This document shows, in pieces, positions 1-64,000 of a stretch of 64,000 nucleotides of DNA. The notes under the pieces were generated by a model that was not told where the DNA came from, ran no database searches, and was given only the letters and a program-made list of their open reading frames with translations. Source of the DNA: Sipunculus nudus (Eukaryota > Annelida > Sipuncula > Golfingiida > Sipunculidae); assembly GCA_026874595.1 (NCBI GenBank), contig CM049308.1:95094624-95158623 (forward strand). The letters are read 5' to 3'. A program made the position numbers and the translations under genes. The first letter of the stretch is position 1; each line of letters opens with the position of its first letter.

Positions 1-1409
1 ATCACCTGTCACTCAAACATACCAAATCAGACAAGGCTCACCTGTCCCTCTCACACACCAGATCAGATGATGGCTCACCTGTCCCTCTAACATACCAAAT
101 CAGACAAGGCTCATCTGTCCCTCTAACATACCAGATCAGACAAGGCTCACCTGTCCCTCTAACATACCAGATCAGACAAGGCTCACCTGTCCCTCTAACA
201 CACCAGATCAGACAAGGCCCACCTGTCCCCTAACATACCAGATCAGACAAGGCTCACCTGTCCCTCTAACTCACAAGATCAGACAAGGCTCACCTGTCCC
301 TCTAACTCACCAGATCAGACAAGTCTAACCTGTCCCTCTAATACACCAGATCAGACAAGGCTCACCTGTCCCTCTAACATTCCAGATCAGACAAGGCTCA
401 CCTGTCCCTCTAACATACCAGATCAGACAAGGCTCACCTGTCCCTCTTACACACCAGATTAGATGAGGCTCACCTGTCCCTCTAACATACCAGATCAGAC
501 AAGGCTCACCTGTCCCGCTTACACACCAGATTAGATGAGGCTCGCCTTTCCCTCTATCATACCAGATTAGACAAGGCTCACCTGTCCCTCTTACACACCA
601 GATTAGATGAGGCTCACCTGTCCCTCTAACACACCAGATCAGACAAGGCTCACCTGTCCCTCTAACACACCAGATTAGAGGAGGCTCACCTGTCCCTCTA
701 ACATACCAGATCAGACAAGGCTCACCTGTCCCTCTTACACACCAGATTAGATGAGGCTCACCTGTCCCTCTAACATACCAGATCAGACAAGGCTCACCTA
801 TCCCTCTAACATACCAGATCAGACAAGGCTCACCTGCCCCTCTTACACACCAGATCAGATGAGGCTCGCCTGTCCCTCTAACATACCAGATCAGACAAGG
901 CTCACCTGTCCCTCTTACACACCAGATTAGATGAGGCTCTCCTGTCCCTCTATCATACCAGATCAGACAAGGCTCACCTGTCCCTCTTACACACCAGATT
1001 AGATGAGGCTCACCTGTCCCTCTAACACACCAGATCAGACAAGGCTCACCTGTCCCTCTAACATACCAGATCAGACAAGGCTCACCTGTCCCTCTAACAC
1101 ACCAGATCAGACAAGGCTCACCTGTCCCTCTAACACACCAGATCAGACAAGGCTCACCTGTCCCTCTAACACACCAGATCAGACAAGGCCCACCTGTCCC
1201 TCTTACACAACAGATCAGACAAGGCCCACCTGTCCCTCTAACATACCAGATCAGACAAGGCTCACCTTTCCCTCTAACACACCAGATCAGACAAGGCTCA
1301 CCTGTCCCTCTAACACACCAGATCAGACAAGGCCCACCTGTCCCTCTTACACAACAGATCAGACAAGGCCCACCTGTCCCTCTTACACGACAGATCAGAT
1401 GAGGCTCAC
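1..1409 (-). repeat. 36-bp minisatellite carrying a splice donor, intron 11 of J-domain gene
   Basis: About 39 units of 36 bp. On the minus (transcript) strand each holds ACAG|GTGAGCC followed by a TGTCTGATCTGGTATG-like stretch. The array starts exactly at the real donor of exon 11 (CAGCAG|GTGAGCCTC) and leaves the window at base 1. Variants alternate TAACATACC/TTACACACC on the plus strand. The open frame on the plus strand here is a by-product of the 36-bp period. Confidence 0.93.
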
Positions 1410-4400
1410 CTGCTGTGCCTTTTCTTTACGACGTGCCTTTTTACTCTTCTTCTTGTGTGTGGATTTGGTGATGAATATGTCTGTAGTCGGAGCTCTGTCT
1501 TGCTGAGGCTCTGGTGGGAAACTGAATAAAGCAGAATAAATACAAGTGTATCACTTTGTGCCTGTCACAGTTAATGTTTAAGTAGTAGTTTAATACTTAC
1601 CGGCTTCCAATTTATTGCTGACTGAACCATCACAAAGGGAACTGCTGTTAGCATTCTCTTCAACTCACTTAATATTGTTATGTGTTTTTGAACAGGGACA
1701 TTTTGTATATGAGTGTGGAGGTTCAAAACAATTTAAATGAAGGTTTCCTAATTGGAGACTTAACTTGGTATCGTGTTTTAAGAAACCAAACAAACATCAG
1801 CTTCCTCTCATTGTTACCTTGTCAGAAGTTAATATTCAGGGAAGTCTTCTTTTTATAAGTCACAAATCAGAAGTAAAGCAGCCTCAAAACTTAATTTAAT
1901 ACATCATATCTACACAAAATAGCTAATACCTCTTTATCCCAGCATTCATTTGTTATTGCAACTAACATTAACATTAATACCACACATTGCAGACACAGAT
2001 ACAAGCACACACACAGACTTACCTGGCTTCTGTATGGCTGGGTGACTGTCTGGATGGATGGTGCTGAGAGTCCTTTGCTGCAGGGGGATTTACTTTAGTT
2101 AGTTGTGATGGGTTGGCTGTAGGGGGCGCTGACACCTGCTCAGCTTTAATCTGTTCACCGATGGCCGAGGCTTCCTGAAATCAACCAAATATATATAAAA
2201 ACTGCATGTGATATTAAATAAATATATCATATACACATACATATAGCTCTCTAAGTTGTAAACAAACATGATTTTTCATATTATTCTCTCATCCTGTACT
2301 GTGTTTGTGTATGTCTGTATATAGCTGGCTTACATCAAAGCGACACCTGTACCTATATCAGGTTCTGATCTTGTCACTTTAAGAATATAAATATTCACAC
2401 TCTACAAACAAAGAAAACAGCCTGGTGGAAAGTTTCCACTATAACTGTTCAAGTTATTCAGTTTGATATGATTTCAGCTCCTGTAATACTTTCAGTAGAA
2501 CTACCTTTTGTCTCCGGTACTGCTCTGCTTTCATCTGCTTTTTGGTCAGTTTCTTTGGCTTCTCCAGTGACTGCTCGTTGGCCTTCTTTTTAGCTCTCTA
2601 CAATCAAAAAAACCTGTAGACATTCTAACAGAAAAGAAGGCATTGTTTTTGTGTCTTTAGAATGAAAAAAGCAAAGGATGAAACAAAAACTAGAGCCATT
2701 TCTAATTACTGTAATGTTACCATTTCCTTCTGAAATGTAGTTTCCATGGTAGCCGTTTTATTCCTCCCAAACTACTTTAAAGATAACAACATGTCATGTG
2801 AGATGATATGGCAGCTTCACATGAATTAGGTGCGATACCAATTAGTGCCCTACTGAAGTACAATTATAGTATTTATAATTATACAAACTGCAGTAAATGA
2901 CTGAACAAAATGGTGTTTAACTCAAAATACAGATAAATATAAAGTCTGTAGGGTAAAAAACACCACTTAATCACACTGTCCAACTGTCCGCCCACCACAA
3001 GGGCACAGGAGAGATTACTGGGCACAAACTATTGAAAGTTCAGGTAATGACACGAGATGATTCATGTTAGTGGACTCCTACCCGTGTCCTCGCATTGTGT
3101 CTCTTCTTCGGGTCACGAGCTTGACTCCATTCTTCAAATGAGTGGAACTTTTTGAGCTATCAATTACAAAAAAATATATAGTTTATAACTGGTTTCCTCA
3201 AGAATTTATTAGAGAAATATAATAATTATAATACATTCCTAAGAAAATTTAAATCAATCAGATAGTTAAGACTGTCTTAGACTGTCAATTTTACTTGGAT
3301 TACATATAAAACTGAAATAAATTCCAATTAATTATTAATCACCATACCCAATATTTTTCCATGATTCTGAAATCCTTAAATATCAGGGATTTATCAGGGG
3401 ACACAGAAAACAATTAATACATTACTTATTACATCTTAAGCAAATTATCATATTTCCCTGTTTAACTTGGGAGATGCATTGTAACTAATTAGGTATGGTG
3501 TATCTACGGAGATCCACTGTATCTAGATGGAACCAACAGGTGAGACAGCTTGTATCATTAACATGACACATTACAAGTATGATCATATTGTTACAAAGAC
3601 ACTGTATTATTAACATGACACAAGTATGATCATATTGTTACAAAGACACTGTATTATTAACATGACACAAGTATGATCATATTGTTACAAAGACACTGTA
3701 TATTAACATGACACAAGTATGATCATATTGTTACAAAGACACTGTATATTAACATGACACAAGTATGATCATATTGTTACAAAGATACAGTGACATGACC
3801 TTAAGTATTGTTTTCACTCACATCTTCCTCAGTGAGCTTGATGTCATCAGCTCCCTCTTTCCTCCGTTTCTGTAATACAAGGATAAGTTATAACCACAGG
3901 TAACCCAATCAAACACCAGTCAGTAATACAAGGATTAGTCATAACTACAGGTAACCTCATTAAACACCAGTCAGTAATACAAGGATTAGTCATAACTACA
4001 GGTAACCCAATCAAACACCAGTCAGTAATACAAGGATTAGTCATAACTACAGGTAACCTCATCAAACACCAGTCAGTAATACAAGGATTAGTCATAACTA
4101 CAGGTAACCTCATTAAACACCAGTCAGTAATACAAGGATTAGTCATAACTACAGGTAACCTCATTAAACACCAGTCAGTAATACAAGGATTAGTCATAAC
4201 TACAGGTAACCTCATTAAACACCAGTCAGTAATACAAGGATTAGTCATAACTACAGGTAACCCAATCAAACACCAGTCAGTAATACAAGGATTAGTCATA
4301 ACTACAGGTAACCTCATCAAACACCAGTCAGTAATACAAGGATTAGTCATAACTACAGGTAACCTCATCAAACACCAGTCAGTAATACAAGGATTAGTCA

Positions 4401-7400
4401 TAACTACAGGTAACCTCATTAAACACCAGTCAGTAATACAAGGATTAGTCATAACTACAGGTAACCTAATCAAACACCAGTCAGTAATACAAGGATTAGT
4501 CATAACTACAGGTAACCCAATCAAACACCAGTCAGTAATACAAGGATTAGTCATAACTACAGGTAACCCAATCAAACACCAGTCATTAATACAAGGATTA
4601 GTCATAACTACAGGTAACCTCATCAAACACCAGTCAGTAATACATGAATAATCATGTTGACATAATTTCAGAGATATACAGAGATATCACTGTAAACATC
4701 TGGCTGGTGTTACTTACTTAGTATACAGAGACATTATAAATCATCTGGCTGGCATTACGTACTGAGTATACAGAGATATCATTGTAAATCATCTGGCTGG
4801 TGTTACTTACTGAGTATACAGAGAGAAATCATTATAAATCATCTGGCTGGTGTTACTTATTAAATAAAGAGAGATATCATTATAAATCATCTGGCTGGCA
4901 TTACTTATTGAGTATACAGAGATATCATTATAAATCATCTGGCTGGCATTACTTACTGAGTATACAGAGATATCATTATAAATCATCTGGCTGGTGTTAC
5001 TTGCTGAGTATAAAGAGATAAATCATCATAAATCATCTGGCTGGTGTTACTTACTAAATAAACAGAGATATCATTATAAATCATCTGGCTGGCGTTACTT
5101 ACTGAGTATACAGAGATATCATTATAAATCATCTGGCTGGCATTACTTACTGAATATACAGAGATATCATTATAAATCATCTGGCTGGCATTACTTACTG
5201 AGTATACAGAGATATCATAATAAATCATCTGGCTGGCATTACTTACTGAGTATACAGAGATATCATTATAAATCATCGGGGTGGCATTACTTACTGAGTA
5301 TACAGAGATATCATAATAAATCATCTGGCTGGCATTACTTACTGAGTATACAGAGATATCATTATAAATCATCGGGGTGGCATTACTTACTGAGTATACA
5401 GAGATATCATTATAAATCATCGGGGTGGCATTACTTACTGAGTATACAGAGATATCATAATAAATCATCTGGCTGGCATTACTTACTGAGTATACAGAGA
5501 TATCATTATAAATCATCGGGGTGGCATTACTTACTGAGTATACAGAGATATCATTATAAATCATCTGGCTGGCATTACTTACCGAGTATACAGAGATATC
5601 ATTATAAATCATCTGGCTGGCATTACTTACTGAGTATACAGAGATATCATTATAAATCATCTGGCTGGCATTACTTACTGAGTATACAGAGATATCATTA
5701 TAAATCATCTGGCTGGTGTTACTTACTGAGTATACAGAGATATCATTATAAATCATCTGGCTGGCATTACTTACTGAGTATACAGAGATATCATTATAAA
5801 TCATCTGGCTGGCATTACTTACTGAGTATACAGAGATATCATTATAAATCATCTGGCTGGCATTACTTACTGAGTATACAGAGATATCATTATAAATCAT
5901 CTGGCTGGCATTACTTACTGAGTATACAGAGATACCATTATAAATCATCGGGGTGGCAGTACACAGAGATATCATTATAAATCATCTGGCTGGCATTACT
6001 TACTGAGTATACAGAGATACCATTATAAATCATCTGGCTGGCGTTACTTACTGAGCATACAGAGAGAAATCATTATAAATCATCTGGCTGGTGTTTTTTA
6101 CTAAATAAACAGAGATATCATTAAAAATCATCTGGCTGGCATTACTTACTGAGTATACAGAGATATCATTATAAATCATCTGGCTGGCGTTACTTACTGA
6201 GCATACAGAGAGAAATCATTATAAATCATCTGGCTGGTGTTTTTTACTAAATCAACAGAGATATCATTAAAAATCATCTGGCTGGCGTTACTTACTGAGT
6301 ATACAGAGATATCATTATAAATCATCTGGCTGGCATTACTTACTGAATATACAGAGATATCATTATAAATCATCTGGCTGGCATTACTTACTGAGTATAC
6401 AGAGATACCATTATAAATCATCGGGGTGGCGTTACTTACTGAGTATACAGAGATATCATTATAAATCATCGGGGTGGCATTACTTACTGAGTATACAGAG
6501 ATATCATTATAAATCATCTGGCTGGCATTACTTACTGAGTATACAGAGATATCATTATAAATCATCTGGCTGGCATTACTTACTGAGTATACAGAGATAT
6601 CATTATAAATCATCTGGCTGGCATTACTTACTGAGTATACAGAGATACCATTATAAATCATCTGGCTGGCGTTACTTACTGAGTATAAAGAGATATCATT
6701 ATAAATCATCTGGCTGGCATTACTTACTGAGTATACGGAGATACCATTATAAATCATCTGGCTGGCATTACTTACTGAGTATAAAGAGAGATATCATTAT
6801 AAATCATCTGGCTGGCATTACTAACTGAGTATACAGAGATATCATTATAAATCATCTGGCTGGCATTACTTACTGAGTATAAAGAGAGATATCATTATAA
6901 ATCATCTTGCTGACATTACTTACTGAGTATACAGAGATACCATTATAAATCATTGGGGTGGCGTTACTTACTGAGTACACAGAGATATCATTATAAATCA
7001 TCTGGCTGGCATTACTTACTGAGTATACAGAGATATCATTATAAATCATCTGGCTGGCATTACTTACTGAGTATACAGAGATATCATTATAAATCATCTG
7101 GCTGGCGTTACTTACTGAGCATACAGAGAGAAATCATTATAAATCATCTGGCTGGTGTTTTTTACTAAATAAACAGAGATATCATTATAAATCATCTGGC
7201 TGGCATTACTTACTGAGTATACAGAGATACCATTATAAATCATCGGGGTGGCATTACTTACTGAGTACACAGAGATATCATTATAAATCATCTGGCTGGC
7301 ATTACTTACTGAGTATACAGAGATATCATTATAAATCCTCTGGCTGGCGTTACTTACTGAGTATACAGAGATATCATTATAAATTATCTGGCTGGCATTA

Positions 7401-10400
7401 CTTACTGAGTATACAGAGATATCATTATAAATCATCTGGCTGGCATTACTTACTGAGTATAAAGAGAGATATCATTATAAATCATCTTGCTGACATTACT
7501 TACTGAGTATACAGAGATACCATTATAAATCATCGGGGTGGCGTTACTTACTGAGTACACAGAGATATCATTATAAATCATCTGGCTGGCATTACTTACT
7601 TAGTATACAAAGATATCATTATAAATCATCTGGCTGGCGTTACTTACTGAGCATACAGAGAGAAATCATTATAAATCATCTGGCTGGTGTTTTTTACTAA
7701 ATAAACAGAGATATCATTATAAATCATCTGGCTGGCATTACTTACTGAGTATACAGAGATACCATTATAAATCATCGGGGTGGCATTACTTACTGAGTAC
7801 ACAGAGATATCATTATAAATCATCTGGCTGGCATTACTTACTGAGTATACAGAGATATCATTATAAATCCTCTGGCTGGCGTTACTTACTGAGTATACAG
7901 AGATATCATTATAAATTATCTGGCTGGCGTTACTTACTGAGTATACAGAGATATCATTATAAATCATCTGGCTGGCGTTACTTACTGAGTATACAGAGAT
8001 ATCATTATAAATCATCTGGCTGGCATTACTTACTGAGTATACAGAGATATCATTATAAATCATCTGGCTGGCGTTACTTACTGAGTATACAGAGATATCA
8101 TTATAAATCATCTGGCTGGCGTTACTTACTGAGTATACAGAGATATCATTATAAATCATCTGGCTGGCGTTACTTACTGAGTATACAGAGATATCATTAT
8201 AAATCATCTGGCTGGCGTTACTTACTGAGCATATAGAGAGAAATCATTATAAATCATCTGGCTGGTGTTTTTTACTAAATAAACAGAGATATCATTAAAA
8301 ATCATCTGGCTGGCATTACTTACTGAGTATACAGAGATATCATTATAAATCATCTGGCTGGCATTACTTACTGAGTATACAGAGATATCATTATAAATCA
8401 TCTGGCTGGTGTTACTTACTGAGTATACAGAGATATCATTATAAATCATGTGGCTGGTGTTACTGAGCATACAGAGAGAAATCATTATAAATCATCTGGC
8501 TGGTGTTTTTTACTAAATAGACAGAGATATCATTATAAATCATCTGGCTGGCATTACTTACTGAGTATACAGAGATACCATTATAAATCATCGGGGTGGC
8601 GTTACTTACTGAGTACACAGAGATATCATTATAAATCATCTGGCTCGCATTACTTACTGAGTATACAGAGAGATCATTATAAATCATCTGGCTGGCGTTA
8701 CTTACTGAGTATACAGAGATATCATTATAAATCATCTGGCTGGTGTTTTTTACTAAATAAACAGAGATATCATTATAAATCATCTGGCTGGCATTACTTA
8801 CTGAGTATACAGAGATACCATTATAAATCATCGGGGCGGCGTTACTTACTGAGTATACAGAGATACCATTATAAATCATCTGGCTGGCGTTACTTACTGA
8901 GCATACAGAGAGAAATCATTATAAATCATCTGGCTGGTGTTTTTTACTAAATAAACAGAGATATCATTAAAAATCATCTGGCTGGCATTACTTACTGAGT
9001 ATACAGAGATATCATTATAAATCATCTGGCTGGCGTTACTTACTGAGCATACAGAGAGAAATCATTATAAATCATCTGGCTGGTGTTTTTTACTAAATAA
9101 ACAGAGATATCATTAAAAATCATCTGGCTGGCGTTACTTACTGAGTATACAGAGATATCATTATAAATCATCTGGCTTGCATTACTTACTGAATATACAG
9201 AGATATCATTATAAATCATCTGGCTGGCATTACTTACTGAGTATACAGAGATACCATTATAAATCATCGGGGTGGCGTTACTTACTGAGTATACAGAGAT
9301 ATCATTATAAATCATCGGGGTGGCATTACTTACTGAGTATACAGAGATATCATTATAAATCATCTGGCTGGCCTTACTTACTGAGTATACAGAGATATCA
9401 TTATAAATCATCTGGCTGGCATTACTTACTGAGTATACAGAGATATCATTATAAATCATCTGGCTGGCATTACTTACTGAGTATACAGAGAAATCATTAT
9501 AAATCATCTGGCTGGTGTTACTTACTGAGTATACAGAGATATCATTATAAGTCATCTGGCTGGCATTACTTACTGAGTATACAGAGATATCATTATAAAT
9601 CATCTGGCTGGCATTACTTACTGAGTATACAAAGATATCATTATAAATCATCTGGCTGGCATTACTTACTGAGTATACAGAGATATCATTATAAATCATC
9701 TGGCTGGCATTACTTACTGAGTATACAGAGATATCATTATAAATCATCTGGCTGGCATTACTTACTGAGTATACAGAGATACCATTATAAATCATCTGGC
9801 TGGCGTTACTTACTGAGTATAAAGAGATATCATTATAAATCATCTGGCTGGCATTACTTACTGAGTATACGGAGATACCATTATAAATCATCTGGCTGGC
9901 ATTACTTACTGAGTATAAAGAGAGATATCATTATAAATCATCTGGCTGGCATTACTAACTGAGTATACAGAGATACCATTATAAATCATCTGGCTGGCAT
10001 TACTTACTGAGTATAAAGAGAGATATCATTATAAATCATCTTGCTGACATTACTTACTGAGTATACAGAGATACCATTATAAATCATCGGGGTGGCGTTA
10101 CTTACTGAGTACACAGAGATATCATTATAAATCATCTGGCTGGCATAACTTACTGAGTATACAGAGATATCATTATAAATCATCTGGCTGGCATTACTTA
10201 CTTAGTATACAGAGATATCATTATAAATCATCTGGCTGGCGTTACTTACTGAGTATACAGAGATATCATTATAAATCATCTGGCTGGTGTTACTTACTGA
10301 GCATACAGAGAGAAATCATTATAAATCATCTGGCTGGTGTTTTTTACTAAATGAACAGAGATATCATTAAAAATCATCTGGCTGGCATTACTTACTGAGT

Positions 10401-13400
10401 ATACAGAGATATCATTATAAATCATCTGGCTGGCATTACTTACTGAGTATACAGAGATATCATTATAAATCATCTGGCTGGTGTTACTTACTGAGTATAC
10501 AGAGATATCATTATAAATAATCTGGCTGGTGTTACTTACTAAGCATACAGAGAGAAATCATTATAAATCATCTGGCTGGTGTTTTTTACTAAATAAACAG
10601 AGATATCATTATAAATCATCTGGCTGGCATTACTTACTGAGTATACAGAGATACCATTATAAATCATCGGGGTGGCATTACTTACTGAGTACACAGAGAT
10701 ATCATTATAAATCATCTGGCTGGCATTACTTACTGAGTATACAGAGATATCATTATAAATCCTCTGGCTGGCGTTACTTACTGAGTATACAGAGATATCA
10801 TTATAAATCATCTGGCTGGCGTTACTAACTGAGTATACAGAGATATCATTATAAATCATCTGGCTGGCGTTACTTACTGAGTATACAGAGATATCATTAT
10901 AAATCATCTGGCTGGCATTACTTACTGAGTATACAGAGATACCATTATAAATCATCGGGGTGGCGTTACTTACTGAGTATACAGAGATATCATTATAAAT
11001 CATCGGGGTGGCATTACTTACTGAGTATACAGAGATATCATTATAAATCATCTGGCTGGCCTTACTTACTGAGTATACAGAGATATCATTATAAATCATC
11101 TGGCTGGCATTACTTACTGAGTATACAGAGATATCATTATAAATCATCTGGCTGGCATTACTTACTGAGTATACAGAGAAATCATTATAAATCATCTGGC
11201 TGGTGTTACTTACTGAGTATACAGAGATATCATTATAAGTCATCTGGCTGGCATTACTTACTGAGTATACAGAGATATCATTATAAATCATCTGGCTGGC
11301 ATTACTTACTGAGTATACAAAGATATCATTATAAATCATCTGGCTGGCATTACTTACTGAGTATACAGAGATATCATTATAAATCATCTGGCTGGCATTA
11401 CTTACTGAGTATACAGAGATATCATTATAAATCATCTGGCTGGCATTACTTACTGAGTATACAGAGATACCATTATAAATCATCTGGCTGGCGTTACTTA
11501 CTGAGTATAAAGAGATATCATTATAAATCATCTGGCTGGCATTACTTACTGAGTATACGGAGATACCATTATAAATCATCTGGCTGGCATTACTTACTGA
11601 GTATAAAGAGAGATATCATTATAAATCATCTGGCTGGCATTACTAACTGAGTATACAGAGATACCATTATAAATCATCTGGCTGGCATTACTTACTGAGT
11701 ATAAAGAGAGATATCATTATAAATCATCTTGCTGACATTACTTACTGAGTATACAGAGATACCATTATAAATCATCGGGGTGGCGTTACTTACTGAGTAC
11801 ACAGAGATATCATTATAAATCATCTGGCTGGCATTACTTACTTAGTATACAGAGATATCATTATAAATCATCTGGCTGGCATTACTTACTGAGTATACAG
11901 AGATATCATTATAAATCATCTGGCTGGTGTTACTTACTGAGTATACAGAGATATCATTATAAATCATCTGGCTGGTGTTACTTACTGAGTATACAGAGAT
12001 ATCATTATAAATCATCTGGCTGGTGTTACTTACTGAGTATACAGAGATATCATTATAAATAATCTGGCTGGTGTTACTTACTAAGCATACAGAGAGAAAT
12101 CATTATAAATCATCTGGCTGGTGTTTTTTACTAAATAAACAGAGATATCATTATAAATCATCTGGCTGGCATTACTTACTGAGTATACAGAGATACCATT
12201 ATAAATCATCGGGGTGGCATTACTTACTGAGTACACAGAGATATCATTATAAATCATCTGGCTGGCATTACTTACTGAGTATACAGAGATATCATTATAA
12301 ATCCTCTGGCTGGCGTTACTTACTGAGTATACAGAGATATCACTATAAATCATCTGGCTGGCGTTACTAACTGAGTATACAGAGATATCATTATAAATCA
12401 TCTGGCTGGCGTTACTTACTGAGTATACAGAGATATCATTATAAATCATCTGGCTGGCATTACTTACTGAGTATACAGAGATATCATTATAAATCATCTG
12501 GCTGGCGTTACTTACTGAGTATACAGAAGATCTTTATAAATCATCTGGCTGGTGTTTTTTACTAAATAAACAGAGATATCATTATAAATCATCTGGCTGG
12601 CATTACTTACTGAGTATACAGAGACACATTATAAATCATCGGGGTGGCGTTACTTACTGAGTATACATAGATACCATTATAAATCATCTGGCTGGCGTTA
12701 CTTACTGAGCATACAGAGAGAAATCATTATAAATCATCTGGCTGGTGTTTTTTACTAAATAAACAGAGATATCATTAAAAATCATCTGGCTGGCATTACT
12801 TACTGAGAATACAGAGATATTATTATAAATCATCTGGCTGGCGTTACTTACTGAGCATATAGAGAGAAATCATTATAAATCATCTGGCTGGCGTTACTTA
12901 CTGAGTATACAGAGATATCATTATAAATCATCTGGCTGGCGTTACTTACTGAGCATATAGAGAGAAATCATTATAAATCATCTGGCTGGTGTTTTTTACT
13001 AAATAAACAGAGATATCATTAAAAATCATCTGGCTGGCATTACTTACTGAGTATACAGAGATATCATTATAAATCATCTGGCTGGCATTACTTACTGAGT
13101 ATACAGAGATATCATTATAAATCATCTGGCTGGTGTTTTTTACTAAATAAACAGAGATATCATTATAAAACATCTGGCTGGCATTACTTACTGAGTATAC
13201 AGAGACACATTATAAATCATCGGGGTGGCGTTACTTACTGAGTATACAGAGATACCATTATAAATCATCTGGCTGGCGTTACTTACTGAGCATACAGAGA
13301 GAAATCATTATAAATCATCTGGCTGGTGTTTTTTACTAAATAAACAGAGATATCATTAAAAATCATCTGGCTGGCATTACTTACTGAGTATACAGAGATA

Positions 13401-16400
13401 TCATTATAAATCATCTGGCTTGCATTACTTACTGAGCATACAGAGAGAAATCATTATAAATCATCTGGCTGGTGTTTTTTACTAAATAAACAGAGATATC
13501 ATTAAAAATCATCTGGCTGGCGTTACTTACTGAGTATACAGAGATATCATTATAAATCATCTGGCTGGCATTACTTACTGAATATACAGAGATATCATTA
13601 TAAATCATCTGGCTGGCATTACTTACTGAGTATACAGAGATACCATTATAAATCATCGGGGTGGCGTTACTTACTGAGTATACAGAGATATCATTATAAA
13701 TCATCGGGGTGGCATTACTTACTGAGTATACAGAGATATCATTATAAATCATCTGGCTGGCGTTACTTACTGAGTATACAGAGATATCATTATAAATCAT
13801 CTGGCTGGCTTTACTTACTGAGTATACAGAGATATCATTATAAATCATCTGGCTGTCATTACTTACTGAGTATACAGAGATATCATTATAAATCATCTGG
13901 CTGGCATTACTTACTGAGTATACAGAGATATCATTATAAATCATCTGGCTGGCATTACTTACTGAGTATACAGAGATATCATTATAAATCATCTGGCTGG
14001 CATTACTTACTGAGTATACAAAGATATCATTATAAATCATCTGGCTGGCATTACTTACTGAGTATACAGAGATATCATTATAAATCATCTGGCTGGCATT
14101 ACTTACTGAGTATACAGAGATATCATTATAAATCATCTGGCTGGCATTACTTACTGAGTATACAGAGATACCATTATAAATCATCTGGCTGGCGTTACTT
14201 ACTGAGTATAAAGAGATATCATTATAAATCATCTGGCTGGCATTACTTACTGAGTATAAAGAGAGATATCATAATAAATCATCTGGCTGGCATTACTAAC
14301 TGAGTATACAGAGATACCATTATAAATCATCTGGCTGGCATTACTTACTGAGTATAAAGAGAGATATCATTATAAATCATCTTGCTGGTGTTTTTTACTA
14401 AATAAACAGAGATATCATTATAAATCATCTGGCTGGCGTTACTAACTGAGTATACAGAGATATCATTATAAATCATCTGGCTGGTGTTTTTTACTAAATA
14501 AACAGAGATACCATTATAAATCATCTGGCTGGCATTACTTACTGAGTATAAAGAGAGATATCATAATAAATCATCTGGCTGGCATTACTAACTGAGTATA
14601 CAGAGATACCATTATAAATCATCTGGCTGGCATTACTTACTGAGTATAAAGAGAGATATCATTATAAATCATCTTGCTGACATTACTTACTGAGTATACA
14701 GAGATACCATTATAAATCATCGGGGTGGCGTTACTTACTGAGTACACAGAGACATCATTATAAATCATCTGGCTGGCATTACTTACTTAGTATACAGAGA
14801 TATCATTATAAATCATCTGGCTGGCATTACTTACTGAGTATACAGAGATATCATTATAAATCATCTGGCTGGCATTACTTACTTAGTATACAGAGATATC
14901 ATTATAAATCATCTGGCTGGTGTTACTTACTTAGTATACAGAGATATCATTATAAATCATCTGGCTGGCATTACTTACTTAGTATACAGAGATATCATTA
15001 TAAATCATCTGGCTGGCATTACTTACTGAGTATACAGAGATATCATTATAAATCATCTGGCTGGCATTACTTACTTAGTATACAGAGATATCATTATAAA
15101 TCATCTGGCTGGCGTTACTTACTGAGTATACAGAGATATCATTATAAATCATCTGGCTGGCATTACTTACTTAGTATACAGAGATATCATTATAAATCAT
15201 CTGGCTGGCATTACTTACTTAGTATACAGAGATATCATTATAAATCATCTGGCTGGTGTTACTTACTGAGCATACAGAGAGAAATCATTATAAATCATCT
15301 GGCTGGTGTTTTTTACTAAATAAACAGAGATATCATTATAAATCATCTGGCTGGCATTACTTACTGAGTATACAGAGATATCATTATAAATCATCTGGCT
15401 GGTGTTACTTACTGAGTATACAGAGATATCATTATAAATAATCTGGCTGGTGTTACTTACTGAGCATACAGAGAGAAATCATTATAAATCATCTGGCTGG
15501 TGTTTTTTACTAAATAAACAGAGATATCATTATAAATCATCTGGCTGGCATTACTTACTGAGTATACAGAGATACCATTATAAATCATCGGGGTGGCAGT
15601 ACACAGAGATATCATTATAAATCATCTGGCTGGCATTACTTACTGAGTATACAGAGATATCATTATAAATCCTCTGGCTGGCGTTACTTACTGAGTATAC
15701 AGAGATATCATTATAAATCATCTGGCTGGCGTTACTTACTGAGTATACAGAGATATCATTATAAATCATCTGGCTGGCGTTACTTACTGAGTATACAGAG
15801 ATATCATTATAAATCATCTGGCTGGCATTACTTACTGAGTATACAGAGATATCATTATAAATCATCTGGCTGGCGTTACTTACTGAGTATACAGAGATAT
15901 CATTATAAATCATCTGGCTGGCGTTACTTACTGAGTATACAGAGATATCATTATAAATCATCTGGCTGGTGTTACTTACTGAGTATACAGAGATATCATT
16001 ATAAATCATCTGGCTGGTGTTACTTACTGAGTATACAGAGATATCATTATAAATCATCTGGCTGGCATTACTTACTGAGTATACAGAGATATCATTATAA
16101 ATCATCTGGCTGGCATTACTTACTGAGTATACAGAGATATCATTATAAATCATCTGGCTGGTGTTACTTACTGAGTATACAGAGATATCATTATAAATCA
16201 TCTGGCTGGCATTACTTACTGAGTATACAGAGATATCATTATAAATCATCTGGCTGGCTTTACTTACTGAGTATACAGAGATATCATTATAAATCATCTG
16301 GCTGGCGTTACTTACTGAGTATACAGAGATATCATTATAAATCATCAGGGTGGCGTTACTTACTGAGTATACAGAGATATCATTATAAATCATCTGGCTG

Positions 16401-19400
16401 GCGTTACTTACTGAGCATATAGAGAGAAATCATTATAAATCATCTGGCTGGTGTTTTTTACTAAATAAACAGAGATATCATTAAAAATCATCTGGCTGGC
16501 ATTACTTACTGAGTATACAGAGATATCATTATAAATCATCTGGCTGGCATTACTTACTGAGTATACAGAGATATCATTATAAATCATCTGGCTGGTGTTA
16601 CTTACTGAGTATACAGAGATATCATTATAAATCATCTGGCTGGTGTTACTTACTGAGCATACAGAGAGAAATCATTATAAATCATCTGGCTGGTGTTTTT
16701 TACTAAATAAACAGAGATATCATTATAAATCATCTGGCTGGCATTACTTACTGAGTATACAGAGATACCATTATAAATCATTGGGGTGGCGTTACTTACT
16801 GAGTACACAGAGATATCATTATAAATCATCTGGCTGGCATTACTTACTGAGTATACAGAGATATCATTATAAATAATCTGGCTGGCGTTACTTACTGAGT
16901 ATACAGAGATATCATTATAAATCATCTGGCTGGTGTTTTTTACTAAATAAACTGAGATATCATTATAAATCATCTGGCTGGCATTACTTACTGAGTATAC
17001 AGAGATACCATTATAAATCATCAGGGTGGCGTTACTTACTGAGTATACAGAGATACCATTATAAATCATCTGGCTGGCGTTACTTACTGAGCATACAGAG
17101 AGAAATCATTATAAATCATCTGGCTGGTGTTTTTTACTAAATAAACAAAGATATCATTAAAAATCATCTGGCTGGCATTACTTACTGAGTATACAGAGAT
17201 ATCATTATAAATCATCTGGCTGGCATTACTTACTGAGCATACAGAGAGAAATCATTATAAATCATCTGGCTGGTGTTTTTTACTAAATAAACAGAGATAT
17301 CATTAAAAATCATCTGGCTGGCATTACTTACTGAGTATACAGAGATATCATTATAAATCATCTGGTTGGCGTTACTTACTGAGCATACAGAGAGAAATCA
17401 TTATAAATCATCTGGCTGGTGTTTTTTACTAAATAAACAGAGATATCATTAAAAATCATCTGGCTGGCGTTACTTACTGAGTATACAGAGATATCATTAT
17501 AAATCATCTGGCTGGCGTTACTTACTGAGCATACAGAGAGAAATCATTATAAATCATCTGGCTGGTGTTTTTTACTAAATAAACAGAGATATCATTAAAA
17601 ATCATCTGGCTGGCATTACTTACTGAGTATACAGAGATATCATTATAAATCATCTGGCTGGCATTACTTACTGAGTATACAGAGATATCATTATAAATCA
17701 TCTGGCTGGCGTTACTTACTGAGTATACAGAGATATCATTATAAATCATCTGGCTGGTGTTACTGAGTATACAGAGATATCATTATAAATAATCTGGCTG
17801 GCATTACTTACTGAGTATACAGAGATATCATTATAAATCATCTGGCTGGTGTTACTTACTGAGTATACAGAGATATCATTATAAATCATCTGGCTGGCAT
17901 TACTTACTGAGTATACAGAGATATCATTATAAATCATCTGGCTGGCAATACTTACTGAGTATACAGAGATATCATTATAAATCATCTGGCTGGTGTTACT
18001 TACTGAGTATACAGAGATATCATTATAAATCATCTGGCTGGTGTTACTTACTGAGTATACAGAGATATCATTATAAATCATATGGCTGGCATTACTTACT
18101 GAGTATACAGAGATATCATTATAAATCATCTGGCTGGTGTTACTTACTGAGTATACAGAGATATCATTATAAATCATCTGGCTGGTGTTACTTACTGAGT
18201 ATACAGAGATATCATTATAAATCATCTGGCTGGCATTACTAACTGAGTATACAGAGATATCATTATAAATCATCTGGCTGGTGTTACTTACTGAGTATAC
18301 AGAGATATCATTATAAATCATCTGGCTGGTGTTACTTACTGAGTATACAGAGATATCATTATAAATCATTGGCTGGCATTACTTACTGAGTATACAGAGA
18401 TATCATTATAAATCATCTGGCTGGCGTTACTTGCTGAGTATACAGAGATATCATTATAAATCATCTGGCTGGTGTTACTTACTGAGTATACAGAGATATC
18501 ATTATAAATCATCTGGCTGGTGTTACTTACTGAGTATACAGAGATACCATTATAAATCATCTGGCTGGCATTACTTACTGAGCATACAGAGAGAAATCAT
18601 TATAAATCATCTGGCTGGTGTTTTTTTACTAAATAAACAGAGATATCATTATAAATCATCTGGCTGGCATTACTTACTGAGTACAAGAAGTTGTAAAAGT
18701 CATCCTCTTCTTCCTCTTCTCCATGATAAGTAAAATATTCATAATGGGCCCTGAACTCTGCATAAAGAATACAACACAAATCATTATGTACTCATAAAAG
18801 GATAATTGTGTAAAAAGTTAGAAAACACAGATCATCTGTCCATCACGTCCAGGTATGTATAGATAAAATGAATTATTAAGGATTTTTAATGTAAAGAAAC
18901 AACACCTCATTAGTACTCATAATTCGGCTATTATGTTATATCCAGTACAAAGAATATAAGTATACAGTATAAAAAATACAGTACAAGAAATAATAAATTT
19001 ATTAAATTATAAATAAATTGCTAATTATATCTGAATATGAATGCTTGTTAGATAAAAGTAAAATTTGGAAGAAAACAAATTATTTAACTAAACATAAACT
19101 TACGTCTTTGGAAGTAGAAATCACTGAGGACATGGAAAAACAGATCATCCTGGAACACAGAAACAGGATTTTATTGTCATCAAATATTGTCATGTTCAGC
19201 TTAAAAAATAGCCTTGCTGAATCATCAACTAATAATAGTAGCAGTGACAATTGCTGCTTTCTCTGTCATGCCCCAAACTGATAGTGATTATTTATTTTTA
19301 AGAAAGTATAATAATTAATATAAAATTAAATTTTAATGACAAACACTAAAGCACAGACCAGCAAATTGGCTAACTAAGTTGGAATATATCAACATCATAT

Positions 19401-21580
19401 TGATTGTTAGATATTACAGGCTCATACAGGACTCTCAGTCTGAGGAAAATCCTGAAGTAATGATAAATGTTTATAAGAAACATCAAACAGGCACTTACAA
19501 AGAAATCATAGGAGGGATAATATACATCTTCGTCTTCATCATCATCTTCATCTGAAATCAACATGAGATTGACATGACATCAATATGAAACCTACATGGA
19601 ATCAACATGAAATCAACATGAAAAATCAGCATGAATGCTGCATGAAATCAACACAGAACCTACATGTAGCATTTAATATAATCAGGAGAACCTACATGTA
19701 GCATTTAATATAATCAGGAGAACCTACATGTAGCATTTAATATAATCAGGAGAACCTAAATGTAGCATTTAATATAATCAGGAGAACCTACATGTAGCAT
19801 TTAATATAATCAGGAGAACCTACATGTAGCATTTAATATAATCAGGAGAACCTACATGTAGCATTTAATATAATCAGGAGAACCTACATGTAGCATTTAA
19901 TATAATCAGGAGAACCTACATGTAGCATTTAATATAATCAGGAAGTGATAAAGAATAAAAGCAGTATGTCACCCAGGTAGAACATGCAGAGTTTTATAAA
20001 TCACACACTTGATAAATAACGGAAGCAGTTCACTGCTGCATGTACAATATTACTGGTACTAGCAATAAAATTTAAGATTGAGGATATTAATGCTTTATGT
20101 CTGGTAGTTTATATGTAACAGTACTTTCATTAATTGTCCAACAGAAGGTTTTACTACCTTTGGTGAGGTATCTGTAAGCTTCTCCTAACTCCTGGAACTT
20201 GGCTGTGGCTTTCTCATCTCCATGATTCTGAAAGTATTAGTACCCAAAAGTAAACCTGTTCTTCCATCAAAGATCACTCAGGTTTGAAGTATGATTGGCA
20301 ATCTTATTTTAAATATTTAAAATATATACTGATTTCACATAGTGACTAGCTATCTGCTTCAAGTAATGTATTGGTTCCATAAAAAAAAATTTTTAAAAAT
20401 TTATTTTTATTATATTTTTAGAATCTTAGAAAAACCAAATACTTTACAATCTTAATCGTTTCGGAAAATGAATCAATTCAGAAACAGTATTATCTGAAAT
20501 AAATTATTTTTTTTTTACTTAAACAATTTGAAAGCGCAAAATTTCAATAGTTGGATTGAAAATATATGATTTTCACTAGCTGTCACATTAGTGTGGGGGC
20601 ATATGTCACCGAGTAATTTTTCCAGGTAAAAGTGGACACCCTACATTTTTGTGATCCTTAGACCTTAAACTTTACAAAAAAATATGGTGCCAATTTTTCT
20701 AAAGTGGTTTTGTCATTTTTTCAGGTCAAATTTGATTTTAAAAAATGAGGACCATTATATATAAATATTTCATACAGAGAGATATTTAGCAACAAAACAC
20801 CTCAAAATGGTTAGTTAGATATATTACATCACAATAACTTAGACTTGACACTCAAATACTGCGTTAAGACGTTTTTTACAATATTAGAGAGCACCTGTAG
20901 AGCGCAAACCTCCGACAACACATGGATCCGCATCAAGATCCATCAGACTAATCATGAAAATTAATCAGCTGTTGTTTGCCCACCAGTATATTGTTCTTCA
21001 AAATTTCATTGATGGATTCATTAAAAAAATTCATATAGAGACAACAAGGTATCCTTGGGTAGTTTGTGCAATGTACATATGGCGGACCACTTGCTGGTTT
21101 CAGGCAACCTGTATCGTATACAGTATGGCTCCAGTTTCCTTGGTTTTTACCAGTGACTAAATATTTGCTTCATTTATACATAACATATGAAAATGGCCCT
21201 GTTATTCTTCCATTTGATATGATTTTGTTATTTCGTCATCCTATTGTTCGATTATTACATCACCAACTTCACTATCCGCTCGCTGATAGTGAAGGTATAG
21301 AAACTAGTCTCTTACGGTTAGTTCATCGAAAGTATATTTAAAGGTTCCTAAGGAATTATAGGGAGTATTTTTATGTTTTGGTCATAATCCAAGAAATAAT
21401 TTGTAAAATTTTAAGGCAGATGACTTAATTTTTTTTACATATTTTGTGAAGAATAAACAACAGAAAAAGGACAACTCTGACTGGATTTAGTGCCAGATCC
21501 TCACGAACCCAACCCAAAGTTTTAGGAAATTCTACCTAGTTCACCCTTCACAGTGAAATGGAGTACATATTAAGGAGCAA

Positions 21581-21622
<42 letters not shown>

Positions 21623-23118
21623 TTTGTTCATATAACCTCAGCTCCGTGCGGGCAATAGCATATCATTTGGGAGCAATTAATTATTCCTTCTGTAGAGTAG
21701 CTATTTTCATCAGTTATTTACAGACATTTATTTACAGACATTTACAGTAGAAGGAGACATGTAAAGGACAGATAATCAACATTGAATGAAATGCATGTTT
21801 TGCTGCAGAATTCATTAAGGAGAGTGTTTTGAAAAACAAAACAAAGGGACCTTAAAAATTTAGAATTTTAGAAAAGTCCTGTTGAAGGAAACAAACTTGA
21901 AGTAAATATCAAATCATAACAAAAAAAGTGTCATCATTAGTCATAATGTTATCGAACGTGTTTACAGTTGTTCTTCTATCCCATCTTTAACCCCCCCCCC
22001 CCCCGATGGTATATATTTTAATCTAATTTGTTTGGTGGGCCAATTTCTTTTATACATTTATGGGAATATGAAACCGAGGCATTCAGCTTATACCAGTACA
22101 ATAACAAAAACGGACAAATCTTAACAGAAACTATGGTAAAGCCAATGGTAAAGTTTAAATATAACAATGGTAAAGTTAAATGCTGGTTATTGTTGAATTC
22201 TTGTCGCTTTTTCATTATCCTTAAATGACCTGTGATGGCACAGTGGCTACATAGGCTGTTCCATCCGTCGGAGCAAGATCACTGGTACAACATTCATTTT
22301 TTAATGAAAATAGTAATCTGTAGACAATGAGAAGCACCCAGCTTGTACTATCTATATATAATGCGAATTATGAAATAAAGAATGAGGAAAAGTCTGTTCT
22401 TATATTTTATAAAATCAGACTGGTTATGTCATTAAATGCAGGGTATGTCGGATGCAACAGCGGAATGTACATCTTTGATTGGAGCCCATGTTTTTTTTTA
22501 TCATTTTATACCAAATAACTCCAGACAAAAATTAAAGCATTTTATACCTGCTTAACTAATGCTCGTTTTCCATTAAATCGTGACCAAGAACAATTTTGAT
22601 TTATTGCACAAGCTAACAAAATGACATGTGCCTTATACAATACACAAATGCCTTGAATGTAATTAAAGGTTTTTGCATTTCTTTTTGGTTATTGTAATTT
22701 TAATAAAGGCCATAAAAACAATAACAAAATTGTTTGGGTTATAATATGGGGACAGGTATAGAGAAAGTAAACATTAAGGTTGTTTTACCAGCACATACAA
22801 ATTCCCTTTTAAGTACATTGAACTTTTCTGAAACGGAACATGTTCAAGTAATTTTCAAGGAACCAAGTCTCAAAGAATCTGAGCTTAGTTCGTGTTTCTT
22901 ACTGCTGGTCCAACTTACTGCTTAATGATGTCACCTAAATAATAAACTGTTAAAAAGTAGAAATAATTAAATCATTATTTGTACGTTCATTTGGCAAATG
23001 TTAAAATTAAATATTAAAACCTGTCTTGTAAAACAATATTTTATTTAAAATGATTTTGCAAGAAAAAACCATTGGATAGGAATGCATCACATCTCTCTCT
23101 CTTTCTGTCTCTCTCCTC

Positions 23119-23190
<72 letters not shown>

Positions 23191-23233
23191 TATATTATAT
23201 ATATATATATGTATATATGTATATATATATATG

Positions 23234-23268
<35 letters not shown>

Positions 23269-26200
23269 AATTATACAAATAGACGGATCAAATTTTGTCA
23301 GACATTTTTACTTCTACGTAGTTTCGTGCAACGTGCTGCACTCATCACTGTCTGATTGATTATATAGCTCTGGTGTCATACTATTGATCACTCTAGCAGT
23401 TGCTAATTGCAGTAAACCATTAGATTAATATATATATATATACATATATATATATATTTACTAAGTATAATGATTAGTGGTATAGCCGTGTTAGTCTGTA
23501 GTGGAAGTGTAGGCTTTTTATTAGTCTTTCAGATAGACTAATATCAATAAACATGTTACTATCTAAAAGGCGTCTCTCTTAATCTCTCTCTCTACACACA
23601 CACATATGTGTGTGTGTCTGTCATTCATTTTTACCTCAATGTATAGGAATTAACGGGTGGGAGCTACCTTATGGGATAGCTTAAATGACTAGAGATTACC
23701 ATTGCTTCATTAGTTTGGCAAAACCATCCCTGTACACGGACTTACAATTTCCAATTCACCTGTTTCATTCATTGTTAAGGTTCTGTGTGTGAGTAAACAC
23801 AGTCCACGTGTGTCTGTGTACCATAAAAAGACCATAACTAGAGGTCGTCTGTTCTTGCGCGTGCACAACTCCGAAACAAGGAGAAATGATATGGAAGATA
23901 AAAAAAAGATACACTATTGGGATGCTTGAGAAAATCTTGATTTGTAAAGTAGCGCGGTTTGGTTGCCAGGTGCTATGCGCGCTATGATTTCATTTGTACC
24001 ACTGATCTCGCAAACCTAACATCACTTGTGTACAGGAGTACTCAAATGGTTTACAATGAAATATTAGCAGATACCATAATACTTTAAGGAGAAAAAAAAA
24101 CAAGCTATGTGTATTAAGCATTTAACACTATATGTGTTTATCGAATATACTTGGTATGTGAATAGGTACATTTAATATAACCAAAAAATAATTTTAGACA
24201 AACCCAAACTAGTCCGAGAACTAAGTTTATGTGTTTAGTATGTAAATACATTCCAAAAAGAACCTTTCCTATCCTCTTGTCCCAGCTTACTTTGTTTATG
24301 TTTCAGTCAAAGTTTATTAATTTAACATTTTAAATACTATTTTAATACAAGCTGAAAGACATGTCAAAACTGAATAAAAAAATTGGCATACCTACTTTTG
24401 ACTGTTTTACGTACATGTGTATTTGTCATGAAAATTTATATTTTTCATGAAATTTTCTAAGTTAAGGAGCCGTAAAATGGTCAAAAGTAGGTCAAACGGG
24501 ACAAAACATGAACTCAATCTGTAACTGGTGATTATCTGCCCACACACCAAAAATGAGACCAATATCTGCAGGTATTGCAAAAAAAAGTCAGTACATGTGT
24601 ATTTGTCATGAAAATTTATATTTTCATGAAATTTTCTATGTTCAGGAGCCGTAAAACAGTCAAAAGTAGGTCAACTGGGACAAAACGCGAACTCGATCTG
24701 TAACTGGTCATTATCTGCCCACACACCAAAAATCAGGCCAATATCTGCAGGCATTGCGAAAAAAAGTCCGTACATGTGTATTTGTCATGAAAATTTATAT
24801 TTTTCATGAAATTTTCTAAGTTAAGGAGCCGTAAAATGGTCAAAAGTAGGTCAAATGGGACAAAACGTGAACTCGATCTGTAAGTGGTCATTATCTGCCC
24901 ACACACCAAAAATCAGGCCAATATCTGCAGGCATTGCAAAAAAAATCCCTTTCATGTGTATTTGTCATGAAATTTATATTTTTCATGAAATTTTCTAAGT
25001 TAAGGAGCCGTAAAACGGTCAAAAGAAGGTCAACTGGGACAAAACGCAAACTCGATCTGTAACTGGTCATTATCTGCCTACACACCATAAATCAGGCCAA
25101 TATCTGCAGGCATTGCAAAAAAAAGTCAGTACATGTGTATTTGTCATGAAAATTTATATTTTCATGAAATTTTCTATGTTCAGGAGCCGTAAAACAGTCA
25201 AAAGTAGGTCAACTGGGACGAAACGCGAACTCGTCTGTAACTGGTCATTATCTGCCCACACACAAAAAATCAGGCCAATATCTGCAGGCATTGCGAAAAA
25301 AAGTCCGTACATGTGTATTTGTCATGAAAATTTATATTTTTCATGAAATTTTCTAAGTTAAGGAGCCATAAAACGGTCAAAAGTAGGTCAAACGGGACAA
25401 AACGCGAACTCGATCTGTAAGTGGTCATTATCTGCCCACACACCAAAAATCAGGCCAATATCTGCAGGCATTGCAAAAAAAAGTCCGTACAACTGTTTTA
25501 TTTTGGAAGGACGGAAGGACGGACATGGGTAACACTATATGCCTCGGCCACTTTGTGGCGGGGGCATAAAAAACTGAAACTATAATTTAAAATATTAGAA
25601 CTGTTGCAAAAGTTCCAATCATTATATATCCAGAGTGTAGCTCATATTGGGTCATATTATGCATACACATTATTTTATTATTTTTAAATCATAAATGTTT
25701 AAACTGAATTTAAAAGAAAATAATGCCACAACATGGCATCTACAAGAATATTCCTTGAATCACTATTAAAAAGTTTTGCACATTGGTGTTTTCAGTACAT
25801 GCTTAATTTTATTCACCAAAATAAAATAAAAGATTCAGTAAATTTGATAAAATAAAACATCTTTTCAAATAAAGTATACACACTGTTGGTTGAATGAGGG
25901 ACAAACAATTAAATTGTGCTAATTACTATCCCAGTTTTAATTTATTACTGGAATTAATAGTCAATTTCACACCTGGTGAAGTTTTTACTCTTCTGAAGTA
26001 AGGAATTACTTATCTAATGAACATCCACACTTTCATAGCAATACACCACTTTGTGGACACAATTAAATGTTCACTTTAATCATTGTAACCCTGGTGGTAC
26101 AATACAAAATCTAAAATGTAGCATAGCCTAGAATAAGAATGAATCAAATACAGAAAATAATAACATTCATCTAGTTTATGCACCATCTGGAGGGGGGAGT

Positions 26201-29200
26201 GCAGGGCAGAGGGGAAGCCTGCTGGTAGTGGCCAAGCTGAGCCAAGGCAAGCTGCCTGGGGTGGGTTACATAATGCAAGTGAAGGGTGTACTACTAGGTG
26301 AGCTAGATGTAAACAACACTTGACATGGTGTATGAAAACGTGAATAAAAGCTATTCTTTCCAATCAATTTCTTTGAAATTTCAGATTTCAAAAGATTAAA
26401 TCCTTATGTATATATGCTGTGATAATTAAATCAACAGTGCTTACAGGGAAAAAACGTGCCATTGCCAAAGTTGGACAAAATTTGAGGTATTAATTTTTTA
26501 TTTATGCTAATAACTTGAAAAGTTTGCAAAATTCAGATCTAATTTTGGGTGAACAATTGAATCTTGATTAAATAAAGTTATATTCCTGAAAAAAAGTCTC
26601 TAGGTTCAGCAATTCTCATGTTAGGTGAGTAAATATATTTCCTGATTTTTTAAAAATTGCATTATATTTTGGCCCATAACATCAAAATAATACCCAATAC
26701 TGACCTAATTTTTGGTATGTTTATAGAAAATGTATGAAAGAATGTGAATACTAAATATGATCTAAAACAGATGAGTGGTTTTGATATTAGGCAGCCTTGA
26801 AGTGTAACAATGGCTTTTTTTATGGAAAACAGAGGTTTTTCCTTAATATCTCGAAGGAACAAAGTCCTAATGACCCAATTTTTGGTATGGTAGGAGATTT
26901 TGGGGACATCTAACATTATGCCAACAGCCTGGGGAGCATAGAGATGTGCACTGAATGACCTAGTCATCAAAGTGGACTGCTTTACAGTGTAAGGGAATAC
27001 AACAAGAGCCTAAAAAAAATTCAATAACTAGCCTAATGTTGCAGCTTTTATTTTCAAATTTCAGATTTTAACAGATTAAATCCTTATGTGCACATGCTGT
27101 GAAAATTAAATCCACAGTACTTACAGGAAAAAAACGTGCCATGGCCAAAGTTGGGCAAATTTAAGGTACCAATTTTAAATTTTTGCCAATATTTAAAAAA
27201 TTTAACAGATTTGGATCTAATTTTTGGTATACAATTAAATTTTGATGAATTAAAGTTGCATTACTGAAAAAAGTCCCTACCTTTAACACTTTTGTCTTAA
27301 GTAACCAAATATCTTTCCTGATTTTTTTACAAAGTCCATTATGTTTGGGCCCATAACTTTTTTAAATTGAATAATACTGACTTAATTTCTGGCATGTACA
27401 TAGGAACTATATAGAGGAATATTTATGGTAAATATGAAGAAAACCAGATGTGTGGTTTTGATATTAGGCAGTCCTGAAGTGTAAAAATAGATTTCTAATA
27501 AAAAATTGAGGTTTTCCTTAATATCTCGAAGGAACGAAGTTCTATTGACCCAATTTTCGGCATGGTAGGAGATTTTGGGGACATCTAACTGTATGCCGAA
27601 TTTCAGATTCGTAGGTCCAATGGTCTCAAAAGGTGCCAGTGTTACAGACGGACATCTGGACAGACAGACGGACGGACAGACGGACGGATGACGGACAATG
27701 GACCATGACTATAGCTCAGATGACTTATAGTCAGCTGAGCTAAAAACTATTTATTGATTTTTTATTGTTTTAATTCAAAATTAAGAGATAGTTATTATGT
27801 AATTCTTTATGCATTGCTTAAGAATGTTTGGTATTGCAAAAAAAATTATCAACAGGCAAGATCAAGCTTCTAAACTACACATTCAAATTCCTGATCAAGT
27901 CAAATTTGTTTTTATAAGTCTACATACAGTGTTTAATGAAGTGAAGATTCCACAAACTGTCAGTACTAAGAGATACTGAATTACAACAGTCTACAGCTTA
28001 ATGCATAGCCATGGATAATTACCCTGGTGAAATACTGTAACTTTTAGATATTGAAGAAATGTGATTACTGTGCGCCATTGTGTTATCTGTTGAGGGATTG
28101 TGTGTGACAAACATCAATAGACCACAATAATGATTAAATAGCTGACAAACAGAAAATGTTCATCAAGATGTGTTGTCAGTATTTGTAATGTTTGAAATAT
28201 CTCCTTGATTACCTTGTCAGGATGGTACTGCAAAGCAAGCCTCTTGTAAGCTTTCTTTATATCTTCTGTAAGAATGAAAAATAAGAAAATAAAACAGAGA
28301 CACAGTCACAGAAAATGTCATCTGACAGAAACAATATCTATTGATAAAACATTATTCCATAAAATGTTCTGTAGAAAACAGTTCATGTACCCAATTTCCT
28401 TGCTGGAGTCCAGGACCTATCAAAGAGAAAACCTGCAGCTGTTAAGACTCTGTATAAAAAAATAAAGTGTAATATATTAACAGGAGATCAGAAAAAAAAT
28501 ATGAAACTATAAATCTGCATTGTAAGAAATGTAAGCCTCTGCCATGTGTTTGCATTCACTTAACCAGCCCATCATCCTTGGTTCACCTGTCCATAGGTGA
28601 CCATACATCTGTGAATATTACTTGCTGAATCTTGATCACGTTCTGGTTCCACACCAAAATCTATTATTTTTCCATGGCCCATTCCCAAAATGCCTTGAAA
28701 ATTTCATGAGATTGTTCATGATTGATGAGTTATGTTGTAAACAAATACACACCTGAAACAAACATGAATTGGGATAAACACATACCCTCTTGCTGGAGGC
28801 AATGAAAGGGTTCTTAGTCATTTCCATAAATTAACATTTTAACAGAGCTCTTCTGTGGCCAAGTGGTAGAGCACAGGACTCAAAGTCCAGATATTGTGAG
28901 TTTCGAGTCTCAGCCGAGGTGGTGTGCTTTTTCACAGTTGGCCTCCACCCAGGGAAGGGCTCTGCAGCCTTAATGAGAAGGCCATGCCTGATGGCCATGT
29001 TTCACTCAAAAATGAGTGCACCTTCTTTGGTGGTATGACCAAGCCAAGCAATGAGGACGATTACACACTAGTGGTCACCGGCCTGCAGACGTACATATAC
29101 TTAGAGTTAAGCTAGCATTAAAAATGGAGGCACTCGGTGGGTTATCTCCCACAACAAGTCGTCCAAGGACAACAAAGCTCGCACATACGAGGCATTCTGG

Positions 29201-32200
29201 CCCAGAATTTTAAATATGGTAAAAACTTTTAATAGCTGTGCTAGGTATTGTCATTTTACATCAGGGTATTAAGTTTAATTGGAATATCTTCATTAGCAAT
29301 GGAGAAATAAGCATAACAAAAGACTTTAACCTGACTTGTTCATGAACAGGAGGCCTGTCATCTTGATCTTTGACCTTTTGATTAATAACCACCTATACCA
29401 TACATATGAGTAATATGAAAGCAATCGGGTCACTGGTTGCTGAGTTATAGACTGAACAAAAACATAAGCCTTGGTATAAGCTCTGCTGAACTTGGTTCCA
29501 GCAAGCTAAAATTTATTAAACAAGGGACCCATGGATCACGGTGCTCACTTGATTTTTTTTTAATTTTAGCAAATGCAAAATATACTTTTTCTTTTGTTTT
29601 TTTTTTATTTTAAATTATCACTTGAAAAGCTAAGATGAAATGGTGGTGCCATAAAATAGTAAATCTATGTTTGCCAAACTAATACCATGCACTTTAACAA
29701 ACTATATCAAAGATGCAGGAGCCTCTCATGATCAAATATCAAGTATCAGTATTTCAGCTTTGTGACAGTAACATGTGCATAAAATGACCACTCCACTGGG
29801 AATGTATGAACCCCTGTCAGTTATAGAATAAGGAAGAAAGTGAGGATTAGCTCAAGTATAATAATACACATTTAATTCATACACTGTCATAAAATGCTAT
29901 GAGAATTACTTTACAGTGTACACCTGTGACAGCAGAGGTGCTCAGCCAGTGTTGCATTATTAGTACGATTACCCAGGCATGGATGAAGTGACCAGAAGTG
30001 GGCTGCATGGGGAATGTCAATGTAAGTCAATACATTAGGGCCAAAAATTAAAATTAAATTTCTAGCTCAAATTTATTTTCAAATTTCAGACTAAAAGATT
30101 AAATCCTTATTTAAACATTCTGTGAAAATTAAATGTATAGTGTATATAAGAAAAAAATTTGCCATGGTAAAAATTGTTGCCAAATATAAGGTACTTACTG
30201 TGGGTTCAGAAAATATTGAGGGTCTAAAATTTCGTGGTTTTGGCCTGAAACACTATTCGTTGGGTTAAACTCTCTTGGATTAATTATTCCTAGTCAGGCA
30301 TTGTATCTAAATTAATATGTGAACAGACCTGAAAATAAACCAGAGATCAGTGTTTTCCTTTTGTTCAACAAAAAAAACACACAGTCCCGGTACAAGCAAT
30401 AGGCTAAATGACACAAATGACAAATATATCGACTGACTTGTCTGAAATTATTTGGGTTAAGAAAAGGAGTGTTTACTCTGACAGTAAAGACAGTCTGCCA
30501 AGCTGTCCCTGAAATTTAATGCCCAGTCGTATTGTCCCAGTGGTGATCGGCTATTGTACTCTGCTTCCCTGCTTATCTTGGCACACCATTTAGCCCCACT
30601 GGGCCAACCAACCAAAAGGAGTATACGCTCATCGAGCAGCTACAGGTTGCTGTGGTCAAGACCTCAGCCCTGTGCGCTCCTTGAGCATGCTCTCAGAGCC
30701 AACAGTCGCAGTGCCACGCCAAGCCAAGCAAGGAGCCGTCGAGGGCGCCATCTTCTCTCCTGGGTTGAAGTCCTTGTTAGAAAGCTACAGCACCCACAGC
30801 CAAAAAGCCCGGAGCAACCCGCATTCCCTCCACCGATCCCAGCTGCGGAGACCCAGCCATGCCATTCGAGAGCGGAACTCGATCCTTGTGAACGACTTTA
30901 CTTCGAGGACGCAAAGCCCTTTTACTTGCGATTTCGGTCATTTGGACCGTTTTAACCAGTTTCCCAGTTATGCAAGTTTAAAAGTTTACAAGTTTTTTCG
31001 TCATCGGCAAAGCCCCACTGAGCAAATTGCCCAGTTTGATGTGGTCTGCGCTCAATAGAACAAATCCTCTGATGAACTGACATACTGGTTGTGATTTTAT
31101 GAATTATATGAATCAACGGATATCGATATTTATATTCTGCGTAAAACTTCTTGGTATGCCCTACGTTCAGATGGAACCCCAAAGTTGACTGACATGCCAA
31201 GGAACGAGGCCACAGTTAGACTGGGCTCCAGCTCATATCACTGTGCTCAGCTTGCCATGACTCATCAACAAGCCATGGGATAACTAGATTTACTCTGCTG
31301 CATGGTTGTTTATAAGATTAAAACATGACATTCTTTCAAACGAACAATCAAATAAGATTAGCAGGGCAAAATAACCTTTACCTAAGACTTTTGGCAAGAA
31401 AATATTGGAGACATAGAGCAAGTCAACAAATAATAGTGCAGGTGCAGACGCACTTTTTAGCAGTCACTTGTAAGTCTGACACTGATGTAATCTTGGTTTG
31501 TTTGCTCCTCCAGAAGGAAATGAATATCTTTCCTCCCAATATAATATTTTAAAAAATTTTTTGGGCTAAACATCGTTTTCTTTGCGATTTATTAATCAGC
31601 AGCAATTGCTTGCATGGATGATGAAAGCAGGCCAACATGATAACTCAATGCACCGGGTCAATGCACTTTCAAAAATTTTATAATAAACCTAATGATCGTT
31701 ATGTTTTTAATTTTGTGGATAAAAGATACCCACAAATTCAACAAAATAAAAAACCCAACGACCAAATCTGAATCCAGTTTTTACAATTATACCATAAACT
31801 TAAAAAACTAACTAAATTCAAATTTTATTTTTATTACAATTAAATCTTGATTAAATAAAGATATATCCTTAGAAAAAAAAAATCACTAGCTTCAACAATT
31901 AACTTTTTAGTTGAGTAGATTATTTATTTCCTGATTTTTGACAAAGTGCATTATGTTTGAGCCCATAACTTCAACAGTTAAAGCAATATTGACCTTATTT
32001 CTGGGATGTACATAGGAAATATATGCAGGAATGGTTAAATCATACATGAATACATTAATACCAGTGGTTTTAATTGTCGGCAGTTTTGCAGTGTTACAAT
32101 AGGTTTTTACTTGACAATGAAGGGTTTTCCTTAACTTCTTGATGGAACAAAGTAGCAGTGACCCCGTTTTTAGCAGTGGTTGGGTAGGATAACTTGGGGA

Positions 32201-34427
32201 CATCTTACTATATGTAGAATTTTGGATTGGTAGGTCAAACATTTCAAAACAAGCCTTGTTAACAGACAGCAAGAAGGACAAACGACAAACTAGGACCATC
32301 AATATAGCTCAGATAACTTTTATGTAATATGGCCTGTAATAAAGCTGTACCCAATTTCATGATCCTTTCAGGTTCATAATTTTTACATTTTATTTTCAAA
32401 GAGGACATTTAATAATATTAAACAAAAAAGATTGTGCCAACTACATTTAATCCATGTTTGAGGATCACATTCAATTTTACATCAAGACATTTTCATGGAT
32501 CTCAAAATTTCTTTGTGTACTGGTACATCACGCTGACAACCCTGCTATCTGAACATTCCATCAGTCAGCCTGTGTGTGTACTCTTTGTGCTGATGTAATG
32601 AGCCATGAAAGTGGGATATTGTTGTAACAGGTCCTTAAGATCAAGGCTACTGGCTGAAGTGAACTGGAAGTAATTAACCATTACATAATCAACCCTGACT
32701 AACTGGGGGGTCACTGCTGACTAGTTTAGCAGACAAACCAGCAAGGCTTTTGTTATTTTTATGCACCATCAACCCAACCATAACAGAAATGACTTATACA
32801 TGATGAGGAATTGGAAGCAACTTTAGAAAAATCCTATAACTTTGACTGACATTACACTGACAAACCAAAAATGTCTTTAGGAGACTGACAAACAGGTGCT
32901 GGAGCAGATCCTCTAAACCTATCATCAATTAAAATCATGATTTGAGTACACCATATAGATGAACCATAACTTCTGAAAAGCTTGAGAGATAACAGATCAC
33001 GACAAGCTGCTGCTGGCAGCTCCTGGTGCTTGAGCAGGTATCCTTTTTTCCTTCAGTTAAGACAAGACTGATCTGGTACAGGGACTGGATTAGTGTCATG
33101 TAACACAGAACAATATTTTATTAAACTTATTTGTATTTTAATGGCTGATCACATCTCATTAATTAAATTTTGGAAATGCTTATTTCCACTCCCTTGGGAA
33201 ATCTGACACAGTAAAGAACAAGGCAGTCATTTTTCAGATTACCCGTTTGAACCATAACTTGAATTAGACATGTCTCTTCAGAAGTAAACATTAAACAAAT
33301 GACTGGCCTTTAATTTTAACTGTTGATGTCATCACTGTGACTTCCAGTATTTAAGTAGGAAAGATAAATCAGTGAGGATGTTAAGGCATGTTACATGTGC
33401 AGTGGACTTGTGATTTGGCGCAAAGGTACCCGTATTGGCAATGGTGGAAAGGGCTGTAGTTTTACTTTATATTGGAGAAACTTATTTCCCCTTGTATCAG
33501 ACCACTCCACCATCCATCAATCCCTGTTTTTTTTTATGATCTCCTTTTCTTTTTTCATGACCATTTTTGAAAATAAATAAAAACTTCCTCCAGGACCAAA
33601 CAAACAGTTTTTTTTATCCAACAGCAAAATACTATTCATCATTGTAAGAATTTCATATAATGGATTTACTTAAATGTGATAACACAGATATAAACATATT
33701 CAGTTTTGCAATGACTCCAATGCATTAAAAAAGAAGACTACACAGAGATGACACAGTATACATGATGCAATTATTCTTGCATCTCATCAAAGGCGAGTTA
33801 ACACAACTGCAACATAAAAATTGTATATTACGATACATTCTAAATTTTTTCATACATATTTATATGATCATAAATTAATATATATTGACCTCCTGCTAAG
33901 TGTAATGAAAACTGAATTTTAGTTGCCAAAATAATGAGTTGCCATAATAATAAAAATATCACCAAAAAAAACTGGTAAAAAGGAGTACAGGACAGAGATT
34001 TAATGTGGGTCTAAGACGAGTTCCATTTAATTTTTGGCTTCGTTACTTGTTAGTGTCCACACTTGTTATACAAAACAACATTTAAATACTTAATTTATAA
34101 TGCCCTGTAAGTGTAATGTTGTAAAAACACTAACTGTACAATTCATTAAACAAATTGTTGGTTAAAATATCAGAACTGAAAGATTACTGCATCGTTAAGG
34201 ACCGTCACAGCCCCTGGTGTGGTCCGCCGTGGTCACTGTCTCGTTCACCCGCCAACTTCTGTACCCTCTTACAGTAATACAGGAAAATCATCAGACGGTC
34301 AAGTTACAAGCGAAAATTCCACTTGGCACACCATAATTTAAAGCTTTTTGGCCGCAGTGGACCGTAACTTACCTAATGTTGCATCTTCTTGAAGCTGCAG
34401 CACTTCTAAACTCTGATGGCGGTCCAT
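1..34427 (-). CDS. J-domain (DnaJ class C-like) co-chaperone gene, 11 spliced exons, 3' end outside window
   Basis: Exons 34373-34427, 28213-28265, 20158-20227, 19499-19551, 19104-19149, 18678-18757, 3822-3869, 3082-3156, 2505-2597, 2023-2174 and 1410-1521 join with GT-AG introns and intact phase into 279 residues without a stop. Residues 1-60 form a J domain: helix II EDIKKAYKRLALQYHPDK with HPD at 33-35, then FQELGEAYRYLT of helix III. J domains stimulate Hsp70 ATPase. An acidic stretch follows (about 60-70 and 105-113), aromatic-rich segments (71-119), and Lys/Arg-rich segments from 120 onward. No G/F linker or zinc-finger cysteine repeats are seen, so it fits class C. The basic tail could suit a nuclear or nucleolar place, which is inference only. 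I do not recognise a named orthologue. The stop codon lies left of base 1. Confidence 0.88.
1410..1521 (-). CDS. J-domain protein, exon 11 (last in window)
   Basis: Acceptor TTTATTCAG, donor CAGCAG|GTGAGCC. It encodes FPPEPQQDRAPTTDIFITKS and then the basic stretch THKKKSKKARRKEKAQQ. The GTGAGCC donor motif recurs in each 36-bp unit of the array that follows to the left. Confidence 0.83.
2023..2174 (-). CDS. J-domain protein, exon 10 (Pro/Ser/Gln-rich)
   Basis: Acceptor GATTTCAG, donor GTAAGTC. It encodes 50 codons plus two bases. It starts EASAIGEQIKAEQ and runs into a low-complexity Pro/Ser/His segment that is probably disordered. Confidence 0.82.
2505..2597 (-). CDS. J-domain protein, exon 9 (Lys-rich)
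   Basis: Acceptor GATTGTAG, donor GTAGTT. It encodes 31 residues dominated by Lys, Glu and Gln, from RAKKKANEQS to KAEQYRRQK, likely a charged helix. Confidence 0.83.
3082..3156 (-). CDS. J-domain protein, exon 8
   Basis: Acceptor TTGATAG, donor GTAGGAG. It encodes 25 residues, LKKFHSFEEWSQARDPKK then RHNARTR. The end is basic and may be a nuclear targeting or RNA-binding patch (inference). Confidence 0.83.
3555..3790. repeat. 45-47 bp tandem repeat, about 5 copies
   Basis: The plus-strand core TGATCATATTGTTACAAAG recurs at about 3580, 3627, 3674, 3720 and 3764 with TTAACATGACACAAG between. It lies in intron 7, some 30 bp past the exon 7 donor. No clear donor motif is seen in the unit. Confidence 0.9.
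3822..3869 (-). CDS. J-domain protein, exon 7
   Basis: Acceptor TTGTATTACAG, donor GTGAGT. It encodes KRRKEGADDIKLTEED (16 codons). Its acceptor region seeds the 51-bp array at 3871-4640. Confidence 0.83.
3871..4640 (-). repeat. 51-bp minisatellite derived from the intron 6 acceptor
   Basis: About 15 units of 51 bp. On the transcript strand each ends GACTAATCCTTGTATTACTG. The unit touching exon 7 reads CTTATCCTTGTATTACAG and is the real 3' splice site. The other units have TTACTG, so the branch-site-like CTAAT and spacing are kept but the AG is lost. Open frames of 17-residue periodicity on the minus strand follow from the 51-bp length. Confidence 0.92.
4660..18677 (-). repeat. Giant 48-bp minisatellite carrying a splice donor, intron 6 of J-domain gene
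   Basis: About 290 units of 48 bp fill almost the whole intron. On the transcript strand each reads TACTCAGTAAGTAATGCC, then AGCCAGATGATTTATAATG and ATATCTCTGTA. The first unit is the true exon 6 donor (TACTCA|GTAAGTAATGCC). Recurring subtypes include an AAAAAACACC variant, a CCCCGATG variant and a TTTCTCTCTGTATGCTCAG variant. The 16-residue periodic frames (NDISVYSVSNASQ-like on minus, HYKSSGWHYLLSIQR-like on plus) are artefacts of a stop-free 48-bp unit. Confidence 0.95.
18678..18757 (-). CDS. J-domain protein, exon 6, donor bordering the giant array
   Basis: Acceptor ATGCAG, donor TACTCA|GTAAGT. It encodes QFRAHYEYFTYHGEEEEE and then DDFYNFLYS. Its donor and the next intron bases are repeated in each 48-bp unit of the array that fills intron 6. 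Confidence 0.85.
19104..19149 (-). CDS. J-domain protein, exon 5
   Basis: A 46-bp micro-exon between a TTCCAG acceptor and a GTAAGTTT donor. It encodes DDLFFHVLSDFYFQR plus one base and is rich in Phe and Asp. Phase is right for both neighbours. Confidence 0.8.
19499..19551 (-). CDS. J-domain protein, exon 4 (acidic run)
   Basis: Acceptor TTTCAG, donor GTAAGTG. It encodes DEDDDEDEDVYYPSYDFF. The Asp/Glu run directly follows the J domain where a G/F linker sits in class A and B proteins. Confidence 0.82.
19655..19945. repeat. 32-bp tandem repeat, about 9 copies
   Basis: Plus-strand unit GTAGCATTTAATATAATC then AGGAGAACCTACAT, nearly identical between copies. It lies in intron 3 of the J-domain gene, about 100 bp upstream of exon 4. 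Confidence 0.93.
20158..20227 (-). CDS. J-domain protein, exon 3 (helix III)
   Basis: Acceptor TTTCAG, donor GTAGTA. It encodes residues 37-59, NHGDEKATAKFQELGEAYRY followed by LTK, which is the HPDKN turn, helix III and the start of helix IV. Codon phase joins exons 2 and 4 exactly. Confidence 0.9.
20580..21350. repeat. Probable remnant of a dispersed repeat family
   Basis: The stretch opens with GTGTGGGGGCATATGTCACC and contains GTAGAGCGCAAACCTCCG near 20893. A close match, GTAAAGCGCATACCTCCG, occurs near 35492. Two short overlapping open frames (20954-21160 and 21066-21341) show no recognisable protein features. Confidence 0.4.
21583..21621. repeat. (AAT)n microsatellite
   Basis: About 13 uninterrupted AAT/TAA triplets. 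Confidence 0.95.
23090..23270. repeat. Compound (CT)n-(TA)n-(GT)n microsatellite
   Basis: A CT run is followed by TA runs interrupted by GTATATG and ends in a GT run. The apparent frames here (Ser/Leu, Tyr/Ile, Cys/Val repeats) are artefacts. Confidence 0.97.
24390..25500. repeat. Six tandem copies of a 179-bp unit
   Basis: CATGTGTATTTGTCATGAA recurs at 24414, 24594, 24773, 24953, 25132 and 25310, giving periods of 180, 179, 180, 179 and 178 bp. Units share GGAGCCGTAAAA, GGTCAAAAGTAGGTCAA and TATCTGCAGGCATTGC. The array lies in intron 2 of the J-domain gene. It is followed by GGAAGGACGGACATGGGTAA and GTGGCGGGGGCATAA, so it is probably the body of a dispersed element. Confidence 0.9.
25500..25572. 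repeat. Tail of the 179-bp-unit element
   Basis: GGACGGAAGGACGGACATGG followed by CACTTTGTGGCGGGGGCATA closes the element. A related GTGTGGGGGCATATG stretch lies near 20591, so the family is dispersed. Confidence 0.5.
26375..26940 (+). repeat. Truncated copy of GCTCAGCTGA-ended element
   Basis: Shares blocks with 41380-41945: CAGATTTCAAAAGATTAAAT, then AAAAACGTGCCATTGCCAAA, GATATTAGGCAG and GGAGATTTTGGGGACATCTA. It stops after that last block without the terminal GACGGACA tail. Confidence 0.7.
27005..27748 (+). repeat. 5'-truncated copy of GCTCAGCTGA-ended element
   Basis: Contains the same block order as 41350-42086, and the full right end: a GACAGACGGACGG run, then GACTATAGCTCAGATGAC and AGTCAGCTGAGCTAAAAA. 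It lies in intron 2, tandem to the truncated copy at 26375. Confidence 0.8.
28213..28265 (-). CDS. J-domain protein, exon 2 (HPD motif)
   Basis: The exon lies between a TCTTACAG acceptor and a GTAATC donor. It encodes residues 19-36, EDIKKAYKRLALQYHPDK. This is helix II and the catalytic HPD loop that contacts Hsp70, the diagnostic part of the gene. Confidence 0.93.
28846..29210 (+). mobile_element. tRNA-derived SINE (Leu-CAA-like head)
   Basis: The head has an A box TGGCCAAGTGG at 28856 and a B-box-like GTTTCGAGTCT 39 bp further on. The anticodon arm CAGGA-CTCAAAG-TCCAG gives a CAA anticodon. A non-tRNA body follows, including CACTAGTGGTCACCGGCC and a tail with CTCCCACAACAAGTCGTCC. The acceptor stem is degraded and the unit extends far beyond 75 bp, so it is a SINE rather than a tRNA gene. 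Confidence 0.6.
30195..31781. mobile_element. Nested 1.6-kb element with imperfect inverted ends
   Basis: The left end TTACTGTGGGTTCAGAAA and right end AAATCTGAATCCAGTTTTTA are imperfect inverted repeats (ACTG.GG.TTCAGA shared). It sits in the middle of the older element 29518-32312, so it is the younger insertion. The inner part holds a GC-richer segment at 30540-31060. No transposase motif was recognised. Confidence 0.5.
30540..31060 (+). other. GC-rich segment with two overlapping open frames, function unknown
   Basis: Two plus-strand frames overlap (30554-30955, 133 codons; 30672-31058, 128 codons). Both are Ser/Pro/Arg-rich with no recognised domain. The base composition differs from the AT-rich surroundings. 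It lies inside a probable mobile element, so it could be captured host sequence or a decayed element gene. Confidence 0.25.
32313..34372. other. 5' part of intron 1 of the J-domain gene
   Basis: AT-rich sequence with no recognised repeat or exon. The short frames are not supported. Confidence 0.5.
34373..34427 (-). CDS. J-domain protein, exon 1 (start codon)
   Basis: ATG at 34427 has A at -3 and G at +4, a good initiation context. The exon encodes MDRHQSLEVLQLQEDATL plus one base and ends at a GTAAGTT donor. It covers helix I and the start of helix II of the J domain. The usual Tyr near the helix I start is replaced by Ser-Leu (SLEVLQL). Confidence 0.85.
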
Positions 34428-34620
34428 TTTCTGTGTGGTCAGCAAAGGTGACCAACTTCCCAGACCGCTTCGTTTGCTTCTCTCACTGGGGAATCCCCAC
34501 CGACTTCCCCGAAACTATACCAACGCCACCTGGCGGGAACCCCGGTCACTAAGTTGATATGAACTCTCGCTAGATGGCGGGCTCAGCAGTTTTCTTAAAA
34601 TTGGACTCATCTAAAAATTT
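34428..34620 (-). promoter_or_regulatory. Presumed 5' UTR and core promoter of the J-domain gene
   Basis: This GC-richer patch sits just upstream of the ATG at 34427, in otherwise AT-rich DNA. It holds several CG dinucleotides and no TATA box at a useful distance, which would fit a dispersed housekeeping promoter. The start site cannot be fixed from sequence. Confidence 0.35.
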
Positions 34621-34733
34621 TCATCACTGACTGGAAATTGTATCCTAAACAGTGGTGGATCAAGAAATTAGAGAACAGGAGGTTGCTAATATAATAGGTT
34701 AGCGCTTGATGGGTATTAAGCGATATGCAATAT

Positions 34734-34737
<4 letters not shown>

Positions 34738-34788
<51 letters not shown>
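34738..34788. repeat. (TA)n microsatellite
   Basis: About 25 TA dinucleotides upstream of the J-domain gene. Confidence 0.95.
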
Positions 34789-34791
<3 letters not shown>

Positions 34792-35294
34792 GTAATATAT
34801 ATTCAACGTATGGATTTTTTTTTAATTTCACCTATTTGAATAAAATCTTAAGCCGTGTGCATTTGGAATGTTAATTACTGGTATACGGGGGAGGGTATGG
34901 GAAGGGAGTTCTCGGTGTTATGACCCAGCAGAGTGAAATATATAACGGAAAGACTCCCTCAGTATAGAAACATTTAGATGCCATCTTAATGCTCATCTTA
35001 TGAATAAGAATGTGATAAACTGTGATAAATTAATAATTTAATTGCTAGGGAATAATAGAAAAAGATATTTTAAAGAATGCAAATTAATTACGAATACCTG
35101 GGAATAGAAATAGATAAAATGAGAGATGTTATATAGCCAAACCGAGGGGGGGGGGGGTGGGGGGCTCTGGATCCGCCACTGCTATATACTAGTATCGCAT
35201 TTTTAAAATTCTGTTGGACTGTTGTTTTAAATTTCCACTCATCCGTGATGATGGATTTTAATTGTTTTGTACGGTATGGTACCTAACGTTACGT

Positions 35295-35372
35295 ATAATA
35301 TAATATAATATAATATAATATAATATAATTGAATATGATTTAATATAATATAACTGAATATCATTTAATATA
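35295..35372. repeat. (TAATA)n microsatellite
   Basis: A repeated TAATA pentamer decays into TGAATATGATTTAATATAA units. Confidence 0.9.
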
Positions 35373-35477
35373 TCGTAGGCTTCCATATCAATCTTCTTGA
35401 TCGGGACAAAAACAGAATCTGCGAGGTTGTCCACAATACATTAAGCGACATAAGGTACTATAAACATTTTAATTTTT

Positions 35478-35875
35478 ACTAGAATGGCAGCCCGTAAAGC
35501 GCATACCTCCGCCATTATCGTATTGGATCCTGCTCTTATCCAAATCCGCACACTATTGCCCTGGACCATGTCCCATAGCCATGGGAACAAGACTCGCAGG
35601 CCGTTTTAAAAATAACATTAACTTATGGGACTCCACGTTTTTGTGGCGGACTGCCGCTACAGATCCCACATTCTTCTTCAAAATTTCGAGGTCCAGTTCG
35701 GTAATTTTTTTATGTATAACAGACAAAGGAACAGATACTGATAAAAACTCAAGTTTTCTGACGGAGGTATTGCATTATGTACAAGAATATACTGAGAGTA
35801 ATGATTTACCATGCAGATCCAGGATTTGTGAAAGGGTCTAACCCAAGAATATGATATGAGAAAACCCATAAAGTC
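35478..35875. repeat. Second copy of the AGCGCATACCTCCG dispersed repeat
   Basis: CCGTAAAGCGCATACCTCCG, then GGATCC, then a body resembling 20893-21350 in order but strongly diverged. An 86-codon frame at 35581-35841 shows no known domain. Confidence 0.35.
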
Positions 35876-37090
35876 CTAAAATAAGCTTAAAAATGTTGTG
35901 GCGGCTGAAAAGGGAGGAGTCAAGTCATGAAAAAACAGACCTCCTGACCGCCCCCCCCCCCCCCGAATTTTCCCGCTGCTGTACATGAATCAACAGGAAC
36001 AGAATGTAGTCATTATAAGATCTCGTTTTTGTTACTGAAAGCGGACCGGATAAATGATAGTTTTATACAATTTTTACTCCTTTAGATTAAGTGCATATCA
36101 AAGTAATTTAGGCCTGTCACAAGACACCGCATGACCGAATTGAAAAAATTGAACAATTTTGTAAAGAAATATTTGCAAAATGTAATGTAAATTTGGGGAT
36201 CGTTTTATTTGATAAAATATCGCGTCAAAAAAATTATTATTCTTATTTTAAAACATTAACTACTGTAAGAAAAGGCTTTTCACTATATTTTAAAGCCATT
36301 TGTTCACCTGCCTTATCTGTCGAATTTATGTTATTTCAGGCTTACCCTTCGATCATTGTAATGTACTAACGCTAATTCCTGTTAAAGTTCTTATAATAAT
36401 AACGGACGTATGAGCATGCTTATCTGCTAGCTGTTAGTAAACACGGTACAAGCGTCAATGTTGACAAACAGAAAAGAACATACATGCAACCTTAGGTGGT
36501 TGGTTGTATAAAAAGCGGGAGTTCGAAGGTTACTTGTCACAAAACTACCTTTGCAGAACTCTCGTGTGTCTGACGTGCCGCGCCGGATTTCCTTGCTGAA
36601 TCTGTTTGAATTATTTTGGCGGGCCTCCCACATGTTATATACAATCAAAATGGAAAGCCCGTTTGCGATGGTATCGGCGTTGCGGACTTATTTTTTAAAA
36701 AATTGTAGTTAATGGAAGTCAAATTTTAGAATATAGCCCCCTTTAATATAAATGTGCTTTTCGAGAGCGTGTCAATTTCTTTACAGTCAGAAAGAAGAGC
36801 TAGTCTAATTTGTACGTTAAAATATTGAGATCACAGTGAGCGGTCACACGCACCTTAACTAAAAAAACATCAGCCATTCTGTATAAATCAGACCAATGGA
36901 TCAGGAATATGAGGCAAATTGATAACCGCTGTAACTGATTCTCTCGTGGTGTAGCCGCTGGCACTGCTTGATGATTGCTCTCTGTCTGTACAGGCCCGGG
37001 TTAAATGTTTAAATTAGCTGTGTAACATATAAACTATTGAGAATATAATATCAAAACAAGGGTAACATCATGTTCTTATATTTTCATTTT

Positions 37091-38735
37091 TAGCTCAGCT
37101 GACTGTAAGTGCAGACTGGTGGCGCCGCCTGTATTTTTTTATTTTTACGATTTTTTTTTCTCTATTTTAAGACCTTAAAAGATGCTGTCATCTGTTAACA
37201 GGGCACAAATCGTAACCACTAGACCTGGAATCTTCTAACTTTACATCCAGATATGTCCATGAAATGTCTCCTTGAAAACCTAGAATTAGGTCTCTGTTAC
37301 TCATATCCTTCAAGCTATGGGGCTCCGAAGAACCCCCCAAGATAGTTAAAAAATTTGATACAAAAGCTCAAATATCTGAACACATAATGCATTGATCACC
37401 ATCATTCTTTGCATGGTTATTGAACATGGAGTGTTACGTCAGTTTCTGCAGACTGGTGGCATCACCTGTATTTTTTCGATTTTTTACGGGGTTTTTTTCT
37501 CTGTTTTTGAGACCTCAAAAGATGCTGTCATCTGTTTACATTGCACAAATCGTAACCGCTGGACCCGGAATCTTCTCACTTTACATCCAGAGAGGTCCAT
37601 GAAAAGTATTCTTGGAAACCTGGAATTTGGTCTCTGTATCCCATATTCTTCCAGCTATGGGGCTCCAAAGAACCCCCTTGAATAATGAAAAAATTGATAC
37701 AAAAGTTCAAGTATCTGAACAACTAAAGTATTGATCACCATGATTCTTTGCATGGATATTAATCATGGAGTGTTTCATCGATTTCTGCAGACAGGTGGCG
37801 CCACCTGTATTTTTTAATTATTTTTTAACGATTTTTTTTTTCTATTTTGAGACCTTAAAAGATGCTGTCATCTGTTAACAGGGCACAAATCATAACCGTT
37901 GGACCTGGAATATTCTTACTTTACATCCAGATAGGTCCAGGGAAAAGTCTCCTTGGAAACCTAGAATTAGGTCTCTGTTACCCATATTCTTTAAGCTATG
38001 GGGCTCCGAAGTACCCCCCCCCCACTAGAATAATGAAAAAATTGATACAAAAGCTCAAGCATCTGAACAAATAATGCATTGATCACCATGAATCTTTGCA
38101 TGGATATTGATCATTGGGTGTTACGTCAGTTTTTGCCGACTGGTGGCGCCACCTGTATTTTTTGTTATTTTTACGATTTTTTTCTCTATTTTTGAGACCT
38201 TAAAAGATGCCGTCATCTGATAATAGGGCACAAATCGTAATGACTAGACCTAGAATCTTTTTTCTTGACATGCTGGGAGGCCCATGAAAAGTCTCCTTGG
38301 AAACCTAAAATTAGGTCTTTGTCACCGATATTGTCCGAGCTATGAGGCTCAGAAGTACCCCAAGGAAAACTGAAAATTTGATACCAAAGTAGGGCACAAA
38401 TCATAACCATGGGGCCCAGAATCTTCTAACTTGACATCCTGAGAGTTCCTCAAAAGTTCTCCACAGAAACCTGAAATTGGGTCACAGTGACCTATATTCT
38501 CAGAGTTTTTGGGTATGTTTGAGCACCCCAGAAATAATGCAAAATACACACAAATTGCCAGATTCCTCATGAAAGGCTGGTTGGATTGTCATCCGATTTG
38601 TTGTGCTTATGGGTCTTGATGAACATAAGCTAATATGCATGAACAATGATGCCACCTATCTTAATTGGTTGTTTGTGCACGGACATATTATCAACATGTC
38701 AGTCGGCTGAGCGTCATGACCCACGGGTCACTTGT
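37091..38735 (-). mobile_element. GCTCAGCTGA-family element, reverse orientation, four internal 340-bp repeats
   Basis: It starts TAGCTCAGCTGACTGTAAG and ends CGTCATGACCCACGGGTCAC then TTGTT, the reverse complement of the 41130 element's ends. Inside, GACTGGTGGC-type starts lie at 37114, 37451, 37790 and 38138 (periods 337, 339, 348), each with ATTTTTACGATTTTTT-like, GATGCTGTCATCTGTTAACA and CTATGGGGCTCC blocks. It is non-coding. Confidence 0.7.
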
Positions 38736-39158
38736 TTTTTTATTTATTAAGATAATAGTAACTGACAATATATACCCGTTTCGACAAACCACAAAATTAA
38801 ACCATTATTTGTTTTAATATACCAGTATTCAACAAGATTTCACCGAGACCACTCATAGCCAAAGGCATTAACTGTGTATGTGTTCATGTTGTTAATAGAA
38901 ATGCCCTGGTTAATGACTGCACACCGAGGAACTGTTGCAGGGCCAACTCGTATAACTGGAAACAAGAAACAAATGTCACGACCCATCCCTCTCCGCTATG
39001 AAAGTTGTGTGTATATATGTAGGGGGGGGGGGGGGTGTTTTGGATGTCATGTGATACGATAAAAAGTAAACACTTTCAGCATTGTTTATTTTTCAGCAAT
39101 TCATTTTCAATATTGAGATATGTTACCATAAATCAAACATAAATGTAGGCCTTTCAAC

Positions 39159-40057
39159 CAGGATTGTCCGGGAAATACCAGGGCGGGAATTCCCAGGTGG
39201 TAATTCACTGGTTTTCCCGCCCTAGGAAATACTCCTTTCTGGAAATTACCGGGAAATCCCACCCTGGGAAATACTCATGTGACCGGGAAATAAAAAAATC
39301 TGTATATTTGTCTACTTAATTAACTAAAAAGGTTAACAAAGTTAGAACTATTTCAGCACTGGTAAAGTAGTTTTAACCCATTCAATATAATGAATATAAA
39401 AGCATGTTTGCTGTATGCAGATAATGTAGTCCATTTGTTACATGGATGTTATTTCCTCTTTTAGAGAAAGCAAAGCTAAAAATTATACCTACATGATAGA
39501 GAAAGCTGTTAGGACATCTGTATTTTGCGATACATCTGATCTTCAGATCGTTTTCATTAATCTTGTTTTGTTTGAATTAAAAAGTATGAGGGAAGTGCTG
39601 AAAAAAAATATTCAGATTCTTATAATTCCATGCTGTCAGTTCTGATTCTATTGACTTAATTAAGAACTATTTACATCTAAATCTCGATTTGACTTTATCA
39701 GTTATTTATTTTTCTCGTGACTTTTTCAATATGTAACTGATGCTAAGATTACGGTTATGTGGTGCATCATAATACTTCTAGATACTGCCCAGTGTGTCCA
39801 TTCAAGTATGCTTTTAAAGGTATTATGATTGCTGATGTCTAGTTCCACAATCACATTGACTTGTTTAAATAATCATAATTGCAGGGGAAGTATACATAAT
39901 TACAGACTATTAATTCTGTAAATTATAGGATTAATAGTTGCACCTTTCAGCAGTTTTTTGGGTATATATCTCATAGATTAGTATAATTCCCAGTAATTCC
40001 CGGGAATTCCCACTGCCCTGGGAAAGATGCTTATTTCCCGGGAAATAAAGCACCCTG
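39159..40057. mobile_element. hAT-like non-autonomous DNA transposon
   Basis: The left end reads CAGGATTGTCCGGGAAATA and the right end, inverted, CAGGGTGCTTTATTTCCCGG. Both ends carry GGGAATTCCC and TTTCCCGG motifs. Flanks CTTTCAAC (39151-39158) and CTTCAAC (40058-40064) look like an 8-bp target duplication with one T lost. No long frame is present. CAGGG-type termini and an 8-bp duplication are typical of hAT elements. Confidence 0.55.
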
Positions 40058-40311
40058 CTTCAACATAAAACAATGTGAACGTTGGAATATTACAATTATA
40101 GACCTATTTTTATTCAATTTCCTTTCAAAGAGTAACAGATCATTTCGTGCTATAATCCCAGTTGACCCTTTGGTGGGCCGGCGACGCTACAGACTAGACA
40201 AATGTTTAAATTAATTTCAATCATGCAGTCTTACCTGAGGAGTGCAACAAGTTGCACGAAACTACGTAGTCGTAAAAATGTCAGACGAAACTTGATTCCT
40301 CTTTATTTATA

Positions 40312-40360
<49 letters not shown>

Positions 40361-41129
40361 GCAAAACTAGAAATAAAATACAAAGAAAAAATTAAAGTGT
40401 TTTCATAATACTTATCAAATGCCACCCTAATACTACCCCCCCCCCCCCCTCCGCCCTGTTCTAGAATTTCTGAGCCACATTTAGCCAGAATAATAACCAA
40501 ATTCTGTTATTATTCATGAGAATAATCAATGGCTGAATAAAAATGAGCCTTAAGGCCCATTTTAATAGCATTGCAAATTATGTTGGTTGGAACTCTTTAA
40601 ACTTCAGGGGCAGTTAAATCTTAAAGGGTACTCTAGATCTTGGAACAGCTATTAAGAGATCATTTTATCAATTTAATTTAGTATTTGGATTAACATTTCC
40701 ATGATGTTACCACATTTGATTAAAGCAAAACAGCTGCTTAGTAGTGCTTATATCATCAATGGTGTCACTGTTCATTCAACAAGACTTCCTTAAAATGTGG
40801 CTTGTACACTCCATGCCTGAAATAGCAGTTCATGCCACCTGTAACAAACTATCGCATTTTTAGGATGATAACGTATAATATCGAAATGTACAGGACAAAA
40901 TTTACCCAATCATCTGTTTCTAAAAAGATGGACTTTTAGTCTCAAAACTTTTTTTCTGGAAATTAGCACAAAACTGTAAATAATGCTTAATGCCAAGCTT
41001 CAAAATAGCTCCCTATTCAACATGAAAATTTCGAATTCATATGTTTTGCGTTTCCGTTAAAATTCCATTCTTTGGTCCCAAGTCTGCATGTCCAGAAAGC
41101 AAGACTGACGTCACTCTCCAACGAGACAC
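40058..41129. other. Intergenic sequence, no gene seen
   Basis: Apart from the TA microsatellite and a C run near 40435 nothing is recognised. Confidence 0.5.
40311..40358. repeat. (TA)n microsatellite
   Basis: About 22 TA dinucleotides downstream of the annexin gene; the frames of Tyr/Ile runs on both strands are artefacts. Confidence 0.95.
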
Positions 41130-42086
41130 AACAAGGGACCCATGGGTCACGGCGCTCAGCTGAAGGTGATTTATTAACATTCCAGTGTACCAACTTTTGA
41201 ACATTCTAAATAAGATTTCAGGGATGCCACATGATTCTACATTAGTGACAGCAGTGTTGCATCATTAATAAGTTTATCCAGGCAAGGCTGTAAGGACCAG
41301 ACATGGCTGGTCTGGAGGTTCAAAATGTAAATACATTAGAGCCTCAGAAAAACCTTCAATAACTAGAACAATTTTTAAGCTTTTCCTTTCAAATTTTAGA
41401 ATTTAACAGATTAAATCTATATATATATACAGACTGTGAAAAGTTAAAGTTAAATGTTCTGACAATAAAAAAATGTGCCATGGTCAAACTAGGGCAAAAT
41501 TTAAGGTACCAATTTTATATTTTTGCCAATATTTAAAAAAATTTAACAGATTTTGATCTAATTTTTGGTTTACAATTAAATTTTGATTAATTTAAGTTTT
41601 ATTACTGAAAAAAGTCCCTGGCTTTAACACTTTTTCTCTTAGGTGACCAAATATCTTACCTGATTTTTTACAAAGTCCATTATGTTTGAGCCCATAACTT
41701 TTTTAATATATATAAAACTGACTTAATTACTGGCATGTACATAGGAACAATATAGAGGAATATTAATGGTAAATATGAAGAAAACCAGATGAGTGGTTTT
41801 GATATTAGGCAGTCCTGAAGTGTGAACATAGATTTTTAATAAAAAATTGAGGTTTTTCCTTAATAACTCAAAGGAACGAAGTCCTATTGACCTAATTTTC
41901 TGCATAATAGGAGATTTTGGGGACATCTAACTGTATGCCAAATTTCAGACTGGTAGGTCCAATGGTGTCAAAATGTGCCAGACTTATGGACGGACATCCG
42001 GATGGACGGAAGGACAGACAGACGGATGGACAGACAATGGACCACGACTATAGCTCAGATGACTTACAGTCAGCTGAGCTAAAAAC
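41130..42086 (+). mobile_element. Full-length 957-bp GCTCAGCTGA-ended non-coding element
   Basis: The left end AACAAGGGACCCATGGGTCA then CGGCGCTCAGCTGA; the right end GACTATAGCTCAGATGAC then TTACAGTCAGCTGAGCTAAA. GCTCAGCTGA and TCAGCTGAGC form short inverted termini. A perfect 12-bp palindrome GACCCATGGGTC lies at the left end and a GGACGGA/GACAGAC-rich stretch near the right. No protein is encoded, so it is non-autonomous. Confidence 0.7.
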
Positions 42087-42359
42087 CATACATGACACAC
42101 AAATCATCCATGACACACAAACCATCATTGACACAGAACAACAGATTAAAGGGAGGGGCATCATGTGAGACCAGAAAGGGATGCATTCAACATTAACAGC
42201 ACAGGTATTGTACACTTTCTGTGGAATGAAACCAGGATTTTCTCTGGTCATGTATTAAAAATCACTTTCACTTACTTCCTTACAACTCAGAGTGAAGCAC
42301 TTTCATCACTTATAAGCAGTATGATAACAACATAAGAAACTTAAAAGTTATTTATTACC

Positions 42360-45067
42360 ATTTTATGTCCCCATATACAAAACTGTTATATTAGCAATTA
42401 AATATTTCAATTCATTACTAATGTAATGTAACATCACACAGAAACATTATAGTCATATACTAAATTATTCGATATTTTTATAGACACAATTCATGTCATT
42501 TACAATAACAATGTATATAGTTTTAATACATTATGATACTGATGTGCATGATATAATCCAAGCCGCTGGTGAAACACCTTTCACCTTGAACAAGGTATGT
42601 GTTGTTTACTGCAGGTGTTACTGTATAAATACTGGACTTGTCTGTAGGCCTTAGATAAAATATAACTGGACAACAGGATCATGACCAAAAACTATGAGAT
42701 TATTATAAACAGTAATACATTTGTGCAGAATACTGGAATCAGACCTACGTGTCTCATACTTGCAAATACAGTTAACAACCATCAAATCTATTAGAAGCCT
42801 TAAATAAGAACTCTCACATACATACATATGGTACATATTGATAAAAGTCTTTCTTTCATTTGAAAATAATCTGGCAACAAAGACATTTGGCTGAATCAAT
42901 TTGATTTAAACAGTATGTTTTCCTACATTACAAGACCCTCTTGGACAACTGAAGGAATTACAATATGTAATTTTTCAACATTTATTCTATGCAAGAAATG
43001 TATTAAGCACTGCAGGCATATTTATATTCAAGGCGTATTTTACTTCAAATTTCCCCGAATTATTAGCCAAGCAGTGAAGGTCTCAGGTCAATGGTAAGTG
43101 ACTGAGGACCTTGTCACAAAGTTTGTGAAATTATCTTTCTCTACAGCAAGAATGAACAAAATTTTGGATGACCTAATTTGTTGTTTTCTTGCCTGTTTTA
43201 TGTGCAGTACATGAAATATACACACCATATGACATCGACCAAGGTATAATTTCTGGTTAGTTTTACCTGCCTGTTATACATGTATTTACATACAGTTTTT
43301 TATTATGAGACAAAGCCCTAGCACCTTCCTATAACAGGAAACAAATGTACAACAGACATGACATCACAATTCTGACAACAGTCATTATAACAGTCATTAT
43401 ATATCACAGACATTACAATACCAACCTTGTAAGGAACTTTTTCAACACATGCACACACTGTCTATACCTTGCATACTCCATACCAGTTCATTTTGCCATG
43501 TGTAAAATGCAATGGCTATAAAACATAATTTGTTTAAAATAGAATTTGACAATTGAAATATGTGATCAATCAGCACTTTGGCATCTGACTGAAACATAAA
43601 CAATAGAACTACCACACTATACCAAATTAAATCTAGAAATACACAGAAAAGCACTTCAAAATCAAGTCTCAACTGATAACTAGAGCTATAACAAGGGGCA
43701 AGTCCACAAATACAGAGATGACTGTCACGTCAACAAACTGAGAATTTTAAATTGTATATTTACAGTAATAAGCCTTCTGAACAGATGACAAAATTTAAAT
43801 CTCATTGTTACATAATTCATCCTATGTTTAAAAATATCACAATTATTTTGCAGTCTCTTGAATCTTTTAATTTAATTCCATAATTTATCAATATGTTAAA
43901 TAAAAAATAACTAACAAAAACCGGCCATGATTTATGTGATCAAATATCAACAGGTGTATTTGTAATCCGTGTGTATGAACAACAAGGTTCTGAATTATGA
44001 GATGAATACTGAAAGCCATACACACAAACATAAAATTTGCTATCAAGATGAAAATTAACATCATGACTGAGGATGAAAGTTTATTATGCAACCAAGTGTT
44101 CTCCAAAGTGGAGTTTTGCAAAAATATCAAAGTTAAAGACTTTTATATCACAGATACATTTTTTTTATATACCATTTTCATTACCTCTTTTATTAAATAA
44201 AAATACACTTTACATGGCACATCAGCGTTTCAGGGAGCTTTTGAAATAAAACAAATTGACTAATAAAAATTTTAAACTGTTATTGAGTAGAAAAAAATAC
44301 CTCAACACACTGACTGCTTTCTCATACATATGTATATCATTTTAAATATTTACAGGAACTTAATACAAAATAAAACTGTTGATTTTAAGCCATTTGATTA
44401 CATTTTGTTTCTGGTTCATGCTCATAATTATAGAGTCAACTGTTTTAATAAAAGAAAGTAAAAACAACCCTGTCACTGAAGCATTAACCCCCTGTATCTA
44501 AAGAGTGTAACTAAATGTAGATGAAATGCCGGAAAGTTCTGACGCTTGAATTAATGCAATGATACAAGAATCAGTAAAATACCGAATACAGGTGTCAAAC
44601 CATGCTGATATAGTTATAAAAATGTCTGATGGGGATATTCCCAGTGACACTAAAGGATATATATATAGATATCAGATCAGTTCTCTCACAATTCCTGCTG
44701 TTAGTTTATATAAACATGGAAATATATGGTTAACATGTCACACTGATGCTCATATCATGAAGTCCACTTTAATATTCTTTCTTTGCTTGTGATATCACAA
44801 TTTTTCTGTCCTCCTAAAGTAAATTTGAGATTTATGCTGATTTATTTACTGGCTGACAGTGTAACTATAAGAGTGGTGTTGTTTGTCACTGAGTATCAGC
44901 ATACAGAAATAATACACGTACACTCTGACTTTCAGTGTACAGTAATATTATGATCACACCATTGTACCAATACACAGGGATCAAAGTGATCAGTGTTCAA
45001 AGTAATGTTACTTTCATGCTTATAGTATAGTCAGTTCTGCTGCACCAACAGCACTTACATGATTTAG
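42360..45067 (-). other. Probable annexin 3' UTR and downstream sequence
   Basis: About 2.7 kb of AT-rich, repeat-poor sequence follows the stop. Candidate AATAAA signals on the minus strand lie at 44841-44846, 44189-44194 and 42351-42356; the one used cannot be told from sequence. No other gene is seen. Confidence 0.4.
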
Positions 45068-45187
45068 TTATTTAACAAGGGCAAGCAGTAGTTTCTTGTA
45101 GTCCCCACTTGTGTCACTCTCAATGCTCTCTGCCAGCGTTTTTCCGTACAGCTCCTTGTACTTGACCTTGATGTCAGCAAGGTCAAC
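45068..45187 (-). CDS. Annexin last exon with stop codon
   Basis: Acceptor TTGTCCAG. It encodes VDLADIKVKYKELYGKTLAE, then SIESDTSGDYKKLLLALVK and TAA at 45068-45070. SGDYKKLLLAL is the standard annexin C-terminus. Confidence 0.96.
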   Translation of the reverse strand, partial: VDLADIKVKYKELYGKTLAESIESDTSGDYKKLLLALVK

Positions 45188-48100
45188 CTGGACAACAAGA
45201 GATCAAATCAATGGATGGCATCAATTGTATGAGGGTAAAATAATAAGAGAAGATATTACCATACCATACCATAGAAATTACAGCAGTGCTTTACAAGTCA
45301 GTGGTTTACAAGTCCAGTCATAAAAGTTTAAAATTTTCATATTAAATACATATGAATGTTGGCAAAAAAATGTTGATTGAGGCCCCGATTAAAACAGACT
45401 TACTGAAAGGTTCTTTAACACAAATAAACCACAACTGAGAAATTTAATCGAGATAAATCAAGCATCTGAATTATTTCAAATTCACTTCAAAATCAAAGAG
45501 GTAACATGATTAAAGGAAGTTTTCTACACTTATTTTACCAATGTTGTTTTATTTGTTACTGACAAACGTGACGTTGTTTGTCACGTGTGAGTGTCCAGAG
45601 TCACCTCTAACTTTGACAGAATTGTCCTCCATGACTCAGGTCATCCTTGATATGATTATTTTAAGGAGCACACTGTCATGAACTACTTAATTTTACCGTT
45701 GACCGAATGTAAAAAGTTTACTCTCATCACCTACTTACCTCTGACCTTGACACAATTATTCTAATCAGCTGAGTATCCTTGGTGCCCAAACCTGCCATGG
45801 CATCATTCAGGCGTCTGGCATAGAATTCTATCGGGTCCTGAACTGCCACCACTGAAGATATATATCAAACATTTTATAAGAATCATTTGAAGGCTGTAAA
45901 TCAAAATTATATAAACACTGCTATGCAACACTGTTTCCTGAACAAGTACAGGCAGGATACACAGGTACGCCAAGTTTAAAGAGAAATTTGAACAGACAAC
46001 CTTGTATAAAATATTTTTATAACAGTGCTTATAAAATGATCTGTATGAATGACATAAGAAGGCTACTTTATGTACTTTAAAACTTACTGAGATTGAGGTA
46101 GGCATCCTCTGCATCACCGCTCATGGACTTCTTGATGGCTTCCTCCAGGCTCTTTCCAGAAAGCTGAAGCGATAATAAATTTCTTAATGACAAGCTTGCA
46201 GTGGAGCAATAACACAGTAATTAATGACACACTTACAGGTGGAGCAATAACACATTCCTTAATGACACACTCGCACTTACAGGTGGAGCAATAACAGAGT
46301 CCTTAATGAAAAACTTACAGGTGGAGCAATAACAGTCCTTAATGACACTCCAACAGGTGGAGCAATATCATTTCTCAATGACGCACTTATAAGTGGAGCA
46401 ATATCAGAGTCCATTATGAAACATTTACAGGTGGAGCAATAACATAGTCCTCAATGACACACTTACAGGTAGAGCAATAACACGGTCCTTGACACATTTA
46501 CAGATGGAGCAATAACACCATCTTTAATGACACACAGGTGGAGCAATAACAGAGTCCTTAATGATGCACTGATTATGACGCACTTAAAGGTGGAGCAATA
46601 TCAGAGTCCTTAATGATGCACTTATAGATGGAGCAATATCAGAGTCCTTTATGAAACACTTACAGTTGGAGCAATAACAAAGTCCTTAATGATGCACTTA
46701 CAGGTAGAGTAATAACAGATCCTTAATGATGCACTTACAGGTAGAGCAATAACAGAGTCCTTAATGACACACTTACAGGTAGAGCAATAACAGAGTCCTT
46801 AATGACACACTTACAGGTGGAGCAATAACAGTCCTTAATGACATACTCACAGGGGAAGCAATAACATAGTCCTTAATGACACACTTACAGTGGGGCAATA
46901 AGAGTCCTTAATGACACACTCGCACTTACAGGTGGAGCAATAACACCATGCTTAATGATGCACTTAAAGGTGGATCATTATAAGAGTCTTCAATGACACA
47001 CTTACAGGTGGAGAAATAACACCGTCCCTAATGACATACAGGTGGAGTAATAACAGTCCTTGATGACACACCTTCAGGTGAAGCAATAACAGTCCTTAAT
47101 GAAACACCTTCAGGTGGTGCAATAACAGTCCTTAATGACAAGTTTACAGGTGAACTAAAATAGTTGTATTGTTCTATCATGCCTGTAGTCATAAAATTAC
47201 TTCAGCAGGAACTGTTAAAGGCAAAGGATGTATAAAGGAGGCATCAGACAAAGAAAATAATTAAATGAAAGATTATCAGTGCTTATGAACAAAAAAATTA
47301 AATAAAAAAAAAGGCGAGACATAAATAAATCCATCACAACATTAACATTACTATAAAGGTAACTTGTACAATGTGTCAACATCCGTCTGTCATTTTCTTC
47401 AGTGATGAATCACACATTAAAGCTCCTATTTATGTTGATACTCTGATATAATTCAACAACCAGGACAGGCCCATCTCTGGTATATCTTGTTGCCCTCATT
47501 ATATTACAGCCATACCTTCAGGTGAGGCAGTGTGATTTTCTTACCTTTTCGTATTCCTGTGCTGTGGCCTTGACCTGAGCTTTATTTCGTTTACAGATGA
47601 TATCTCTAAACACCTCGTCATTCAGCTCAATGACAGTCTCCCCATCCTGACACACAGAAACAATGTTTGATCTATTATACATTATATTCATACATACACA
47701 AAAGTTAGTACAAATATAATTGCTCCAACATAAGCAGCTGCATGGGAGCTTATGATGCACTTATGTTTCATGTATTTAAATACATACATCTTTATACTCA
47801 TGGTACAAAATACCTCTCAAGGTTGGGGCTGAAACAGGTACAAAATTTGGTACTCGATAAGTATTACCAGACTCAGACTCATTGCAACGATGTAAAGATA
47901 AAACTGACATCTGTTTACCAATGCAAAATATGCATTTGACTTTGTGATGGCTTCACTTTATCCAAACGAAGGAACAGATATAAACACTTAAATTAAACAG
48001 AGTAAAAAAATCCATTTGAAAGCATATAACTCATAAATGTAAGTCCCTTCAAAATAAACTGTCCAAAATTGAGTACATGAGTACTCCATTATGGCCTACT

Positions 48101-51100
48101 CAAGGCAGACAAATTTTAAAACGCTAAATACAGCAGCAGTCGTGGAATACTGGTCTTAACACACATGACAGCCTACAGGCAAAACTAACAAGTCCCAAAT
48201 CAGTAATTAACAACACGCACTCCAGAGGGGAGGAGAGTTAACCTAGAACTGGTCATTTTAAGCTGACTGCTTGGCCTTGAGGGCTAGACTCAATCCTTTA
48301 TTCTAGTACCTTCCAGTTTCTGAAATACAGATCCTGTTCCAGATAATTCTTACATCCTGTTTTTTTCACACAGTATTTCCATCCTGTACCTTGTAGAGTT
48401 TCTGAGCATCTTCTTTTGCCAGCTTCTGGTCGACACCTGTTCCCTGGTCCCGCTCTCCCTTCATCAGCTGGACCAGCAACTCCTGGAAATCACCACTTGT
48501 GTCCCCAACTACGTCTGTTTGAAGGTCACGATCGTAGGATTTCTTGTACTGTGTACTAATGGCATTCAGTTCCTGCAGACCACAATAAAATGTCAAAACA
48601 TGTCTGTATGTTTGTGGCCAAATAAAGATTCACAAGTTACTGAATGTGGAATCCATTATTTTCTGTTATGTAAATTGTTAATGGTAACTAAATAAATCTT
48701 TGTATGCTGACTTATTAGTTCTGTGTGAATTATTTGACTTTCTGGATTAATGTGTACAAAGATTTTGCTGAAAGGTATCACTACGTAAAAATAACAGAGC
48801 CGTGGTATGTATGAGCAGAGTCACCTTTTTATTTCGTGTACACAGGATTCCTATGAGCGTTGCTTCATTGGTGCCAAGGCCTTTGACAGCTTCCCTCATA
48901 CAGTGAGCGTCATACTCCACCAGTGACATCATCAATGCCATCATCAGCTCCTCAAAGTCTCCGCTCAGCTCAGATTTTAACTCCTCTGTCAGATCCTGCC
49001 AAGTGATAGATACACCAGACTTTAACCAATATGTCTCTATATCAATTGATAATTCATTTAACATAACATACTGCTTCAGTCTGGACCATTTGTTACTTGT
49101 ATATCTCCATTAACAGGGTATCAACATAATGTGCACTGGTATCTACCAGTTATCACAAATCTTTACCTCAGCTTGTGAAGGTGGCTGAGGTTTATGTGAT
49201 CAGTAATGTTTGTTTGTCCATGTAGTATCTCCATCAGTTCTCCAGAAATTTCAATGACATTTTGTGGAAGTGTAAACCATGAGTCAAGAAACAATTGAGA
49301 AAACATTCTGATGTATCAATAAAATTTAAATACAGGTCTGGATCTGGATTCAGTAAAGTTCACCTGTTTACTGTTGGCTGCTCTGTTTCTCCACTCAACA
49401 TCTAAAAACTACATCAATCAGCCCCATTCCTCCACAATATTTCACTTAAATTCAGTAGGATTTTTTTAGTTACTGAGTGGACAAACAGACTCAGGGTTTA
49501 AACCACAAGTAGCCAGTACCATAGTTCAGTAATGACATCATAAAGGTGGCTCCACCGTGTCAGATCAGTCAGATTTTGTACAGATCTGGACAAGGATCAA
49601 GACTTAATGACTACCGTAAAATCTCCACTTAAAACCGCGGTTTAATCAAGAAATTCAAAATCTTGAAATCAGGTTGATTTCCTGAAAGCACTGTGCGGTT
49701 TATACTAGAAGGGTTTCCTGAATATCTTCCTGACAGACATCGTTTTTGGGCCGGCGCGTGGGCGATAATATTGCAACTTTCGAAGGCTGTTCTTAGCATG
49801 CATGGGAGCCGTGTGTAAATGTATTATTTACGATTATTTGTTATTTATAAATTAAATATTGCTGATAAGTTTTCGTGTGATATATAACTTGTTATAAAAT
49901 CTTGGTAATTGTCACCAAATAATACGTTTACAACAACCCTGCTGTTACACACAGCGGTCCACTTCGTTGGGCATGGTCAAGCAAAATTGAAATAAAAGCC
50001 TACTTTAAACCCATTTGCGGCATTATTTAGCAATGATTATTTGTTTAAAACGTAAAATGAATAAAAAGCTGACATCGTAAAGAGTCACACAATGGCAGAC
50101 GATCGTTTTAAAATCAAGTTTGAGTGCCGCCATGTGCTGAAACACCCCGGTATTCTGCTAAGAATATTTTGAACGGCTGTAAGCGGTGGGTGGTAAATAG
50201 AACAGCCACCTATTTCGTCCCAGCGTGCCTTGCGCGAACACTGCCTTGACAAAATGGCTCTCCACACGGAAACTTTCTTCAGGAAAAAAACTTGCTAACC
50301 CGGACTGGCCACTTTAATTTTACCTTAAAATCACTCGTTTTCAAGCGTCATGTTTCCTATACGTGCATATCTCTAAAAGGTAACTTCAGTACTTCGATAT
50401 TTAGTTAAGTTGACCAGCGATGTTTTCAAACGCGCCAGCAAATTGTGACATGGAGCGATGTCAACGTACGATGTGACGAAGATAATACCGAAGTAACCGG
50501 TATGAAAATGATTTGAATCTTCCGAGTAATTCCAGAAAATGGAATTTTCATCAAAAATTAAGATTTCAAAATATTACTTTTAGAATTAAAATATACAGTG
50601 ACTTGAAATGGATCAGCAGAATATTTTTTCCAAAATATAATGACAAATCAGTAGCAAACAAGAATACGGCACGGAATATAAAATCTGTATAAACAGGCAG
50701 AGGTTCACCGGCCCTTACGTCTTCCCAAACTTCATGCTTGAGTGACCCTGCAAAAAAGTGTTATGATGTGTTTAAATAAAATGCCCAAGGAATTTTTAAA
50801 GTGGACAGGAATGGCCGAGTCGCAACCTACGCGTGTTCATTTCTAGATGATTGCTTGATTGTGTCTTTTGTCAAATCATTCCGTAGCGAAAGTTGGTGCG
50901 GTTTTAAAGGGGGGTTCTTAGTATTTAAGCCCCTCGCGGTGTCTCGCCTGGAATTTCGGCGAAGTCTGGGTGCGGTTTTAATCGGAAGTGCGGTTTTAAG
51001 TGGAGATTTTACGGTATGCATTCTATTTATGCATTCTATTTCTAGAAATACTGGTACTGTCTAGTTTTACTATGTATCAGTGTAACTGCAGCATCTTCTG

Positions 51101-54100
51101 TGCTGGACAGTTTGGAATATTTAATGTCAGAATATTCCTATCATAAAACAAAGTCAAGAAAAAAACTAATGGTACATGTCAGAATATTCCTATCATAAAA
51201 CAAAGTCAAGAAGAAAACTAAATGTTGCCTGTGCTCCAGGTACTTCTGAATAAACACATTTGATTTCCAGCTGAAGCTGTCCCTTGTATTTGTGCTCTTT
51301 TCCTTGTCTTGATATTAGGGTCATCTGACCATTATAAGTGTTTTATAAAGAGGATATCTGAAGGCAATCTGCTATGTTCTAGAAATAATATGATTAAAGT
51401 ATATGTATATTGTATTTCAAAATGTAAATTTCTCCATACAGCAAACGATTCTGAGCATGTAAAATTTACTTTATCATATCGGTATTGGCCCTTACGTTAC
51501 CATATTTCTCATTGTAGAGGGACTTACTTTATCATATTTTACCTTGTAGAGGGATTTACTTGATCATATTTTTCCTTGTAGAGGGACTTAATCTATCATA
51601 TTTGTCTTTGTAGAGGGACTTACTTTATCATATTATTCCTTGCATAGGGCTTACTATATTATATTTATCCTTGTCGAGGGACTTACTTTATCATAATTTT
51701 CCTCATAGAGGGACTAACTTTATCATATTTTTCCTTGTAGAAGGATTTACTTTATCATAATTTTCCTCATAGAGGGACTTACTTTATCATATTTTTCCTT
51801 GTAGAGGGACTTACTTTATCATATTTTTCCTTGTAGAGGGACTTACTTTATCATATTTCTCCTTGTAGAGGGACTTACTTTATCATAATTTTCCTCATAG
51901 AGGGACTTACTTTATCATATTTTTCCTTGTAGAGACTTACTTTATCATAATTTTCCTCATAGAGGGACTTACTTTATCATATTTCTCCTTGCAGAGGGAC
52001 TTACTTTATCATAATTTTCCTCATAGAGGGACTTACTATATCATATTTTTTCTTGTAGAGACTTACTTTATCATAATTTTCCTCATAGAGGGACTTACTT
52101 TATCATAATTTTCCTCATAGAGGGACTTACTTTATCATATTTTTCCTTGTAGAGGGACTTACTTTATCATATTTTTCCTTGTTGAGGGACTTACTTTATC
52201 ATATTTTTCCTTGTAGAGGGACTTACTTTATCATATTTTTCCTTGTAGAGGGACTTACTTTATCATATTTTTCCTTGTAGAGGGACTTACTTTATCATAT
52301 TTTTCCTGGTATTTTTTCTTTAACACCTGTCGCTGCTTGTTGCTTCGTGCTGACAGGATGTCGATCAATGGCTGCTCGTCTGTACCCCAGCCCTTCATGG
52401 CCTCGTGAAGTTTAGTAACATCGTCATCAGGATTAAAGTTAGATGCCTCCTTCACTGTGCCTTTTCCTAAACAAAAAAAAAAAAGAAAACATATTAACAC
52501 AAGACAGATAAAAGACATGTGAAAGAGTTTCAAAGTTGAAACAAAATATTACGCCTGAAAACTGTGGTTGTGTAAAATTGCCTGTCAGTGAACAGTCTAC
52601 TCCATTTTACAAGCCTGACGCTCACACCTATCCCCTGACATATTCAAGGATTTTCTCAGGATTTTCAAGGTCCAGTTTCACATGTCATGAACCTATTTTA
52701 ACTGATTCTGATGGCCTGATATCAGGATCACTCTGAAATGAATAATAAGAACAAACAAAATGAATGCACACAACCTGACAATCTGCTTACAGGACTAACT
52801 GAAAACAGAATGAAGCTCTGATACAAATTCAGGAACTTCCAAGGAAAAGTGCTATTTTCAAGGATTTCAAGGCCCAGGATTTATCCATTTTAGATTTAAG
52901 CACTTTCAAGGTTTTCCAAGACCAGTATGTACCCTGTTAAAGGTGAAACATCCTGTCTAAGAATTCCTCTTTCAACAAATAAAATGTAGTTAAAATGTAA
53001 AGAATTTTTGTGTCAGTCAATCTGTCAGCTGCAACCAAGGTCATGTTGTTATGATACTGTTATACTGTATACTGACTGGTTATATCTTTTATATGTTATG
53101 TCTTTTAAGTATAGCAGAAATCTGACTGGTGCCAACTATACATCTGGTTTCTGGTTAATCCAACAGAATTTTCTCACCTTTGCTGGCCTTTGCTTGACTT
53201 TTGCCCTTTGTTTTCTTTTCAGCAGGTGCTTGCTGACTTGTACCCTGTTTCTTACTCTTGTCATCTTGTTTCTATAATTAATGCATGTAAATTTCAATTC
53301 TTTAACAAAACTTTTTAAGTAATGCACATATAAACTTGTGTTATAACAGTTTTATCTTCTGTACAAAATACAGCATTTTATCATGATTTATCAAAATATT
53401 TATAATGCAGAAAAGGATTAAAGCATTTGGTTGACCCATATTTTGGTTGCCTATATCAATAACACAGTATCTAGGTATTTTATTATTTAATTATCTTTGA
53501 GGTCAAACTTACATGAATTGTCATTGTTATATCATTCTTATTAATATTTACTCACTTCACACTGGTGATATATTAACTGTTCCAACTTTGGGACGGTTTC
53601 CCTTCTTACTTCACATAAATACAGTTAAGGGATCTGTGTAAGGCATATTTGTTATCTTATATTATTTACAGTATTACCAACAGTTTACTTACCCCTGGTT
53701 TAGGCTTGTTTACAATTTCCACCAGGTGTTTGCTGGGTTCCCCTCCTTTCCTTTGTAATGCCTCTGTTAAGTCCACTTTATATTTTTTCTTGTACGCTCT
53801 CTTGATGGCCACCATGTCTCCTTGCTGAGGGAGAAATGTCAAAACTATTACATGACACACTGAGTAAACGGTACAACTGAGTGGTCTCAGATGAATTACT
53901 AAGTCAGTCTGACAGGATCAAAAGCATAAAGCTTCAGCATCTTAGTACAGATTACAATGCACCATAGACTGACAAATTATCAACATATCTTATAGAAAAT
54001 GTGGCTCCTTTTGCGATTTCACACACATGTACACATACACATATACACTGATAGACACACATGCTTGTCACAGTTAGAAATCATGAGTAATTTTTCATGC

Positions 54101-57100
54101 ATATACACACATGCTTGTCAGACATAACATTTATAACTGTTAGAAATACTGTCAAGTCTGTTCAATATTATCACTCACAATGCATGGGTTATTTTAATAA
54201 GATCTGATTTTGCTTTAGAAAATCACCATGTTTATGAAATGAAATAAATACTGTACCTCTGAACACATTAGTAAGATCTTGGCCAATTCAGGATCGTTAG
54301 GTTTCAGGTGAGCGTGTATGAGATCAGCATAATACTCTGCAGACCCCCCATCGCCACCGCCACCACCACCTGGTGGCAAAAACAGAGAGGATCAACTGAC
54401 AACTGATACCACATATGAGGAACAAGATAAGGTATACACATCATGCATCAAACTAAAAAACAACATAGATTATCAGACCAAGCTTTGTACAATATGATTT
54501 GACTAAAAATGTCTTGGTATTTAAAAACAAATTTAAATAAAAAGTATTTTAAAACAAACATCACCAATACCAAGTCAGTTAAGCAAAGTAGTCTACTCAT
54601 CTATCTCTGGAAGGGGTGGGGTATTAGTTTGGTGCTCTACCGGTCCACCTAACAAAACTTATGGACCAGTTTGGTCATCTACTAGTCTTCCTACTAAGAT
54701 TTTTGACCAATTTGGTGGTCTACTAGTCTACAAAGAAAGATTCATAGACCAGTTACTGGTCTACTAGTCTACCCAGTATGACTCATGGCCAGTTTAATGG
54801 TCCACTAGTCAACCTACTAAGACTCATGAACCAGTTTGTTCTACTGGTTTACCTTCCAAGACTCATAAACCAGTTTGATCTACTGGTCCATCTACCAAGA
54901 CTCATGAACCAGTTTGGTCTAATGGTACACCTGCCAAGACTCATGAACCAGTTTGGTCTACTGGTCCACATGCCAAGACTCATGAACCAGTCTGGTCTAC
55001 TGGTCCATTTACCAAGACCCATGAACCAGTTTGGTCTAATGGTCCACTTACCAAGTCTAATTAACAGTTTGGTCTACTGGTCCAACTATCAAGAATTTTG
55101 AACAGTTTGGTCAACTGGTCCAACTACCAAGACTCATGAACAAGGTTGGTCTACGTATGTACCTACCAAGTCTCATAAACAGTTTGGTCTACTGGTCCAC
55201 CTACAAAGAATTATGAACCAGTTTGATCTACTTGTCCATCTACAAAGACTCATGAACCAGTTTTGTCTAATGGTCAACCTACCAAGACTGATAAACCAGT
55301 TTGGTCTACTGGTCCAACTATCAAGTTTCATGACAGTTTGGTCTACTGGTCCAGCTACCAAGACTAATAAACAGTTTGGTCTACTGGTCTACCTACAAAG
55401 ACTCATGAACAGTTTGGTCTATTGGTGTACCTACAAAGACTAATGAACAGTTTGGTCTAGTGGTCCAACTCTAAAGACTCATGAATAATTTGGTCTACTG
55501 GTCCAACTATTAAGACTTATGAACAGTTGGGTCTACTGATCCACCTACCAAGACTCATAAACATTTTGGTCTACTGGTCCACCTACCAAGACTCATGAAC
55601 ATTTTGGTCTACTGGTCCACCTACCAAGACTCATGAATAGTTTGGTCTACTGATCCATCTACCAAGACTCATAAATAGTTTGGTCTACCAGTCCACCTAC
55701 CAAGACTCGTGAACAGTTTGGTCTACTGGTCCCCCTACCAAGACTCGTGAATAGTTTGGTCTACTGGTCCACCTACCAAGACTCATGAACAGTTTGGTCT
55801 ACTGGTCCACCTAAAAAGAGTCATGAACAGTTTAGTCTACTGGTCCACCTACCAAATCCCATGAATCAGTTTGGTCTACTTGTGTACCTACCAAGAATTA
55901 ATAGATTATTTTTTGCTTACTTACCCATGTTCTGTACAGCTTTGATGAAGTTTTTAGAGCAGCCATCTGTCTTCATGGCACTCGTTATGTCTTCCCCTGA
56001 CAACTACAAACATGAAAAAAAATCAAGTTTTACATAACTCATGTTTTGTAATTCACACCATTTTGACACATGTCTTTCTGTCATAATTTATGTGTGGACT
56101 TTCAGTACCATACTAGCAACCTTGCAGACCAAGATTTAGTCCTCAACTTTACTTACACATCTGTAATGGTCTCTTGTCTTGAGAGGTATTAAGATTGTCA
56201 TGACCAAAGGTAAATGGGAGACAGGTAAACATGATGAAAGGTCAACCCAACTTAAGGTCAATGAGAGACAGGTAAAACCTGACTAAAAGTCAACGGGAAA
56301 CAGGTAAAACCTGACTAAAGGTCAAAGGGAGACAGATAAAACATGACTTAAGGTCAACAGGAGACAGATAAAACATGACTACAGGTCAATCAGAGACAGG
56401 TTAAACATGACAAAAGGTTAACAGGAGACGGGTAAAACATGACTTAAGGTAAACGGGAGACAGGTAAAACCTGACTAAAGGTCCATGGGAGACAGGTAAA
56501 ACATAACTAAAGGTCACAGTAGACAGGTAAAACATGACTAAGGGTATTTGGGAGACAGGTAAAACATGAATAAAGGTCAATGGAAGACATAAAACATGAC
56601 TGAAGGTTTATGGGAGACAGGTAAAACATGATTAAAGGTCAACAGGAGACAGGTAAATCATGACTTATGTCAACAGGAGACAGATAAAACATGACTAAAG
56701 GTAAATGAGAGGCACGTTAAACATGATTAAAGGTCAATGGGAGACAGATGAATCATGACTTAAGGTAAATTCAATGACAGGTAAAACAAGACTAAAGGTT
56801 AACGGGAGACAGGTAAAACATGACTAAAGGTCAACTGGAGAAAGGTAAAACATAACTAACGGTCAACGATGACAGGTAAAACATGACTAAAGGTCTACGG
56901 GAGACAGGTAAAACCTGATAAAAGGTCATCGGGAGACAGGTAAAACCTGACTAGAGGTCAATGGGAGACAGGTAAAACATGACTAAAGGTCAACGGGAGA
57001 CAGGTAAAACATGACTAAAGGTCAACGGGAGACAGGTAAAACATGACTAAAGGTCAATGGAAGACAGGTAAAACATGACTAAAGGTCAACGGGAGACAGG

Positions 57101-60100
57101 TAAAACCTGACTAGAGGTCAATGGGAGACAGGTAAAACATGACTAAAGGTCAATGGGAGACAGGTAAAACATGACTAAAGGTCAATGGGAGACAGGTAAA
57201 ACCTGACTAAAGGTCAACGGGAGACAGGTAAAACATGACTAAAGGTCAACGGGAGACAGGTAAAACATTACTAAAGGTAAATGGGAGACAGGTAAAACAT
57301 GACTAAAGGTCAACGGGAGACAGGTAAAACATGACTAAAGGTCAACGGGAGACAGGTAAAACATGACTAAAGGTCAACGGGAGACAGGTAAAACATGACT
57401 AAAGGTCTACGGGAGACAGGTAAAACATGACTAAAGGTCAATGGAAGACATAAAACATGACTGAAGGTTTATGGGAGACAGGTAAAACATGATTAAAGGT
57501 CAAAAGGAGACAGGTAAATCATGACTTATGTCAACAGGAGACAGATAAAACATGACTAAAGGTAAATGAGAGGCACGTTAAACATGATTAAAGGTCAATG
57601 GGAGACAGATGAATCATGACTTAAGGTAAATTCAATGACAGGTAAAACAAGACTAAAGGTCAATGGGAGACAGGTAAAACATGACTAAAGGTCAATGGGA
57701 GACAGATAAAACCTGACTAAAGGTCAATGGGAGACAGGTAAAACATGACTAAAGGTCAACGGGAGACAGGTAAAACCTGATAAAAGGTCATCGGGAGACA
57801 GGTAAAACCTGACTAGAGGTCAATGGGAGTCAGGTAAAACATGACTAAAGGTCAACGGGAGACAGGTAAAACATGACTAAAGGTCAACGGGAGACAGGTA
57901 AAACATGACTAAAGGTCAATGGGAGACAGGTAAAACATGACTAAAGGTCAACAGGAGACAGGTAAAACCTGACTAGAGGTCAATGGGAGACAGGTAAAAC
58001 ATGACTAAAGGTCAATGGGAGACAGATAAAACATGACTAAAGGTCAATGGGAGACAGGTAAAACATGACTAAAGGTCAATGGGAGACAGGTAAAACCAGA
58101 CTAAAGGTCAACGGGAGACAGGTAAAACATGACTAAAGGTCAACGGGAGACAGGTAAAACATGACTAAAGGTCAACGGGAGACAGGTAAAACCTGACTTA
58201 AGGTCAATGGGAGACAGGTAAAACCTGACTTAAGGTCAATGGGAGACAGGTAAAACCTGACTAAAGGTCAATGGGAGACAGGTAAAACATGACTAAAGGT
58301 CAATGGGAGACAGGTAAAACATGACTAAAGGTAAATGGGAGACAGGTAAAACCTGACTAAAGGTCAATGGGAGACAGATAAAACCTGACTAAAGGTCAAT
58401 GGGAGACAGATAAAACATGACTAAAGGTCAACGGGAGACAGGTAAAACATGACTAAAGGTCAACGGGAGACAGGTAAAACATGACTAAAGGTAAACGGGA
58501 GACAGGTAAAACATGACTAAAGGTAAACGGGAGACAGGTAAAACATGACTAAAGGTCAACGGGAGACAGGTAAAACCTGACTAGAGGTCAATGGGAGACA
58601 GGTAAAACATGACTAAAGGTCAATGGGAGACAGGTAAAACATGACTAAAGGTCAACGGGAGACAGGTAAAACATGACTAAAGGTCAACAGGAGACAGGTA
58701 AAACATGACTAAAGGTCAACGGGAGACAGGTAAAACCTGACTAGAGGTCAACGGGAGACAGGTAAAACATGACTAATGGTCAATGGGAGACAGGTAAAAC
58801 ATGACTAAAGGTCAATGGGAGACAGGTAAAACATGACTGAAGGTCAATGGGAGACAGGTAAAACATGACTAAAGGTCAATGGGAGACAGGTAAAACATGA
58901 CTAAAGGTCAATGGGAGACAGGTAAAACATGACTAAAGGTCAATGGGAGACAGGTAAAACATGACTAAAGGTCAACGGGAGACAGGTAAAGGTCTACGGG
59001 AGACAGGTAAAACCTGACTAAAGGTCAACGGGAGACAGATAAAACATGACTAAAGGTCAACGGGAGACAGGTAAAACCTGACTAAAGGTCAACGGGAGAC
59101 AGGTAAAACATGACTAAAGGTCAACGGGAGACAGGTAAAACATGACTAAAGGTAAATGGGAGACAGGTAAAACATGACTAAAGGTCAATGGGAGACAGGT
59201 AAAACATGACTAAAGGTCAATGGGAGACAGGTAAAACCTGACTAGAGGTCAATGGGAGACAGGTAAAACATGACTAAAGGTCAATGGGAGACAGGTAAAA
59301 CATGACTAAAGGTCAATGGGAGACAGGTAAAACCTGACTAAAGGTCAACGGGAGACAGGTAAAACCTGACTAAAGGTCAACGGGAGACAGGTAAAACATG
59401 ACTAAAGGTCAACGGGAGACAGGTAAAACCTGACTAGAGGTCAATGGGAGACAGGTAAAACATGACTAAAGGTAAATGGGAGACAGGTAAAACATGACTA
59501 AAGGTAAATGGGAGACAGGTAAAACATGACTAAAGGTCAATGGGAGACAGGTAAAACCTGACTAAACGTCAATGGGAGACAGGTAAAACATGACTAAAGG
59601 TCAATGGGAGACAGGTAAAACATAACTAAAGGTCAACGGGAGACAGGTAAAACCTTACTAAAGGTCAACGGGGGACAGGTAAAACATGACTAAAGGTCAA
59701 CGGGAGACAGGTAAAACATGACTAAAGGTCAACGGGAGACAGGTAAAACATGACTAAAGGTAAATGGGAGACAGGTAAAACATGACTAAAGGTCAATGGG
59801 AGACAGGTAAAACCTGACTAAAGGTCAACGGGAGACAGGTAAAACATGACTAAAGGTAAATGGGAGACAGGTAAAACATGACTAAAGGTCAACGGGAGAC
59901 AGGTAAAACATGACTAAAGGTCAACGGGAGACAGGTAAAACATGACTAAAGGTCAATGGGAGACAGGTAAAACATGACTAAAGGTCAATGGGAGACAGGT
60001 AAAACATGACTAAAGGTCAATGGGAGACAGGTAAAACATGACTAAAGGTCAATGGGAGACAGGTAAAACCTGACTAAAGATCAATGGGAGACAGATAAAA

Positions 60101-63100
60101 CATGACTTAAGGTCAACAGGAGACAGATAAAACATGACTACAGGTCAATCAGAGACAGGTAAAACATGACAAAAGGTTAACAGGAGACGGGTAAAACATG
60201 ACTTAAGGTAAACGGGAGACAGGTAAAACCTGACTAAAGGTCCATGGGAGACAGGTAAAACATAACTAAAGGTCACAGTAGACAGGTAAAACATGACTAA
60301 GGGTATTTGGGAGACAGGTAAAACATGAATAAAGGTCAATGGAAGACATAAAACATGACTGAAGGTTTATGGGAGACAGGTAAAACATGATTAAAGGTCA
60401 ACAGGAGACAGGTAAATCATGACTAATGTCAACAGGAGACAGATAAAACATGACTTAAGGTAAATGAGAGGCAGGTTAAACATGATTAAAGGTCAATGGG
60501 AGACAGATGAATCATGACTTAAGGTAAATTCAATGACAGGTAAAACAAGACTAAAGGTTAACGGGAGACAGGTAAAACATGACTAAAGGTAAACTGGAGA
60601 AAGGTAAAACATAACTAACGGTCAACAGGAGACAGGTAAAACATGACTAAAGGTCTACAGGAGACAGGTAAAACCTGATTGAAGGTCATCGGGAGACAGG
60701 TAAAACCTGACTAAAGGTCAATGGGAGACAGGTAAAACGAATAAAGGTCGATGGAAGACATAAAACATGATTGAAGGTTTATGGGAGACAGGTAAAACAT
60801 GACTAAAGGTCAACTGGAGAAAGGTAAAACATGACTAAAGGTCAACAGGAGACAGGTAAAACATGACTAAAGGTCAACTGGAGAAAGGTAAAACATATCT
60901 AACGGTAAACAGGAGACAGGTAAAACATGACTAAAGGTCTACGGGAGACAGGTAAAACCTGCTTAAAGGTCATCGAGAGACAGATAAAACCTGACTAAAG
61001 GTCAATGGGAGACAGGTAAAACATGACTAAAGGTCAACGGGGGACAGGTAAAACATGACTAAAGGTCAACGGGGGACAGGTAAAACATGACTAAAGGTCT
61101 ACGGGAGACAGGTAAAACATGACTAAAGGTCAATGGGAGACAGGTAAAACATGACTAAAGGTCAATGGGAGACAGGTAAAACATGACAAAAGGTCAATGG
61201 GAGACAGGTAAAACATGACTAAAGGTCAATGGGAGACAGGTAAAACATGACTAAAGATCAACGGGAGACAGGTAAAACATGACTAAAGGTCAACCGGAGA
61301 AAGGTAAAACATAACTAACGGTCAACAGGAGACAGGTTACACATGACTAAAGGTCTACGGGAGACAGGTAAAACCTGATTAAAGGTCTACGGGAGACAGG
61401 TAAAACATGACTAAAGGTCAATGGGAGACAGGTAAAACATGACTAAAGGTCAATGGGAGACAGGTAAAACATGACTAAAGGTCAATGGGAGACAGGTAAA
61501 ACATGACTAAAGGTCAACGGGAGACAGGTAAAACCTGACTAAAGGTCAACGGGGGACAGGTAAAACATGACTCAAGATCAACAGGAGACAGGTAAAACAT
61601 GACTAAGGGTCAACAGGAGACAGGTAAAACCTTACTAAAGGTCAATGGGAGACAGGTAAAACCTGACTAGAGGTCAATGGGAGACAGGTTAAACATGACT
61701 AAAGGTCAATGGGAGACAGGTTAAACATGACTAAAGGTCAACGGGAGACAGGTTAAACATGACTAAAGGTCAATGGGAGACAGGTAAAACCTGACTAAAG
61801 GTCAATGGGAGACAGGTAAAACATGACTAAAGGTCAATGGGAGACAGGTAAAACCTGACTAAAGGTCAACGGGAGACAGGTAAAACATGACTAAAGGTCA
61901 ACAGGAGACAGGTAAAACCTTACTAAAGGTCAATGGGAGACAGGTAAAACCTGACTAGAGGTCAATGGGAGACAGGTTAAACATGACTAAAGGTCAATGG
62001 GAGACAGGTTAAACATGACTAAAGGTCAACGGGAGACAGGTTAAACATGACTAAAGGTCAATGGGAGACAGGTAAAACCTGACTAAGATCAATGGGAGAC
62101 AGATAAAACATGACTAAAGGTCAACAGGAGACAGATAAAACATGACTACAGGTCAACCAGAGAGAGATAAAACATGACAAAAGGTTAACAGGAGACGGGT
62201 AAAACATGACTAAAGGTTTATGGGTAATAGGTAGAATTACACAGGTAAACAAAATCTATTGAAATGAAGTGTTATTGTCTCTTTTAAAACATTGGGCTGC
62301 CATATCTTGGGTAAGACCAATGTACCTTTAACAAAACATTTCATATCTATGATCAATTGTGACAGAATTTTGTTATTAACCATAAGAAAACCTTTTACTT
62401 ATCCTTTTAATACCTTTTTAAGGATAGCACCATTATCTATTGACACTACTTTAGGAGATTAAATTTAAAAAATCCATAATAAATTATTTGGAATTAACAC
62501 AAAATGAAGAAAATCATCTTAATGAATGCTTGTAGATGAGCTACCTGTTTGTAAGCCTTGAATACTGCCTGCATGTGAGCACTGCTGCGTTCTGACAGCA
62601 GCTTCATGAACACACCTTTTGGGTCTGTGAACCTGCCTTCCCCAGCCTGTACAATAACAAGAACTCTTGATGTGAGAAAATGAGACTAAACACAAGACTG
62701 TAATTAAAATGGTGGTAATAATTATAAGTTGAACAGGAAAGGACACTTTATATCTCCGAAGATACACATGCTTCAGGTACAAATCTCATTGCAATGGAGA
62801 CAATTTATCCGATATTAAACAGTTCCATTTTAAGCAACACACAAGTGCAAAATCTAAATAATTTATTATAGGTATTATTTTTTTTTTCATTTGTATTATT
62901 TTAATTTATTATATCTGTGGAATAAACCAATTTATTTATGAATCAGATATCACTTTTTTTCATTTATAATGATGTTCCATTAAACCTCAGCCTTCAGATA
63001 ACATATTCTGATTAGATTTTACTTCTGAATCAAATTCACTATGAAGCACATGTATGCATGTGAAAAAAGTAAATAACTGAACTAAACAATATCTAATTGA

Positions 63101-63380
63101 AAATACTTTAACGGTGCATATACTGACTAAACTGTTTGAACTGTACAAATACTAACTGAAATTACTTCAACTGTACCAATACTAACTGATAATACTTAAA
63201 CAGTACAAATATTAACTGAAAATACTTGAACAGTACACATATTAACCTAAACTCTTTCAACTGTACAAATAATAACTGAAACTAATTATACATGTACAAA
63301 TACCGACTTACATCAATAAGAGCCTGAGCATCAGCCTCAGCTTGTTCTCTGTCCACACGATCTGACTCTGGGCGGCCTCC
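45068..63380 (-). CDS. Annexin gene with duplicated core (annexin A6-like), 13 exons, 5' end outside window
   Basis: Exons 63312-63380, 62545-62646, 55925-56003, 54257-54369, 53693-53824, 53178-53271, 52291-52466, 48825-48995, 48390-48572, 47545-47646, 46088-46163, 45739-45851 and 45068-45187 join in frame into 509 residues and TAA. Residues 1-83 and 84-165 are the last two annexin repeats of a first core; 166-205 is a Lys/Gln-rich linker; 206-509 is a complete four-repeat core. Type II calcium loops are seen in repeats I (GWGTDE 222-227), II (GLGTNE 294-299) and IV (GLGTKD 453-458) of the second core. Repeat III and both visible repeats of the first core lack the GxGT loop. Annexins bind acidic phospholipid with calcium. 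The first core's repeats I and II should lie right of base 64000. Confidence 0.93.
45739..45851 (-). CDS. Annexin exon (repeat IV, second core)
   Basis: Acceptor ATCTTCAG, donor GTAAGT. It encodes VAVQDPIEFYARRLNDAMAG, then LGTKDTQLIRIIVSRSE. It has a clear GLGT calcium loop and the IIVSRSE signature. Confidence 0.95.
46088..46163 (-). CDS. Annexin exon (end of repeat III, second core)
   Basis: Acceptor GCTTCAG, donor GTAAGT. It encodes LSGKSLEEAIKKSMSGDAED then AYLNL, including the SGDAE acidic cap. Confidence 0.93.
46190..47150 (-). repeat. Degenerate 36-40 bp tandem repeat with GTAAGTG, annexin intron
   Basis: About 24 uneven units. On the transcript strand the core is TTGCTCCACCTGTAAGTG then TGTCATTAAGGAC. 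Many units keep a GTAAGTG donor-like core. The array fills most of the intron between exons 47545-47646 and 46088-46163 and reaches within about 25 bp of the acceptor. Confidence 0.88.
47545..47646 (-). CDS. Annexin exon (repeat III, second core)
   Basis: Acceptor GTGTCAG, donor GTAAGA. It encodes DGETVIELNDEVFRDIICKR then NKAQVKATAQEYEK. VIELND replaces the GTDE calcium loop. Confidence 0.93.
48390..48572 (-). CDS. Annexin exon (repeat II end and repeat III start, second core)
   Basis: Acceptor TCTGCAG, donor GTACAG. It encodes 61 residues from ELNAISTQYKKSYDRDLQ through the DTSGDFQELL cap to DQKLAKEDAQKLYK, the inter-repeat connector. Confidence 0.95.
48825..48995 (-). CDS. Annexin exon (repeat I end and repeat II, second core)
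   Basis: Acceptor TGGCAG, donor GTGACT. It encodes DLTEELKSELSGDFEELMMA with the acidic GDFEE cap, then MREAVKGLGTNEATLIGIL of repeat II with its calcium loop. Confidence 0.95.
49612..51016. mobile_element. 1.4-kb DNA transposon with perfect 27-bp inverted ends
   Basis: 49612-49638 (TACCGTAAAATCTCCACTTA then AAACCGC) is the exact reverse complement of 50990-51016. The outer TA can be read as a TA target duplication, as for Tc1/mariner/pogo-type elements, leaving 25-bp termini starting CCGTAAAATC. Extra TGCGGTTTTAA copies lie inside both ends. The longest internal frames (60-87 codons) resemble no transposase, so it is non-autonomous. It lies in the annexin intron 48996-52290. Confidence 0.8.
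51118..51222. repeat. Two-copy direct repeat
   Basis: GTCAGAATATTCCTATCATA followed by AAACAAAGTCAAGAA occurs twice, starting near 51125 and 51179, about 54 bp apart. Confidence 0.8.
51505..52290 (-). repeat. 32-bp minisatellite containing exon end plus splice donor, annexin intron
   Basis: About 25 units of 32 bp. On the transcript strand each contains AGGAAAAATATGATAAA|GTAAGTCCCTCTACA or the variant with AATTATGATAAA and CCTCTATG. The bases left of the bar equal the last 17 bases of the adjoining exon (52291-52466), so the repeat unit includes coding sequence. Confidence 0.95.
52291..52466 (-). CDS. Annexin exon (repeat I, second core)
   Basis: Acceptor TTTAG, donor GATAAA|GTAAGT. It encodes KGKGTVKEASNFNPDDDVTK, then the canonical calcium loop MKGWGTDEQPLIDIL and the YQEKYDK end. 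The final 17 bases are copied in every unit of the adjoining 32-bp array. Confidence 0.95.
53178..53271 (-). CDS. Annexin exon (linker between cores)
   Basis: Acceptor TTATAG, donor GTGAGA. It encodes 31 residues of Lys, Gln and Ser (KQDDKSKKQGTSQQ to KSQAKASK). This low-complexity linker would join the two membrane-binding cores flexibly. Confidence 0.85.
53693..53824 (-). CDS. Annexin exon (repeat IV end, first core)
   Basis: Acceptor TCCCTCAG, donor GTAAGT. It encodes QGDMVAIKRAYKKKYKVDLT and on to VNKPKPG, 44 residues. It corresponds to the D..I...Y...Y...L segment ending the first core. Confidence 0.9.
54257..54369 (-). CDS. Annexin exon (Gly run and repeat IV, first core)
   Basis: Acceptor GCCACCAG, donor GTACAG. 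It begins with a Gly run (GGGGGDGG, residues 84-91) and continues SAEYYADLIHAHLKPNDPEL then AKILLMCSE. It fits helix A/B of repeat IV with a degenerate loop. Confidence 0.88.
54640..55905 (-). repeat. 38-bp tandem repeat, annexin intron
   Basis: About 33 units. On the plus strand the core is TTTGGTCTACTGGTCCACC followed by TACCAAGACTCATGAACAG. On the transcript strand this gives CTTGGTAGGTGGACC, with a donor-like GTAGGT. The array starts about 30 bp after the donor of exon 55925-56003. Divergence grows towards 54640. Confidence 0.9.
55925..56003 (-). CDS. Annexin exon (end of repeat III, first core)
   Basis: Acceptor TTTGTAG, donor GTAAGT. It encodes LSGEDITSAMKTDGCSKNFI then KAVQNM. It is the SG.DI helix D/E part; the usual acidic cap ExSGD is replaced by KTDGCS. 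Confidence 0.88.
56200..62225. repeat. 6-kb 32-bp minisatellite, annexin intron
   Basis: About 190 units of 32 bp, plus-strand consensus GGTCAATGGGAGACAGG then TAAAACATGACTAAA. The plus strand (antisense to the annexin gene) has GACAG|GTAAAA, a donor-like motif. The transcript strand has a CCCATTGACCTTTAG acceptor-like stretch. Larger blocks within the array are duplicated (offsets 861 and 3759 bp). Confidence 0.95.
62545..62646 (-). CDS. Annexin exon (repeat III, first core)
   Basis: Acceptor TTGTACAG, donor GTAGCT. It encodes AGEGRFTDPKGVFMKLLSER, then SSAHMQAVFKAYKQ. It matches helices A-C of repeat III, but FTDP stands in place of the GTDE calcium loop. Confidence 0.92.
62647..63119. other. 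Annexin intron without recognised features
   Basis: AT-rich sequence with T runs, upstream of the 30-bp array. No exon or repeat could be supported. Confidence 0.5.
63120..63312 (-). repeat. 30-bp tandem repeat starting at an annexin donor
   Basis: About 6 units of 30 bp; plus-strand core ACTGTACAAATACTAACTGA then AAATACTT. On the transcript strand the first unit is the true donor (GAT|GTAAGTCGGTATTTGTAC) and later units read CAGTTAGTATTTGTAC. Confidence 0.8.
63312..63380 (-). CDS. Annexin, first exon visible (start of repeat III, first core)
   Basis: Acceptor TCTCAG, donor GTAAGTC. It encodes 23 residues starting GGRPESDRVDREQAEADAQ. The VD...A..DAQ.L pattern opens repeat III in annexins. 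Confidence 0.85.
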
Positions 63381-63689
63381 CTGAGATTATACAGAAACTC
63401 CATATCATACACAGAATACAAACAGTGTCAATGTCAATGTCCTGTCCATTATACACAGGCTGTAAGGTAGCATGCACCTTGTCAAGACATACATTATGAT
63501 ACTTTTGTATATCATTATTATTAAATCCCATTCTGCATATGGTGTGATTAAGGGATCGTTTAAAAGAACAGTATTGTTTGCGTAGTTTCCTAAACCAAAT
63601 CGCACCCAACTTCTGCGTTGTACGTTCTTTTTTCTAGTCGGTTCCTGTCATCAGCTGGTCATGATGTCAGCATTCGTCATGTATACTTT

Positions 63690-64000
63690 CAACCTCGTTC
63701 ATAGTCTCTAAATACACATGCTATAATGTATACCCTGTCCACACATACATAATGTACACCTCGTCCATAGTCATTACATTCACAGGCTATACTGTATATC
63801 CCCTCCATAAACAAAAGCCATAAGGCATGCAATGTCCATGCATATACAGGTTACAATATGTACCTAGTCCATGCATATACAGGTTACAATATGTGCCTTG
63901 TCCATGCATATACAGGTTACAATATGTACCCTGTCCATGCATATACAGGATACAAGATGTACACTGACCATGCATATACAGGATACAATATGTAAGCTGT
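63690..64000. repeat. About 36-bp tandem repeat at the window edge
   Basis: Plus-strand units read TCCATGCATATACAGGTTAC then AATATGTACC. The last four, from about 63830, are well conserved and earlier ones are degenerate. It lies in the annexin intron upstream of exon 63312-63380 and continues past base 64000. Confidence 0.85.

What the first reader, a model, noticed from the sequence alone, without database searches (positions are those of the whole stretch)
1..63312. Splice-donor minisatellites: intronic arrays seeded at authentic 5' splice sites
Four arrays begin at a real exon donor and repeat it in transcript orientation: 1-1409 (ACAG|GTGAGCC, exon 11), 4660-18677 (TACTCA|GTAAGT, exon 6), 51505-52290 (GATAAA|GTAAGT, annexin repeat I exon) and 63120-63312 (donor-like CAGTTAGT units). 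Two others (46190-47150 with TGTAAGTG; 54640-55905 with TTGGTAGGT) carry donor-like cores in the same sense. Unit sizes and sequences differ, so they arose independently in two genes. This suggests a process that amplifies exon-intron junctions, or selection for U1-binding arrays. Possible effects: redundant donors, U1 sponging, protection from premature polyadenylation, or splice-site choice drift.
Basis: partly seen in the sequence, partly recalled or inferred. Interest (0 to 1): 0.92.

Follow-up and report, generated by a model that had tools for sequence, protein, structure and literature searches.

The report
Minisatellites grown from splice junctions
In this animal genome, probably a mollusc's, short DNA repeats have grown out of the borders between exons and introns, so that single introns carry up to hundreds of copies of their own splice site; repeats of the same kind are known from a few amphioxus genes.

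Summary
The arrays are real. Two minus-strand genes lie here: a J-domain gene (J1-J11) and an annexin (A1-A13). Three of the four claimed donor arrays reach an authentic donor (J11, J6, A7). The fourth stops 8 nt short and is not donor-like by score. Of the two 'others', one is an acceptor-side array and one stops 28 nt short of a donor.

In the same genome I found five more junction-spanning arrays in annexin and myosin-like genes, three at donors and two at acceptors; units carry 8-41 nt of exon. Totals: 6 donor, 5 acceptor.

These fit 'mirages', minisatellites spanning exon-intron borders, described in amphioxus. New here: a non-chordate (probable mollusc), several genes, and extreme size. 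The J11 array runs at least 12.4 kb with 222 sense donors as strong as the authentic one; J6 has 244 in 14 kb.

Best explanation: mostly unselected tandem duplications that happened to straddle junctions, with the exon-proximal copy remaining the working site. Junction contact exceeds uniform seeding modestly (9 of 22 against 5.2 expected, P about 0.02). Selection for U1 binding is not supported. Which copy is spliced needs RNA.

The parts
1410..1521 (-). exon J11 of the J-domain gene; donor GCACAGCAG|GTGAGCC at its low end
   Evidence: gene model with open frame and canonical splice sites; the gene carries Pfam DnaJ, 6.9e-19
1..1412 (-). donor minisatellite, 36 bp x 39 in the window; continues through all 11 kb fetched to the left of the window (L061, L069)
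   Evidence: TRF; 222 sense donors at least as strong as the authentic one in 12,409 bases, 0 antisense
3870..4644 (-). acceptor minisatellite, 51 bp x 15, units ending ..TTGTATTAC(AG) at the J7 exon
   Evidence: TRF (3872-4644); cyclic alignment reaches +1 nt of the exon, shuffle P 0.43
4675..18683 (-). donor minisatellite, 48 bp x 291, repeats the J6 donor and the last 6 exon bases (TACTCA|GTAAGT)
   Evidence: TRF; +6 nt into exon, shuffle P 0.033; 244 sense donors of authentic strength, 0 antisense
18678..18757 (-). exon J6
   Evidence: gene model
3822..3869 (-). exon J7
   Evidence: gene model
19553..19653 (-). acceptor minisatellite, 11 bp x 9 (TGTTGATTTCA), abutting the J4 acceptor TTGATTTCAG|ATGAAG
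   Evidence: TRF; cyclic alignment ends 1 nt from the exon
46164..47152 (-). acceptor-side minisatellite, 38 bp x 26, degenerate first copy reaches the A11 exon; units carry CCTGTAAGT in sense
   Evidence: TRF (46183-47152); +2 nt into exon, shuffle P 0.033; donor score 7.1, shuffle P 0.038
51491..52311 (-). donor minisatellite, 32 bp x 26; unit contains the last ~21 exon bases of A7 plus GTAAGT
   Evidence: TRF; +21 nt into exon, shuffle P 0.017; 18 sense donors of authentic strength, 0 antisense
52291..52466 (-). exon A7 of the annexin
   Evidence: gene model; Pfam Annexin 2.8e-80 for the gene
54659..55896 (-). minisatellite, 38 bp, stopping 28 nt from the A3 donor
63087..63303 (-). minisatellite, 30 bp, stopping 8 nt from the A1 donor; not donor-like by score
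3573..3785 (-). minisatellite, 46 bp, 36 nt (TRF) from the J7 donor; counter-example
19655..19943 (-). interior minisatellite, 32 bp x 9, 103 nt upstream of the J4 acceptor; counter-example
56250..62224 (-). interior minisatellite, 32 bp x 187; donor-like CAGGTAAAA on the antisense (+) strand; counter-example

Best explanation
These are 'mirages': minisatellites seeded by a short tandem duplication that straddled, or lay right beside, an exon-intron border, at donors and acceptors alike. Duplication at a border is tolerated because the exon-proximal copy still splices and everything beyond it is removed with the intron. The array then grows and shrinks by unequal exchange or slippage, mostly without selection, until it dominates the intron. 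The extra donors or acceptors are passengers that the spliceosome has to ignore. Shown: junction contact, exon bases inside the units, private units, donor and acceptor cases in several genes. Inferred: tolerance by splicing, the growth mechanism, neutrality, and use of the exon-proximal copy (supported by reading frame at three donors, not by RNA).
For: Exon bases inside the units at donors: A7 21 nt (P 0.017) and J6 6 nt (P 0.033); L011 36 nt (0 of 100 shuffles), L051 14 nt (P 0.04), L058 8 nt (P 0.05). At acceptors: L063 41 nt (0 of 100), L058/L001 8 nt (P 0.02). Acceptor arrays are about as common as donor arrays (5 and 6). Units are private to each junction in the sequence held. Read in frame past the first donor, a stop comes after 4 codons at J11, 11 at A7 and 25 at J6, so regular use of downstream donors would cut the protein short. 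Donor positions are not specially conserved in the two largest arrays. Random seeding in short introns already predicts about 5 of the 9 junction contacts.
Against: Junction contact exceeds the uniform-seeding expectation about 1.7-fold: 9 of 22, expected 5.2, P 0.017; P 0.063 if A11 is not counted. Some junction preference may therefore exist. Exon overlap at J11 (+3, P 0.23), J7 (+1, P 0.43) and J4 (-1) is not significant by itself; those arrays could simply abut. Four smaller arrays rank higher in donor conservation. No RNA, no population data, no related species.
Confidence: 0.72

Rival explanations
1. A process preferentially amplifies exon-intron junctions (for example breaks or slippage linked to transcription, R-loops, nucleosome edges or bound splicing factors), so junctions are hot spots for minisatellite birth.
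For: 9 of 22 arrays touch a junction against 5.2 expected under uniform seeding in collapsed introns, P 0.017; both ends of the J6-J7 intron are amplified separately; exon inclusion up to 36 and 41 nt.
Against: The excess is under twofold, depends on how A11 is scored (P 0.063 without it) and on assumed pre-expansion intron lengths (P 0.012 to 0.028 for J11 lengths of 1000 to 100); outside the window alone 3 of 8, expected 1.3, P 0.07.
Confidence: 0.3
2. Selection maintains arrays of U1-binding sites (redundant donors, U1 sponging, protection from premature polyadenylation).
For: 222 and 244 sense donors of authentic strength in J11 and J6 with none antisense; donor hexamer ranks 1-9 among rotations in four smaller arrays.
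Against: 5 acceptor arrays are not explained; the donor hexamer is not more conserved in the two largest arrays (rank 19 of 36 and 31 of 48); the 187-copy array carries its donor-like motif antisense. Sense bias of donor-seeded arrays follows from the seed alone. The J6 sites are weak by score (5.7; only 1 site in that array reaches the gene-pair median of 8.2).
Confidence: 0.07
3. The arrays are insertions of dispersed satellites or intron-making elements (introner-like) that carry splice sites.
For: Other repeats here do look dispersed: the ~340-bp repeat at 37110-38361 resembles by eye the ~337-bp repeat in L067.
Against: Each of 16 units matched only its own array in the sequence held; units contain that gene's own exon bases. 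A genome-wide DNA search of a unit did not complete.
Confidence: 0.04
4. Recursive or stochastic splicing through the repeats: units with AG|GT act as dual-specific splice sites, so the intron is removed in steps or alternative isoforms arise.
For: J11 units (ACAG|GTGAGC) and L051 units (ACAG|GTCAGT) are AG|GT sites; human UBC and other tandem-repeat genes splice at dual-specific sites (PMC10809524, passages).
Against: Other donor arrays lack AG|GT (J6 CTCA|GTAAGT, A7 AAA|GTAAGT, L058 TCT|GTAAGT); no RNA; by eye no strong pyrimidine tract in the J11 unit.
Confidence: 0.12

Closest known systems
'Mirages' of amphioxus (Adh3; globins BflGb6 and BflGb9, PMC3087553; PGBD5 and TnC mentioned in PMC3902484)
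   Same: [quoted passage not shown] reported not to interfere with regular splicing; mechanism unclear (passages).
   Different: Here a non-chordate, probably a mollusc, several unrelated genes, units 11-92 bp, and up to 291 to about 348 copies over 12-14 kb; the two BflGb6 haplotypes have 6 and 3 units. Splicing was checked there by RT-PCR, not here. I did not see copy numbers for Adh3.
Human internal tandem repeats at exon-intron boundaries in segmental duplications (PMC2812944)
   Same: Minisatellites (about 30-bp units) at exon-intron boundaries that change gene structure (passages).
   Different: About 4 copies on average, primate duplicates, linked there to new introns and alternative transcripts.
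Dual-specific splice sites in tandem repeats, e.g. human UBC (PMC10809524)
   Same: Tandem repeats whose units carry a splice site (passages).
   Different: There the introns lie within the repeats, which in UBC encode ubiquitin; here the arrays lie in the intron and copy its border.
C. elegans CeRep25B intronic minisatellite (PMC4039745)
   Same: Intronic minisatellite associated with alternative splicing (passages).
   Different: A 24-base repeat family in chromosomal clusters; the passages describe no seeding at the splice junction it neighbours.

Membership tests
mirages (minisatellites spanning exon-intron boundaries) | tandem repeat, minisatellite-sized unit, several copies | tested here: met
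   TRF: units 11-92 bp, 2.6 to 291 copies (348 units over the longer J11 stretch)
mirages (minisatellites spanning exon-intron boundaries) | repeat spans an exon-intron boundary (exon bases inside the unit) | tested here: met
   Of 11 junction-touching arrays, 7 have exon overlap of at least 6 nt beyond shuffled exons at P <= 0.05: J6, A7, L011, L051, L058d, L063a, L058a/L001. Not significant for J11, J7, J4; A11 only +2 nt (P 0.033).
mirages (minisatellites spanning exon-intron boundaries) | occurs at both 5' and 3' boundaries | tested here: met
   6 donor-touching (J11, J6, A7, L058d, L011, L051) and 5 acceptor-touching (J7, J4, A11, L058a, L063a) arrays
mirages (minisatellites spanning exon-intron boundaries) | regular splicing undisturbed | not testable with these tools
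   no RNA; reading frame at J11, A7 and J6 favours the exon-proximal copy
mirages (minisatellites spanning exon-intron boundaries) | length polymorphism or somatic instability | not testable with these tools
   a single assembly
U1-site arrays kept by selection | donor core more conserved than the rest of the unit | tested here: inconclusive
   not met in the two largest arrays (J11 19/36, J6 31/48); ranks 4/32, 9/31, 1/36 (ties), 1/55 in four smaller ones
U1-site arrays kept by selection | limited to donors in sense | tested here: not met
   5 acceptor arrays; better donor-like motif antisense in the 187-copy array, the J7 acceptor array and the 46-bp array
introner-like or dispersed satellite insertions | the same unit at several loci | tested here: not met
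   16 units matched only their own array in the window and L001-L068; genome-wide search not answered

The most novel reading that the evidence does not exclude
This genome has a process that preferentially amplifies DNA straddling splice junctions, at both intron ends, and can rebuild whole introns out of hundreds of copies of their own splice site, so that one pre-mRNA offers more than 450 donors of authentic strength.
Probability: 0.3. Interest if true: 0.78.

Novelty: new member of a known kind. Interest (0 to 1): 0.55.

Why it matters
Textbook splice-site choice assumes few competitors. Here one transcript carries at least 222 sense donors at least as strong as the authentic J11 donor and 244 as strong as the (weaker) J6 donor (recalled score matrix), a natural test of how the exon-proximal site wins. 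It also indicates that 'mirages', whose reported cases I saw only for amphioxus, are neither a chordate oddity nor small, and that border-straddling duplication is a route by which introns grow and exon ends could drift. If junctions prove to be hot spots genome-wide, the birth of minisatellites would be tied to gene structure.

Tried and rejected
Donor-only seeding: rejected because of 5 acceptor arrays. Selection on donor cores: tested by column conservation, not consistent. Dispersed unit: not seen in held sequence. Long open frames over the arrays: the four ORFs of at least 300 aa lie on the 36- and 48-bp arrays and follow from periods divisible by 3; the J6 frame closes 25 codons beyond the exon. 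Naming the species: highest identities of the annexin core among the 120 of 3873 hits listed are 56% (an unnamed protein and Nucella lapillus) and 50% (Lottia gigantea); the J-gene search listed 120 of 1118 hits, and the few named were bacterial DnaJ; no species claimed. Two-copy repeat next to an L058 exon (4999-5098, 2.0 copies): left out of the counts. L058 exon ending KAMS instead of the usual annexin KAMK (recalled) could be array-driven: not tested.

Dropped before the counts: arrays of period under 10 or over 100 and arrays under 2.5 copies. The list grew as I noticed omissions: one search used 18 arrays (9 touching, P 0.006), one search added three low-copy arrays (21, P 0.011), one search added the interior 39-bp array of L060 (22, P 0.017). 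A11 counts as touching by alignment although TRF ends it 19 nt short. Collapsed intron lengths of J11 (assumed 300), L058a, L062 and L063b are approximate.
Full report
What the window holds. The window is C3:95094624-95158623 of a genome of 1,426,538,692 bases in 153 contigs. Two genes lie on the minus strand. The left one carries a J domain (Pfam DnaJ 6.9e-19), with 11 modelled exons (J1-J11) between 34427 and 1410. The right one is an annexin (Pfam 2.8e-80; closest solved structures annexin VI), with 13 modelled exons (A1-A13) between 63380 and 45066. Both run on beyond the window (J at its 3' side, the annexin at its 5' side). Exons were set by open frame and canonical AG/GT borders (the acceptor end of A12 was moved to 45851, in agreement with the open frame). 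The annexin core is most like mollusc proteins among the named hits with the highest identity (56% Nucella lapillus, 50% Lottia). I call the host a probable mollusc, no more.

TRF finds all of them. J11 (36 bp), J6 (48 bp x 291) and A7 (32 bp x 26) do run up to an authentic donor and repeat it in sense. The 30-bp array by A1 stops 8 nt short and has no donor-like score (1.9, shuffle P 0.42). The 38-bp array by A3 stops 28 nt short. The 38-bp array at 46183-47152 is on the acceptor side of A11, which its degenerate first copy reaches.

Two arrays abut acceptors: 51 bp x 15 ending in the J7 acceptor, and 11 bp x 9 ending in the J4 acceptor. The intron between J6 and J7 (14,808 bases) is almost wholly made of two arrays, one grown from its donor and one from its acceptor. 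Several arrays touch nothing, and the largest of these (56250-62224, 187 copies) carries a good donor-like motif on the antisense strand (7.4, shuffle P 0.002, against -3.0 in sense).

Exon bases inside the units. I aligned the cyclic consensus of each array through its junction and compared the reach into the exon with shuffled exon sequence. In the window the reach is +21 nt at A7 (P 0.017), +6 at J6 (P 0.033), +2 at A11 (P 0.033), +3 at J11 (P 0.23), +1 at J7 (P 0.43) and -1 at J4 (60 shuffles each).

Beyond the window. Annexin and myosin-head exons of the same genome were sampled: 25 annexin matches, 5 of them in the window, and 30 loci out of 75 myosin matches listed, itself a lower bound, plus 116.5 kb of chosen stretches. 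Five further junction-spanning arrays appeared. Donor: L011 (annexin, 55 bp, 36 exon nt, 0 of 100 shuffles), L051 (myosin-like, 36 bp x 28, 14 nt, P 0.04), L058 (annexin, 31 bp x 40, 8 nt, P 0.05). Acceptor: L063 (myosin-like, 82 bp x 5.8, 41 nt, 0 of 100) and L058/L001 (annexin, 92 bp x 2.6, 8 nt, P 0.02). In all, 6 donor and 5 acceptor junctions.

Extreme size. The J11 array continues through all 11 kb fetched to the left. The 12,409 bases held contain 222 sense donors at least as strong as the authentic one and none antisense; the J6 array has 244 as strong as its own, weaker donor (score 5.7; only one reaches the median 8.2 of the 23 donors modelled) and none antisense (recalled weight matrix).

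Is the junction special? Random placement over pooled intronic sequence is rejected strongly, and random points in each collapsed intron moderately (P 0.006-0.010). Those nulls ignore that a seed has the length of a unit and, for the pooled one, that these introns were short before the arrays grew. With unit-long uniform seeding in array-collapsed introns the window alone is unremarkable (5-6 of 14 against 3.5-3.8 expected; P 0.05-0.25). Over the window, L056-L060 and L062-L068, 9 of 22 arrays (period 10-100, at least 2.5 copies) touch a junction against 5.2 expected: P 0.017, or 0.063 if A11 is not counted; without the J6-J7 intron 7 of 20 against 3.2, P 0.017. Outside the window alone (before L060 was added) it is 3 of 8 against 1.3, P 0.07. 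So there is at most a modest preference, and chance seeding explains much of it.

Is there selection on the donors? If extra donors were useful, their core should be better kept than the rest of the unit. In the two largest arrays it is not: J11 rank 19 of 36 over 348 units, J6 31 of 48 over 289. In four smaller arrays the rank is 4/32, 9/31, 1/36 (with ties) and 1/55, so weak local constraint stays possible. Acceptor arrays speak against a U1-only story. Sense orientation of donor-seeded arrays follows from the seed.

Which copy works? Read in frame beyond the first donor, a stop comes after 4 codons at J11, 11 at A7 and 25 at J6, so the protein needs the exon-proximal donor there. The other junctions were not tested this way. 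Use of inner copies in a minority of transcripts cannot be excluded.

What is known. Tandem repeats spanning exon-intron boundaries were named mirages in amphioxus Adh3 and found in globins BflGb6 and BflGb9, at both 5' and 3' boundaries, with 6 and 3 units in the two BflGb6 haplotypes and apparently undisturbed splicing (PMC3087553, passages; PMC3902484, passage). The first report, on Adh, I recall only; a look-up for it found nothing held. Human minisatellites at exon-intron boundaries can create introns (PMC2812944, passages), and dual-specific sites occur in tandem-repeat genes (PMC10809524, passages). An abalone gene with a 27-bp intronic minisatellite is described without junction seeding in the passages I saw (PMC6905558). 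Paper searches showed me no report of mirages under that name outside cephalochordates; only open-licence papers are held, I saw the top of each list, and I read passages, not whole papers.

Verdict. Real, and ordinary in kind but not in degree: mirages in a probable mollusc, several genes, both intron ends, up to hundreds of copies. The amplification of junctions is.

Noticed in passing
window 37110-38361; L067 3294-5776: A ~340-bp tandem repeat lies between the two genes and a ~337-bp tandem repeat that looks alike by eye lies in a myosin-like gene: probably a dispersed satellite or mobile element, not junction-seeded.
   Followed up: partly
window 24410-25491: A 179/359-bp tandem repeat lies in the J2-J3 intron; just after it come GGACGGAAGGACGGAC simple repeats and a 'gccactttgtggc' palindrome-like tail, which looks like a mobile element.
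   Followed up: no
L060 1245-5000: A 39-bp x 96 array lies upstream of the window's annexin exons, about 365 nt from the nearest putative exon; interior, no donor-like score in sense (0.9).
   Followed up: partly
L058 4999-5098: A two-copy 48-bp repeat begins a few tens of bases after the GTAAGT donor of an annexin exon: a possible very young array.
   Followed up: partly
L058, exon at 7816-7926: The exon ends ATGTCT (KAMS), identical to the array unit, where annexins usually have KAMK (recalled): the array may have overwritten the last codon.
   Followed up: no
window about 49615-51015 (A7-A8 intron): A stretch of about 1.4 kb begins with 'ccgtaaaatctccacttaaaaccgc' and ends with its inverted copy 'gcggttttaagtggagattttacgg', seen by eye: probably a transposable element with inverted ends, about 480 nt from the A7 array.
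   Followed up: no
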